DNA of 64,000 nt from contig JACCLO010000011.1 of assembly GCA_029448655.1 (NCBI GenBank), forward strand, positions 1,860,001 to 1,924,000. The letters are read 5' to 3'. Source of the stretch: Wolfiporia cocos. Its lineage: Eukaryota > Basidiomycota > Agaricomycetes > Polyporales > Phaeolaceae. The notes beneath the pieces are model-generated. The model saw nothing but the letters and a program-made list of their open reading frames with translations, did no database searches and was not told the DNA's origin. The number at the start of each line of letters is the position of its first letter. Position 1 is the stretch's first letter. This document shows, piece by piece, positions 1 to 64,000 of this stretch. Both the position numbers and the translations under genes were made by a program.

Positions 1-3000
1 GCAGTCGAGGAATTGGCTAAGCTGTTGGACGGCGAGTGCAATGTCCGGCCGAGTACCAATGGCAAGATACATGAGGCAGCCGACCAAAGTGCGGTAAGGG
101 AGGCGGGCAACGCTATCGCGTTCGACATCGGACTTAGGGGAGTGCTCGCGACGAGAGAGTCGGAGGCCAGCATCCATGGGGGTACTGACAGGATTAGCAT
201 CCTGCATGCAAAATTGGGAGACAAGTCGGTCAATGAGAGCACACTGAGAGAGAGAAACCTCGCGCGTAGCGCGATTTCGTTCAATGGCGATCCCAATGCA
301 GAACCTGGCCTCACCGAGGTCGGAGATCTGCCACTCCTCCCGAAGCTCGGCTTTGAATCGGCTAGCGGCTTCCCGGGTAGACGCTCCAAGGAGAAAGTCG
401 TCGACGTGGACACCAGCGATAACAATGCCTTCGTCAGTTCTCCGATAATAGATGCAGAACTCACAAGACAGGCGCGTGAAACCAAGGCTAGTGAGGCGGG
501 CATGCATTGTCTTATTCCACACTCGGCCACCCTGCTTCATGCCATAGAGCCCCTTGTGCAACTCCCAGACCCAGTCCTCCTTTCCAGGCTCCGCAAAACC
601 AGGAGGCTGCTCCATATAACAGACTTCATCATCAGGCAAGAGGCCATAAAGGAAAGCGGTCTTGACATCTAGCTGGTGAATCTCCCAGTCGTTTGCAGCA
701 GCAAGGTGAAGCAAGGCACGGAATGACTCCATACGCATGGTGGGGGAGGACGTGTGGTGGTAGTCCTGACCGAAGACTGCCTCATAACCCTTGCAGACCC
801 ATCGTGCCTTGAAGCGGACGGGGTTGCCAAGTTCGTCACGCTTAAGACGGAAGACGGGCCGACCCTTCAGAATACGACGACCAGAGGGGACTTGAGAGCG
901 AGGGACAAGTTTGTAAACATTGAGGTCCCGAATGGATTGAAACTCGTCAAGGAGGGCACGTCGCCACTGATCAGCGTAGGGGCTCGCAAAGGCTTCACGG
1001 AGGGTTGCTGGATCACCAGGGTACGCGGCATCGATAGTCAGCTGCCCGTCAGCAGAGAGAGCGGCGAGGAGCTCGTCGACTTCCGGAATAGGCGCGAGGG
1101 ACTGGTTAGGAGGAACTGGAGAGGCAGGACATGAAGCAGGGCATGAGACTGGGGAAGGAGAAGTGACAGACGAGCGACGGGAGGAGCGGCCAGAGGTAGG
1201 TGGAGAGACAGGCGGAGCATCATGCACAGACGCACCAGAGAGGGCACGCAGACGGGCAGAGCGGCGCAACGGAGGTGGATCGATTGGAGCGGGAGAAGGA
1301 ATTTGACCTGGAGAGGCAACAGGAGGGTCATCATCAGGGACAGGAGTGGGAGGTGACGCAGGTTCCAAATTGGCAGCCGGCACTGCAACTGGAACTGGGG
1401 CCTCATGGGACTCGATGAATGCAACATGGTACGAGGAGATAACTTTGTGTGTCGCACGATGATAACAGCGATACGCCTTTGAATGTTGGTCATAGCCAAC
1501 AAGCACGCATTCAATAGAGCGAGCGTAAATTTTAGGGTTATGATTGTTTTGAATGAGGACAAAGGCACGCGAGCCAATTTCACGAAGGTGGGACAAGTCC
1601 GGGGCGTAGCCATGCCAGAGGTGGTAGGGTGTCTTGCCAACAGGAAGTGAACGAGATAAAGTACGGACTGTGAGGTAGTTTGCAGTGAGAAGACACTCGT
1701 CCCACCGATTGGGAGGTAGGCAACAGTCAATGCGCATGGCGCGTGCACGGTTCATGAGGGTGAGGTGGAGACGTTCAACACGTCCATTTTGCGCAGATGT
1801 GTATGGGCTGGTCAGTCGCCAGGAGGTTCCGCGTGACGACAGGAAGGATTTGAAGTCAGCGGAGAGGAGTTCACCATTGTCAATCTGTACTGTACGGACA
1901 CGCTCCCCTGTCTCCACTTCTCGAGCAGCCACCCATGCCTTGAAGTAGGCAAGTGCGACAGACTTCGAAGGGATAGGGATGGACCAGGAGTAGGAGGAAA
2001 AGTCATCGATTATGTTCAACGCATACATATTGCCAGTAGCGGAACGAACATCCTCTGGACCGCACACATCCGCATAGACCAACTCCAGACGTCGAGAAGA
2101 GCGAGGGCCAGCACGAGTTTTAGGAACTGATGAACGTGTCTGTTTCCCCAGAATGCAGCAGTCACATTTTGGTGGGGCGACAGAAAAGTCGGAGGGCTTA
2201 CCCGGGATAACACCTGCACGGACCATGTCGTGGACGGTGCGATAGTTGACATGGCCGAGACGACGATGCCAGGTCGAGAGAGAGACCTGGCGGGCGGAGA
2301 ACAAAGCGTGTTCAGCAGGCGGCGAGGCTCCATTTAGAGAATAAAGACGCCGGGCAGATAGCGAGCCAGAGGCAATGAGCGAGCCACTACGACGCAAGAG
2401 ACGGACCGAAGAGTCATCAAAGACAATCTGGGGGCGAAGCGATGAACGACACAGAGCAGAGATGGAGATGAGCCGAACAGTGGCTTGTGGGACAAAGAGA
2501 ACATCATCCAGGGTGAGGTGGTTTCCCTTTCCTAGGGCGAGTCGGATGCGACCGATGCCATGAGCATGTATGACGGACCCATTTATACCACGTATACCAC
2601 GAGGGGCAATGGGGCGTAGCTCAAAGAAGTCCGATCTAGATGGGCTAATGTGGGCCGATGCACCGGAGTCGAAGTAGAAGGGCGCAGACCCAGTGGTAGG
2701 AACGCGTCGAAGGCCAGAGGGAAGAGGTGTTGCAGCATAGGCGGAAGGATCGGTGAGTGCTTGTGAGTGTGCAGCCCAGTCAAGGGAGACAGAAACATCC
2801 TCGAGCAACATGGTGTCATACTCGAAGTTGTCGGCTGCAGAGCAAACGGAGTCGAGCCATGCGGGTTCAACATCGGCAGCTACGCCTGCAAGCTCTGAGG
2901 TACCTGAGCAGGGAGGCTCAGCAGCGAGATATACTACCGCGCCAGAGGAGTCAACAATGAAGGCACGGCCTTGGTTGTCTGTGTACTTCTTGGGCTCGGT

Positions 3001-3939
3001 CCCCGTGCGGGGGCGATTCCGTTCACGCTTAGCACGTTTAGCAGCCAGTACTTCATCACGGCGGCCCTCCATCACGCCGCCTGGTTGAAAACAGTCTGAA
3101 GCAGAGTGCCCAGAGCGTTTGCAGTTGGCGCACACCATTTTGGCAGTGCCAGACGAGGGAGCCTTAGCGATAAGGACATCAGACGTAGCAACCTTTGCAC
3201 CGTCAATGAGTTGTTGCTCAAGGTCCAGGCGCCGAATGATATCATTTGGCTTCAAGTCCTGGGGATTCGCTGCGAAGGCCGAGCCAATCTGAGACTGAAG
3301 GTGCTCGAACTCGCCGGACATTGCATGTAGGAGACTGATAGTGACAAACGTCTCGTGTGTCGGAATTCCTATCCGGAACACCTTGTCAACAAGGTCCTGA
3401 ATTTTTGTAGTCACCTCCGCAAGCCGCTCCGAACGCGAGTATCGAACCGAGAATAGTTCCATGATATATCGGACCTGGGCATATGGGCCCTCCTTCTCGT
3501 GACGTGTGCAGAGGGCAGTCCATGCCTTTGCAGCAGTTGCTGAGGTCGATGTCGAGGTACCGTCAACGTACGGTTCAAGGAACTTTGCCTCTTCGGGGCT
3601 ACATTTCATAGCCAAGAAGTTGCATGTGACACGATTGTTGTCCACCCAGTTCTGGAAAGCAATGGGTTCCGTCGTAGCATTTGGAGCGAAGACGGTGCCG
3701 AGGAGATACTTGTCTAGACGACTCATGCTCAGCGACTGCAGAATGTACCGGCGCCACTCAGACCAGTTCCCTTTGCCACGATCGAGAGTGATACCACCAG
3801 TCAAGAAGGCGTTTGCTGGGGTGAGCGGCTGGACTGATGGTGCAGATGATGAGGATATGCTAGGAGCAACCACAGAAGGGCCTGAAGCCTTTGAGGAGGC
3901 CTTCGAGCCAGATGGAGAAGGGGGTGTCGACTTCGTCAT
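1..3939 (-). mobile_element. Ty1/copia gag-pol polyprotein, 3' end cut by window edge
   Basis: A single frame runs from ATG at 3939 to position 1 without a stop (1313 codons) and leaves the window. Reading along the protein: gag; a zinc knuckle C-x2-C-x4-H-x4-C near residue 270 (CANCKRSGHSASDC); an aspartic protease motif FDSGAS near 426; a GAG-pre-integrase segment; an integrase core with catalytic D in YADVCGP (about 625), D in QIDNGE (about 685) and E in GRVERLH (about 720); then the copia reverse transcriptase with HVDDFLLGA (about 1180). The frame stops in the window at AVQQLSQFLD, just before RNase H. The order protease-integrase-RT defines the copia superfamily. The unbroken frame suggests a young, possibly autonomous insertion. 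Left LTR and RNase H lie outside the window. Confidence 0.95.
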
Positions 3940-4093
3940 ATTGATACGGTCGAACTGAGTGCACGTGACTACGTGCAGAAGGAGAAGACGCGACTATATG
4001 CGCGGTGGACGCACTTCTATGGGCGTTTTGCACCACCTAAAAGCTTGGCTCTAGATTCAGTGTTTCGTGGGCTCAGTCTGCCGGGACTGGAAC

Positions 4094-4110
4094 CCAGGGC
4101 TCATAACCTT
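4094..4110 (-). other. Putative primer binding site (initiator tRNA anticodon arm)
   Basis: The plus strand reads GGGCTCATAACC at 4097-4108, which is the anticodon stem-loop (CAU) of a eukaryotic initiator tRNA-Met. On the element's coding (minus) strand this is therefore complementary to that tRNA. It lies about 155 bp upstream of the gag start, where a copia PBS is expected. Copia-type elements such as Drosophila copia and yeast Ty5 are known to prime from a half-tRNA-iMet cut in the anticodon loop. The match is seen; the priming role is inferred. Confidence 0.55.
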
Positions 4111-4395
4111 TAGAATCTAGATAGCCGTGAGCTTATCTCAGTCGAGGTGATGGTACAACGACTCTATTACAGTACCTAGATAGCCGTGAGCTTATCTACG
4201 TAGTACTGTGTGTAAGTATACGAGGCGATTGTGTATTATAGAGTAAGAAACATACCTCAGTCGAGGTGATGGTACAACGACTGAGGAAAGAGAGAAACGA
4301 AGTGAGCGAGGCTATATGAACCAATCTACACGTGATATTGACAGGTTGGCATTCGATGACGATGGGACATATCTAGTGACGACACCATCACATCT
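4111..4395 (-). mobile_element. Probable 5' LTR region of the copia element
   Basis: This non-coding stretch lies between the putative PBS and unrelated sequence left of the GNAT gene. It holds two short direct repeats: a 22-bp unit at 4117-4138 and 4176-4197, and a 26-bp unit at 4138-4163 and 4257-4282. TGATGG at 4148 and CCATCA ending at 4390 would make TG..CA-type ends, but then the LTR would not abut the PBS, so the exact edges are unresolved. The second LTR is outside the window and cannot be compared. Confidence 0.45.
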
Positions 4396-4790
4396 TTCCC
4401 CCGTTATCCCGCCAGTGTGGAGCAGCGACACAGCGGTCGCGCACACGGTAAGAGCAGCGAGCGAGTAATAATCTTCTATAGAAAAGCATCTTGATTAGGC
4501 AACTCCCTAATACGGTGGCCACTGCCCATGGAACCCGCCGACCGAAGCTTGAGGCCTCCGACCGAAGCCTGGAGTTTGTCGCACCTCGGCTACGTCACGG
4601 TAACTCTACATTCCGTGCGAGAGCACGGGTTATCCAGCTAGTATTCGTATATAGTGGCCTCAATACATACTGAACTTTGTTCTCGTTATCTCTCCCTCTC
4701 CTTCTCGACGACCCACCCCTCCGCTACCTGCTCCGTTTTTCCTCCCACACCAGCAGAATACCTTCGGAGCTTTTCACGCAGCGCACCATT

Positions 4791-5576
4791 ATGACATTCG
4801 TCAACCTGTACAAACCGCCGGAACCCCAGCCGCGACTCGACCTTATCGAGCAATATGGTCCTGATCCTTATGACGTCAACTTCGCATTCCCACTACACCT
4901 CGAAACTCTCGAAAGTAACCGCGTGCGACTCACACCCTTCATCCCCTCACTGCACGGCCAACTCTACTGGGATAATGTTAGCAGTAGCTATCAGGAGCTG
5001 TTCCGATATTATCCAATCATTCACAACTCCCTCGCCGAATTTCTGGCATACATCGAGAAGTACTACCGTTCCAACCCCGAATTCATCCTTTTCGCAATGA
5101 TCGATAAGACCCGGCCCGACCTGGCTCATCCAGAGCTGGGCGGAGGGAGCATGGCAGGGGTCATTGCGCTCTTGCGAACGTCTTCTGCAAAGCTCTGTAC
5201 GGAGATCGGATACGTGCTCGTCTTCCCGGCATTTCAGCGTACTCATGTCGCGACTCATGCTACCGGCGTGCTCCTCCAATATTGTCTACGACTGCCCAGC
5301 GAGTCACCGCCAGGACTGGGTCTGAGGCGCATACAATGGATCTCACATCCAAGGAACGAGGCATCTTTGCGTCTGGCGCGGAGGATGGGCTTCAAAGAGG
5401 AAGGAACATTGCGGTGGACATGGGTCTTGCCAGAAGAAATAACCGATGGCGACGCACCACGTGAAGGCGACCCTTGCGCACCGTGTAGGGGGCTGCATTC
5501 CGTGGTGTTAGCGGTATGTTGGGACGATTGGGAGCAAGGGGCTAAGCAGCATGTGGGAGAGCTAATGTACAGATGA
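4791..5576 (+). CDS. GNAT-family N-acetyltransferase (RimJ/RimL type), intact copy
   Basis: Intronless, 261 aa. The fold reads as a GNAT acetyltransferase of the RimJ/RimL (Acetyltransf_3) type: N-terminal strand with RVRLTPF (residues 44-50), beta-4/beta-5 acetyl-CoA region GYVLVFPAFQRTHVATHAT (140-158), and the C-terminal NEASLRLARRMGFKEEGTLR block (189-208). The family transfers acetyl from acetyl-CoA to an amine; the substrate here is unknown. The ATG at 4791 is chosen because the duplicate locus starts at the equivalent codon and homology stops just upstream; the upstream in-frame ATG at 4677 is not shared. It is convergent with EH1. Its duplicate at 42064-42854 is broken, so this is the only working copy in the window. 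Confidence 0.85.
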   Translation: MTFVNLYKPPEPQPRLDLIEQYGPDPYDVNFAFPLHLETLESNRVRLTPFIPSLHGQLYWDNVSSSYQELFRYYPIIHNSLAEFLAYIEKYYRSNPEFILFAMIDKTRPDLAHPELGGGSMAGVIALLRTSSAKLCTEIGYVLVFPAFQRTHVATHATGVLLQYCLRLPSESPPGLGLRRIQWISHPRNEASLRLARRMGFKEEGTLRWTWVLPEEITDGDAPREGDPCAPCRGLHSVVLAVCWDDWEQGAKQHVGELMYR

Positions 5577-5701
5577 TGGAAGTAATGGAGACAACATTGA
5601 TCATGCACCGCGCGTTGTAATAAAACGCTCGACGCTCCATACAAATGTGCCAGCAGAGGTGCTATGCGACGAAGAGGCAACGCTCATGGTGATCATGAGA
5701 A

Positions 5702-7507
5702 CTAGTCATATCCCACTTGCCCTTCGACGACCCCGAAAGCTGGCCCTCCTTTGCCGAACATCGCGCGCACGTCGGCAGCAAGTTCATGGGGCTTCTCATG
5801 AGCGGCGAAATGTCCACCACTCTCATGCTCCGATTCGAATACAACATTGCCGAGAGTGCGAGCCCAGCTAGAAGGGGCGGAGACAGTCAGTTTAAATGAC
5901 GAACTCAGCCATAAGTTTACTCACGTCTTCGGCACTGCGACAAGTTCTCTAGGGAAATATGACAGACCGCAAGGAATTGATGACCAGAGGCTGCGGCCGT
6001 AGTCACTAGCGGTTACTGTCTCGTAATAGATTCTGACCGATGCCGCAGGACCCGCTCTCGAGAACCAATAGACGGAGACCCATGCCAATACTACAGAGTA
6101 TACACAGAGGTCAGTCCGGAGACATATGACGCACAGTTGCTGACATCCCTTCATCATCGTCCCACGAATAGCTGTCGGACCATTGGACGAGCTTCTCATA
6201 GATCCACGCGAGCAGCCCAACCGGAGAGTCAGCCAATGAGTATCCAATCGTCTGCGGCTTTGTCGACTGTTCGCTGAAATAACCCCGGCCTTTGTTCATA
6301 AACCACTGGGTGCGTGCGAGACCAGTGCGGTCGCGATCATTGTATGGCGTGAAGAGATATGCCAAGAATTGGCGAGGATGGGTAAGAAGAGAGGGGGACT
6401 GGCGGGCACTAAATTTGAGCGTATGAGAACAAAGTTAGGAATCTTCCGGTATCCTGGCAGACATACTTGGGGAAATTGGTATGCCAAGCCTTTACGCTCT
6501 GGTGCCCATACACATGTGCGAGTTTGCGAGAGATCTGTGGCACCGCAGCAATGTCAAAACCCGAGCATACATTGCATCGGGCTTCACGTACATGGAATCC
6601 CCAGTCTCCTCCTTGTACGGCTGTGGCAACCATTAGCAATCAAATGTATACTAGACGATATGTTGACAACGCCACAAGGACAGTAGCGCAGGTACGCAAT
6701 GATGATTTCCATCGCGAAACCACAACGTCGGCACCGTAGAGCACAGGACGCACACACAGAATGTCAGACAATGATAGGAGCCGATTCTATATATTCTGGA
6801 GCAGCCTGTGAGGATCAATCCGAGGAAGACTCACCGTATTCACTGTAGCCGAGAGAAAGCATCAATCTATTCGCTACCTGTATTCACAGGCTCATCAATC
6901 AGATGCTTATGTGATTGATGCATCTATACCTCAGCATACTGTTCGACACCGAAACCTGGTTTGGTGGCTGCCTCGGAGAACCCAAAATTAGGCAGACTGG
7001 GAGCGACGACGTGGAAGCTGGGATGATCCGGCGAAGCGGTTGTCAGTAGTGGCAGGACCTTCTGCACCTCGAGGAAATGCCCTGGCCCTGATAAAGGTAG
7101 CTTGAGACCTGATTATATGCTATCATCAATGGTGAATTGCGCATACACCCGTGAAGAAACAAGAGCGGGATCGCGTTTTGCACGGTGCTTCTTTGATGGA
7201 CGTAGTGAATGTTCAAAGTACCAAAACCATCCACTTGTATGTCTCGTGTAAACTGTGGCAGCTCGTTGATCTTTGCTTCAGCCGCCCGCCAGTCGAAACC
7301 GTCTTTCCACCGGGCAAGCAGGCGACGTATATCGGCAAGAGGTGCACCATAGTCCCATCCTGCTTCCTCTATCTCATCAGGTAGACGAGTGACCCCCAGC
7401 TTCTGTTGCAGTAGCTCCAGCGCTGCGTTGGATACATGGACCTCGAAGGGTTCCTCTGGGCCAAGTAGCGTTGTACTCAATGCATCTGTCCTATCGCTAT
7501 TGGCCAT
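5702..7507 (-). CDS. Epoxide hydrolase EH1 (microsomal type), splice donor of intron 6 damaged
   Basis: Eight exons by comparison with EH2: 7147-7507, 6930-7087, 6835-6877, 6592-6620, 6467-6534, 6149-6408, 5925-6090, 5702-5867 (416 aa if fully spliced). An N-terminal EHN domain is followed by an alpha/beta-hydrolase: oxyanion HGWPGHF, nucleophile Asp in GGDWG, acid Glu in FPREL, and His in GGHFAA. The family hydrolyses epoxides to vicinal diols. All frames are intact, but intron 6 begins GG (6148-6147), where EH2 has GC and EH3 has GT. Read-through ends at a stop at 6111-6113, which would remove the last two exons and the catalytic Glu and His. It is divergent from ureG by about 1 kb. Family call is firm; whether the gene still works is uncertain. 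Confidence 0.85.
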
Positions 7508-7600
7508 AACGCCCACTGCAGAGCAGCGGTATGTAGACAGCTGGTGGCGACCGAGTCAATGTCGGTAAGAGGACTACAACCCGAAAGTCGGCGAAGACGC

Positions 7601-8500
7601 GCATTGGCGCTGTACCTGATGACATCACCTTCCCCGACAACGCGTATTCCACTGTTCGTCTCGTGCCCGATGGTGTACCTCGTGCCTATACTAGCTATCA
7701 TCTATGCTTTGAGTGGATCCGAGGATAGGAGCAGTACTACCTCCCCAGCGCGCCGACAATTTGTCCACATCTTCAGCCACCAAATCGAGCAGGTCAACAC
7801 GGGCGCGTTGAAATGGCGCCTCTCCCATTCTGCTTGGATGCTGCGCTGCATCAGTCGTACTGATTGAGAGCTATATAACCCCTGTCAGAATGTGCCTTTA
7901 CCATAGAGGCGCGCAGGATCCGCTCTGTTTGTCTCGGACCTTCGCTGCCTGCCTCTTTGGCTGACAGCTGTAAAGCGGTGATATGACATCTCACCCTGCG
8001 GGAGTCAATGCAGGGGTCAGAGCGGGGCAAGTATTACTACAAATCGTAAATCATCAAGCAACCGTAGATTGATCCTTAGCTTTCATGAAAGACTAATATG
8101 ATGGTTGTGGACAGACTTGCAAGTCAACTGCACATCATCGATTCATCGGTGCATCATCGATGCATCATCGACGGGCACCAGATCCTCTATGATAGCCGCT
8201 TACACCACACTCGCCTTATCATCTCAATCCCCACGTAGTCTCAGTTCAGTGGCGAAGCTACTAAAAGAGCACAACCACCTCGCAAGCACTGCTGGCGAGC
8301 CCAAAGATAGATGAACATCAAGATATTACTTCGGTCGGAGCAGCAATGGCGGTTGATCGATCTCTTGATTGGCGCCGCGATTCCGCCTCAAGACGCTCGG
8401 CGCGCGTTATCTCAAGCTAAGGCACTCAGCATGGGGCCGGTCTACTACTCTGTCAGAGTCATTCACGCCTCTTGCTGTGAGCAGCAAATACGCATAAGCC
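7601..8500. other. Intergenic region between EH1 and ureG
   Basis: Shared 5' region of two divergent genes. No gene seen. It contains a short imperfect tandem run of a GCATCATCGA-like unit at 8131-8171. Confidence 0.5.
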
Positions 8501-9653
8501 ATGAAGAACGAGACGGTACAATTCATCAACAACCTCTCCGCGTCTGTGGCAAGCCAGCCACCACAAGCGCACACACACGAGCATGGGGGGGCCTCGCACT
8601 CGCACGATGCGGGGGAACATGGGCACACACATGAGCACCTCGAACATCCAGGTGACTGGCCCTTTGAAATCTGTATAAGCAGAGGGACTGAGCGAATTCG
8701 GCGTGCAGGCAAATTCGCCGAGCGCGACATGCCCGACTACGGGTCGCGCAATTTCGAGGAGCGCGGCTTCACAGTCGGCATCGGAGGGTAAGGGGGTTTG
8801 AATCGCCTGAATTCAGTGCTGAGATGAATGTCACTCCAGCCCCGTCGGCTCAGGAAAGACGGCCCTGACACTCGCTCTCTGCAAGCGACTCCGGCAAGAG
8901 TACAATATCGGTACCGTTCCCCCCGCCTCTCACACCTTTCTTGTCTGATATTGCCGCTTGACGGTTTCCCCAACCATGCACCGTTTGCGACGTGCATTCA
9001 GCCACGGTGACTAACGACATCTTCACGCGCGAAGACCAGGAGTTCCTGATCAAGAACAAGGCGCTGCCCGAGTCGCGCATCCTCGCGATCGAGACGGGCG
9101 GGTGCCCGCACGCCGCAATCCGCGAGGACATCAGCGCGAACATGGGCGCGCTAGAGACGCTGCAGGCGAAGTACGGCTGCCAGCTGCTGTTCGTCGAGAG
9201 CGGCGGTGACAACCTCGCTGCGAACTACTCGCGCGAACTCGCAGACTACATCATCTATGTCATCGACGTCTCGGTGCGCATTTTCCCCACTTGATGAGGT
9301 CGTTATATGCTTTCTGACCCGTATTACATTGCAGGGTGGTGATAAGATCCCTCGTAAAGGTGGTCCCGGTATCTCACAGTCTGACCTGCTTGTCATAAAT
9401 AAGGTACGCGACGCATCTCAACTCCCGTGTCTGTGCTCTGACGTACCTACGCTCTCAGATTGACCTTGCGCCCTTTGTCAACGCGTCCCTCGAGGTCATG
9501 GACAGAGATTCGAAACTTATGCGAGGCGACGGTCCTACTGTGTTCACCAGCGTTAAGGAGGGCAAGGGCGTGAATGATGTTGTAGACCTCATCCTTGCAG
9601 CTTGGAGAGCGGCCGGCAGCCCTGGCACACCCGGTGCCGTATCTATGGAGTAA
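8501..9653 (+). CDS. ureG: Urease accessory protein UreG (GTPase)
   Basis: Six exons: 8501-8651, 8709-8787, 8840-8910, 9002-9273, 9335-9403, 9459-9653; phases agree and give 278 aa, normal for fungal UreG. UreG is a SIMIBI-class GTPase that delivers nickel to apo-urease with UreD and UreF. A His-rich N-terminus (HTHEHGG, HSHDAG, HGHTHEH) is a likely metal store. The P-loop GPVGSGKT spans the exon 2/3 junction. Further conserved blocks are [31 protein letters not shown] (the CPH nickel-binding motif), [27 protein letters not shown] and LLVINKIDLAP (the NKxD guanine specificity motif, split by intron 5). Neighbours are unrelated, as expected where fungal urease genes are scattered. Confidence 0.97.
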
Positions 9654-10121
9654 TAGCGGGAGGAAAGCAAGAAAGTAGGAAGTTTATGCAGTGTATCAAC
9701 TATGAAATGGCAAGCTGCTTTGCCAGACGATAACAAATCGACTCAACCAATTATCGAAACTCTGGCCGCGCTGTGAAATTCCCGCATATTGAACTGCGAC
9801 CTCGGGTCGAGTGAGCGGGCCCTTCCGAGTCCTGAAGGTGCGTTCGTCGTGGGCTTACACCAGAACCACCACATCCAGTGTTTAAAGTGCATGAGCTTCA
9901 CGACTTTCACTAGATCATTGAATACAGTCCTATACTATTCATCGTAGTAATCTTCCTTCCTTCCTTCCTTGCCCCGTGACAGTCGATGAAAATCCTCCCT
10001 ACGCCTTCTCTGAGTGTACAGCTGGGTCAAGCGGCGGCTCAGCAGTGCCTACACCTGTGGAAGTCGCAGTCGGGGCTGGCACACAGTATGACGTCAGTGA
10101 ACCCCCTCAACCAGCGAAAAG
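9654..10121. other. Convergent intergenic region ureG/vip1
   Basis: 3' ends of ureG and vip1 face each other here. A short CTTC microsatellite lies at 9951-9970. No gene seen. Confidence 0.5.
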
Positions 10122-11141
10122 TCAAGGGGACTTGCCAGTAGATGCGCCAGCCTTCTGAGCGTCGGCGATACGCCGGGCCTCCTCGTGGATGTCCAGAACT
10201 TGCTTGGACGTCGTCGTGTAGAATGAGAACACCTTCTGTCCGAAGGGTGACGTGATCGCGCGAGAGTAGTACTATTGAATTTGCCAGGGTGAATCGTCAG
10301 TGAACGGCAATGACTGAGCGACGAATGAACGTACGTCGCTGGCCTGCTTGATATACCCCTTCTGCTCGTCGATCGCCTTGGCCTGCTGCGTCGCGTTGGC
10401 GATCCGCTCTTGCACATGTCCTGAGATCGTCTTGTCGGGACCCAACGCCTTCTCGCCTGCATGCACGCAGTCCTCGTGTCAGTTAGGTTGTTCGCAACCT
10501 TCATGGCGACTACGTACCGAGCTTGGTGTCGAGGGACTGGATGTAGTTCAAGAAACGCGTAGAAATGCCATGCTTGTTGTCAAGCTCGATCGCGCGCTGG
10601 AGGACGTGGTCCTGGAGCGCGTATCCCTTCGCGAGGTACTCTGCAGCGACTGCATGCCATCACAAATCGCGCATTAACGCTCAATACGCTGCCCACGGGT
10701 GCTGGGTACTCACTCGCGGCCCGCGGCTTGTCTGACTGTTCGATATGCCCGGTATGCGAGGACGGGGCCTCGTCCGGGTGCTCTTTCTCGCTCGTTACGG
10801 AGAGCGTCGCGCCGTCGAGGTTGCCGCCGTTGAGCATCAGCGCGGTCTTGGCCGCGGTGGGCTTCTCAAAATGAATGGTGGCAGAGCTCGTGGACGGAGT
10901 GTAGCTGATCGCGGAGATCTTTCCACAGAACCTGGCGTTCAAAGTTTGAGATAATAATCAGCAGTTGGAAGGATGCATGGATGTGTGTGCTCGCGGCACT
11001 CACGAGAAGAACTCAGAGAGATGCTCCTCGCTCGTGGAGGGAGAGATGCCTGAAACCTGCCATTGCGGATATACATCTAAGCATCGTGCATATATACGAG
11101 ATATTGCGGACGCTACGCACCTGTACGGAATATGTCGACAT
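10122..11141 (-). CDS. vip1: RRM protein of the Vip1 family
   Basis: Six exons: 11121-11141, 11004-11056, 10714-10931, 10518-10649, 10335-10456, 10122-10271; phases agree, giving 231 aa. The N-terminus reads MSTYSVQVSGISPSTSEEHL, then FFSFCGKI (RNP-2/RNP-1-like region of an RNA recognition motif) and ATIHFEKPTAAKTALMLNGG. The C-terminal half is helical and Ala/Gln/Lys-rich (ERIANATQQAKAIDEQKGY), ending VLDIHEEARRIADAQKAG. This layout matches fission yeast Vip1 and its fungal homologues, proteins of poorly known function. The short first exon (7 codons) is supported by a good donor (gtgcgt) and by the family's conserved start. Confidence 0.88.
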
Positions 11142-13217
11142 GGTGGTGATGGCTGTACGATGGGGAAAAGACTGGGCAGGCCATGGCTTGAACAACTCGA
11201 AGTAGGCAAGATTGTCAGCCGAGCCACGGTGACGTCGCGCGCCCAGCTCAGCACGTGCTTTTAGGTTCCTGATTCTGATGATGATATGTTTTTCGCAGTT
11301 CAACTTGAAGTCGTTCACCGCGTTCAGGTAGAAAAGCCCCGATGCTGTAGGGGTCAATCAGCTCGTCTCGTGCATCCCACACTGAGGTATACTTAATACA
11401 AGGGTGAAGAGCCTCAGTTTCACATTTCAAGTAAATCATACCAAGAACTTGGACGAACCTTCGCGCGGCTCAAGATGGTCTGCACCGAGTCTCAACAATC
11501 CTTAGATAATTCATTTGCTAGAAATCTCTGCATGAATGAAGAACATTGTGCATTAGCTCAATCACTACCTGACTCACTTACGGTATGTTTCTCTTTCTAG
11601 GAGTTCTGCATAAGCTCTCTGTGGAAGGCAGATGATAGACAATGGCTTGGACCACCGCGGGCTCCGGATATCCTCGGCGATGTCCCTTGTGACTACCACC
11701 TAGGGGGTGCAATTGAGCTGTCCTATCTACCTGGTCAACATGTATTGCTGCCTTTCCCTATGACAATGGCGTCTTCCTCATGAATCTGGCGATGCAGCTG
11801 ATGGTCATGAACGCCCGCTCCGCAAGTTGAGACAGTGGACGATCACCCTTTTGTTTGCTGCAATGGAACACCCTCTGCTCAAATCTGGCGACATCCTAAG
11901 GTTAGGGTGGTACTTTGCAATTTTCGTCCTCGACGCCCGGCCGATCACCACGCACGGCTCGAATGCAGCTCATTATCATTTCCAAGTGTTTCTATCCGAT
12001 TACCGGCCAGATTCCCTTTTGGTGGGGGCCGCTGCACGCACAGTGGCAAGATTTAGTGACGTGAAATGGGTCCTGAATCCTTATTACAGATATAACGCAA
12101 CTATTCGTTCTTCCGGGTGAGTGGCTATCCAGGCATAAGGTTAAGGGAGACAACGGCACCCATATACGGCGCGATCCTAGACTGGGAGATGGAGCCTATT
12201 CAGAGGCAGTCGAGATGAACAGTGGCAGATGCTATCGCCGCGAGTGTATCGATTGTACTTGCAGGCTCAGTGCTATCTAAACGAGGCTGCGATCGCGACA
12301 ATGCATTTTGAAATACACAAGCTTCACTTTCCACGTCCACTCATCCCGCGACACGATGTCGCGGGTTCACTTCATCAGTCCATGGCGGCTTCTCACTGGG
12401 CCTGACTACCCGCAGTGCCTGCGCTCGGAAACAAAGTGCCAACAGACGAGCAAGCCAGCCGTACATACCGCCTTCGGTGCATTCGCCCGAGCACCGAACG
12501 CAAGATGCCACGGCAACCGTGAGTAGCGTCATGTCAATCCACATTACACATTTGACGACATGATCCGCCCTCGAGCTTTTGACGGGCGTCAGCCGCCGAG
12601 ATCGAGCCCGTACCGCAGGTCGGGGGCACGGTGGCGCCTCCGGCACGAGCCATCGCCCCAGCCCGCCCATGCCATGCCCGGCCGATAGTGCTAGCCTCGA
12701 CAGTCCCCGACGAGCGAGCATCAGATGTCATCGGATGCAGGCACACGACGGCCATTATGCCCCGGCCGGTGCGCACCTGGATAGCCATTTGCAGGAAGCC
12801 TGGAAACACTGCAGGACTGGATAGCGATGCTCCCGCGCGCGGGTAACTGCGGCATCGCAAGTGCAAGTCCGCGGACCAGCGCACTGTAGCTGTCATCGGA
12901 TATCCTGCAGGCACTGCTCTTACAATGTCAGGGCCATCTACTACTATACCGGTTGATCTGGTAATTCGCGGGCTTTTTGTGGGAGTCTAACATCAAGTGA
13001 GTTCGCCGTACACTGCAATATGAATCATCGTTGTTGATTGCTTGCCGCAATTACAGAGATGGCTGTTGGGTCGACTGTATCGCAGCAACACTGCATGGAC
13101 ACTGCACCTCATTTTGTATACTGATACAGCACAAGAATTACACCGCTTGATTCCTACATAATAAATTGCGATGCTAAGTTCACTGTGTGACTGCCTCTTC
13201 GGTCGTCCAACAGCCGT

Positions 13218-13725
13218 GCCACAAACTGTGGCTATAAACAAACCGCCCTGTTTCGGCCGGTGTCTTATTACGCTTTCCCCCGACGAAGTAGGGGAGGCGC
13301 ACGGACGTCACGACGGAGTCTGGTTGGTTTTGCAAACGGCCGATGTCGCCGGTCAGCAAGGGAAGCCAGTAGCGGAACATGTGTAATGTCCTGTTCTTAT
13401 CCGTGCAAATTCGGTTCTTTGTACAAATCAGAGATGGCCATTCAAGGGAACGGACTAGCTCAGTATACTGAAGGTGACCTGTTCGTCAATCGATTACTAT
13501 CACTTCTTGTTCGAAGTTGCATGGCGTATCACCACAAACCGTGGCTGTAAGCAATCACAGAACCACTCCGTCCTGGCCGGCGTTTCAGTATACTACTCCC
13601 GACAGACGAGAATGAGCCATCAGAGAGGTGGGCGCGCAGATGCCATGATAGAATTTGTTTGTTTAACAGGCGGCCGACTCATACAAGTAAGGAAAGCCAG
13701 TAGCGAAATATGTGCGATTGCCTGT
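13218..13725. repeat. Imperfect direct repeat pair
   Basis: A block at 13218-13290 (CCACAAACTGTGGCT...) resembles 13530-13612 (CCACAAACCGTGGCT...). A second block at 13350-13395 (GAAGCCAGTAGCGGAACATG) resembles 13690-13725 in the same order. Two copies of a roughly 180-200 bp unit, strongly diverged, offset by about 310-330 bp. Confidence 0.5.
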
Positions 13726-14410
13726 CACAAGCAGATCAGAGTCTCACCTTGGCGAGGTGACGACCTGATAGCATTGCTCTTCTATGCACGTTTCAACCAG
13801 GGCTCTCCGAGCCGCCGACAAACCAGACTGCTTATCATTACTTTCAAATCCAATCGATGCGACGAGCTCCCTTGGAATAATTTCACGCAGGATCTCAGCA
13901 CCCGGACCCGCGACCCGTGCGCATAATCACTACTTCGAGAGATTCCGCACTCGCTAACGATGCGTTCTAGGCAGCCCCTGGACGCATTATGACATCCAGT
14001 AATGCCTCTGATATTGCTCATGATTGACGCCCCCGAGATCACACTCGTACGGCAGCGTAGTGACAAGCGACGTCAACTCTGAGATGCGCCCTCGAGAATG
14101 ACAGCGCCTGCGCTCTTGGCTGCGCGCATGATTGCATCATTATCTTGCTTTGACTCGCCGGCCTGCAGATAATGCTTACCCGACAAACGAGCATCACTCA
14201 TAACCGCACCAGGGCGCTATTTTGCTCTCGAGTCCTCCGCGGGCCAATTTCAATACCAAGTGAACTCGAAAATTTCCCGGATCAGCCATGTCCATTAGTC
14301 ACGGTCGTCTTCTTTTAATAAAGAGTGACGCCGCGGCGTCAGTTAGTCCTCTGCGTCGCAGCGCAGTTGCCCCCGTAATGTGATAAGGGGCGGGAGTACA
14401 ACATCAATGA

Positions 14411-14655
14411 TTGTCCGCCGGCTTGCGCCCTACAACGCTGATGCGGTGGACCCTTCACTCGTTTGTACCGCAAGCTCCGGACAGACTCCGTCCGGAGGTG
14501 CAAAGTGATGTTCCTCAGTTTCCTCCGCGATGCGACAAGAACGGCCGTAAATTCACCATTATCAATGATTGCCTGCCTATTTGCGCCCTGCAACGCTGAT
14601 CTGGCGGGTGGACCCTTTGCTCGTGAACTTCTTGCACCGCGAGCTTCGTCCGGAA
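14411..14655. repeat. Imperfect direct repeat pair
   Basis: 14411-14482 and 14564-14655 share TTGCGCCCT(A/G)CAACGCTGAT, then a GGTGGACCCTT-like segment, then ACCGC(A/G)AGCT and a TCCGG end. Two diverged copies about 150 bp apart. Nature unknown. Confidence 0.5.
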
Positions 14656-14980
14656 GCCCGAGGGAAAGCTCACGGACCCCGCGCATTCAGTTGTGTGAAG
14701 TTGTAACCTGAAGATGTATCACGACGCTCATTACTGCACCGATAACGTTCAGTGATATCAGCCGAGAGGAGGCCCATATAATAGTCTCTGACGGCGCCAC
14801 TTCTGCGACCCAAAACGGTCCACGCACGGCACCAGCTCCTCCAAATCTGTCTTTCCCGGTCTCCAGATGCCAACGGCGCAAGTGAGCATCAGCGCAGGCC
14901 GATTGTCGACCGCCCCATCGATAATCAACCGAGGGACAGCTGCGTGATGCACGAGCCTCGAGGCGCAGGCGCGCGCAGAA

Positions 14981-17900
14981 GACGTGCACGGTGTCGCGGC
15001 AGCTGCATCGACATCTTGCGTCCATCAGACACCGTCATCCCCACAGTGCCGTGAGGACAGCCCCGGCGCCTGCACGCGCGCTGGGCCGCGAGATCGCCTT
15101 CTGGGCTCTGGAAGACGGCGCGGTGCTTCTGGCTCGCGTTAGCCTAGCAAGCCGGGCACCACTTACGTACGCGGAGTGTCTTGTGGCACGGCGCGCGCCC
15201 GCGTTCCATTCACTCTACCATTCACTCTACGCGCGACCGCACCCAGATCTCGGCAAGCTCGCGCACGCAGCGCGGAGTCCAAGCCAAGCTCGCGTATGTT
15301 CATCGCGCACCGCCCCGTGCTATGCACTGCATCTCGCATCTGATGTGGAGGGCACTAAATCGCTCGGTGCACGCATCATTTCCGTCGCGCTGGCAACCAC
15401 ATGGGCGCTTAATTCCCCACCAGTGTGCGGGCTAAACGCGGCACGCCACGCTTCCCTGGCACTCCTCCATCATCACAGCCCGTCGCGACCTTGTACAACA
15501 CGCGCGAGCACCTCCATTCTCGGGCCAGCCTTCGCGCGGCCCGCCATCACCGCACGCACGCGGACGGACGGCCCGGGGCCGAGTCGAACCGCGCCGCGCT
15601 CCATCACCCATCACGCGTCCGATCCCTTCGGCCTCCGCCCGCGCGCACACGCCGCTAGCGCACGCTAGCGGTGATGCGTATCCGCCAGCTCTCGCACGCA
15701 CGCACAGCCGCCGCGCGGCCCTGAGATGTGATCTGTGGCGTGCCCGTGCGATCGCACGCGGTGCTGCTGGCGCCGGCCGCGCCGCGACTCGTCGGCGGCT
15801 GCCCGCCAGTGCACATTACGCGAGATCGGTCGGCGGGTTCGCGGACACATTGAAGGTGCGTCGGCGCAGCCGAGTGGGCCCGGCCCGGGGAGGACGCGTC
15901 CGCAGGAATGAATCGCGAGCCGGGCACTTCCATTCCAGGCGGGGCCGCTTCCCTCCATGCCCGCTTCCCAGCGCACAGGGTCCGGCTCGCAGTTGACAGG
16001 GTCCGCCGCGCACGAGCACAATGGCCGTCGCCACCACGGGCGCACCCCCGTTGATCGCGCCGCCCGGCGGCCTGTCCGCCCGTGCCCTGGGCCGGGATCG
16101 GTTTCAGGCTCGCCTTCTTTCCCTGCCCCGCGCGTTCGAACTCTTCCAAGCATGATGCATGATCACTCTGCGCTTCGTGATGTGTTGGTTTTCCCGTTCC
16201 CTGGGATATCGATGGAGATGCACGGCACTGGTCGTCGCCAGCCCGCCGCCTCGCTCGCCCCGGGAAGCAGCTGCAGCGCGTGCGCACGCAGCTTCCTGCG
16301 CAGCTGCACCACATCGACGTTCCACGGTCGGTTCGACGCAATCTATCAGATCAGCCCCGCGCGCCGGCGTCGATGCGATGGGTGTGGGCGATCCACGTTC
16401 GAATCGGAAGCCCGTACGCAGTCGACGTCGTTCTTCGTCAGATGCATCCGCAGCCCGGCCGCATGGACCCACTGGCATCAGCAGCGCAGGGCTGCCGGCG
16501 TGCGCCCGGGTTCGCGAGCCCACCCACACTCGCGCTTCGCACACCCCCATCAATGCATCACTTCTGTGCGTCCACGCATCACACGATGGGCTGGGACTGG
16601 GACCCTGTGCGCTATTCCTGGCGCGGTCCCGTCCGTCCCAGTCGTCGCCTGCAGCACGAAGCTATTATGAGTCATGATCGTGTTTTTATACGTACTGTAT
16701 TACGCACCGGTGCGATGTTGGGATGCGCGGATGCCGGATCGTCCGTGTGCGGGCATCAGCATCAGCGAGGACATCATGACTGTCCTCGCACGACCACTCG
16801 CCGGTGGCAGCCGCGCCGGCGCGCGCGCAGGAAAAGCATACGCATGTCCACTTTCGCCATGAATCGGTGCGCCGCCCCATGTGCCTGCGAGACACACACA
16901 CGCCGGTGGGGCCGGGGAATGGTGGGGCTCCAGCCGCCGCGTCTGCCGGCCCAAACGGGCGAGCGTGCTGCCGCTCTTGTTTTCTGCAGCGCGCCTGCGA
17001 CGTGCCGACGTACAAGGGGATGGTAATGCACGCTACGTATCGCCATCTCGCCCGGCCCCGCGCGCGCTGGCACCTGCGCTGTCGCCGTTCGACGCAAAGA
17101 CAGACAGACGGCAGACACGCACATCGCTATCTGGGAGCCGGTGGAGCCACCGCCGCCTCCTCGGAAGTCCGAGCCTCGCGCACGCGGGTGGCCCGATAGA
17201 GTGCGCGGTGGCGCCGAACGACTCTTTCTGTCACCCGCGACACCTGTCGCGGTCGGCGGATCCTCGACGTCGACGGACGTCGACGGGGCGAGCTTCCAGC
17301 TGCGCACACGTCAGGCCAAGAAGGGCGAGGGCTGCCACGGCGCGCGATCAGCGATCACGGTCACGCGGCGGCGTCGGCGGCGGCGTCTGGTCGGGCGAGG
17401 CGCGGCGGGCGCCTGGCCTTCCGCGACGCGGTCGGCGCCTGGCACGCGCGCTCGACGACGCAGAGCGCGGCCGGCGCGGTTCCCAGCGCCCGGTGCATTC
17501 GCCCGCATTTGGAGCGGTGTCAATGCAGCCATCAACGGCCAGCGCTCCCGCGCCGGCCGCGCGACGCGGAGCTGGGCACGGCCACGCCCGCATCGCATTG
17601 CACCGGGCGCGCTGCGCACACGCCCATGGTGCGTCGATGGCGCGGCGAATTCCCTAGCTAGTAGGGTAGCTGCAGTAGTATGGTAGCTGCAGTAGCACGG
17701 TGGCATAGCGCGCGGTGGCGCGTGCCTGGTGCGCTGATAGGGCCCAGATAGATATCGTCCCAGGCTCTATCTGCGTCCAGCCTAACAGCCCACGCCGAAC
17801 AAACCTTACCGCGAGCCATACCCGAACGATGCCCGGCGCGCGCACGGTGCAGGCTCTGCTGACTCGACCGGCCCCTGCATCAGCTCGCGGGGCCGCGCGG

Positions 17901-20573
17901 GCGCAGCAGGCCCCGTCCCAGCCCGGACCCAGCTGCAGGACGGCGCCGGGCGCGACGGCGGCGGCTCGGGCGCACAGGGCATGGATGCCGCGCTGCGCTT
18001 GGCGCGCCCGATCGATGCGCGCGAGAAGGCCGCAGCGCGGCAGGCGTTGGCAGAAACTGACAACGGGTGGCAGCGCAGCGCGTCCTCGGTCCTGGCGCGT
18101 GCTGCTGCTTCTGCCGCAGGCAGCCTCGCGAGCCGCGCTTCTGCCTTCTCCTTCTCCTCCTCCGCTCGGGCGGAGACTTTGGCTGGTATTTCAATATTCG
18201 CATCCCCGCGCACATGACCCCGCGTGTGTGCGTGCGTGGTTTGCGCTGTGCGTGTCTGTGCAGGCCCAGACGGGCGCCCGCTCGTCACGCGCCGCCCAGG
18301 GTGCGCGCAGGCCCCTGCCCTGCAGTTCCCACTCAGCCCCTCCGCGACACGCCCCGCACGGGCGCGCGTTACGCCGCGTCCGTGCTCGGCGGACGCCTCC
18401 ATTCCCCGCGGCCCTCCGCGACTAACCACACGCAGGCGGTCGCGGCAAGTGCTCGTGCTCCAGGGTCCCACGGCGCGAGCTTAATTTTGCTTGTCCTTTT
18501 TTTTCTCGCCACCACCCACGCACGGGTGAGCACCCGCGTGTGGAGGCCGGCCAGGCCGGACGCCCCGCGCGCGGGTGCAGAGCGCACGCAGAGTGCATCC
18601 TTGAGACTTGGCCCCCGCAAGGGCATCAGACTCTGTGCCCGCGCGCCAGTGGAGAGCTACTGCCCCCGCGGTGACGCCACGCTCGCACGTCCGTCCACAG
18701 CGCGGCCCACTTCTGTTCTCGTGTTCTGTGTTCGCCGCAGGGCCAGGGCCGCGGGTCCCGCGCGGGCTTCGACGGCGGGGTGCTGCGGCACACCGATCGT
18801 CCAGGCGACGAGGAGGCCCTCCGCGGTGCGGCCCTGCGCACGTATACGTCCGCGCGAGCCGTGCCTGGGGATGCGCGCCCAGCGGGGCATCGACGGCGAC
18901 CTGCTCAGGGCCATCGACCTGCCCTGCCCTTGCTCAGGTGCTGGCGTGCTGGCCACGACAGGGATAAGGCACCTAGGCACGCACGCCCAGCACGCCCAGA
19001 AGACGGGTGCTGAAAATGGACGGGGACGGACCGTCTTCGCGAACGCAGGCCCGTAATTGAATATCAGAGCGAGCTGCGGTGGATGCGTCCGTCGCGATAG
19101 GACGCACGCGCGAGGGCCCGTGCCCCGATCGCCCGCACGGGGCTGGCCAGGCCCGTGCGTGCTCCTAATATATTCGCGGTGAGAACGCGCGTCGTCATCT
19201 GCGCACGGCGGGGAATGCAGGGCAGAGATACCGCGCACGCGATCGCGCACCCTTGGTCAGTCGATGCGTTCCGGCGGAATCGCGTTTATCGCATTTGCAT
19301 TGTGGGCATGCTTCGCACGCGGCCGCGTGTGCCACTTTGCCGCAACGGGCTTCGTCTGGCTGTGTGTTCCGCGCCGTTGCGTGCGGCGGGGAATCCGAAG
19401 CCAGAGCTCGCTTTGGGGATTCACATCCGAGCGTTCTCACTTCCGGTGATGTCATGCGCACGGGGCTCCTCCCCATCCATCGCCCGTGATAGACTACTCC
19501 ATCGAACACGGACGCACCGTGATCCAGCTCGCGCGAGCCGACAGCTCCCCGTGCCGACGATGGCTACATCTGCGGACGCATCCCCGCGCCGCGACGATAC
19601 GTGCTCATAACGCCTTTTCCGTCCACGCTCCCAGGCGTGCGTGCAGCCCGTACGTACGCACTACGTACTACGCGCCGCGTGCCTGGCCCCGCGGCGGCAC
19701 GCAAGCGAGCCTGCGCTGCGCAGCGCTCGCCTCGGGCTTCCCCAGCGCTCGCCGCGCTTCCTCGCCTCGGGACGTAATCGACAACATTGCAGACCCGCAC
19801 GCGGGCCTGCGCAGGCAGCAGCCGCACCGCACCGCACACACACAGTCCACACATACGCACGGCGCGCCCGCGCGGGCCCGTCAAATTCGCACTCTATTGT
19901 CGCACGCGCCCGCGTGCTTCGCGTTCCCCGCATGGCGTCGCGGCGACTGAATGTGCGCAGACGAATGTATTGCGACGCGACGCTTCGCGCGATACATTGC
20001 GCGTGCGCGTGCGCGGGGCCGCGATATGGACATGGACAGTATATGGGCAGATTGCGCCACGCACACATGTGCGCTTCGTGATGCGTGATGCGCGGCGCCC
20101 GATTGGGTGTCGACCGGACGGCCGCGCGAGGCGGCGATCGCGCCTGCTCTACCTCGCTTCCGCCGTGCACCGGGCAGGGTATATTGCGCTTCGTGCGTTT
20201 ATTGCGGGTCTAGCCGGGGCGCGCGCCGCGGCGCGATTACAGGATGTACAGTACTTGCACACTTTACATACCGCATAACATAACGTACACAGGCGAGAGC
20301 GTCCGTCCGGTTGGGCGTGCGGGCAGGCAGGGTGTTTGCAAGGATGGATGAGTGGATGCGGCGCGTGGGTGCGTGCGTGCCTGACAAGAAAGGAGCCTGG
20401 GAATGTGCGAGGTTAAATACGACAGCGGCGAGCGAGAGACTATCGGAAAATGACACGAATCAGAGCGAGACTGCGAGATCGATGGGGTGCAATGCAAGGC
20501 AGCTACAAGAAAGGAAAAGGGGGGCGGCGGCGACGCCTTCGCGTGCGCACTTTTCTCCGGCGGCGGCAGGGGG
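14981..20573. other. GC-rich 5.6 kb segment without a recognisable gene
   Basis: Base composition changes abruptly near 15 kb: C/G runs and CGCGC/GCGCG words dominate, unlike the AT-richer DNA on either side. Both strands carry many overlapping long frames here, but this follows from the scarcity of stop codons in GC-rich DNA. None shows a domain, and the predicted peptides are Arg/Ala/Pro/His/Cys-rich noise. The high GC continues through the homeodomain gene to about 24.5 kb. It holds short tandem motifs (CCATTCACTCTA twice at about 15207-15230; GTAGCTGCAGTAG twice at about 17668-17695). It may be downstream non-coding or lncRNA territory. Confidence 0.5.
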
Positions 20574-22409
20574 CTATCTCGAGCCGCCATACCCGCCCGC
20601 GCCAGGCTGCGGCGACTCGGGCGGGAAGGTATACCGCGCCTGGGGGGCCTGTCCCTGGCCCTCGTCATGCGCGAGGCGGCCGCCATACCCGCTGCTGTAC
20701 ATCCCGCCCTGCGCGCCGCCCATGTAGCCCGAGCCGGAGGCGGAGGCGGACGACGACAGGCCGAGGTAGCTCGAGCCGGACGAGCCGGACGCGGCGGGGT
20801 GGAGCGCGCCGGCGGGGTACGCGCCGCCCGAGTACGCGTAGGGCGAGCTCCCGTGCGTGCCGTAGCCGACGCCCGCTGCGCCCGCGTGCGGCGGGTGGCT
20901 GCTGCTGCTGTAGCTGCGCGCCATGCCGACCATCTGGCGCGTCTGCCCGCCGTGCGCGTGCAGGCCGTCGAGCGGCTGGAGCGACATCGGGTAGTAGAGC
21001 TGCAGCGAGTCCGTCGGCACGGACGCGCGCCGCCCCGTGTCGAGCGGCGAGCCCGAGAGCGGGTACGACGAGAGCGAGGACGCGAGCGGGAGCGAGCTCG
21101 ACGCGGAGCGCCCGGGGAACGGCGCGGTCGTCGTCGGGCCCGCCGCCGCGCGGTGCGCGGGCGCGAGGATGCGCCGCCGGGCCTGCAGGCACGCAATCGG
21201 GGTCAGCAGCGGCGCCATACAGCGAGCGAAATCGACCCACGTTGATCATCCAGTTCGAGACCTGGCTCATGCTGAGCCCCGTCGCGTTGCAGAGCTGCTT
21301 CTTCTCCTCCTCGGACGGGTACGGGTGGTCCGAGTGGCGGTGGAGCCACTCCTTGAGAAAGTCGGTGACGGGCTTGGGGAGCTTCCCGCGCTTGCGGGGC
21401 TGGCGCTCGACGAGGCTCGGGCCCTGCTGCTGCGGGGCCTGTGCGGGCGGCTGCGGGGGCGAGCCGGGCGCGGCGGGCGGGGACGTGCTCATCGGCGGGG
21501 GCGCGGGGTGCGGGTAGGCGTCGGGGGCGGGGAACGTCCACTGCGCGTCGCCCTCGGACTTGACGGCGGCGGCGGGGGCGCTGCCGCGCACGGCGTGGCC
21601 GGCGATGCGGGTGACGCCGCCGAAGAGGCTCGGGTGCGAGCCGTGGCGGAGCGCGTCGTCGTAGCGCGGCGCGCTGCCGGGGGTCGAGCTCGGGCGCGCG
21701 GGCCAGTCGTCGCCGGCGGAGGGCGCGGCGGACGCGAAGCCGGAGGACGAGGACGGGGCGGGCGAGAAGGCGTACGAGCTGCCGCTGGGGAGCGCGGCGT
21801 AGTCGGGGGGCGGGCCGGCGTACACGCCGCGGCGGTCGTCGGGAGCGTCGGCGGGGAACTGGTAGCCGGCGAGGCCGGGGGCGGCGGGCGGGGGGCGGTG
21901 GCGGGGGTCGAAGAGGGTGGGGAGGGACGCGCGGCGGGCGTCGTGGCGGTCGGTGAACGCGGACGCGAGCGAGGGCAGCTGCACGCGGGCGGGGTCGGCG
22001 GGGTCGGCGGGGCGGCGGTCGGCGGGCTGGGGCGAGGGCGTGTGCGGCCAGGGGTCGGCGGGGCGGGGCGGGGAGCGGGAGAGGGCGCGGTGGTCGGGGC
22101 GGGACTGGAGGCTGCTGTCCGAGGTGGTGGAGCTGGACATGCGGCGGGAGTCGTAGTCGAGCTCGGGCGCGGGCAGGCGCGACGGGGAGAGGGGCGTGCC
22201 GGACAGGAGGGCGGGAGACGCCGAGGGCGAGAGGTAGTCGAGGACGTGCACGTCTGTCAGCGACTCGATCCGGGGCGGCTTGCCGTCGTGGCTGCGGGGG
22301 GTCAGCGGGTCTTAAGGGACGCGGTGGCAGGCGGCACTCACAGCGCGTACTGGAGCTGCGCGACGTTGTAGCTGTTCAGCGCCTGAGTGGGCGGAGGCGA
22401 ATCGATCAT
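20574..22409 (-). CDS. TALE/KN-type homeodomain transcription factor
   Basis: Three exons: 22342-22409, 21241-22291, 20574-21182, phases consistent, 575 aa. It starts MIDSPPPTQALNSYNVAQLQ. A long Pro/Ser/Ala-rich region follows, then the homeodomain: basic arm RKRGKLPKP, helix with TDFLKEWLHRHSDHPYP (the three-residue loop extension, so TALE class), EEEKKQLCNATGLSMSQV, and recognition helix NWMINARRR, split by intron 2 after MIN. The C-terminus is Ser/Gly/Tyr-rich with a QLYYPMSLQPLDGL segment. The TALE homeodomain binds DNA through WxxN (here NWMINARR). Basidiomycete relatives include developmental regulators of fruiting; I cannot say which orthologue this is. The gene sits in the GC-rich segment and its codons are strongly G/C-ending. 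Confidence 0.9.
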
Positions 22410-23200
22410 GGGTGGGCAGGCGAGCAGAAGCCGGGCGTTGTGCGGCGCGTCGAGGCGGGGTGCAGACGTGCCCCGTGTATTTAACCCGCGCACAGAGACG
22501 CGCCCGCTCCGAATCGGGGCACCAGATCCCTCCGTGCACCCTGGGAACGCCCGAGGGCTGGCCGTCTCGGATCTCCCTTTCCTGGAGAATCGAAGCTGTG
22601 CCGTCGCGCCCCACTCATTTATCACCAGATACGCCCCGATCGCGACGTAAGCAGTCCCGCTTTGGGCACCCTTAATTACCGTCGTGATGCCCAATCGCCT
22701 GGGCCGGCCCCCGGCGCACGCCGCCGCGCCCGGCCCCGCCCGCACCGCGCGTCGGCATGGCGAGCACGCTGCCGCCGCCGCGCCCGCCGTTGCCCGCCGC
22801 TCGCCGAGCGCCTGCATCCCCAAAAGGACATATTTGATTCGGCTCTCGCGAATCCATCCAGGCACGAGCACGCGCCGCCGTCCAAACCGAACGGATCGCC
22901 TCGGCTCGTGCATCAGTGAGCAGCTGCAGCTGGACGGTGCAGTCTGTGCCCTTGATGCTGCTATCATGATCATCACCCCTCCCATCATCAGATGCTCCCA
23001 CACGGCGCCTCCCTCCGGCATGCGCACAACAGCTCTCGCGATCCGTTTCGGCGCAACGCACCGCGCCCTGCAGATCGCGCCGCCGTGCATCGCGGACCAT
23101 GACACGCGCGCACGGCCGCGCAACTCGCGTACATTGTCGCACACCAGCGCCCGCGCCGGCCAACAAACTACACATCGAGAACCGTAGACACACACCCCGC
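22410..23200. other. GC-rich intergenic region, homeodomain promoter
   Basis: Lies between the homeodomain start and the stop of the Nud1-like gene, both minus-strand, so it should hold the homeodomain promoter and the Nud1-like 3' end. No gene seen; frames here are compositional. Confidence 0.45.
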
Positions 23201-26200
23201 TCAGTCCGCCCCCGCCTCCGCGCGCAGCACGCCCACGGCCGCGAGCAGCGCCTCCGCCTTCTCCCGCTCCTTCGCGCTCACCTCCACCCCGTCCAGCACG
23301 CGCACCCGCGGGCACGCGCGCACGACGAGCCCGCGGTACGCGAGCCGCGCCACGTACGCCTCGTCCGGGAGCCCGCCCCGGAAGTGCGCGTCGAGCTCCC
23401 TCCACCCCGCGTCCCCGCCCGCGCCTGCGTCTCCGCGCCGATCGTCCTGCGGTCCCGCGCGGCCATCGCCTGCACGCGCGGGCGCCCGCACCCGCGCGCC
23501 GTCGCGCTCCGGCTGCAGCGCCCCGGGCACGTCGCGCACGAGCAGCGGCAGGTACCAGCCCAGCGTGCACGGGTTCATCCTGCGGGAGTGCGTCAGACAG
23601 ATCACGGTGCGGCCGCAGTGCGAGCACAAGGTGGCTTGGACGAAAATAAGCATACAACAGCCGTCCGTCGTCTCGCCCCGCGCGCGATCCGGTGCGTGTG
23701 CGACCGGGTGCGGCGCTCACGCGCGACGGCAAGCGGTAATACAAGGAAAAGAGAGCACACAAAGAAGAAGAAAAACGGAGTGGGAAAAGGCCCGGGCATG
23801 GAACGACGACCGATGAATGGAAGCGCCCCAAACAGGCACGCACGCCGCCTGCGGGCCTGATCCCAGCCGCGGGACCCGCGCTCGCAGCGGCGGAAAATCG
23901 CGTGCGCGGCCAGCGTGCAGCACAAGAAAGCACGCAGCGGACGGGGCCAGCACAAGCATGTGCACAGCCACACTTGCTCCGCGCCGACGCTAGCCCCCAG
24001 CACAGCACCGGGCCTTGTGGCGCCGGCCGTGCATGAGCCAGCTGCCCCGACGCCGCAGGACCAGCCCCACCACCCCAGTCGAGACCGCGCGGCCGCTCCG
24101 AGAAAAAAGCGAACACAACATCGGCCAGGGCCACCCGGCCGGGTGCGGCACCCCCTTGATGGCGTCCGCGCAGATCGCGGACGCGAAGCCGCCTGCCAGA
24201 GCCAGCGCGCCACTCACCGAAAGTCGAGCACCTCCGCATCGCGCATCATGCGCACCGCGCGCACGAGCTCGCGCGCACCGCGGATCCGCGCGCCGATCAT
24301 CATCAGCTTGCGCAGGCGCGTGAGCCCCGCGAGCGCACGCGCGTCCGCGAAAAAGTTGTAGTTGAGGTTCAGCACGCGCACGTTGGGGATCGTCCGCGCC
24401 AGGTCGGCCGGGAGCGCGCGCAGCCGGCACGCGGCGAGCTCGAGGTACACGAGGTTGTAGCACGGCTCCGAGAGGAAGCCCGCCGGCAGCGCGTTTCCTG
24501 GACGCGGGGTATCAGGCCGCGTTTGAGATGCAGGGGGAAACGGACGTTAGCTTCTGCGAAAAGAGAAGGGCAAAACAAGGGTCCACCGCGCACCACCGAG
24601 GTTTCTGCGTCCGCGCCTAGGCAGCGACGAGACGCATAGACCAGGGCGGATGTGCGGCGCAAGGAGGATGATCGGAGCACGGAGGCGGAGGAAGGACGGA
24701 TGAACAGACAGGTACGCACCGGACAGATACAGGCGTTTCACGTCGCGCACATCGCAGATAGACAGAGTCCTGAGCGGGGCAATCACCCGTGTCAATCAGC
24801 ACAAACGCATCTTCGGAACGTGGCATCCTAGGATCAGCAGGATCCCCGGCCTTGAGCACATCCTGCCCGACCCTCGACGTCCTGGGCGAGCGAGGTGCCA
24901 CACGAACGCGCCGCGCAATCAGCTGCCAGGCCCAGGGGACGCCGCACGATACCCGGAATGGCACATTTGATCGCAAGCAGTGGGACACTCACAGTCCAGC
25001 CCGGCCGCTCTGGTTCCGCAAGCTCAGGTTTTCCAGCTTGGCCAGGCGGTGCGCCTTGCTGATGGTGCCGAGAAAGTTGTTGTCTGCATAGAGCGTGCGA
25101 AGCGCCTGGAAGGGCGTGGCATCCAGTTCCCTCAACCGGTTCCCGCTCACACGCAGAATCCTGAGCCGGGCCATCGGTCCGCCAGGGACCACTTCGTCCA
25201 GAGCGTTGTTGTCTGCACGAACGGAAGTTAGCTTTACACCGCTGCAATTGCAGGTGCCACGGCGGCAATGGGTGCGCAAAATTGCTCATCGAGCCCGCCT
25301 TCCAGGCCCCGCATCATCTGCTTATCGCGGGAAGCATCAGGGTGGCCAAGGGCGCATCTCATTGTATTCTTTGATGGAATTATATTGTGACGCACGCAGA
25401 ACAGGCACTCACCTAAATTCAATGCGATCAGGGCCGGCAGCGATGCGAGCCCGGATACCCGCGACAGTCTGTTGTAGCTCAGATTGAGCATCTCGAGCCG
25501 GGACCTGACAGATGGCGTATGTAAGTTTGATTGATCTCCATCAACGAGTGAAGGAGACCGAGGGCTTCACCGCCGGTCGCAAGCGAAAGCGCCCATATCA
25601 ACAGTAGAAAACACGCACCAGCGGTGCTGTCGCAGATCAAGGATGCTGATGTTGTTGCCCTGAAGACTCAGCTTGACAAGACCATTCATATCTTCCAGGC
25701 CGTCAATGCTGTCGATCCTGTTCCCATCAGCTCGCAGCTCGCGCAGGTGGCGCAGGCACCCCAGCTCTGAGCATTGAGCATGTGGCGTGGCGCGCTTGAG
25801 AATGTAGACATGTGTCGATGGCCAATGGGAACTTACGACGTAGAGAATCAATTTCGTTACGACTAATGTCCAGACACCCCAGGTTGGGCAGGTGACCGTA
25901 AGACGTCAAACTTGTCAAGCTGTAACACCGGCGAGCCAAACCGCGTTCGCGATCAGCTTCCGAATACCCACGGTGAACGAGAGTGCTTACATGTTCGACA
26001 TCACGGATAGCGACCGTACTGTCCCTGGTATTCCGCTCAACCACGGAAGTAGATTGTGATTCCTTGTTGGAGCCAAACGTGATGTTAGTTCCCGCGGCGG
26101 TGATAACATATGGTAATACAAGGCCATGCCCTGAGAAATTAGTTCAGGGTCGCGCGCAAACTCACAGATTCAATGAATCCAACTGGGGCAGATACTCCTT

Positions 26201-29200
26201 CAATCTTGCGACACTGTCCAGATGACGGTTCGACAAGTCGATCGAGGGCAATTGTTCCCAGTGTGGTTCGAACGGATAGACATCCGTGATCACCTGTACG
26301 AGGCGATCGTGGGCCACGCCAAAGGAGCATTCAGTCAGGAAAGTAGCGTTTCCATTCCGGCTGGCCGACCCGGGAGATCTGACAGAATGCGACCGCGGGA
26401 AACTCCGCCGCGAGATTTCGCGACTCGGGTTGCTCGTGCTTGCGCCCGGAACACTGCTTGACCGTCTAAGCTTTACGGGGCGCGGTTCTTCCGTGGGCGG
26501 CCCCTCTGCGGAACCTGCTTCGGACTTTGGCTCGTCCTCTGGAGCTAGGTGCGCGGTCAAATGATTGGCATCAAGGGTGCTCAGATCCTTGCTTACCATC
26601 TGCGCCCAGATTCTCCAGCATCTCTGCAATCCGTTTCGACCTTGCCGACGGCACGAGAGACGAGGGCGCCCTGCTTGAGCTGGCAGCGAGCGGGCTGCTG
26701 TCCTCGGCGGCCGACCCATCCGGCGATGGTGCATCTCTCCCGAGTCCGACTATGGGCCCTTCGCGCTTGCCATCAGAGAAGCTCACGGAGCGGCGATGAT
26801 TCACCTTGTTAGCTGGTGTAATGCAGTGCGGCCTGTTCGGACCTCTCATAGCGGATACTGGTGTGGTGCTGTTGCTCTTCAACACGGACCGAAGCGCAGA
26901 AGCTGGCACCGGACGGGTCACTCCCTTTGCCGAATGGGGAGTGCTGATGCCTGGGATGGGAGCAATCGAACGGGGCGGTGAGGCATGGGATACAGGCTCG
27001 GCATCTTCGGGTTTTGGAGCGTCCCTTGAGTCGGTGTAGTCTCCACCATTAGGCTTGTTGCGGTCGACTTTCGGTTGGTTACCCGGCCTAGCAATATCGG
27101 GGCCGTCCTCGTGGTCGTCATCTGTATAGGTTAGGCCACAGTCGGCTCGTGTCCCAGCCTCAGCAACTGCTTGCGCCAATTCTGCAGATTGTCCATCGAA
27201 TGAAAAGGAGGTGAGTTCCATTTCCTCTGCGTCCTCCTCGGCAGAGTCATCTTCGACCACCTCGGGCCTGCTCCCCACAGGTGGCATCTCGTTCTCCTCA
27301 TCGGTATAGAAGCGCTCGATAACAATTTCAGGAATACCATTCCGTCTCCCGTGATCTTCGTCGTGAAGGCTTTCTATATCGCGGAACGGATCCTCACTAG
27401 TATTATCGCTGCGACCCGCCGTGAAGTCCCTATCGTTTTCCGCAACCACAATAGCGGTAGCCAGAGCGGGGGCTTTCACCCACTTCATTGTAACTTTATC
27501 GAATACCATCTTCCCCACTCTCTGAGGCAATGCGGGTACATCATCCGGTGTTATGCGCGTGATGTGCTTCGGACCCAGGTTCTGGGCAAAAGATGCCGTG
27601 CTACCGTTGGTCAGAGTGCTTCCAGAGACGGTGCTGGAGGAGACGAATCGGGTCAAGTCTACATTTCTAGTGGGCAGAAGAGATGGCGCCGCGTCAGCAG
27701 GCGCATTGCCCGTGGAGCCTATCAAGGGAGCAACATGGGTTGAATTTGGCACAGAATTAGGTTTGGTTGAATGGGTGTTCTCGTGGGAAGAGGGCGAGGC
27801 CAGTGCGGTTGTGACAGTCAGCGCAACGGGGGACCTGGGGAACTGCTCTAGCAAGCGCTCTGAATCAAGCGACACATTAGATAGATTATCTGTGATGTCC
27901 CTGACCACCTCTTCTGCTACGTTGGCGTTACGTAACACCTTGTGGGGACTGGCTCGCTGTTTGTCCCGCGCCTTGATTGGAGACCTATTCGGAATAGATT
28001 TGTGCATGCGACTCCCAGGAGATGCATTGCCCACTGGCTGCGCATTAGACGATGAGTTCCTCTGCATTCTCAGGTCCACGCCGCCCTGCTCGCTAATGAG
28101 CATGCGTGACATGTTGATCTCGTCGGCTGTTAAGCGCTTGGGTCCCTTCATGTCATCACGTATGATGGTATTAGCGGGCTGTCGTGGGTAGACTGTGGAC
28201 GAATGATTCATAGACTTGGAATAGAGACATTATGCGCGGCGCCTACCTGCATCAGCTATAGGCGGTGCTGACCCTGCAGTGGCTACCGTGGCTACCGTGG
28301 TTTCCGCCGAGAATTTGCGAGATTGTCTTATTTTCGCCATGAGAGATCGACTCTCGCGAATGTAATTTTTCCGTGAGGCTGATGTGCGGTCTACTGTTTT
28401 ATCTCCATCCTCATTCCGGTCATGAGCAGGACCTGTCTTGAAGCGTTTGATAGCGCGCCTAGAAGGGGAGGGTGGCTCGCTGTCGGGCGACGGTCTGTTT
28501 ACTGATAGGGGTTCAACGATATGTGTAGATCCACTTGCGCCTGAAGGTGTCCCTATCGCGATGGAATCAATCACCGCAGAAAGGTGCTCACGTGTGTACG
28601 TGTCATATTGTAATTGGAACAAGCGAAGGCGATGGTCTGTCAGTGGTGTGAAGGGAGCAAACATTGTGCCATTCGAAGGGCCAGGTGTGCTCTGAGCCGC
28701 AAATCCTCGGCCCATAGGGTTGAAGGGGCTGTGGCGAGGTACCTCAAATGTGAAATGACAGGTCGGAAGACTCCAGCTCGGAGCAGGCGATTCACAGTCT
28801 TGGTCGAGTATACCATCCTCACAACCTCCATCGGTCGCTGTTGTCTCAGGACTTGGCACGTACACTTGTGCGAGGCGTGATGGCACCGCTGGCGTGGTGG
28901 CTTGCGTAGTGGCGCGCGGGTGTTGCGTGTGTTCAGGAAGGGGCTGAGCCGGAGGTGGCGGTTCAAAGAGCTTCTCAAGAGCGAGAGGACTGAACATATC
29001 CCTCCCTAGGACTCTCTTACCATTACCAGGGGTCTCAGGGAGGACGTCTTCCGGGACTTCCTCCTTGATAATGAAAGTGCCAGCCACCGAGCCTGCAGAG
29101 TGCAATTCGCCTTCGTAGTCAAGAGTATGCACAATCATAGAGCTAAGTGGTTGAGTTAACGAGATATCCGAGACAGAATGAGCGTAGGCACTCTGATCTT

Positions 29201-29321
29201 CATCCTGCTCGACCCATTCGTCCTCAAGTTCATCAGTCAGCCAGGAGGGTCTCATTTGAGCAGTAGCTGTATCGGATCTCAGCATAGATTCGAGAATAGC
29301 CAGAAATAGTGACTGAAGCAA
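23201..29321 (-). CDS. Nud1/Cdc11-like leucine-rich-repeat septation scaffold
   Basis: Eleven exons: 28247-29321, 26597-28192, 26166-26544, 25991-26062, 25837-25919, 25619-25766, about 25409-25504, 24993-25241, 24720-24769, 24218-24497, 23201-23579 (about 1468 aa). The first 900 residues are disordered and Ser/Pro/Glu-rich, beginning MRPSWLTDELEDEWVEQDED (ATG could be 29321, 29285 or 29255). Then come about a dozen LRRs (LDISRNEIDSL, LRELRADGNRIDSI, LEMLNLSYNRLSRV, LYLSGNALPAGF, VRVLNLNYNFF) and an LRR cap ending RVRVLDGVEVS. This layout matches Nud1/Cdc11, spindle-pole scaffolds of the mitotic exit/septation network (relatives of centriolin). The exon 7/8 junction is uncertain: the strong gtgagt donor puts the next exon out of frame, whereas gtgcct four bases on keeps it. 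The last intron (638 bp) is unusually long. Confidence 0.82.
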
Positions 29322-32300
29322 GAGAGAACCCAGCTAGTAGCGTAGTGGCTCATCAACCTTTCAAGTGGCAAAGATAAACACGCAAGAGTTCGAACGCGTC
29401 CTTGACACGTGACCGCGGGGTCTACGTTGTCACTTGTGGGTCCTTATTTGTTCTCCACAAATAACTCCTGTAAATGCTTTCAATCTCAATCTCAAGCTTT
29501 GACGAATATCGTCCCATAACCATAACGATGCAAATGTGACCATTATCAAGTCTTATGGCTAAGCACAGGTTTTACTGCTGATGATAGAGTGTCTCTCTCT
29601 CCCTTTAAACTGGCCACGATAGTACGTGCGAACGCAATTGCGTTTGCGGTGAGCTCTGCACAGCAGAGGATCTCGTGTTACAAGAAAATGGCTGCGTTGA
29701 TATCATGCAAATGGCGTAAGATCATTGTATCCGGTTCATGCATATTTCTTTGTCAAAAACAGTGAGTGGAGAGGCCTAACACCTGGATGCCACTAAGCAT
29801 TGATAGTAGATATATGTAGTAATAGAATGCTGATCACACCGCAGAGCCCTTATGAAACCAGTCGCATACATCGCCCTTGCAGAGAGTCGTGTCACAGTCC
29901 CGATCTCTCCGCACGGGATACTCGCTGGTCTGGACATATGTAAAACACAATTATTGGCCGGAAACAAGTACTCTATGTTGTGCTGGGCTGCAGAAACTGA
30001 TGGCGCATATTTCAGCAGCGTATTCTCCCAAGCTTTTTCTTGACACAATATCTGGAACAATTCCTCATGCTGGGATTAGTGTAAGCTCCGCGTATCGCGG
30101 AAGTGCCGAGTGCTACTCCTGCGGCCGCCTCCAGACCCCGGCAATTGTCCGACACCTCCCCTGCCTCGGTTGCAGCCTGTGCACAGCAATGTGTCTGCCT
30201 CGCGGGATCTAGTGGTTCTCTTCAATTTACCGCGAGCCCGGAGGAGACCTTGACGACCGGCATGAGCATATGTGAACAGCGAGCTGATCTTCGATTTCTT
30301 AGATTCGTCCTCGGTGGAGTCCACGGAGAAGTCTAATTTTCGACCGCCGGTATTCAGAACCTTCTCGGCCGGGCGGAATCTATTTGGCAGGAGCACGCTC
30401 CATATGGCAACTCCATTTGTTTTCACTAGTTCCCTCATTTGGCTCGGGCCGTGATGTATGCTGAGTCAACAGCTGACTGCAACGATCTCAGATAACGTTC
30501 TTCGCGCGTATACACGGATCCGACGGCGTTGTTCGCATCATTTGGATAAAGCGATATACCTAGTAAGTCTGGCTTGAGGATGTATATTGCCGAGAGGTGC
30601 TCACAGCTCCCTAGGCTCACACGGAGGATCTATTCAGTGACGGCCCAGGCTGCAAAAGTACATATTGCATGGAGTTTCAGGGGGGTGTTCCTGTTCCGAG
30701 TGACTTCAGATGATCGTCGTATGTCAGGGCCATTCTGCACAGCACAACCCTGGGATTGGCAACCATAGGTTCTAGTAATCAGTATCGCAAGATTGCATCA
30801 GGATACACCGCCATATTAGTTCTATGTGAGCCAGTATCTCCCTTTGAGCAGTACTTGCGGCGGCGGCGACACTGTACGTGTTTCACATTCATCATGCAAT
30901 GTAATTTTATCTGTTGACGCCCTCCAGGGCTACACAGTCCTGCACTAGTTGATACAAAGAGCTGACCCTGTGCCTCTTGACTGAGAAGGTTTTACTTGTT
31001 CTAATGGGCGCCTGTGACCTCATGGATCAAACTTGGAATTCGTCGGATGTCGGGAATGCAATGTCGTTGTCTATATGCAGGCACAGCAAGTCACAGATCG
31101 AGTCGCGCTTGGACACGGTCCCACATATTTTCACACAGCGTCAGTATGGTTATTGTAAAAAGGCGTACCGCAATTTATAGGCACACGCGGCGCATTCTTA
31201 CTCCGAATTATAAGATGTTTAGCCGGATGAAGAGCCGGTCTGTGATACAGCCGTACAACATGATTCTGTGGCGCCTGCAACCTGTCCTTGCCTCGGGAAG
31301 CTCGAGATCGCATACTATTCTCGTTAAGGCGAACTGGAAGGAACCGTCCGACTCACTGCGATAACTTTCACGACTTTCACTCATGCGTATCTTAGCGCCA
31401 TCAGGGGGCAATTGCTGGCCAAGCTTTGCTCACACCGCCCTGTTGCGGGAAATATCAAACACAGGAATTGCTCTTTCGGCTATGTGGACGTTTGTGAGTC
31501 AAGCTTACCTGAACGGCAGGGTTCCATGCGATCTCCTCAGCTGAGAAACTGAGCAGTAGAACTATTACGTTGGTAATTCACAAACCACAAAGCACATGAA
31601 AAAACAAAGCCTCAGTCATTGTCCGATGCATCCGTGGAGTACGACACTGCGATATGTAATCATCAATACCCCGACTAAAAGTTCCTTCGTCCACTTCTCC
31701 ACTATTGTTCGCATAGGTTGTTGCAGTGACGTTACCGATAACGAGATGCTTGCTACACCACAAAATCGCTTTAGCTGCAGCTCCCACGCAAGGCAGGTTG
31801 CGTTCGCGGAGATTCAAGCTGCTTCTAATTGTTTTAGGTAGGTGTCAGCTGCGGGTTAATCGGCGCTTCTCTCAGCAACGAAGTACAGTCTCCTCTTATT
31901 GCACGGAGAGAAGATGAGAAGCGGGGCAAATATGGTTAGTACCGTCTGCTGCATTGCTCCGATTGCTAAGGACCCGACAAACGGTTACAATTGCTTGGAT
32001 CCGCCGTCCAGGTGCTGAGTTACCAAGAGGGTGGGTACCAAAAGGGTGTTTTAACCTCCGGATATCACCATTCTTTCCCACTTATGACGGTGCGTTGTGG
32101 ACCACGCGCACAAGCTAAGTGGACACATAATCGAGACATCGACTCTAGCACTGCAAAAAATAGCAATCATCTTATTTAAACCATGTGCTCTCTTGTACCA
32201 GGCGGTTTATGTCGCGGCTCTCTGCTTCGATTGACCCAGTATTCACCTCGCACTAGATCAGGGTTCCACCTCATTCATTCACAGCGCCTCCAGTTCAAGG

Positions 32301-35143
32301 TCGGACGAGGCCGTTCGCCAATTCATCATCTGAATCGATGAACAGAACATCTCTAATTGTTACGTCAGTATAATGCAGGTGATATCAACACCGTCCAAAC
32401 AGCGACAACATTCTAGTTTATATTAACTATTATATCACGGCTCTTCTCTACAATATCCCGAATGCAGCCCGGAGAAGTTCTATTTGCAATGCGGTCCTAT
32501 GAAATCAGGTGGTACGTATAGCCTGCTTGTTTAGGCCAGCCTGCAACTCGGTGGCTTATTATCTCGAGCGCGTCTCCGCTAGCCTCGATGCAACGACTCC
32601 ATGAGCTAAAGATTCTGTCCGTGAGCCCACGTCGTGCTTCCCCGCTGAGTGCTTATGACATGGTATGTGAGCCGCATGCCTCACCTCTTCCATCGAACAC
32701 TCGAAACACATACTCAGTGAGGTAGCCATCTCGGCGCCTTTATCGAGATGTGCTCTAATCTCCATGTACGCCGCATTTCAAGATACGAAGAAGCGCCATG
32801 TGGACTGGGTAGGATGGAAATATACTCATGAACCTTGGTGCGTAGGGCAGATTGCCGCAAGTAAAGATGCGCCCCACATACTGATTCTTCTTCGGAGGTC
32901 CGCGTGATGAGCGCGGTCATCAACATCCTCCGACAGTGCGTCTCTTCGACAACAACCTATTCGATTCCACCCGATCATCGGTGCACTTCCTGGAACACTT
33001 ACTTGCGGTGTAAGCGTTGCCCCGCCACTCAGAACGCTTGGTTAGAATGAGGATAGCGCCCAAAACACATCACATCGTCATCGCGTGCCGGCTCTATGCG
33101 TATCAAGCGCTCATACAGTGGTATGTTGGCACCGCCTAACGGATAGTCAATGCCGGATTTTTAGGATAGACTTCATGAAGCAGCATAATGCGCTGTGATG
33201 TTGCGGTCACTGCGGGGATCAATAGCAATGTGGCTATGATGGACCCCCAAAACATATGTATCAGTAACAAAGTATCTGTGGCAATATCTCTTGTTAAATG
33301 TTCTGTGCGTGTGTTGTGATCTATCTCAAGCAGCGCGTTTAAACCGTCACAGTCACTATGCTGAGTTAAGCTTGGCTGATAGACCATTCCAACGGCGTGC
33401 GTATCACAGTAATTTGTCAAGATGAGCTCGTCAGCCTTCCCTAGATATTCTCACCGGTTCTTCAGCTCACATGTCATAACTGCAACGATTTCGCTGAAAG
33501 TGTTGACCTCGCAGACGATATCGAACCTATGACTCGGAAACCAGCTTGAATGTTCTCAAGCTAGATGTGCATTCAGATGCAACACTAGTACTGCTACCGC
33601 ACATGACCCACATGATGCTACCATAGCGTGGTGCGGTGCACAGAGAACCTCTCGCCTTGAGTCAGAATGCCAGTCTATCTACCCATAACGCGACTGCGAC
33701 AGGCGTTGACCTCCTTTAAGCGTTATCTAACGACCGGCAGGAACGGGAACGTCCATCTGGTTAAGCTAATTATCATCATTCCAGTCATATGCATATGTTG
33801 AATTTCAGTGATTGTTCGGTGCTTGGCCCAATGATATACTCTACATCATCGGTGAAGCTCTACTCGCCTCGCGAACTAGATTGTGCCTGCTGCTTGCCAG
33901 CCCGACTCTGCATGTCCATAGCTGTGCATCAATCTCCATCGTAATATTCACCAGTTGTCCTTGTAGTCACCGAAGCCTAACGCATCATTACTTCCCGAGC
34001 CATTCGGCCGTTGTGGTCAACTTCTATCCATTTTGATTGATATGATACTAGTCTACTTCTGATAGAGCTGTTTAGAAAAACGGGCGATATGGTCTAAGCT
34101 AGTCTGGGAATCACCAACAGAACGGTAGGTAGTACGGAGGGCTGTATGATAATCGTCCGCGATGGATTCTACGATGAACATCAACAAAAGAACAAACCGA
34201 GGAGATCAAGGATGTAGGATTAGGTATGCGCGAATAGCGTATGTGCAACAATTGGGAGCGGACCACACCAGTGGAGATTTTGGGGACTGCGGAAGGGAGG
34301 TTTTGAGAAGACCGTGAGGAAGGCGGTCTGGAGCAAGAAAGTAACAAGAGACCAACGTGCTCGTGGTGAAGGTGATGTGGGAATGCGATGCGATGCGATG
34401 CGATGCGACAATAATCGGGAAATAGGAGTTCTATGATTGGGGGGAGGACGGCGACAGAACGAGTAACACGACAAACGCACAAAAACGAAAAGGCCATCCG
34501 GAGATGAGGAACCAGAGAAAATGTATACGAGAAGATCGGACATTATGTGTAAAATGAAATCATCGAGGGTCTGGAGATGATCAGGGCCGACACTGAACAA
34601 GGGAAGCACACAATTTTGTTGCCGGCTTGCGGCAGACTGATGGGTGGTGGGGAAGCGCCGATGGAGCGGCGTATATGGATGAAGAGGGGTCAAAAGGTGG
34701 ATGTGACGTGATGGAGGGATGGTTCAGTGACAGATATGGTGATGCTGCGGATGTAAATGCCGATTGCGAGCTGTTAGGTTATGGCAATGCTATGCTAGTG
34801 CTGAATGGATGGACGGGATGGGTGATGGGGACAATGGATAGTGAAAATGGAATGCAGAAACACGATGCAGATGCGAGTGATGATGTCCCATGAATGAGGT
34901 ATGCGTATATGGATGTATGGATGTACCGATGATGCGTCAGGTCCGTCCGTGCGATGGTCATGGTAAACAGAAAGGGAAAGGGAGTCGGAGAAAAGAACCA
35001 GAGAGATGAACAAGACCGGACGATGTGTGGCAAAACATGCCCTCGTTTTGTCGAGCAGAAGCAAGGCCTGTTTGGTGCCGCAGGCCCAGTGATGTAAGAG
35101 CAGACGCAGGAGCGTACGGGGTTCCGTCGCAGGTGCGCCTCCG
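29322..35143. other. Long gene-poor stretch
   Basis: No gene I can support over 5.8 kb; frames are short on both strands. A plus frame at 33812-34036 (WPNDILYIIGEALLASRTRL) looks faintly like an F-box start but nothing follows it. A pentanucleotide microsatellite (ATGCG, about five copies) lies near 34384-34408. Confidence 0.45.
33812..34036 (+). pseudogene. Possible F-box-like relic
   Basis: The peptide WPNDILYIIGEALLASRTRLCLLLASPTLH has the spacing of a fungal F-box helix (LP-x-DIL-x-I-x-E-x-L, then LALLLASP). The frame ends after 74 residues and no flanking exon is evident. Basidiomycete genomes carry many F-box relics. Weak call. Confidence 0.2.
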
Positions 35144-36580
35144 TCAGCTCTTGTCGTTCGCATATACCTCGGCACGATCGCCTGTGCGCCATTTTCTGCA
35201 GTGGACGAGCAGAAGCGTCAGCTCTGTGGCAAGCCAGGCACGAGCGCAGCATACACCGTACCTTCGACACGTCCCCGGTACTCACATGTGCCCGGGCGCA
35301 GCCCTCACGACCGCAATGCCCCTAGCCCGCGTGCGACCCCGCGGCCGGCCACGCTCCTTTTCGACGGGCTCCTCGGTCTTCTCCTGGCCATGCTCCAGAG
35401 AACGCTCAAGCTCCTCGTTGCTGAGCACAATGGATGGCACGCGCGCAATGCCCGTGCCACAAACACGCCCGAAGCCCACAACCGTCGGGCCACGTACCCC
35501 GCTCGGGCTCCTGCATCCCCTTGGGGCCGGCGATCGCCCACGTGGCGGCGTCTCAACGCGCTCGGCCTGCGCGACCTTTAGCGACACGACGGGCGCCGCG
35601 GCGCTGCGGAGAAGATGTGCACGTCCCTTCATGGCGGTCGGGCCAGTGGGGAAGGCCGTAGGGAGCGGGAGAGGGCGACGCGCTGGGTACACCTGAAACA
35701 CGCGCGGGGCTGGAGGAGACTGCGAGACTGGGGTGAACGGGTGACGGACGGTGGGGGAGGCTGGGCGGTTGGAGAAGGAGTACGGAGACTCCGAACGGGA
35801 GCGGAGTGAGGAAGACAGGGCAGACTGTGAAACCACAGAAGAGGCGATGGAACGTTGGAAGGCGGAGGTAAGGCGCGGGTCCGTGTTCTCGTCTGGACCC
35901 GCGTCGTTTCCGTGCTTGCACGCGTAATCGAGTGGCTCGGGTTCGAGAGCGTCGCCAGACGGCGTCGTGAAGACGGCGAAGGAAGCTTCTGACGAAGAAG
36001 GAGAGGCGTGGCGAGAGTGAACACCGGCAGGTACGTTCTCCTGCTCATGTTCACCCGCGGTACGGTCGCTAAATGCGCACTCCTGGCCTGCCTGGACAGC
36101 CGGCTTCACATCCCATGGAGCCGCGTACGCGAGCGGAGGACGCTCCTTGCACTTAACGCTCGGGCTACGTGTCTGCCTGGCTACGTCCATGTAGCGCGCT
36201 TTCTGCTGGTAGCATTGATGCGCAAGAAGCAAGTTCGCACGGCCCCGCTGCTGCAAGAACGTCGGTACCCATTCATCCTTCTGTGACAATATCTCGCCGC
36301 TACCGTGGAACGAGCACGGAGACACAGAAAAGTCGAGATTGAAGACAAGCTCGGGCGGAGACTGGTGTCGCAGCGGGGAGCAAGGCGGCGGACGCGCAGT
36401 CTTGCGCCTAGGGATGGCAATGGGAAGGGACGGCTTATAGGCGCGAAGGGGACTTTGAGCGGATTGCAACTTGTATTGAAAATGCGCATCGCGGGAGGTT
36501 TCAATGCGGGAATGATTGGTGCGAATGGCAAGCGGCGTTGAGGCGCACATGATTCGCACCTGGACTGTGGCACTGCACAT
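35144..36580 (-). CDS. Unrecognised Pro/Ser/Arg-rich protein
   Basis: I do not recognise this protein. Two exons, 35286-36580 and 35144-35195, joined by a good GT-AG intron (donor gtgagt, acceptor tgcag) in consistent phase, give 448 aa ending KWRTGDRAEVYANDKS. It has no membrane segment. It is rich in Ser, Pro and Arg, with possible phosphorylation sites (SRHASPSSSE, RSRSESPYS), an acidic coiled stretch (LSNEELERSLEHGQEKTEEP), then a basic run KERGRPRGRTRARG resembling an AT-hook/nuclear-localisation sequence. It could be a nuclear regulatory protein; that is inference from composition only. The first 60 residues are less convincing, so a downstream Met may be the real start. Confidence 0.55.
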
Positions 36581-39500
36581 CAGGGAACCGAGTCATTCAG
36601 CATACAACGCAAGTCTTCAGAGACTATATGCGAACATACCAGACAAGGTTGAGTGTTATAACCCGAAATCACAGGTACGGGACTACAACAAATCGGCGGG
36701 AACACCTGGGCAATGCGCTGCGGTGCACCTTTACAGCCGAGCCTGACAGGGAGCTAGCAGCCCCTACGCAGACTTTGTAGCTTTTGGTGTGGCGGTGCTC
36801 CGGTCTCGCTGTTCACTGAGCGCGTTCCCTTGTAGCGTCGGACTGGACTAACGTTGGGCTGACCGGGGCTGACTGGAGTAACTGCACGGTCCTGCTGAGG
36901 CGAGAAGCTGAGCTCACTATATGCACGCTCAATACGGCGCTGTGGAAATGAGACAAGAAGTGGAGCTCACGAAATCAGTCTGGTGAGATTTTATGGCAGT
37001 GTGTGGTCCTGTTCGGTGATGAAGAATGGCCGAACAGATCAAAGACGGAACAATGCGAATTCACAGCCTGGGGGCGCGAGCCTGCTGAGCCTCAATGCTG
37101 CAAGACAACTAGAGAGCCACAAGTCTGTGTACAGTGGATACGGAGGACGCGAGAGTGAAGAGGGGAGCCGTTGCAAACTCGAATGAGTTTGTCGACTAAA
37201 AGGGATGTGCGGGCGTCTACCCCGCACTGTGCCATTTATTTTTATTTATTCCACGTGCCGTCGCGACAGACGCTCACCCGAAGGGTCTCCGCCACTACGG
37301 CGCCTGGACGCGCACTTACTTCGAATTCCTTGATGAATTGCTTGCCACACCGGCGACAGGCCCCACCGCATCCGTCACGACGACTTGTTGATACAGCACG
37401 CCTGGGCCTGCTCGCTTCACACTGCGACTCTGTCGCCGCATTGCCTGATTTTGTCTGTCCATACTAAATTGCTGAATGAACGGCGACCGTTTTTGACAAA
37501 TGACTCATGGCTCGCGCACAATAGCTTGCACGGGAAGCGTTCAACATGCAAATCCCATTAATGATTTACGGCCTCGTGTCTCACGATGTGCACGGCTCAC
37601 CATGGCCTCTCTGACAACTGCTTGACGTGTGCCGTCCCAAAAAGGTGAACAGCCAAAGGCCGGTGTGATGGACGTGCAAAGGTCTAATCATCCTGACCTG
37701 GGCCATCAAATTCAACAAAACCGCCCGCGGGCCACGGCATTCTCTGCCATACATGAGAATCACATCGTGGACGCTTCCTTCTTCTCTTGTCTGCTCTACG
37801 GATTGATCGCGTCCCCTGTTGCAGAAGCACAGCTTGACAATTTTTCCTGATGGCTCGTACGGAGAGACTGCGTATTCAGAATCGTAGGACCCGCGTAAAC
37901 CTAACCTAATACAACTCCGAACGGTGGACAATGCGATGTGTGCACCAATTCCGCGCCGTGTCTGCATACGCCGAGAAGCACCGGAGGCATCGGCCGCAGC
38001 CACAGATACTAGTGAAGGTAGGTGAAGGCTTGGTATATCCGATCACGCGTACGTAAAGATTGACATCAACCAAGCACATGCCGTCATAATTCTCTGCGTA
38101 TGACCGTCTAGATTTATGTCTTCAGCGCAGATCTCGGCCATGTACTCAGCAGGAACATATGATGTGGCGACGGAGTCCGCCGCTGTCGAGGTCTAGATGT
38201 AGCTACTATGTCGCACACGCGACGAACGCAGCCATACCGATGATCTTCCACTTCATACAATTGCCTCTTCCACCTTCATATATTTGCAAGTGGCGAGCTT
38301 GTCGCCGCACAACTACCTCATGTCTGATTTTCCAGATATCGATTCGTCGCTCGTAACGAAGCTCCCAAACGATTGGCGTTTCTACCCGACATTATCAACT
38401 AGCTACTCGCGCTCTTCGGTAATGACGCCGGACTGGAATTGCGACCGCTGCTCCACAATCCGGATGCATCGGAAATATGTCTTCGTCGTCGTCGTCGTGT
38501 CTGTAGCACATGTCCTCGGTGCGCGCTGCTAGCTTCCCGGTGGCAATCGCAGAACATTCTGCTTAGACGAACGGAGAGCGTGTTGCCGCTTTGCGGAACT
38601 TGTGCGGGCCCAGAATGTGCAGTCATCCGGGCCTCCGCCTCAGTTTGGGCGAATCCACCGAGCTCAAGGGACGAATGCCATCATCCACGGCGGCAATTGT
38701 AACTTCTTCCGGGCATGTGCTAGTCACATAGTGTGCTGGTAAATTTCCGTGTAAATCCTTCTCAGATGAGTTCCTGGAATCATTCAAACTGACACAGTGT
38801 GTCTCGCTGATGAAGTCGTCATTCCCCTGCGCAGATACGACGACATTGCCATCCGAAAACGGCAGATGGTCTCTAGCGTTGATGGTAGCACACACGTACA
38901 ACCGAATAGATAGGTGACAGCCGTATTCGGCATTGCGCTAATCATTCCCGGAAACGAAAAGAAGGACAGTGGCAAGCTTTTCCCGTGGCGTCATCAAGTC
39001 AATATAGCGACTATTTACAAGGCGGGTCGATGACATTGCTCGGGGATCGACGATTGAATATTCATTCTCGCATGGATCTGATCTCAAATATGCCGATTTG
39101 CGCCGTGTTCTATAACTTATATTCTTCTGTGCATGGAATTAATCTCTGTCATAGCTCAGGATGGTTACATTGCGCTGCATTCAATGCGCCATTCTCTGCC
39201 CGTTGTTACGGCGCAACCGTAGATGGATTGAATACCCCCTGCTTTAGCTGCGTTTCATGTATTGTAAATCGCCGTATCTCTTCAATCTTCCCATTATTAT
39301 AAGACATTCACGGAGTCATTGCGAGCGGCTATGTCCTCTTCGAGAGATTACGCCGCTGCTCCCTCCTTCCAGCGTGGCTCCTACTATGGTCAAGATGCGA
39401 CGAGTTAGACTGTTGACTGTTGACATATGAACGCAAGAATGCGTGCATCGGTACCGGTATGCGCGTTGTCTGAGTTCTATCAACTTCTGGCTTGAAATTT

Positions 39501-40009
39501 GCGCTACTGGACTGTCGCACCATTGTTTCATTTTCCAACATCGCTTCAAATCATAGCTCGAGATCTTCATGCTGCTAATAGCCTGTGATATTAATGCTTC
39601 TATTGTTCGCTGTTGGTTCCTCATGTCGCCCAGTATTGGGTCTGACCCACGATGTTCTATGCGGAGTATGATACGGAAGCGTGGCGACGAATGAATATTG
39701 AATGGCGCCAGATATTGCTACATTCAAACAAGAATAGAAGCGCAATGCTCGACGAGGATATATATGTTGATCAAAGTGGTGGTCGGCTCATTCGAGAATT
39801 TGCTCTAACCTCATATTCGTGTACATGTTCGTGTATCTTGCGATTGCGCTGCGTTGCACGAATGCTGCACGTCGCCGGCTGAGACACCAACTATAAAAGG
39901 TATCGATATAATATATGATCACAACGCCCTCGCCGATACGCAGAAGGAGAGCCAGTAGATCTCGCGAGCGGCTATGACGTCGTGTACATGCTGACTAACT
40001 TCCTTAATG
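36581..40009. other. Gene-poor stretch left of the right inverted arm
   Basis: No gene seen. The first few hundred bases should contain the promoter of the minus-strand gene at 35-36.6 kb. The rest holds only short unrelated frames and a short GTC run near 38485. Confidence 0.45.
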
Positions 40010-40120
40010 CATTGATGACTTCGCCGATTGTCGGTTCTAGTCCTCTGTGACTATTTCTGGGCAGGGTCGCCGCCAACTGTCTACATACCGCTGGTCTGCT
40101 CAAGTGCAGTACCGGGCATT

Positions 40121-41938
40121 ATGGCCAACAGCGATAGGACAGATGCATCGAGTACAACGCTACTTGGCCCAGAGGAACCCTTCGAGGTCCATGTATCCGA
40201 CGCAGCGTTGGAGCTACTGCAACAGAAGCTGGGGGTCACTCGTCTACCTGATGAGATAGAGGAAGCAGGATGGGACTATGGTGCACCTCTTGCCGACATT
40301 CGTCGCCTGCTTGCCCGGTGGAAAGATGGTTTCGACTGGCGGGCGGCTGAAGCAAAGATCAACGAGCTGCCACAGTTTACACGAGACATACAAGTGGACG
40401 GTTTTGGAACTTTGAACATTCACTACGTCCATCAAAGAAGCACTGTACAAAATGCGGTCCCGCTCTTGTTTCTTCACGGGTGTATGCGCAATCCACGATT
40501 GATGATAGCATATAGTTGGGTCTCAAGCTACCTTTATCAGGGCCAGGGCATTTCCTCGAGGTGCAGAAGGTCCTGCCACTGCTGACAACCGCTTCGCCGG
40601 ATCATCCCAGCTTCCACGTCGTCGCTCCCAGTCTGCCTAATTTTGGGTTCTCCGAGGCAGCCACCAAACCAGGTTTCAATGTCGAACAATATGCTGAGGT
40701 ATAGATGCATCAATCATATAAGCGTCTGATTGATGAGCCTGTGAATACAGGTAGCGAATAGATTGATGCTGTCTCTCGGCTACAGCGAATATGGTGAGTC
40801 TTCCTCGGATTGATCCTCATAGGCTGCTCCAGCCCGTCGATATATCAAATGGTTCACGGCTCCTATCATTGTCTGACAATGTGTGTGCGCGTCCTGTGCT
40901 CTACGGTGCCGACGTTGTGATTTCGCGATGGAAATAATCATTGCGTACCTGCGCTACTGTCCTTGTGGCGATGCCAACTTATCGTCTAATATACATTTGA
41001 TTGCTAATATTTGACCACAGTCGTACAAGGTGGAGACTGGGGATTCGATGTATGTGAAGCCCGATGCAATGCATGCTCGAGTTTTGACATTGCTGCGGCG
41101 GCACAGATTTCTAGCAAACTCGCACATGTGTATGGGCACCAGAGCGTAAAGGCTTGGCATACCAATTTCCCCAAGTATGTCTGCCAGGATACCGGAAGAT
41201 TCCCAACTTTGTTCTCATACGCTCAAATCCAGTGCCCAGCAGCCCCCTTCTCTTCTTACCCATCCTCGCCAGTTCTTGGCATATCTCTTCACGCCATATA
41301 ATGATCGCGACCGCGCTGGTCTCGCACGCACCCAGTTATTTATGAAGAAAGGCCGGGGTTATTTCAGCGAACAGTCGACAAAGCCACAGACGATTGGATA
41401 CTCATTAGCTGACTCTCCGGTTGGGCTACTCGCGTGGATCTATGAGAAGCTCGTCCAATGGTCCGATAGCTATGTGTGGGACGATTATGAAGGCATGTCA
41501 GCAACTGTGCGCGATATGTCTCTGGACTGACCTCTGTGTATGCTTCGTAGTATTAGCGTGGGTCTCTATCTATTGGTTCTCGAGAGCGGGTCCTGCGGCA
41601 TCAGTCAGAATCTATTACGAGACAGTGAACGCTAGTTACTACGACCGCAGCCTCTGGTCATCAATTCCTTGCGGTCTGTCATATTTCCCTAGAGAACTTG
41701 TCGCGGTGCCGAAGACGTGAGTAAACTTATGCTGAATTTGTTGTTTGCACTGACTGTCTCCACTCCTCCTAGCTGGGCTCGCACTCTCGGCAATGTTGTA
41801 TTCGAATCGGAGCATGAGAGTGGTGGACATTTCGCCGCTCATGAGAAGCCCCATGAACTTGCTGCCGACGTGCGTGCGATGTTCGGCAAAGGAGGACCAG
41901 CTTTTGGGGTCGTCGAAGGGCAAGTGGGATATGACTAG
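40121..41938 (+). CDS. Epoxide hydrolase EH2 (microsomal type), intact
   Basis: Eight exons: 40121-40481, 40541-40698, 40751-40793, 41021-41049, 41107-41174, 41233-41492, 41551-41716, 41773-41938; 416 aa with all phases consistent. EHN N-terminal domain ([38 protein letters not shown]), then an alpha/beta-hydrolase with oxyanion HGWPGHF, nucleophile Asp in GGDWGF, lid segment [14 protein letters not shown], acid Glu in FPRELVAVP and His in ESGGHFAA. It should hydrolyse epoxides to diols, typically in detoxification after P450 oxidation. Intron 6 uses a GC donor (GAAG|gcatgtcag) with a normal AG acceptor; GC-AG introns are a known minority class. Near-identical to EH1 and clearly related to EH3. 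Confidence 0.92.
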
Positions 41939-42063
41939 TTCTCATGATCACCATGAGCGTTGCGTCTTCGTCGCATAGCACCTCTGCTGGCACATTTGTA
42001 TGGAGCGTCGAGCGTTTTATTACAACGCGCGGTGCATGATCAATGCTGTCTCCATTACTTCCA

Positions 42064-42854
42064 TCATCTGTACATTAGCTCTCCCACATGCTGCTTAGCC
42101 CCTTGCTCCCAATCGTCCCAACATACCGCTAACACCACGGAATGCAGCCCCTTAAAGTTACACGGTGCGCAAGGGTCGCCTTCACGTGGTGCGTCGCCAT
42201 CAGCTATTTCTTCTGGCAAGACCCATGTCCACCGCAATGTTCCTTCCTCCTTGAAGCCCATCCTCCGCGCCAGACGCAAAGATGCCTCATTCTTTGGGTG
42301 TGAAATCCATTGCATGCGCCTCAGACCCAGTCCTGGCGGTGACTCGCTGGGCAGTCGTAGACAATATTGGAGGAGCACGCCGGTAGCATGAGTCGCGACA
42401 TGAGTACGCTGAAATGCCGGGAAGACGAGCACGTATCCGATCTCCGTACAGAGCTTTGCAGAAGACATTCGCAAGAGCGCAATGACCCCTGCCATGCTCC
42501 CTCCGCCCAGCTCTGGATGAGCCAGGTCGGGCCGGGTCTTATCGATCATTGCGAAGAGGATAAATCCGGGGTTGGAACGGTAGTACTTCTCGATGTATGC
42601 CAGAAATTCGGCGAGGGAGTTGTGAATGATTGGATAATATCGGAACAGCTCCTGACGGCTGCTGCTAACATTATCCCAGTAGAGTTAGCCGTGCAGTGAG
42701 GGGATGAAGGGTGCGAGTCGCACGCGGTTACTTCGAGAGTTTCGAGGTATAGTGGGAATGCGAAGTTGACATCATAAGGGTCAGGACCATATTGCTCGAT
42801 AAGGTCGAGTGGCGGCTGGGGTTCCGGCAGTTTGTACAGGTTGACGAACGACAT
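42064..42854 (-). pseudogene. GNAT acetyltransferase, broken duplicate
   Basis: Duplicate of the intact gene at 4791-5576. It begins MSFVNLYKLPEPQPPLDLIE and follows the intact copy for about 41 codons. It then lacks one A in the codons after ETLE (near 42731), shifting the frame. In the original frame a further change (GGC CAA to GGC TAA, stop at 42685-42687) would end translation anyway. The downstream two thirds (from AMIDKTRPDL) remain open, so decay is recent. Two residues extra near the C-terminus (CNFKGL versus CRGL) reflect a 6-bp indel. Confidence 0.88.
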
Positions 42855-42937
42855 GATGGTGCACTGCGTAAAAAGCTCTGATCAAAGGTCTAATTAACCC
42901 GGGAGACCGTCGCGTTCGCCGCGCACATTGCGAAGCG

Positions 42938-42972
42938 GAGGTGGTTGTTTGTTGCTGTGTAACAACCACCTC
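42938..42972. repeat. Perfect 12-bp-stem hairpin beside the right arm
   Basis: GAGGTGGTTGTT at 42938-42949 is the exact inverse complement of AACAACCACCTC at 42961-42972, with an 11-nt loop. It lies about 60 bp outside the end of the right inverted arm and has no counterpart at the left arm. Function unknown. Confidence 0.7.
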
Positions 42973-43105
42973 TGTACATTACCAAGAACAATGGTTGTTT
43001 TAAGCGTGGCCGGCTCCGAGATAGCATCTCGAATTCGGTTGCCCCAAGGTCGGTGGCATTACTACTACATCAGCGTAGAGCCACAAAACCATACCAAGGA
43101 ACAAA

Positions 43106-44172
43106 TTAGAAGGACACATCTACGGGTGCATAATTAAGTTCCATGTCAGCATTAACCATGATACATTCGTTCTTTCCGATCAACTCCCAATCTTGCTCCC
43201 TGTAGATTGACGGTTCGCTGGCAATAATCACATGTGCCCCATGCTCGATCTCATCTCGAACCGACCGGTCACTGCTGCGTTCCCCATCCGGGTGTCTCGG
43301 ATATTGACAGTTGAGCGAGACGCCGGCTTTCGTGGAGAGATACAACGATGGTGGGTGTTCCGTGGGATGGTTGCGGAACCGGATCGCGAGAAGCTGAGTG
43401 CCGTCTGTGACAGCGCAGTTCAGGCTCGACGCGTCGGCCGCACTGCCCAATACTTGTTTCTGCACCTCGATGACCTTTGAGATCGCTTGCTCGAGCGCGC
43501 GCTTGACGTCTTCGAGTGGGTGGGACGTCTCCCATGCGGCGGCTCCCCTACTCTGCTCGAGTTACGTAAAGAATAACGCAGCGAGGTGCTCCGAGTCGGT
43601 TGTGCCCTTGACCAAATTCAGCGCCTCGTCCGAGATTAACGCGGTGAGCTCGCGCTTGATCTCGGCGAAATGGGCCACCATTCCGTTGTGCATGAACAGC
43701 CAACGGCCAAACTGGAACGGATGACAGTTGTACTCGGTGATTGCGGTCTCTCCGCTCGCTGCGCGTATATGGGCAAAGACGGCGGGAATAGAGGTGTTGG
43801 CACAAATAGTCCCGAAAATGGGATCGGTCATGGGGTGGCGGAGCACTTTGTACAATGCGGCATGCGGTCCGTCGCACCCACCATATTCTGCACGTGCCGT
43901 GGAATACCTGCAATCGTGTGTGTGGCTTTCAGCGAGTCTCTAGCGTGCGAAGGCACTCACCACGCCAGCCCAAGTCCGTCTATATTGAACGGACTGTTAC
44001 GGGTCTTGATCTCCGTACGAGTCAGCTTCTTAGTTTTGTCTAGCTCATAGTGTGAGAGGAATGGCAAGAAGCGGTCGTGTACTTGTTTTGACAAGGAATG
44101 CGCAGGGACTATCAGGACATCTTCCAATAGGCAAGGTTCTGTTTTGGAGATGTATGCAAACCAGCGGCGCAT
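43106..44172 (-). pseudogene. DUG3-like class-II glutamine amidotransferase, two disabling changes
   Basis: Two exons, 43961-44172 and 43106-43907, 338 codons in one phase. Homology to DUG3/YafJ-type Ntn amidotransferases is clear: RWFAYISKTEPCLLEDVLI, FNIDGLGLAWY, VFAHIRAASGETAITEYNCHPF, WLFMHNGMV, TDSEHLAALFF, and C-terminal VIIASEPSIY. DUG3 works in the cytosolic DUG complex that degrades glutathione. Two key features are wrong. The family begins Met-Cys with Cys2 as catalytic nucleophile, but here codon 2 is CGC (Arg), one T-to-C step from TGC. An in-frame TAA lies at 43562-43564, between FFT and LEQSRGAAAWE; the frame stays the same on both sides, and a rescuing intron would be only 15-18 bp. 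Best read as a young pseudogene unless the assembly is wrong. Confidence 0.8.
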
Positions 44173-44717
44173 GGCGTGAATGAAGTAGGAACGCTGCAAC
44201 GAAGTAGGGGAGGAGAGTCGCAGAATATTACAATCGAGTGAACGAGCTTTAATATCAGTGTTTCGTGAATGGCACGGCGCTCCGTTCTGACACGGAGACA
44301 CTGAGTTCTCGGAGCATAGCACATACCGCGATGGAGTAGTCATGACATGTTTCACTGCAGAAAGTGAGACGCCCCAGGCTGTTATGACGTCTCACGACAG
44401 ACACGATACTCACTTCGATCGAAGTCAGATAGGATATTGGTACATCGTTTGATGATAAGCGTTCTGCTTTGATACCGATTTCTGAAAACCGAGTGGTGTT
44501 GCAAGTTTCGAGGCATTTTTAGTGAACGATGTGTGCAGCTGGCGGTTGTTCTCACAGGACTTGACCGAGGTGCATGAGACAAACATATGCAATCTATCAA
44601 TGTAGAACCCAGGTCGAAGTTGCACCTACTGCTCGTGATGTAGGTACGGTCGTGGTCGCTTGGTTCAAAGATGAATTTGCTATGGAGGCAGCTGGTATTA
44701 GCCAATAACATGTTCAG

Positions 44718-46641
44718 CTACTCTCGCGGACGCAGGATAATGGCTACATTTCGACCACTTCCTGACGCCTGGTCGAACAAATTAACCAACTTTACGGCCA
44801 TTCCTGTATCCTAACCGCAAATCCTATCAGTACCAGCCGCGCCTCCGTAAAAATCGCGAAAGTATACCTCCAGCTGCTCACGCAACCACTGCTCCCTATC
44901 GAGCAAAATAAGACTTTCAACAACAGGCCCCAGAATGCAGCGTAGGACGTGGAGGACCTCGAGCCGCCGTTCTGTCTGCTCGTCTCGCGCGCATGCGGTT
45001 GCGAGATCGGAACCGAGCTTCTCCTTGGCACGCGCGAGGAAGGTGTCCCAGTCCGCGTATGCAGCATCGTTCAGTCTGCCTAGGCGACGTAGCTGCGCGG
45101 AACGAAGTTCTTCGTCTCGCTGCTTGGCGTCCGACCCGCCTCCTTGGCGCGCAGTGCTGACTTGGAGCCGTGATGGACACTGTAATGCGCGTTCGAGGAG
45201 AGCTCGCCAGACGACCTTCCTCGTGGCTAGTTTTGCAGCATTCAAGGTATCTTCCGATCCTAGCCACTGGGAAGGAACCTGGGCAGCGAGTTGCAAATGG
45301 TTGGACGTCAAAGCAACTCTAGGAGCACCTAATCGAGACTTCGATAGTGATAGTGTCTCGGAAAGAGGGAAGTCTGGTTTTTTTTTTGGTAAGCTGACAA
45401 GAGTTTAAGCTTTAAGGGCTGTCAAATTTGGCACCTTTTTGCTCAAGGAGGTTGTAACAACAGCCTACAACTACAGCTGCCACAGGTGTCCGTTTGCGCG
45501 AGATGTCAGCTGACTTGAGACGGGCCAAAACAGCTCGCAGAATGCTCGGCGTGAGTGAGCCACATGCATGGAGAGCGACGAAGAGTAGGAATGTTTGATT
45601 GGGGAATCCGCCAGACATAGCACATGTCCGATTAGGTGCTTCGTTTGCAATCCATTCGTCTACTACACTCGTTAGCGACTCCGCGGTGATCCTGAGCGTT
45701 TTGTAGGTCAAGGTCCCTTTCTGTACTTGTGGCAGATAGCTGTGGCTTTGTTTTCCCGCCCCAACACATGATGAATATTCATAATTGAGCCCCATGGCAG
45801 TCTGTTTGCGCTTCGCCTTTGTCATGTCGTCCTTCCGCGCTGCTCCTTGGGTCTGTACGTCGCTCCAGTCGAGCGCAAGGACATGAAGGCCGAGTTCATC
45901 TCTTAAGTTACGAGACAGATAAGCCTAAATATGAGTACTTATCAGCAACACCAGCGACTACCAGTGGCCTACACGTGCAGTAGAACTGTGGCATGATAGG
46001 ATTGTGGCATGAAAACTCTATCTCGATAAGATCTCAGCGTGAAGGGTGCAGCGCTGAACGTTAATCGTCGAGCCGACCACTACATAGAAGGGACGCAAAT
46101 GTAACACAAGAGATGGACGAACTTGACCCGCGCCAACATCAACAACGTGCCTGATGGCTTGCGTTTCGCCACAAGAGGAAAGCAAGTCCGAGACGTATTC
46201 CGTCATGCGCATCACTTCATGTGCTTTCTTCGGCGACATACCGTGCATTCGAAGGCCTTGCGGCCTCGAGCCATCATGCATGTAGGAAGACGATTCTTGC
46301 ATACTCTGACGAGGGATCTGCAATCGCCGTGCGTCGTCTACCAAGGCCTTCAGTTCGTCCGGTATAGAGGCGAAGCGATCTTGCCAGATTGACGAATGGG
46401 GATCATTGTAGTAGTGCAGCAGAAGCAACCATCTTGCACTGGTACTACCTTCCCTGAGGCCGTCCTCGCTTTCGTTTTCGTCCGATGCGGCCCAGTCCCA
46501 CCAAGTCCATCTCATAGGAATGCTTGCGCCTTCCTTGCAGTGTAGTCGGTTCGGATGGCACAGGAGTAGGCTGTTGGCCAAGTCTGAGCACAGAAATCGA
46601 CATATTTGCGCGAGGAGGGTAGAGTCGGAGGAGGTCGACAT
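44718..46641 (-). CDS. METTL25/RRNAD1-like methyltransferase, apparent 1-bp frameshift
   Basis: Four exons: 46123-46641, 45435-45924, 44868-45393, 44718-44810. Conserved blocks of the METTL25/RRNAD1 (Methyltransf_32) family: HGMSPKKAHEV, the SAM-binding motif VVDVGAGQ continuing as AYLSR after intron 1, ALDWSDVQTQGAARK, LHACGSLT, VVGCCYNLL, DFPLSETL, LTSNHLQLAAQVPSQW, and C-terminal LVNLFDQASGSGRNVAIIL. Exon 3 begins with an A10 run (45376-45385 region); the phases of exons 2 and 4 require A11 there, so one base is missing in the sequence or the gene is frameshifted. The N-terminus is unclear: a frame reading HVDLLRLYPPRAN lies just upstream in another phase. The head-to-head neighbour is EH3. 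Confidence 0.78.
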
Positions 46642-47017
46642 GATCGTCTATGGCAAGCAAGATCCAATGTGCGGAGTCGTAAGTGGCGATCATCATGGGC
46701 GCTAAGACAAGTGAACATATGGAGTCTCTCAGGCGAACTTAACCACACACGGTTTGTGCAACTGCTCTCTGTACTCTTCTAATTTCCAAGCACGCGCAGC
46801 GTTTTAGAATCAGGTTGATGCTTACGCATATCCCGAGCACGGTCCGGCGCGTAGTGATCATAACATTCAGTGATGTAATCACTATCTAGTAAGTTTCGCA
46901 CAGTGCGCTAAAGCTCTTTTTAAATTCGCTCACGAAGCCAAACCCAAACTGGCTGCGGTGCTCCCTGATTCGCACCCCGTTCCTTACCCATCATTGCATT
47001 GACCACTCTCCGCAATC
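46642..47017. promoter_or_regulatory. Divergent promoter region METTL25-like / EH3
   Basis: 376 bp between two head-to-head start codons. A polypyrimidine-rich leader and CATTGCATTGACC-type sequence precede the EH3 ATG. No defined element could be assigned. Confidence 0.4.
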
Positions 47018-48638
47018 ATGTCCGAAGCGTCATTCACGCTCAATGTACCTGATGCGGAGATTGAGCTACTGCAGAAGAAGCTGGCCTTGACGCGTCTCCC
47101 GGACGAGCTGGAAGAAGCGGGCTGGGACTACGGCGTGCCGCTGGCAGACGTCCGACGCCTGGTTGCGCGGTGGCAGGATGGTTTTGACTGGCGCAAAGCG
47201 GAGGCTGAGATCAACCACCTGCCACAATTCACCAGAGACATCGACGTCGATGGCTTCGGGACCATCAACATCCATTACATTCACCAAAAAAGCACCGTTC
47301 CCAACGCAATCCCGCTGCTATTCGTGCATGGCTGTAGGTGGCGTACGCGGTGCGCGCGGCTCTACCGTGTTTTGACATTAGCATAGGGCCGGGGCACTTC
47401 CTAGAAGTGCGGAAGATGTTGCCCATGCTCACGGAGGCGTCACCCGACCATCCCAGCTTTCATGTCGTAGCAATCAGCCTGCCGAACTTTGGGTTCTCAG
47501 AAGCCCCGAAGAAGAAGGGTTTCGCTGGGACTCAATATGCTGAAGTATGTATGCATGTCTCAAGGTGCCACACATCTTGAACAATCATTCACAGGTATCA
47601 AACAAACTGATGCTATCGCTGGGCTATAATGAATATGGTCAGTTGCATTCATAATACAAGGGTCTGCACCAGTCTAATGATCCTTCGTTCAGTTGTTCAA
47701 GGGGGTGACTGGGGACATCTTGTATGCATTATATTCGTATTATGTCAGATGATGCCACTAATGGACTATGTTTTCAGGTTGCAAAGACCCTCGCAGTACA
47801 ATACGGACATAAGAGCGTTAAAGCGTGGCACACTAACATGGCAGCGTAAGTCACTGGCACACCTTATATAGCACTACCGCAAACATTCTCTCATTACCTG
47901 TCATTTGCCGACACAGTGCGGGCCCGCCGAGCTTCTGGACGCACCCTTTCCGCTTCCTTGCATTCCTCGTAACCCCGTGGACTGCAGCGGAGAAAGCGGG
48001 TCTCGCGCACTCTCAGCAGTTCGAGCTCAAAGGCTCGGGCTACTTCAAGGAGCAGTCCACGCAGCCGCAGACGATCGGCTACAATCTCGCAGACTCGCCG
48101 GTCGGCCTGCTCGCGTGGATATACGAGAAACTCGTCCAGTGGACGGACGGGTACCCCTGGGAGGATGACGAAGGTCGGTGCATCTGCGTCGCATTGAGAG
48201 CCGACATTTAAGCGGAAGCTGAGACTGATTTGCGTATGACGTTTCAGTGTTGACGTGGATCTCGGTGTACTGGTTCTCGCGCGCGGGCCCAGCCGCATCG
48301 GTGCGGATCTATTATGAAGTGACGGGCAGTGCTGGCGTGGGGGCGATTGTCGGGACCAAGTACAGCTCGATCCCGCTTGGGCTGTCGTACTTCCCCAAGG
48401 AGCTGATGGTGGTGCCCAGATTGTGAGTCTTATGAAGCGACACTCTCCGTGCCACAGACTGATTGAACCAAGGTGGTCCCGGACGATTGGGAACGTTGTG
48501 TACGAGTCGGAACATCAGAGTGGCGGGCACTTCGCTGCCCACGAGCAGCCGGAGGCGCTGGCAGCCGATGTGCGTAGCATGTTCGGCAAGGGCGGGCCTG
48601 CATTTGGTGTGGTCCCTGGGAAGAATGGGTATGCGTGA
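47018..48638 (+). CDS. Epoxide hydrolase EH3 (microsomal type)
   Basis: Eight exons at the same positions and phases as EH1/EH2: 47018-47333, 47387-47544, 47595-47637, 47693-47721, 47778-47845, 47917-48173, 48248-48422, 48473-48638; 403 aa. EHN domain (FTLNVPDAEIELLQKKLAL), oxyanion HGWPGHF, nucleophile Asp in GGDWGHL, lid [19 protein letters not shown], and catalytic His in SGGHFAA. It differs throughout from EH1/EH2, so it is an older paralogue. Its intron 6 has a normal GT donor (gtcggt), which marks the ancestral state for the GC and GG donors of EH2 and EH1. It lies outside the inverted arms. Confidence 0.93.
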
Positions 48639-49268
48639 AACGTTTCTCATCTTGCATTGTGCCATGCCTGAGTCTCACAGCGGGTAGCTGTTGTACAACA
48701 ATTTCCCGACCATGTAAAGTAGGCTGTATGCAGACTGATATTGGCTATCGTTAACGTTGCATTGTTGACTATTATCTCTGCAACGAACGTGAGTAGTAAC
48801 GTGCAGCGTCTCCTGTTCGCGCCCCGGCGTCATTGCGGTGCTACTGCATTCAACATTAGCCAAACTATGCAAAGTTCTGAAAACTGATTGTTCATCGGCT
48901 GGCTGCAGTTGATAGGAACCTCGCTGCGAACAAGGATTGATATTGAGGCAGCAACTTGGATCATATTGTCGGTCACGAGTAGAAACGATGCATTATTGTG
49001 GTATTGAGGATGACATTGGAAGCCGGTTTGATTCGGTGATATAGCTACTATTGTTATGGGCAGGCACGAAGACCTGTCGACCTTGCGATCGACATGTATG
49101 CCACAGGCCACACGCGCTTGCCGCCGCGACGCGATCACGTTCAGCTCGCGATGTACTTGGCGCTTAATCGCTTACATAAGCTCTTGTCCCGCTCCGCTCA
49201 GCTGTCACCGGTACCCTCAAACTGTCCATCCGTCGTCCCGATATCGACATATACCGGCAAACACTACA
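48639..49268. other. Intergenic region EH3/Usb1
   Basis: No gene seen; 3' end of EH3 and promoter of the Usb1 gene. Confidence 0.45.
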
Positions 49269-50443
49269 ATGAAGCGTGGCAATGCGCTTGTTTCATATGA
49301 AAGCTCCGACGAGGATGAATCACCAAAGGCGCTTCAGGAGATCGTCTCTAAGAAGAGGTAGGGTCGAGTGTACTTCTCCGGACCTCAGGTTAGTGGCCGA
49401 GCTCATTCTGATAGGAAACTACCTGGCCTATCCTCTGCATTTGTCCCAAAGACACCAGTAGACAATCCCTCGCTGCATCAGGGTCGGATCCGTACGACCC
49501 CTCATGTCGAGGGTCAATATGCGGCGTACGTCTATGTGCCACTGCTTCTGGATGATCACCCAGCGTTACACAAGTTGTTACTCAAGGCGTTCACGGACGC
49601 CAAGTCGATTGTACCGCCTCTGCATCCTATTGCATTAGCGGTGAACGCCAATGCAGAAGACAACCCTAGCGGAAGAGCGAAGGCAGTACGCGAGTTGCAC
49701 GTATCTATTACTCGACCCATCTATCTGCGCGCACACCAGAGAGATGAGCTGAGGCGCGCCATTAGAGCTGTCTCGCTTTCACACTCATCGTGAGTTAGCC
49801 TCTGCTCGGTCCGGAAGTCCCTCACGACAGCGATCGGGCCAGTTTCAAGGCGTCCTTCGCACAAATCTCGGAGCTGACGAATGACGAGCGCTCGCGCACC
49901 TTCCTCGCGCTTGAAGTGGGTGCGGGCCATGCTGAGGTGCGATACGTTTTTCGGAGTCGCTCAGATGAGTATGTGAGGAAGGTTTATTACTGATGTCCTG
50001 GATTGGTGTAGTTGAAGAAGCTGACCACTTCATTGACTCCAACGCTGACTTCCCTGCGACAAAAGGAGTTCTATGCAGATCCGCGCTTCCACGCGTCTTT
50101 CGCGTGGGCGCTGCTTGACCGCCCGCCGCTCCCAGCCGCAAGCGCACCAAATCCTTCTCCACTTCCTCAATCGCCCAAAGTGGCTCCTCAAGTGGCTCCA
50201 AGCAATAGCCCGCCAACGAAGAACGTAGCTGCAGCTAGGGACGACCTAGATACAGCCGACAACACCGCACCACAAGACCCTCAACGGTTCCCTAGTATCC
50301 CGTGCTTCCCCTCGGATCTCGTGCCGAGTCTGAACCACACGTTCGGGGACACGCTCGTTTCGCGCTTAGTCGGGTCATTTGAAGTGACCGAGTTGCGGGT
50401 CAGAATTGGTCAGGAGGTGAACAGGTTCCGGCTGAGGGAGTGA
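49269..50443 (+). CDS. usb1: U6 snRNA phosphodiesterase Usb1
   Basis: Four exons: 49269-49357, 49415-49789, 49831-49936, 50012-50443; phases agree, 333 aa. It belongs to the 2H phosphoesterase superfamily: two H-x-S motifs are visible, LHVSITRPIYLR and, in exon 4, FHASFAWALL, as expected for Usb1, which trims the 3' oligo-U tail of U6 snRNA in the nucleus. The N-terminus (MKRGNALVSYESSDEDES) is the acidic start typical of fungal homologues. A Pro/Ser/Asn-rich insert of about 50 residues follows the second motif. The C-terminus VTELRVRIGQEVNRFRL matches the family's final strand. Confidence 0.9.
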
Positions 50444-53400
50444 GGGCTGATCAGCAGTCGTACTTATTCTTAGTGCGGCCAATGCACAAGACTGGACGTA
50501 GACTGGACGTAGAGGAGAATAAATGGAGATGGAGCTCGTGAATTACGTTGGATAATTTCATATCTGCATGTGTTTGTTTTCGGATCTTATAATAGTCATG
50601 AAAAGGTCTCGTCGGACGACTTTGAGCTGTGCCACTCAGGGTACGAGGAAGTGCCGACTGGCATCGGCGCTTGACCTTCGCCTGAATGCGTTCATGCACT
50701 CTATTTTCACAACTGACATTCGTGATGACTACGGAAAGAGGGGTAGTGATTTTTTGAACCATACAGTGCTGTATCCACAAGACATAACAGCGTCAAGTCG
50801 GAAGTGACTGAAGGTTACAACCATGTTCATTCAAATTGTAGCAATCCCAATGCTGGAGCATGCAATCCCGCCGCGCGCTGTTGGGCGCCAGTATGATACC
50901 TTACTATATGGAAAGGCGCGATACTGAACACCGCGCCGGTTAACGGTTCAATACGTTCATACATTGGTTATTTGGTAGTTTGGGGCTTTTGCTTCTGCAT
51001 AGCAACACTATATGTATGCGCTGTCACTCGCTGTCTCCCGTCAGGAGTGCCAACGCTGAGCTTCTTCGTACGCTATCTAGCGCACTCACTTTCACACCCA
51101 ACACTATGGGGTGGGTGGGCGGAATGTCCAAACTGACAAAGCGTGCAAGCAGTTCATACACTAGAAGCGTAGCCGCTTGACCGGCACATCCGGTGAGGGA
51201 GGTGACAGCGGATCGAGGCGGGGGGACACGACGGTAGGGCGTCGTATCTGAGCGACCTACGCGTATCCGTACGCGTTGGTCCACTCATTGCGCCAGACGG
51301 TACGCGAATCGGGCGGCAGGGAATCTGGTGCTCGGCGTCGCGGTGGTGCACGTCACTGCGGCGCCCTGGTCTGACTGTGGCGCATTAAGCGCCAACGTGT
51401 GGGCGCTTGCATGCCGCGCACTAAATGATCAAGTCTTCGCCCTGGAGAAGGAATAATACCATAAGCAAGCAAGGATTCTGAATAAAACATATGGGCATAG
51501 CAACGTTTCTCAAAGAACACTACAAAACGTGGTGATAATAAAATGCTATGTATGCGCTCACTGGGAGTCGAACTGTTGTCATCAAGCACATCACGTGCAT
51601 ATGGGCGTCTGTTGGTCGAAACTGGCTTCATTTTGGGGGGTCAAGTCGACCTTCTCCTTGACAGTCGAAGGTAATTATGCCACATGACATGTCTTAACTG
51701 TCAGCCGATGATGATGAACTGGTAGCCTCACAGTAGTATTGCTCGATCGCGTAGTTTGGACTGTCCCAGCCCTCCAGCGCTTGACCGCTTCAAGCGCCTG
51801 TTTGGGCTTGTCATACGGGACCCGCGCAATAATCAGAAGCGAACAATCAACGCAAAAGTTTATTCAGTACTTCCCATATGTCGAGCGTCGTCGACAATGA
51901 GGAATGTGAATGGCCCAGCGCGCCTCGTCATACCAATAACTTCGCCGTTACAGTGTTTACGGCCTGAGTGGCTGATTAGCGAATGCAGCCCAGAGTCCGC
52001 TCCATTCCAGCTCGAGTGTATGGCGCTGAGTGCGCCCCAGAATGCGCGACCACTCAGAGAGATGAACACATCCAGTTACGGATCCAGTCGTTCGCGCCTA
52101 CGTAGCATGTACCCGCCGCGCTCAAGGGGCGCGGCAATGTAGAACTCGCGGGGCAGTATGGATCGCCGGTAGCATTGAACGAGCGCGCGGGAGCATTGCT
52201 GCTGCTGCTGAAGTCCGTCGCAGCGGGATCGTTGTTAAATGCTGTAAATTTAGAGAAGAGAGAGGGAGGGGCAACCTTGTAATAGGGTAGCAGAACGGTA
52301 GTCCACTTTTACTACAGTTACCGCAGAACTCTTCCTACTAACCTGAGAGAGGGAGCTTACTACTGCTAGTTCAAGTCGTACGGATCGTGGCCTAAGAGAT
52401 GTTCAGGACAAAAGACAGCTCACTTGCCGCTAGCAAAGAGCGGGTCCATCAGCTCCGCGTTGCAGAATAGACTGATAGCTTCGAAGTCTATGCTATTTAA
52501 GTGATTCACACATACTTCGGCGCAACCAGTTTTTGCAATGAGGTACGTGGCGGTGCTTAATACTTGGTTACATGGCTCTCCGTCAAGTGTTTGCCTGCAT
52601 CTTGTTTTTCCCGTGTACAAGAGCTACATATGAGACACATTCGAATATACTTATACTCGGGCGGAGGAAAAACCCACGTAAGGTCAATCACCGGCGCTAC
52701 TGACTTTGGTGTGCACTGCACATCATAGTATGACGGCGTGATGGTAGAGTGGTCCGTACAGCCATTCCCTGTACGGATTTATGGATGGATGATATATCAC
52801 TGCAGCGTAAAAGTACGTAAGCTGAATATATTAACAGTACTTATCATGATGGACGTCATCACTATCATGTCGGCTTGAACGCGCTTCGTATTTTGATCGT
52901 ACACATCGGCGGCGAATACTGGTATGTAGCGACACTGCCCCAGACGGATAACCTCACAGTATTGCATTCATCTCGGGAGATGACCAGCCCCGTAAGACTC
53001 TCAAGCTAATAAAATGCTCGGCCTTTGAACTTGCTAAAAGGCGTGAAGAAGAGCAGCTACATTATTAGCTGGTTAGGGAGTTGCGCTCTATGCAGCGCAG
53101 ATGCTTTCATACATTGTGTAGTAACACTTACCACTGCCTCCTCATACCCTGCGTACGAGATACCGATGCCATTGAGTAGGCAGATAGATGAAAGGTGTCG
53201 AAATTCACGGGAAGGCGCCCGCTCGTGAGGCTACGCGCTCCCTTTCGGACTCCAGGGACTTCGTCTGGATGGGTTAACAAACGGACGACTAGGTACGTAC
53301 AATCCGTCCCATTTTATACTAACGGTGACTCATCTGCCCGTACCGCCCCGATTATCAGCCCCCCGACTCCCGCCGCGCCCGCCATTTCCGCCTATTGACT

Positions 53401-54270
53401 CCGATCGATGTGCGACTCCGATCGCACCATCGCGCGCCGAGCGCGTCGACTTCCAACAAAAGGAATGTTTGCTGTCTCATTCCACGACAAGGAGTTGTAG
53501 TTCGAGTCATCTGTGTATGTTCATGGCCTCACATGGCTCAGGAGCAAACCTAGAACAAGCCCAGAGAGGAAGAGCAACTCGGGCCTCTGTTTGTCCAGAT
53601 CATGATGTCGGTCGTGTCGGTATCGTTCCTACTTTCATAAAAATATAAGAGCAGGTGCCAAGCGCGAATGCCTATGATTCCGGTGTACGCTCTTCGTGGA
53701 CAATGAACGTATGCGACGTAATCATCGGTGGATTTCTGACCCAGCGGTTTCGTCACAGAAGGCGGAGTAATTAGTCCGCCCGCTGTGGTCCGGAAGAGCC
53801 GAGTGACTCAGTCGTGAATGTGGTGCAATGGAAGAGAACAGTGCACCGTCGAATCCCAAGACATCCTGGTGAGCAGTCGGATAGAATACGCTGCCGGTAA
53901 TAGGCAGTCGCGGCTATCCAGCTTGGGCTCCTGCGAGCATCGAATTCGCAGCACTGCCCAGCTGTAGTGCGCAGGGGATATATGACCAGGACAAAAACTA
54001 GTGAGAACCACCTGATGCAGCTTCTCGCAGTGAAGTGCCCGGGCTGGCCACAGGCCTCGATCTTGATTTGTAACGGGCCAGATACGTACACAAGGACACA
54101 CAGTGACCCGTGACATAACGTGACCTGCTGAGCGGTGGTGGCGTTCCTAATAGTCACAGCTTCCTCATCGCAAACGACGACGACAACGCCCTCGAGCTCG
54201 ACATCCTGTGTGCTCTCGAGGCATTCCTATTTGCTACTTTATCTCCATCTAGTCTCTCCTTTCCCTCACT
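50444..54270. other. Gene-poor 3.8 kb stretch
   Basis: No gene supported. Frames at 51756-52142 (+) and 51860-52069 (-) overlap each other and neither has a recognisable domain or splice partners. A short GCT run lies near 52200. The last 150 bp form the 5' region of the RING gene. Confidence 0.45.
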
Positions 54271-57200
54271 ATGGGCCAAGCAGCCTCCCGAAATCGCGCA
54301 CAAACTCCCGCGGCGCCGGTAGATAGCACGCCTTCCGAGGCAGGCACCAGCACGGCAGCATCGTCGTTGAGGACTGCATCTCGCGCAACAAAGCGATCCC
54401 GAACATCATCCCTTCGCCAAAGCGTTCTGGGTTTGCTCCCCCACTCACGCTCGTCGAGCTCTCTTAACAGTAGTCCCTCGTCCCACGACGGCGCGCAAGA
54501 CGCACAGCCCCCAAAGAAACGATGGCGCTCATCAAAGCGCTGGTCAAAGGCCCCAGCGATGAGCTCTGACGAGAGCACGGCGGTGGAGTCGACTCTGACA
54601 CCTGCGGTAGAGGAGGAGGTCCCTGTTGTCGTGACGAGCCCCTACACGCCGCCACCTGAAGAGCCGCCTCATGCGGAAACAGATCTGGCATCGGAGCCCG
54701 AACAGCGATCGGTCACAGATAGGACACCGCCAACTGAGCACAGTATTCTGGCAGCAGATGAACACTCTCCCAGCTGGAATGGATCCACGCTGCGGGACGA
54801 GCACGAGTCCTACGAGGACAATGGTGAGCTCGCGCAGCCAACACCTGCTTCCGAACAAGCGCCGCGCCCATACCCACAGCCCGGTACACTCGTCGTCGTG
54901 CAAGGTGTTGTCAACACGACGGACTCGCAAGCGAATGGAACATCCGCCCCGCAGCAGCGACCGTCGCGTTCATCTACCCCACGTCCCGTATCGGGCGTCC
55001 ACTCTCAGAGATCGTCGTCCGCACCGCGGGAGCGTGAAGGCGAACGGCTCGGAACTCGCAATCGGTTATCGTCATTTATATCGCGCTCGCGGCCATCGTC
55101 GGAAGTCATGTCGGGCTCGAACCGCAACTCTGCTATCTCTTCCGACAGCAGCCCAGGTTTCAATCCTGACCCGACTCCCGCAGAAGATGCCACTTCGTAC
55201 TCAGAACAACACGATAATGTTGCTGGCGAGGCTGACGGACGGCCACGGCCGTTGTCACCAGCAAGCATTGACGTGCTGGGAACGCTTCTGAGGTGCGTGC
55301 ATCTTGCCTCGTTTTCTCCGCATGATTGACTCTTCGGTAGTGTTGCTGCGGCTGCCACAGCAGCATCTCTCTTCTCCCCCGGGATTGCGTTCCCAGGCCA
55401 CGGTAATGGTACTGCGACGGCTACACCAGGCTCTAATCGCCCGATGTCCCCTACTCCCACCGCGGGTCTAGGGACATTGGCGGGTCTTGCTGGTCTGGGT
55501 ATGGATCCTCTAGGAGTTAATCCAGGACAGGCACCCAGCGTTGCTCAGGTTCAGCGCGATGGACGCGACCGTATCCGCAACGTATGGGAGAACATGCGCG
55601 ACCGCCTTGGATTGCATTCGCGGAATTCTGTATTGGGTGGCCTCAATTCCACGCAATCGGACGGCGCGAGTGATCGTATGCGCCCCGGCGATATGATGCT
55701 GGCTGAAATGGCGCGCGCTCTGAACATTGGCCTTGGACTGCCCAACGACAACAGCGTACCCACTGGGACATCGTCTGATCGCACTGGACCAAGCGGTGAA
55801 GCTGGTTCTGGCGGCAACACAAGTTCCCAGACCGTTACCGCCGATTCTGCAGATCGCCCTGCTCCGGCTGAGGACAGCTTTGAGCGCTTCCTGCTGAACC
55901 TACGGAACGACCTCAGGATTGCTTTGTCAGAGGATGGTGCTGCAGAACGCCCACAGCGGGATAGTGTTCACTCGTCTCACTCGTCTAGTTCAACTACTCC
56001 AGCTCAGCAGGATCTAGCGCCTGTGGCTGGTCCCTCAAGCATGCGCTCGGGGACACCGGTCAATCAGTCTGAATACCCTGTATCCGAAAGTGAGGACCCT
56101 GATGAGGACAATCCTCCTCCGTTAGAAGATGGCTCCGACTCAGAAGACGAGTATGATGCGGATGACGACGAGGACATGGACGATGAGCACGATGAACACG
56201 ATGAGCATGATCATGGCACCGATACGCCGCGCTCTCCCCGCTCGCCCACACCGATCCCTGGGTCCTTTTTCGACCACCGATACGTCCCGGATGGCGGTCG
56301 CAGGGCTCCTGGAGTCAACCTCTGGCGATTGTATCGCTTCCAGCCTATCCCCGCTTCGCAGACGCAGGGCCATGCGGCTACCACGAGTGCTACTGCCTCT
56401 CATCGCGCTTCCGTAGACGCTACTTCCCCTGCCTCGCCTGAGGCTGCCGGAAGCGCCACTTCTGACTCGCACCCCCCTTCCTCCACTACCACCACCCCGC
56501 TCGACACGCCCGCCGAAGGTGCGGAGCCCAGCGAGCCTCAAGCGCCGTCGCCCGCTGCGACAGACCCGAACGCGAACGTCGTGGTGCCCGTGATCGTTGT
56601 CGGTCTGCAGTCTGTCGATATGGGCCGCACGCACAATCATGCTCACGGCGCCGCAGATCATACGCAGCCGTCGGACGACGTGCGCTCTACAGAAAGTAGC
56701 TTGGGTTCCGCTGAGAATTGGCGGAACCAGAGCAGCACTGCCCCCATGGACATCCCCTCGCGTGGTCGCCCGTGGCGTTCACGCGCTGCAGATGCTCTCA
56801 GGCCGCTGCTTCCTGGACGGAGAAGCGGCTCGCACAATAGACAATCGACTGATGCAAATGGAGCCAGGACGTTCCTCATTTATGTCATTGGAGGTATGCG
56901 AAATCTCAGCATCTTGAGATATCACTATTAACTTTCTGCAGGCTATTACCCACCTAATCACCACATGGTGACGGGCTCGGACAGCTTAGATTCGTATGAA
57001 GCTCTTTGGTATGTTCACAGATTGTCTGACAGTGCAACATGTCTGATTTCGGATATTCAGGGAGCTCGCCGAGTTGCTTGGGCAGGTCAAGCCGCCGGTG
57101 GCAACAAGAGAAGACATTGACAATTCTGGTCTTCAAATTATTAAAGCACATGAATTGCGGCGATGTGAAGAAGAAGGCCGCGTCTCCTCAAACTGTGTTG

Positions 57201-57448
57201 AGCGGGTGCGCTATGATTTGAATGTGCGATTTGGTATGATGCTGATTTTGCTCCAGTGTCTCATTTGTTTGGACGACTATGAGCCGGAAGATGATCTCCG
57301 GCTGATGACCTGTAGACATGCCTTCCACAAGGAATGCGTCGACAAGTGGCTGCAAGTCGGACGCAACAACTGCCCTGCATGTAGATCAAAGGTGAGGATC
57401 AACGGTGTCTGCTGGATGTGCAATACTGACCAGTCCGCCGGCTGCTAG
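54271..57448 (+). CDS. RING-H2 E3 ubiquitin ligase, probably N-myristoylated
   Basis: Five exons: 54271-55292, 55341-56893, 56942-57008, 57061-57205, 57257-57448; phases agree, 992 aa. The N-terminus MGQAASRN fits an N-myristoylation signal, suggesting membrane attachment. The first 800 residues are disordered, Ser/Thr/Pro-rich, with an acidic block (SEDEYDADDDEDMDDEHDE). After a conserved-looking GYYPPNHHMVTG and WELAELLGQVKPPVA segment comes a C3H2C3 RING-H2: CLICLDDYEPEDDLRLMTC-x-H-x2-H, then CVDKWLQ and CPACRSK. RING-H2 domains bind two zinc ions and recruit an E2. A further GT-AG intron could remove residues after CRSK, so the last 18 codons are uncertain. Substrate unknown. Confidence 0.87.
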
Positions 57449-58015
57449 GGAGTGTCCACGGCTAGTGACTCAAATCCTCTGTAGCGTTCGCGTCAGTACC
57501 CATACGGCTGCTAAGTAATATGTAAACCACCCGCGTTGTCTTGCATCTCGGACTGAAATCGCTGTTTTCCTATCTCCTCTCATCATTGGCTACCCGTTAC
57601 ACGTTCGTTCTCTCCTGATGTTCATGCTTTTCCTGTAGCAGACTCTCCGTACGCGTTGTTGAAGTGAACCCATGCTCGTGCAAAATGTCGACAATTCCCC
57701 ATTGTCTGCACCCATGTCTGGTGCGAGGTACTAATTCTATGTAGTTGTATCTGGGAGGAGGGATTGTCCCAGCTAAGGGAGCGTGGTACTACTGATCGTG
57801 GGGTAACAATATCATTATGAACCGACTGGATTAACCAGTCGAGGACCTCGCGCCGTGCCGAGTAGAAACGTTGAGCTTGCGCACATCAACACTTGTGACT
57901 CTGGTACTGGCTGTTACCTGAGGCGGCCGTTTTAGAGCTTTGAACGGTGCCGATTGTTGCCTATGCTGCTTCCGAAGAAGATACTGATACTCTATCATAG
58001 AGCACACGTCCCTAA
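57449..58015. other. Intergenic region RING/FIST
   Basis: Tandem plus-strand neighbours; 3' end of the RING gene and promoter of the FIST gene. No further feature seen. Confidence 0.45.
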
Positions 58016-59539
58016 ATGGCTCTATATATGAAAACTTTCGTCTCGAGGAGCACCTCTGACATTCTCGCGCACCTAAGCCACATTCAACTCGCACACTCGC
58101 CCTTCGTCACACTCTTCGCTCTGTCTGCACCCCCGGTGCTGGGGACCTCCAGTTTGTCGAGTCTCGTCGCCAAACTCACCTCGCTTTCCGATAGTTGCAT
58201 TGGAGCTCTCTCTGCGCCCATTCCAAACGCCCATTCATCTATTGCATGTTCTATTGCGCTTTTCGACAAGCGTTATGTCACACCGTTCAGGAGCACCATA
58301 CCTGGTAGGCAAGCCGCTCAGGTAGGCCGCTGGCACGCATTCCGGACGCGGGAGGATGATGCGCCCGCCGTGGCGGAAAATGGCGCAGACTGCTTGAAGC
58401 ACATTGAGTGAGTACTCGCTCAACACCCTGCTGCACATATATCTGGTACGACCCGATGCATGCATCAAAAGTGCAAAGGATGTAAGCTCTGTCGTCTTCC
58501 TATCGGACGGGGCCCCAGAAGGGCTATGTACCGCGCTTCAAGCCTTCCCCTCCGCGCATAAGGTCAGTCAGCAATTTATCGTGTGTACCGGCGACCAATA
58601 GTTCTCAATTTGCGGCGCGGCCTCGCTCAAGCTAGGCCTCGTAGCATCGTCGACACCCTTTGTTACCGGGAGGCCGTACACGCTCTTCCACGGCAAGTCA
58701 GTGCACTCCTCTGGGGCGGTTGGGCTGTGCCTGTCCTCGCCCACCCGGCCGCGAGGACGGCTGTTGCTGCCGAAGACGCAGGCGTTGACGGAGCCGCTCG
58801 TTGTGACCCAGTCAGTAGTCTTTTGCTTCGCTTCGCGTCGTCGGTATATCGACGCAGAGAAGAATGGAAGGCAACTTGATATATACACTCAACGATGTAA
58901 ATCCCACGCGCCTCCTCCTCTCTGCCATCGAGCGCCATAATAAGGGTAGTCCTCACGGCAGGAAGGACTGGATCACGAAGGACGACCAGTTCTACCTGGG
59001 TGTAATGCGCCAAGCCGACGGCCTTGATGAGGTTCGTTGTATTTCGCTTCAAGTCGCGTAAGAGACGCTATACCGTTATGCATCCTTCAGATCCAGCAAG
59101 TATATCACATCACATCTGGGGATCCCTCGCGCGGCACCCTTGCAGTCGAGAGTGAGCATGCACCCGCAAAAGGCTCTCGTGTGCAGGTGAGCCCTCTCCG
59201 CGTCCGTGCCTCGCAGCTGATTTATGTCTTCAGTTCTTCCACGTTCCCGCGACATCCATATTGACTCCCGATGTTCTCTCTCACTTCACCTCAAGCGCAG
59301 CCGAGAAGATGTTCACGCTGGCATTTTCTGCTGCCCCCTCTGACGAGACCGATACTACATTGTCTCAGGCAGAAAACGCAGAGGGGATGATTGTGCTCGA
59401 GGACACGTTCCTTGCGGCGTCAGAAAACGGGCTCATCGTGGATCCTTCCATGCCTGTGGGGATGCAGGAAAGGAGAGTGAATGGGTGGAAGTGCACGATG
59501 CCGGGGAGCGCGTTCAGTTTGGAGTTGCATAGATCGTGA
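58016..59539 (+). CDS. FIST-domain protein
   Basis: Six exons: 58016-58407, 58472-58562, 58602 to about 58813, about 58864-59031, 59091-59186, 59234-59539. The N-terminal half (MKTFVSRSTSDILAHLSHIQ, GRWHAFRTRED, VVFLSDGAPEGLCTALQAF, GLVASSTPFVTGRPYTLFHG, SSGAVGLCLS) reads as a FIST domain, found in signal-transduction proteins and thought to bind small ligands. The C-terminal half (DDQFYLGVM, VYHITSGDPSRGTLAVES, and ending WKCTMPGSAFSLEL) fits the FIST C-terminal part. No F-box is visible. The exon 3/4 junction has two equally good solutions differing by two codons. ATG 58028 is an alternative start. Confidence 0.7.
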
Positions 59540-60583
59540 TTGACAGGGATTTGCTTGCTTGGGTACGTGCCATTGCTCAGTTCACCGTGCGGGGGTTATA
59601 TCCACCAGCAGCCACAGAAATCCCTCCGATGTCCGGCGATGTGTCTGCGAAGACTGATTACAGCCACCCCCTTCTTTTCCCGAAAACTTCGCAAAAGAGT
59701 AAGATCCGAATGTGGTTGCTATGCCGCTTAGTAAATGAGCATCTGTGCATTGTCCTGCGTGGTGGTGTATTCTTGGCACGCTATGTCTGTTTGAACATCC
59801 AGCTTCATCTTTTACTTGGATCCACCGCAGACTCTGCGGCCAAGCTTGCGAATATCGCTCGTGGAGGTTTCAATGCTAGTTACGTTCAATAATCGGGAGG
59901 CTTCCATATCATATACTTTCAGTAAGTGAAAGACAGATCACTTGAGCACATTCTAATAAATAAGCCTAGGTTCGGGTAGGCCTTCCCGTCCGAGGTAGGG
60001 GTCGGATGAAGATATCGATCGACCTGCAATTGCTTCAATAGATATCACATGAACGGCTATTACGTTCGCTGAAGAGTCTCAGACTAAAGATCGGCTGTTG
60101 TATCCTGAGGTATTGGGTTCCATTACATGCATACGACAGTCATATCAGGACATCAAGATCAAATCAGGCCTACGAGACTCCTAAGTATTGTCTATGCTGT
60201 GTTGAAGGGACTCCACATATCTCGAGTAGACACGCTGACGGCGGTGGCTTCCGTTAGATTTCTCTGACAGCCATCAGGCGAACAATTTGGATCTGTACGT
60301 GATACTCAATATGGGCGTCTGATTGAAAACTTCGTCGGTCAGTCACGTGTATATTCAATCGGTATATATGGTGCATCAAAAGAGTGCAAGGTTATCACTA
60401 GGCTCGACTTCTTGAATTATTTGTCTACCTCCTTTGCAACGCAGATCGTCATTTGGCACTATCCCGGCCCTCGCTGTTCCTCTCCCGCCGTCCCGTACGT
60501 TTGTGCTCATGATGCGCCCGGAAATACAGTAAGAGAAGCTGGCCATTGTATTGCGCAGCTCCTAACCGTTTGGCAGATTTCAG
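59540..60583. other. Intergenic region FIST/DUF6533
   Basis: About 1 kb without a supported gene; short frames only. Confidence 0.45.
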
Positions 60584-62063
60584 ATGAGCCAATATCTTAC
60601 ACTGGTCCCTTGTGGTGAGCTAAAGCTCAGACGATTAGACAATATACTGACAGTCGATATGTGCGCTAGTTGTATTATACTATGACTATATCTTGATTTT
60701 TCAACTAGAAGTTGAAAGAATCTGGAAATATCGGGGCGGGCTCACCTGGATTTCCTTCCTATATATTCTGAATCGATATCTTTCGTTGATCGGCCACATT
60801 CCTGTCATCTTCGAGTTATTTTTGAATTTCCACAGCGACGTATGTGCATCATGCTTTGGGCTATATGCAACTTGATTGACTTAAAGCGTTTGCCAGCGGT
60901 TAGTACCGTGCCTTCACAATGAACGCGAGGTCTGAGGTTGGTGTAGATGTGGATATCTCCAAACGTACCACCAATTCTTCCTTGTGGCAACTCAGGAATT
61001 AGCTGCGAGTAAGTAATGCAACGTTGGGCTCTTACCAAGAACCATAGGGTGATATCACCGTTTCATACACAACCAACAGTCTTGGCCACTATGCGCGTTT
61101 TTGCTCTCTATGAGCGCAGTAAACGAATGCTTTCGTTGCTGTTAGGCATCTGCTTGATTGCCGGTGTCATCACTATGGTGAGGATTGGTACTTTACAACC
61201 AGAGTTCGCTACCACGTCTGCATTCATTAGTGGTCTGTTGCACAATTTATGAAGCGCCAGATAGATGTCGAGGGCGGATCCGCATCGACGTCATTCGTAA
61301 CAAGAACATGTCTCCTGACTGTAACGCGTCATCAGTGTGTAGTAATCTAGTTGGGCTAGACGCTATGCTATTTCATCTAACTCGACCTTTGCAGGGCCTC
61401 CTGTGAGTCTAGACCAAGCTGCGCTCGCGCTATGGCTAACCAGGTAACCCGTATATCACAGATTTCGTTGCCTGCTGGAGTGTTGTGTTCTTATTTGATG
61501 TATCTGTGTTTTTCCTCACATTGGCAAGATCCGTAAAAGCTGTTTGGGCCTGCGAGGGCAAGCTGTTGAGGGCCATGCTACGGGACGGTGAGTTCTGACT
61601 TTGATTCTGTGAGCCAAAACGGACGAATGAATGCCATGGCGCAGGTGCACTTTACTTCATTGTTCTCGTTCTGTTTAATGGTTTGAATATTGCGGTCTTT
61701 GTTGTGAGTGAACTTGCCCCCAGCTTTGTCCACCGTAGTACTGATGACAACCATAGTGTGCTGATGTAAGCTGGGGCTGATCCTCTCCTTAAGAACCCCA
61801 TTTCATTTATAATTGATAGCCATACGCAAAGGCTTCGCTTACGACGGCAACTAACGTGTATGTCGCTCTCATTCTCGTCGTGCAATACCTTGACATCTGT
61901 TGATTGCGCCCATCATAGATTGTCCAGCATCCTGGTTTCTCGACTCGTTCTCAATTTGCGCGATCCGGATCTCTGTGTGAATGCCGGGCCGGCAGCATCA
62001 ACGCTTCAGTCTATGAGCTTTGCTATAAATACGCTTGATTATGACACAGCCTCACAGGTCTAG
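60584..62063 (+). CDS. DUF6533-type multi-pass membrane protein, one exon out of phase
   Basis: Exons read as 60584-60614, 60670-60839, about 60942-61008, 61080-61177, then fragments near 61470-61588, 61645-61700 and 61860-62063. Hallmarks of the basidiomycete DUF6533 family are clear: VLYYDYILIFQLEVERIWK, FLYILNRYLSLIGHIPVI, then CRCGYLQTYHQFFLVATQE, MRVFALYERSKRMLSLLLG, a hydrophobic WSVVFLFDVSVFFLTLARS helix, ALYFIVLVLFNGLNIAVFV, and SRLVLNLRDP near the end. Four or more membrane helices are visible. Function of the family is unknown; it is seven-helix-like and often duplicated. I could not join exon 2 (phase 0) to the CRCGYLQ exon in frame, so the gene may be damaged or use an unusual site. 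Confidence 0.62.
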
Positions 62064-62642
62064 GGCATTTCTACAGTACATCAGCGCTCATACTGCAGTA
62101 ACACTTCTCACAGTCTATGACACTGTCTGAAGAGCTACTATAGTACGGATTTGCACAATTTCCAGACGGAAATGAGAGGAGCATCATGTGGTGCAATAGT
62201 CTTGTGAGCCACTGTAGGTCCACGAAGATGATATTACTCTCCTTAGCTATAATTCAGCTCGACGTGCTAAATCCTGCTCCATCAGTAAATTACTACAATG
62301 AGCTGACGCTATGAACGACATCCTGCTCATTAACATGGTGGTGATTGCCGCTGGAACAAACCCGATGAGAGTCGACGCGTCGACGCGTCGCGATCCCGTG
62401 ATCGCGTTGTGCCCGTGATCGCATTACTGAGCGCCACACTTAGCGCGGTAAGTAAGCGCGCACTCTCGGACCGTCATTAATTCATTGTCGAAGGTCATCT
62501 GCCTTCGCTTTCTCGCCATCCCTTCTTGGCCGACAAACTACACAGGTCATATGAGCACGGCTACGCCTCAGAGGCAATCTCGTGCGACTCGCGCCCTCTC
62601 TACTCCTGTATCTACGCCCAGTCCAAGGCTTGAGTTGGCACG
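62064..62642. other. Intergenic region with palindrome
   Basis: Promoter region of the acyl-CoA synthetase. It contains an 18-bp perfect palindrome CGACGCGTCGACGCGTCG (62373-62390) overlapping a hairpin with 7-bp arms CGCGATC/GATCGCG (62389-62406). Confidence 0.5.
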
Positions 62643-64000
62643 ATGACTGAGATACATGGCCCAGGAGGCCCTCTGCCTACTATTCCGGATGATCTGACAG
62701 TCGTACAATTTATGCTTGATGCTGACCACATCTCGCGCCCGAAGGTGGTAGGTCCAAATGCGTGGCTCGTTGAGGATGCGACGGGAAGGAAGGTCACCAA
62801 AGAAGAGGTAGGTCTCAGCTGGGAATGGTCGGTTTGATGACTGAACGTGCCTCGGTGGGCGCTCAGATCCGCACTCGGGTGTTTGGTCTGGCGAACGAAC
62901 TGAGCGCGCGCTGGAGTATAAGTGAGTGGTGGTTACAACGTGCTTCTAAGTGCTTAGTGTCATTGACACTTGATATACAGAGGAAGACGATGTCGGCAGG
63001 TCTCCATCACCTCGAATGTTGTCACTGGAGCTTGACATGCAGCTGGATAGTCTGCATATTTAGCCCAAACCACATTGGTCAGTAATCCGTTGCTGTCGCT
63101 ATGACCCTTGCTCGTGCGCAAGCTGACGCAGAATGAATGTCGCAGATTACCCCATTGCGATCTGGCAAGTCCACTCGTTATATGGAACGCGCGTCAATCA
63201 TTTGCTGACTCTTCCCATATTAGGGCCGTGCACCGTCTGGGTGCTACCTTAACGTAGGTCTACTGCTCTGGCATTGCCGAAGTTGGAATAGTGTCGACAT
63301 TTGCATCTGTCGTAGGACGGCGAACCCCTCTTTCACTGCAAATGAGCTTGAGTACCAGCTCACTATAACCAAGGCTCAGGCAATCATTGCGCATCCCTCA
63401 GCCTTGTCTGTAGCGATAGATGCAGCGCGTGCAACGGGTATCGCAGCGGACCGTATTGCGTTGCTCGATCACCAGTCCCCGGTGAATACATCTACTGTGT
63501 ATCCAATGATCGACCAGCTGGTATCCGCAGGACTGTCGAAGCCCGCCTACTTTGTTGAGCGCAGGCTGCGCCCCGGCGAGGGTAAGACAAAGCTCGCATT
63601 TCTCAGTTTGTCGAGTGGTACGACGGGGCGGCCAAAGGTCGATATTCTAATCATATTTAATCATAGGGATTTGATAATTGATTGTCAGGAAAGGCGGTGT
63701 GCATACCCCATCATTCGCCCATTGCGAATGTTATCCAGATGGCACACCTGGCGAACTTGCAGACGGAGAGCTGGGAAACGAGGGCGTACCGTCCTGGGGA
63801 TGTCGCAATGGCATGTACGTTGTAGGTCTCCACTACGCACGTGCGCTCCAATCAGCTCACCTCTCCCAGTGTTACCATTCTACCGTAAGTTTGTTTTCGC
63901 TCTTTGGAAGTGAGTCAAGCACCTGATATACGAGAAGATATATATGGCCTCGTTGTAGTAATGCATTTCGCCATCTTTTACGGAGTACGATTGAGCCCAC
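62643..64000 (+). CDS. AMP-forming acyl-CoA synthetase (4CL-like), 3' end outside window
   Basis: First exon 62643-62807 (MTEIHGPGGPLPTIPDDLTV, typical 4-coumarate-CoA ligase-like start). Later exons read RTRVFGLANELSARW, CIFSPNHIDYPIAIWAVHRLGAT, TTANPSFTANELEYQL, and the AMP-binding signature LSLSSGTTGRPK near 63600-63640. Then come a second block VCIPHHSPIANVIQM...YRPGDVAMA and a start of VLPFY-type motif (LLPFY) at about 63881. The enzyme class adenylates a carboxylic acid and transfers it to CoA; aromatic or fatty substrate cannot be told. One intron (TG|gcaagt at about 63163) uses a GC donor, and another after EDDV also appears to. The gene continues past the right edge. Confidence 0.88.

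Follow-up and report, generated by a model that had tools for sequence, protein, structure and literature searches.

Inverted, gene-bearing duplicates surrounding an interval are described in the excerpted text of a study on the staggered-break breakpoints of Drosophila subobscura (PMC5080602), and the locus reported here has the same layout. In that excerpt the Drosophila interval is inverted relative to the standard arrangement, whereas at our locus the outgroup gene order, so far as it reaches, speaks for an interval that is not inverted. Inverted segmental duplications offer a second likeness, namely a unit of more than 1 kb and more than 90% identity that occurs in two places and is not an interspersed repeat; the arms described here are distinctive among them only by their complementary decay and one-sided transposon load. 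In complementary (reciprocal) gene loss, each copy retains a different subset of the genes, and the net effect is that two genes are relocated. Most descriptions of such loss compare different species or follow a whole-genome duplication, whereas here it falls inside one small block of one genome. We regard the locus as a new example of a known phenomenon, an unexceptional inverted segmental duplication whose copies lost complementary genes and one of which later took up transposons. No prior report of this duplication was found in the literature searched, including the excerpted text of PMC9503964, whose Figure 1 legend, in that excerpt, mentions only duplications over 10 kb.

The window is the whole stretch of DNA analysed, 64,000 nucleotides long (C3:1860001-1924000), and the genome searched comprises 64,431,438 bases in 76 contigs. 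A blastn self-comparison of the window returned an inverted pair, 4764-7596 against 40019-42881, with 93.6% identity over 2,868 columns, introns included. The similarity of the arms is far above chance level, and their pairwise alignment bears out the first-pass annotation in describing them as inverted copies, 32.4 kb apart, that both carry EH and GNAT. Of the promoter edges, which had also been taken as copied, the inner one is shared only in part, homology there being ragged beyond ~7520. The window was then extended by 100 kb per side and searched for further arm homology (negative coordinates lie left of the window start). Arm homology restarts outside the window, where -3783..-2266 matches 44449..42926 in inverted orientation at 92.9% over 1,540 columns. 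The two inverted blocks are collinear and alike in divergence (93.6% and 92.9%). In the left arm they are separated by ~7 kb that is absent from the right arm. Because homology continues past 4764, the unit has three genes: EH, GNAT and an amidotransferase that we take to be DUG3-like. Given that the ~7 kb consists of transposable elements with homology beyond them, the left edge at 4764/4767 is a product of insertions and not a duplication end, and the outer edge proposed at 4767/42878 has to be given up. EH and GNAT are indeed both present as arm content, but the third gene belongs to it as well, and intactness is unequal between the arms. The coordinates are collected in Table 1.

Table 1. 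Coordinates of the duplicated unit, its genes and the neighbouring features (window numbering).
Feature	Position	Strand	Remarks
Left arm, inner block (EH and GNAT)	4764..7596	+	From blastn; outer part at -3783..-2266 (C3:1856217-1857734)
Right arm, free of large insertions (EH, GNAT, amidotransferase)	40019..44449	-	40019-42881 pairs with 4764-7596; 42926-44449 pairs with -3783..-2266
Interval between the arms	7597..40018	.	ureG, vip1, KN homeobox gene, Nud1-like gene, others
Left GNAT, open, 261 aa	4791..5576	+	Open frame; PF13302; 96% to W. cocos MD-104 P0001
Right GNAT, pseudogene by its look	42064..42854	-	1-base deletion and in-frame TAA; a shortened open frame persists at 42064-42549
Left EH, 8 exons	5702..7507	-	Intron 6 donor G/GGATGT (GG)
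Right EH, 8 exons	40121..41938	+	Open if the intron 6 GC donor (G/GCATGT) is used
Left amidotransferase, open	-3528..-2462		Outside the window
Right amidotransferase, pseudogene by its look	43106..44172	-	MRRWFAYIS for MCRWFAYIS; TAA at 43562-43564
EH3, older paralogue beside the right arm, open, 403 aa	47018..48638	+	99% to MD-104 P0121
Copia retrotransposon	-952..4384 (1..4384 in the window)	-	Pfam RVT_2, rve and others; LTR pair; CCATC flanks
Remaining transposable-element stack beside left GNAT	4385..4763	.	~4471-4645 is a dispersed ~174-bp repeat

In genome searches with the best candidates scored, the left arm had no matches beyond itself, the right arm and parts of EH3, and the unit as a whole matched only both arms, EH3 and two distant GNATs. 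The unit is thus no interspersed repeat, and it exists as two copies of more than 1 kb, above 90% identity and in opposite orientation. No transposable element was found at three of the four duplication edges, the two inner ones and the outer left one; these three, 7560-8600, 38200-40060 and, the arm itself aside, -5000..-3700, are unique in the genome. Within the interval, three pieces (10000-18000, 7560-8600 and 38200-40060) have no match but themselves, and the Pfam domains cobW, RRM and Homeobox_KN are present; vip1 is named from relatives so named, and the Nud1-like gene keeps its first-pass name. A candidate third arm block, 50643-51674 against -22154..-17712, was collinear and inverted and was dropped as a dispersed ~1.03-kb element with at least 59 genome matches (best 40 of 95 candidates scored). 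One copy of this element, on C23, is 100% identical.

EH carries the Pfam domains EHN and Abhydrolase_1 (EHN E 5.2e-37 for the left EH), and among the best candidates scored its family occupies three places in the genome, the two arms and EH3; in the window self-comparison both arms match EH3 over 47040-48614 at 65-72%. GNAT carries Acetyltransf_3 (PF13302, E 1e-11 for the left copy). The best match of the left GNAT is the W. cocos MD-104 protein P0001 (96%), and distant relatives in the genome searched lie on C56 (50%) and C23 (46%). The amidotransferase is of the class-II glutamine type, starts with MCRWFAYIS, contains Pfam GATase_4 and GATase_6, has 3mdn as its sole PDB match, and was found, among the best candidates scored, at two genome places only, both of them arms.

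The insertions are one-sided, being confined to the left arm. The copia retrotransposon is a recent insertion, with identical LTRs of 278 bp, CCATC on both flanks and 1,511 consecutive codons without a stop. The stack also includes a ~660-bp element with terminal inverted repeats, and the ~174-bp repeat has at least 44 genome matches including itself (best 40 of 74 candidates scored). In the region 4385-4790, just 27 bp of the sequence ahead of left GNAT is shared between the arms. Since its former upstream region has been displaced ~7 kb, behind the transposable elements, expression of left GNAT is doubtful.

At the level of the sequence, the disabling changes are split between the copies, with GNAT and the amidotransferase kept in the left arm and EH in the right. 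Left GNAT is open over its 261 codons. Right GNAT has lost one base and contains a TAA, and 161 codons downstream of these remain open. In the right amidotransferase Cys2 is changed to Arg and a TAA is present, and the left copy is open; Cys2 is presumably the nucleophile, as expected of class-II enzymes. The EH copies differ at the intron 6 donor, G/GCATGT in the right arm and G/GGATGT in the left. GC splice donors can be functional, and a frameshift at intron 6 of right EH was dropped because the aligner had permitted GT donors only and the GC donor gives an open frame. The MD-104 EH protein (P0134) has E directly followed by V at this intron. In left EH, intron 6, if retained, brings in a stop inside the intron; the aligner gave one 40-nt alternative there, and the GG donor may be circumvented via a cryptic donor. 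Because each copy has lost different genes, the arms look like ordinary ageing duplicates and not like a DNA-flipping switch. The pairwise dN/dS was 0.39 for GNAT (dS 0.062), 0.36 for the amidotransferase (dS 0.073) and 0.18 for EH (dS 0.128). Among 250 GNAT columns compared with MD-104, the differences private to one sequence numbered 4 for arm 1, 8 for arm 2 and 6 for MD-104; the corresponding numbers for EH (416 columns) were 7, 6 and 3, with five columns differing three ways.

The arms differ at 231 of 4,322 aligned columns (5.3%), with 14 gap events, and 176 of the 231 differences are transitions. Silent sites have diverged by 8.6% in block A and by 7.0% in block B. Once the ragged inner edge is excluded, 90 of 1,194 non-coding sites differ, and these differences are evenly spread (variance/mean 1.03; 2010 of 5000 shuffles as uneven); four-fold and non-coding sites taken together are mildly uneven (116 of 1,681 differ, variance/mean 1.66, 29 of 5000 shuffles). 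When the ragged inner edge was included, silent sites gave a variance/mean of 3.85 (0 of 5000 shuffles) and a run p of 0.0195. Few silent differences fall within 5096-5593, the second half of GNAT, and the longest silent run, which covers this stretch, was reached in 293 of 5000 shuffles; a short conversion tract over this part of GNAT is possible, as is codon constraint there. The longest identical run, 227 bp, lies in the amidotransferase coding sequence and was reached at p 0.0004 in one test and in 12 of 5000 shuffles in another, the latter on all sites. Along the 4,322 aligned columns, divergence gives no sign that the arms are kept alike as a whole. As for the suggestion that the arms may recombine and flip the interval, 4.4 kb of homology and the 227-bp identical run do make ectopic recombination possible, but nothing was found showing that it occurs: non-coding divergence is even, although silent sites as a whole are mildly uneven, and ~7 kb of transposable elements interrupts the left arm.

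In gene trees the arms are sister to each other with MD-104 outside, at support of 0.74 for GNAT and 0.76 for EH (0.81 for EH in a second tree), which is too weak for dating the duplication against the MD-104 split. The 90% clusters of the MD-104 GNAT (P0001) and EH (P0134) have two members each, and those of EH3 and vip1 have one. There is a bare hint that MD-104 also carries two copies of GNAT and EH.

Outgroup order was read from the locus-tag numbers and contig sizes of annotated proteins in best-120 lists. The EH and vip1 lists have 36 species in common; EH and vip1 lie on the same-size longest contig in 20 of them (eight below 425 kb) and do not in 16 (three under different strains). Marasmius, with EH and vip1 352 tags apart, is among the 20. 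In Cerrena zonata the EH tags are 006428 and 006432 and vip1 is 006439, which places the nearest listed EH 7 tags from vip1; the Cerrena GNAT tags are 011504 and 017945. In the tree the two Cerrena EH genes group with Somion relatives, apart from EH and EH3, and for this reason the three genes between the two Cerrena EHs were dropped as a parallel. Daedalea quercina and Fomitopsis schrenkii have EH-type and EH3-type genes (types by tree) that are both on contigs sized like the vip1 contig. In Rhodofomes roseus the EH3-type gene g4752 and GNAT g4757 are 5 tags apart on a same-size contig, the GNAT matching at 57% over 72% of the query. No contig is shared by GNAT and EH in Daedalea, F. schrenkii, Laetiporus, Sparassis or Fibroporia; EH-GNAT pairing was seen only in R. 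roseus and, on a 3.9-Mb scaffold, in MD-104. In the window, vip1 is separated from left EH by one gene (ureG) and from right EH by about five to eight genes, counted by eye. Several genes thus separate vip1 and EH in Cerrena, a spacing that resembles the right arm of our locus and not the left. Taken together, the outgroup gene order favours, with modest confidence, an uninverted interval and an original site at the right arm.

Considering these observations, we hold it to be fairly probable that the three-gene block was duplicated once in inverted orientation, with the right arm as the original, the interval uninverted and complementary decay afterwards. The EH, GNAT and DUG3-like amidotransferase block (~4.4 kb) would have been copied from a site beside the older paralogue EH3 and set between the uL23 gene and ureG, ~32 kb away. 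Template switching during repair is a guess as to the copying route, and a transposable element is an unlikely carrier because the three tested edges are unique. The copies would then have decayed as outlined above, GNAT and the amidotransferase surviving on the left and EH on the right, and transposable elements evidently inserted between the left GNAT and the left amidotransferase, creating the false outer edge. It is possible, though we doubt it, that the 32-kb interval was instead inverted via staggered breaks, the offset breaks flanking the unit being filled in to leave an inverted copy at each breakpoint. The geometry of an inverted pair at both ends of one interval suits such an origin, as does the lack of a transposable element at the three edges tested, and inverted duplications are reported at Drosophila inversion breakpoints in the excerpted text of PMC5080602. 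However, vip1 should then be about two genes from EH in outgroups, and in Cerrena the distance is seven tags, which counts weakly (one distant species, tag arithmetic) against the first-pass proposal that a staggered-break inversion made the duplicated ends.

An original site at the left arm, with the right arm as the inserted copy, seems unlikely to us. GNAT and the amidotransferase are open in the left copy, but which copy is retained says nothing on origin; moreover, EH3 adjoins the right arm, the EH-type and EH3-type genes of Daedalea and F. schrenkii share a contig size, and the R. roseus GNAT is near an EH3-type gene. Only one assembly was examined, and a duplicated haplotype or misjoin could mimic such a pair. 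Such an artefact is nevertheless extremely improbable in view of the 231 differences in 4,322 columns and the 14 gap events, the single-copy flanks and interval in the pieces tested, and the insertions present in one arm only; the near-perfect identity that a duplication by the assembler would produce, which the earlier annotation had set as counter-evidence, is absent. In addition, if the strain is SS20, the excerpted text of PMC9503964 describes a homokaryon with PacBio reads and Hi-C support.

Duplication with loss on the right-arm template, as preferred here, corrects the tempting reading of the arms as a flip-flop inversion cassette. The locus further illustrates that transposon insertions can hide the real extent of a duplication, and through its complementary decay this one block offers a neat natural example of genes relocated by duplication and loss. 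It is a long shot that W. hoelen and W. cocos have resolved the block in different ways (in the genome studied here, GNAT and the amidotransferase moved to the left site and EH stayed at the right), in which case crosses between them could yield spores without a working copy; if true, differential resolution would set up a minor genic barrier separating this cultivated medicinal fungus from its sister species.

The KN-type homeobox gene of the interval (20668-22311) is one of two genome matches, the other being on C12, and reads SNWMIN. According to the excerpted text of PMC9503964, WFXNXR is the motif of HD2 and HD3, and HD1, HD2 and HD3 all lie on Chr02. The gene does not look like a mating-type HD, SNWMIN being unlike the WFXNXR of HD2 and HD3, and was set aside as such. 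In the region 15000-25000, both strands carry numerous long open frames that overlap one another.
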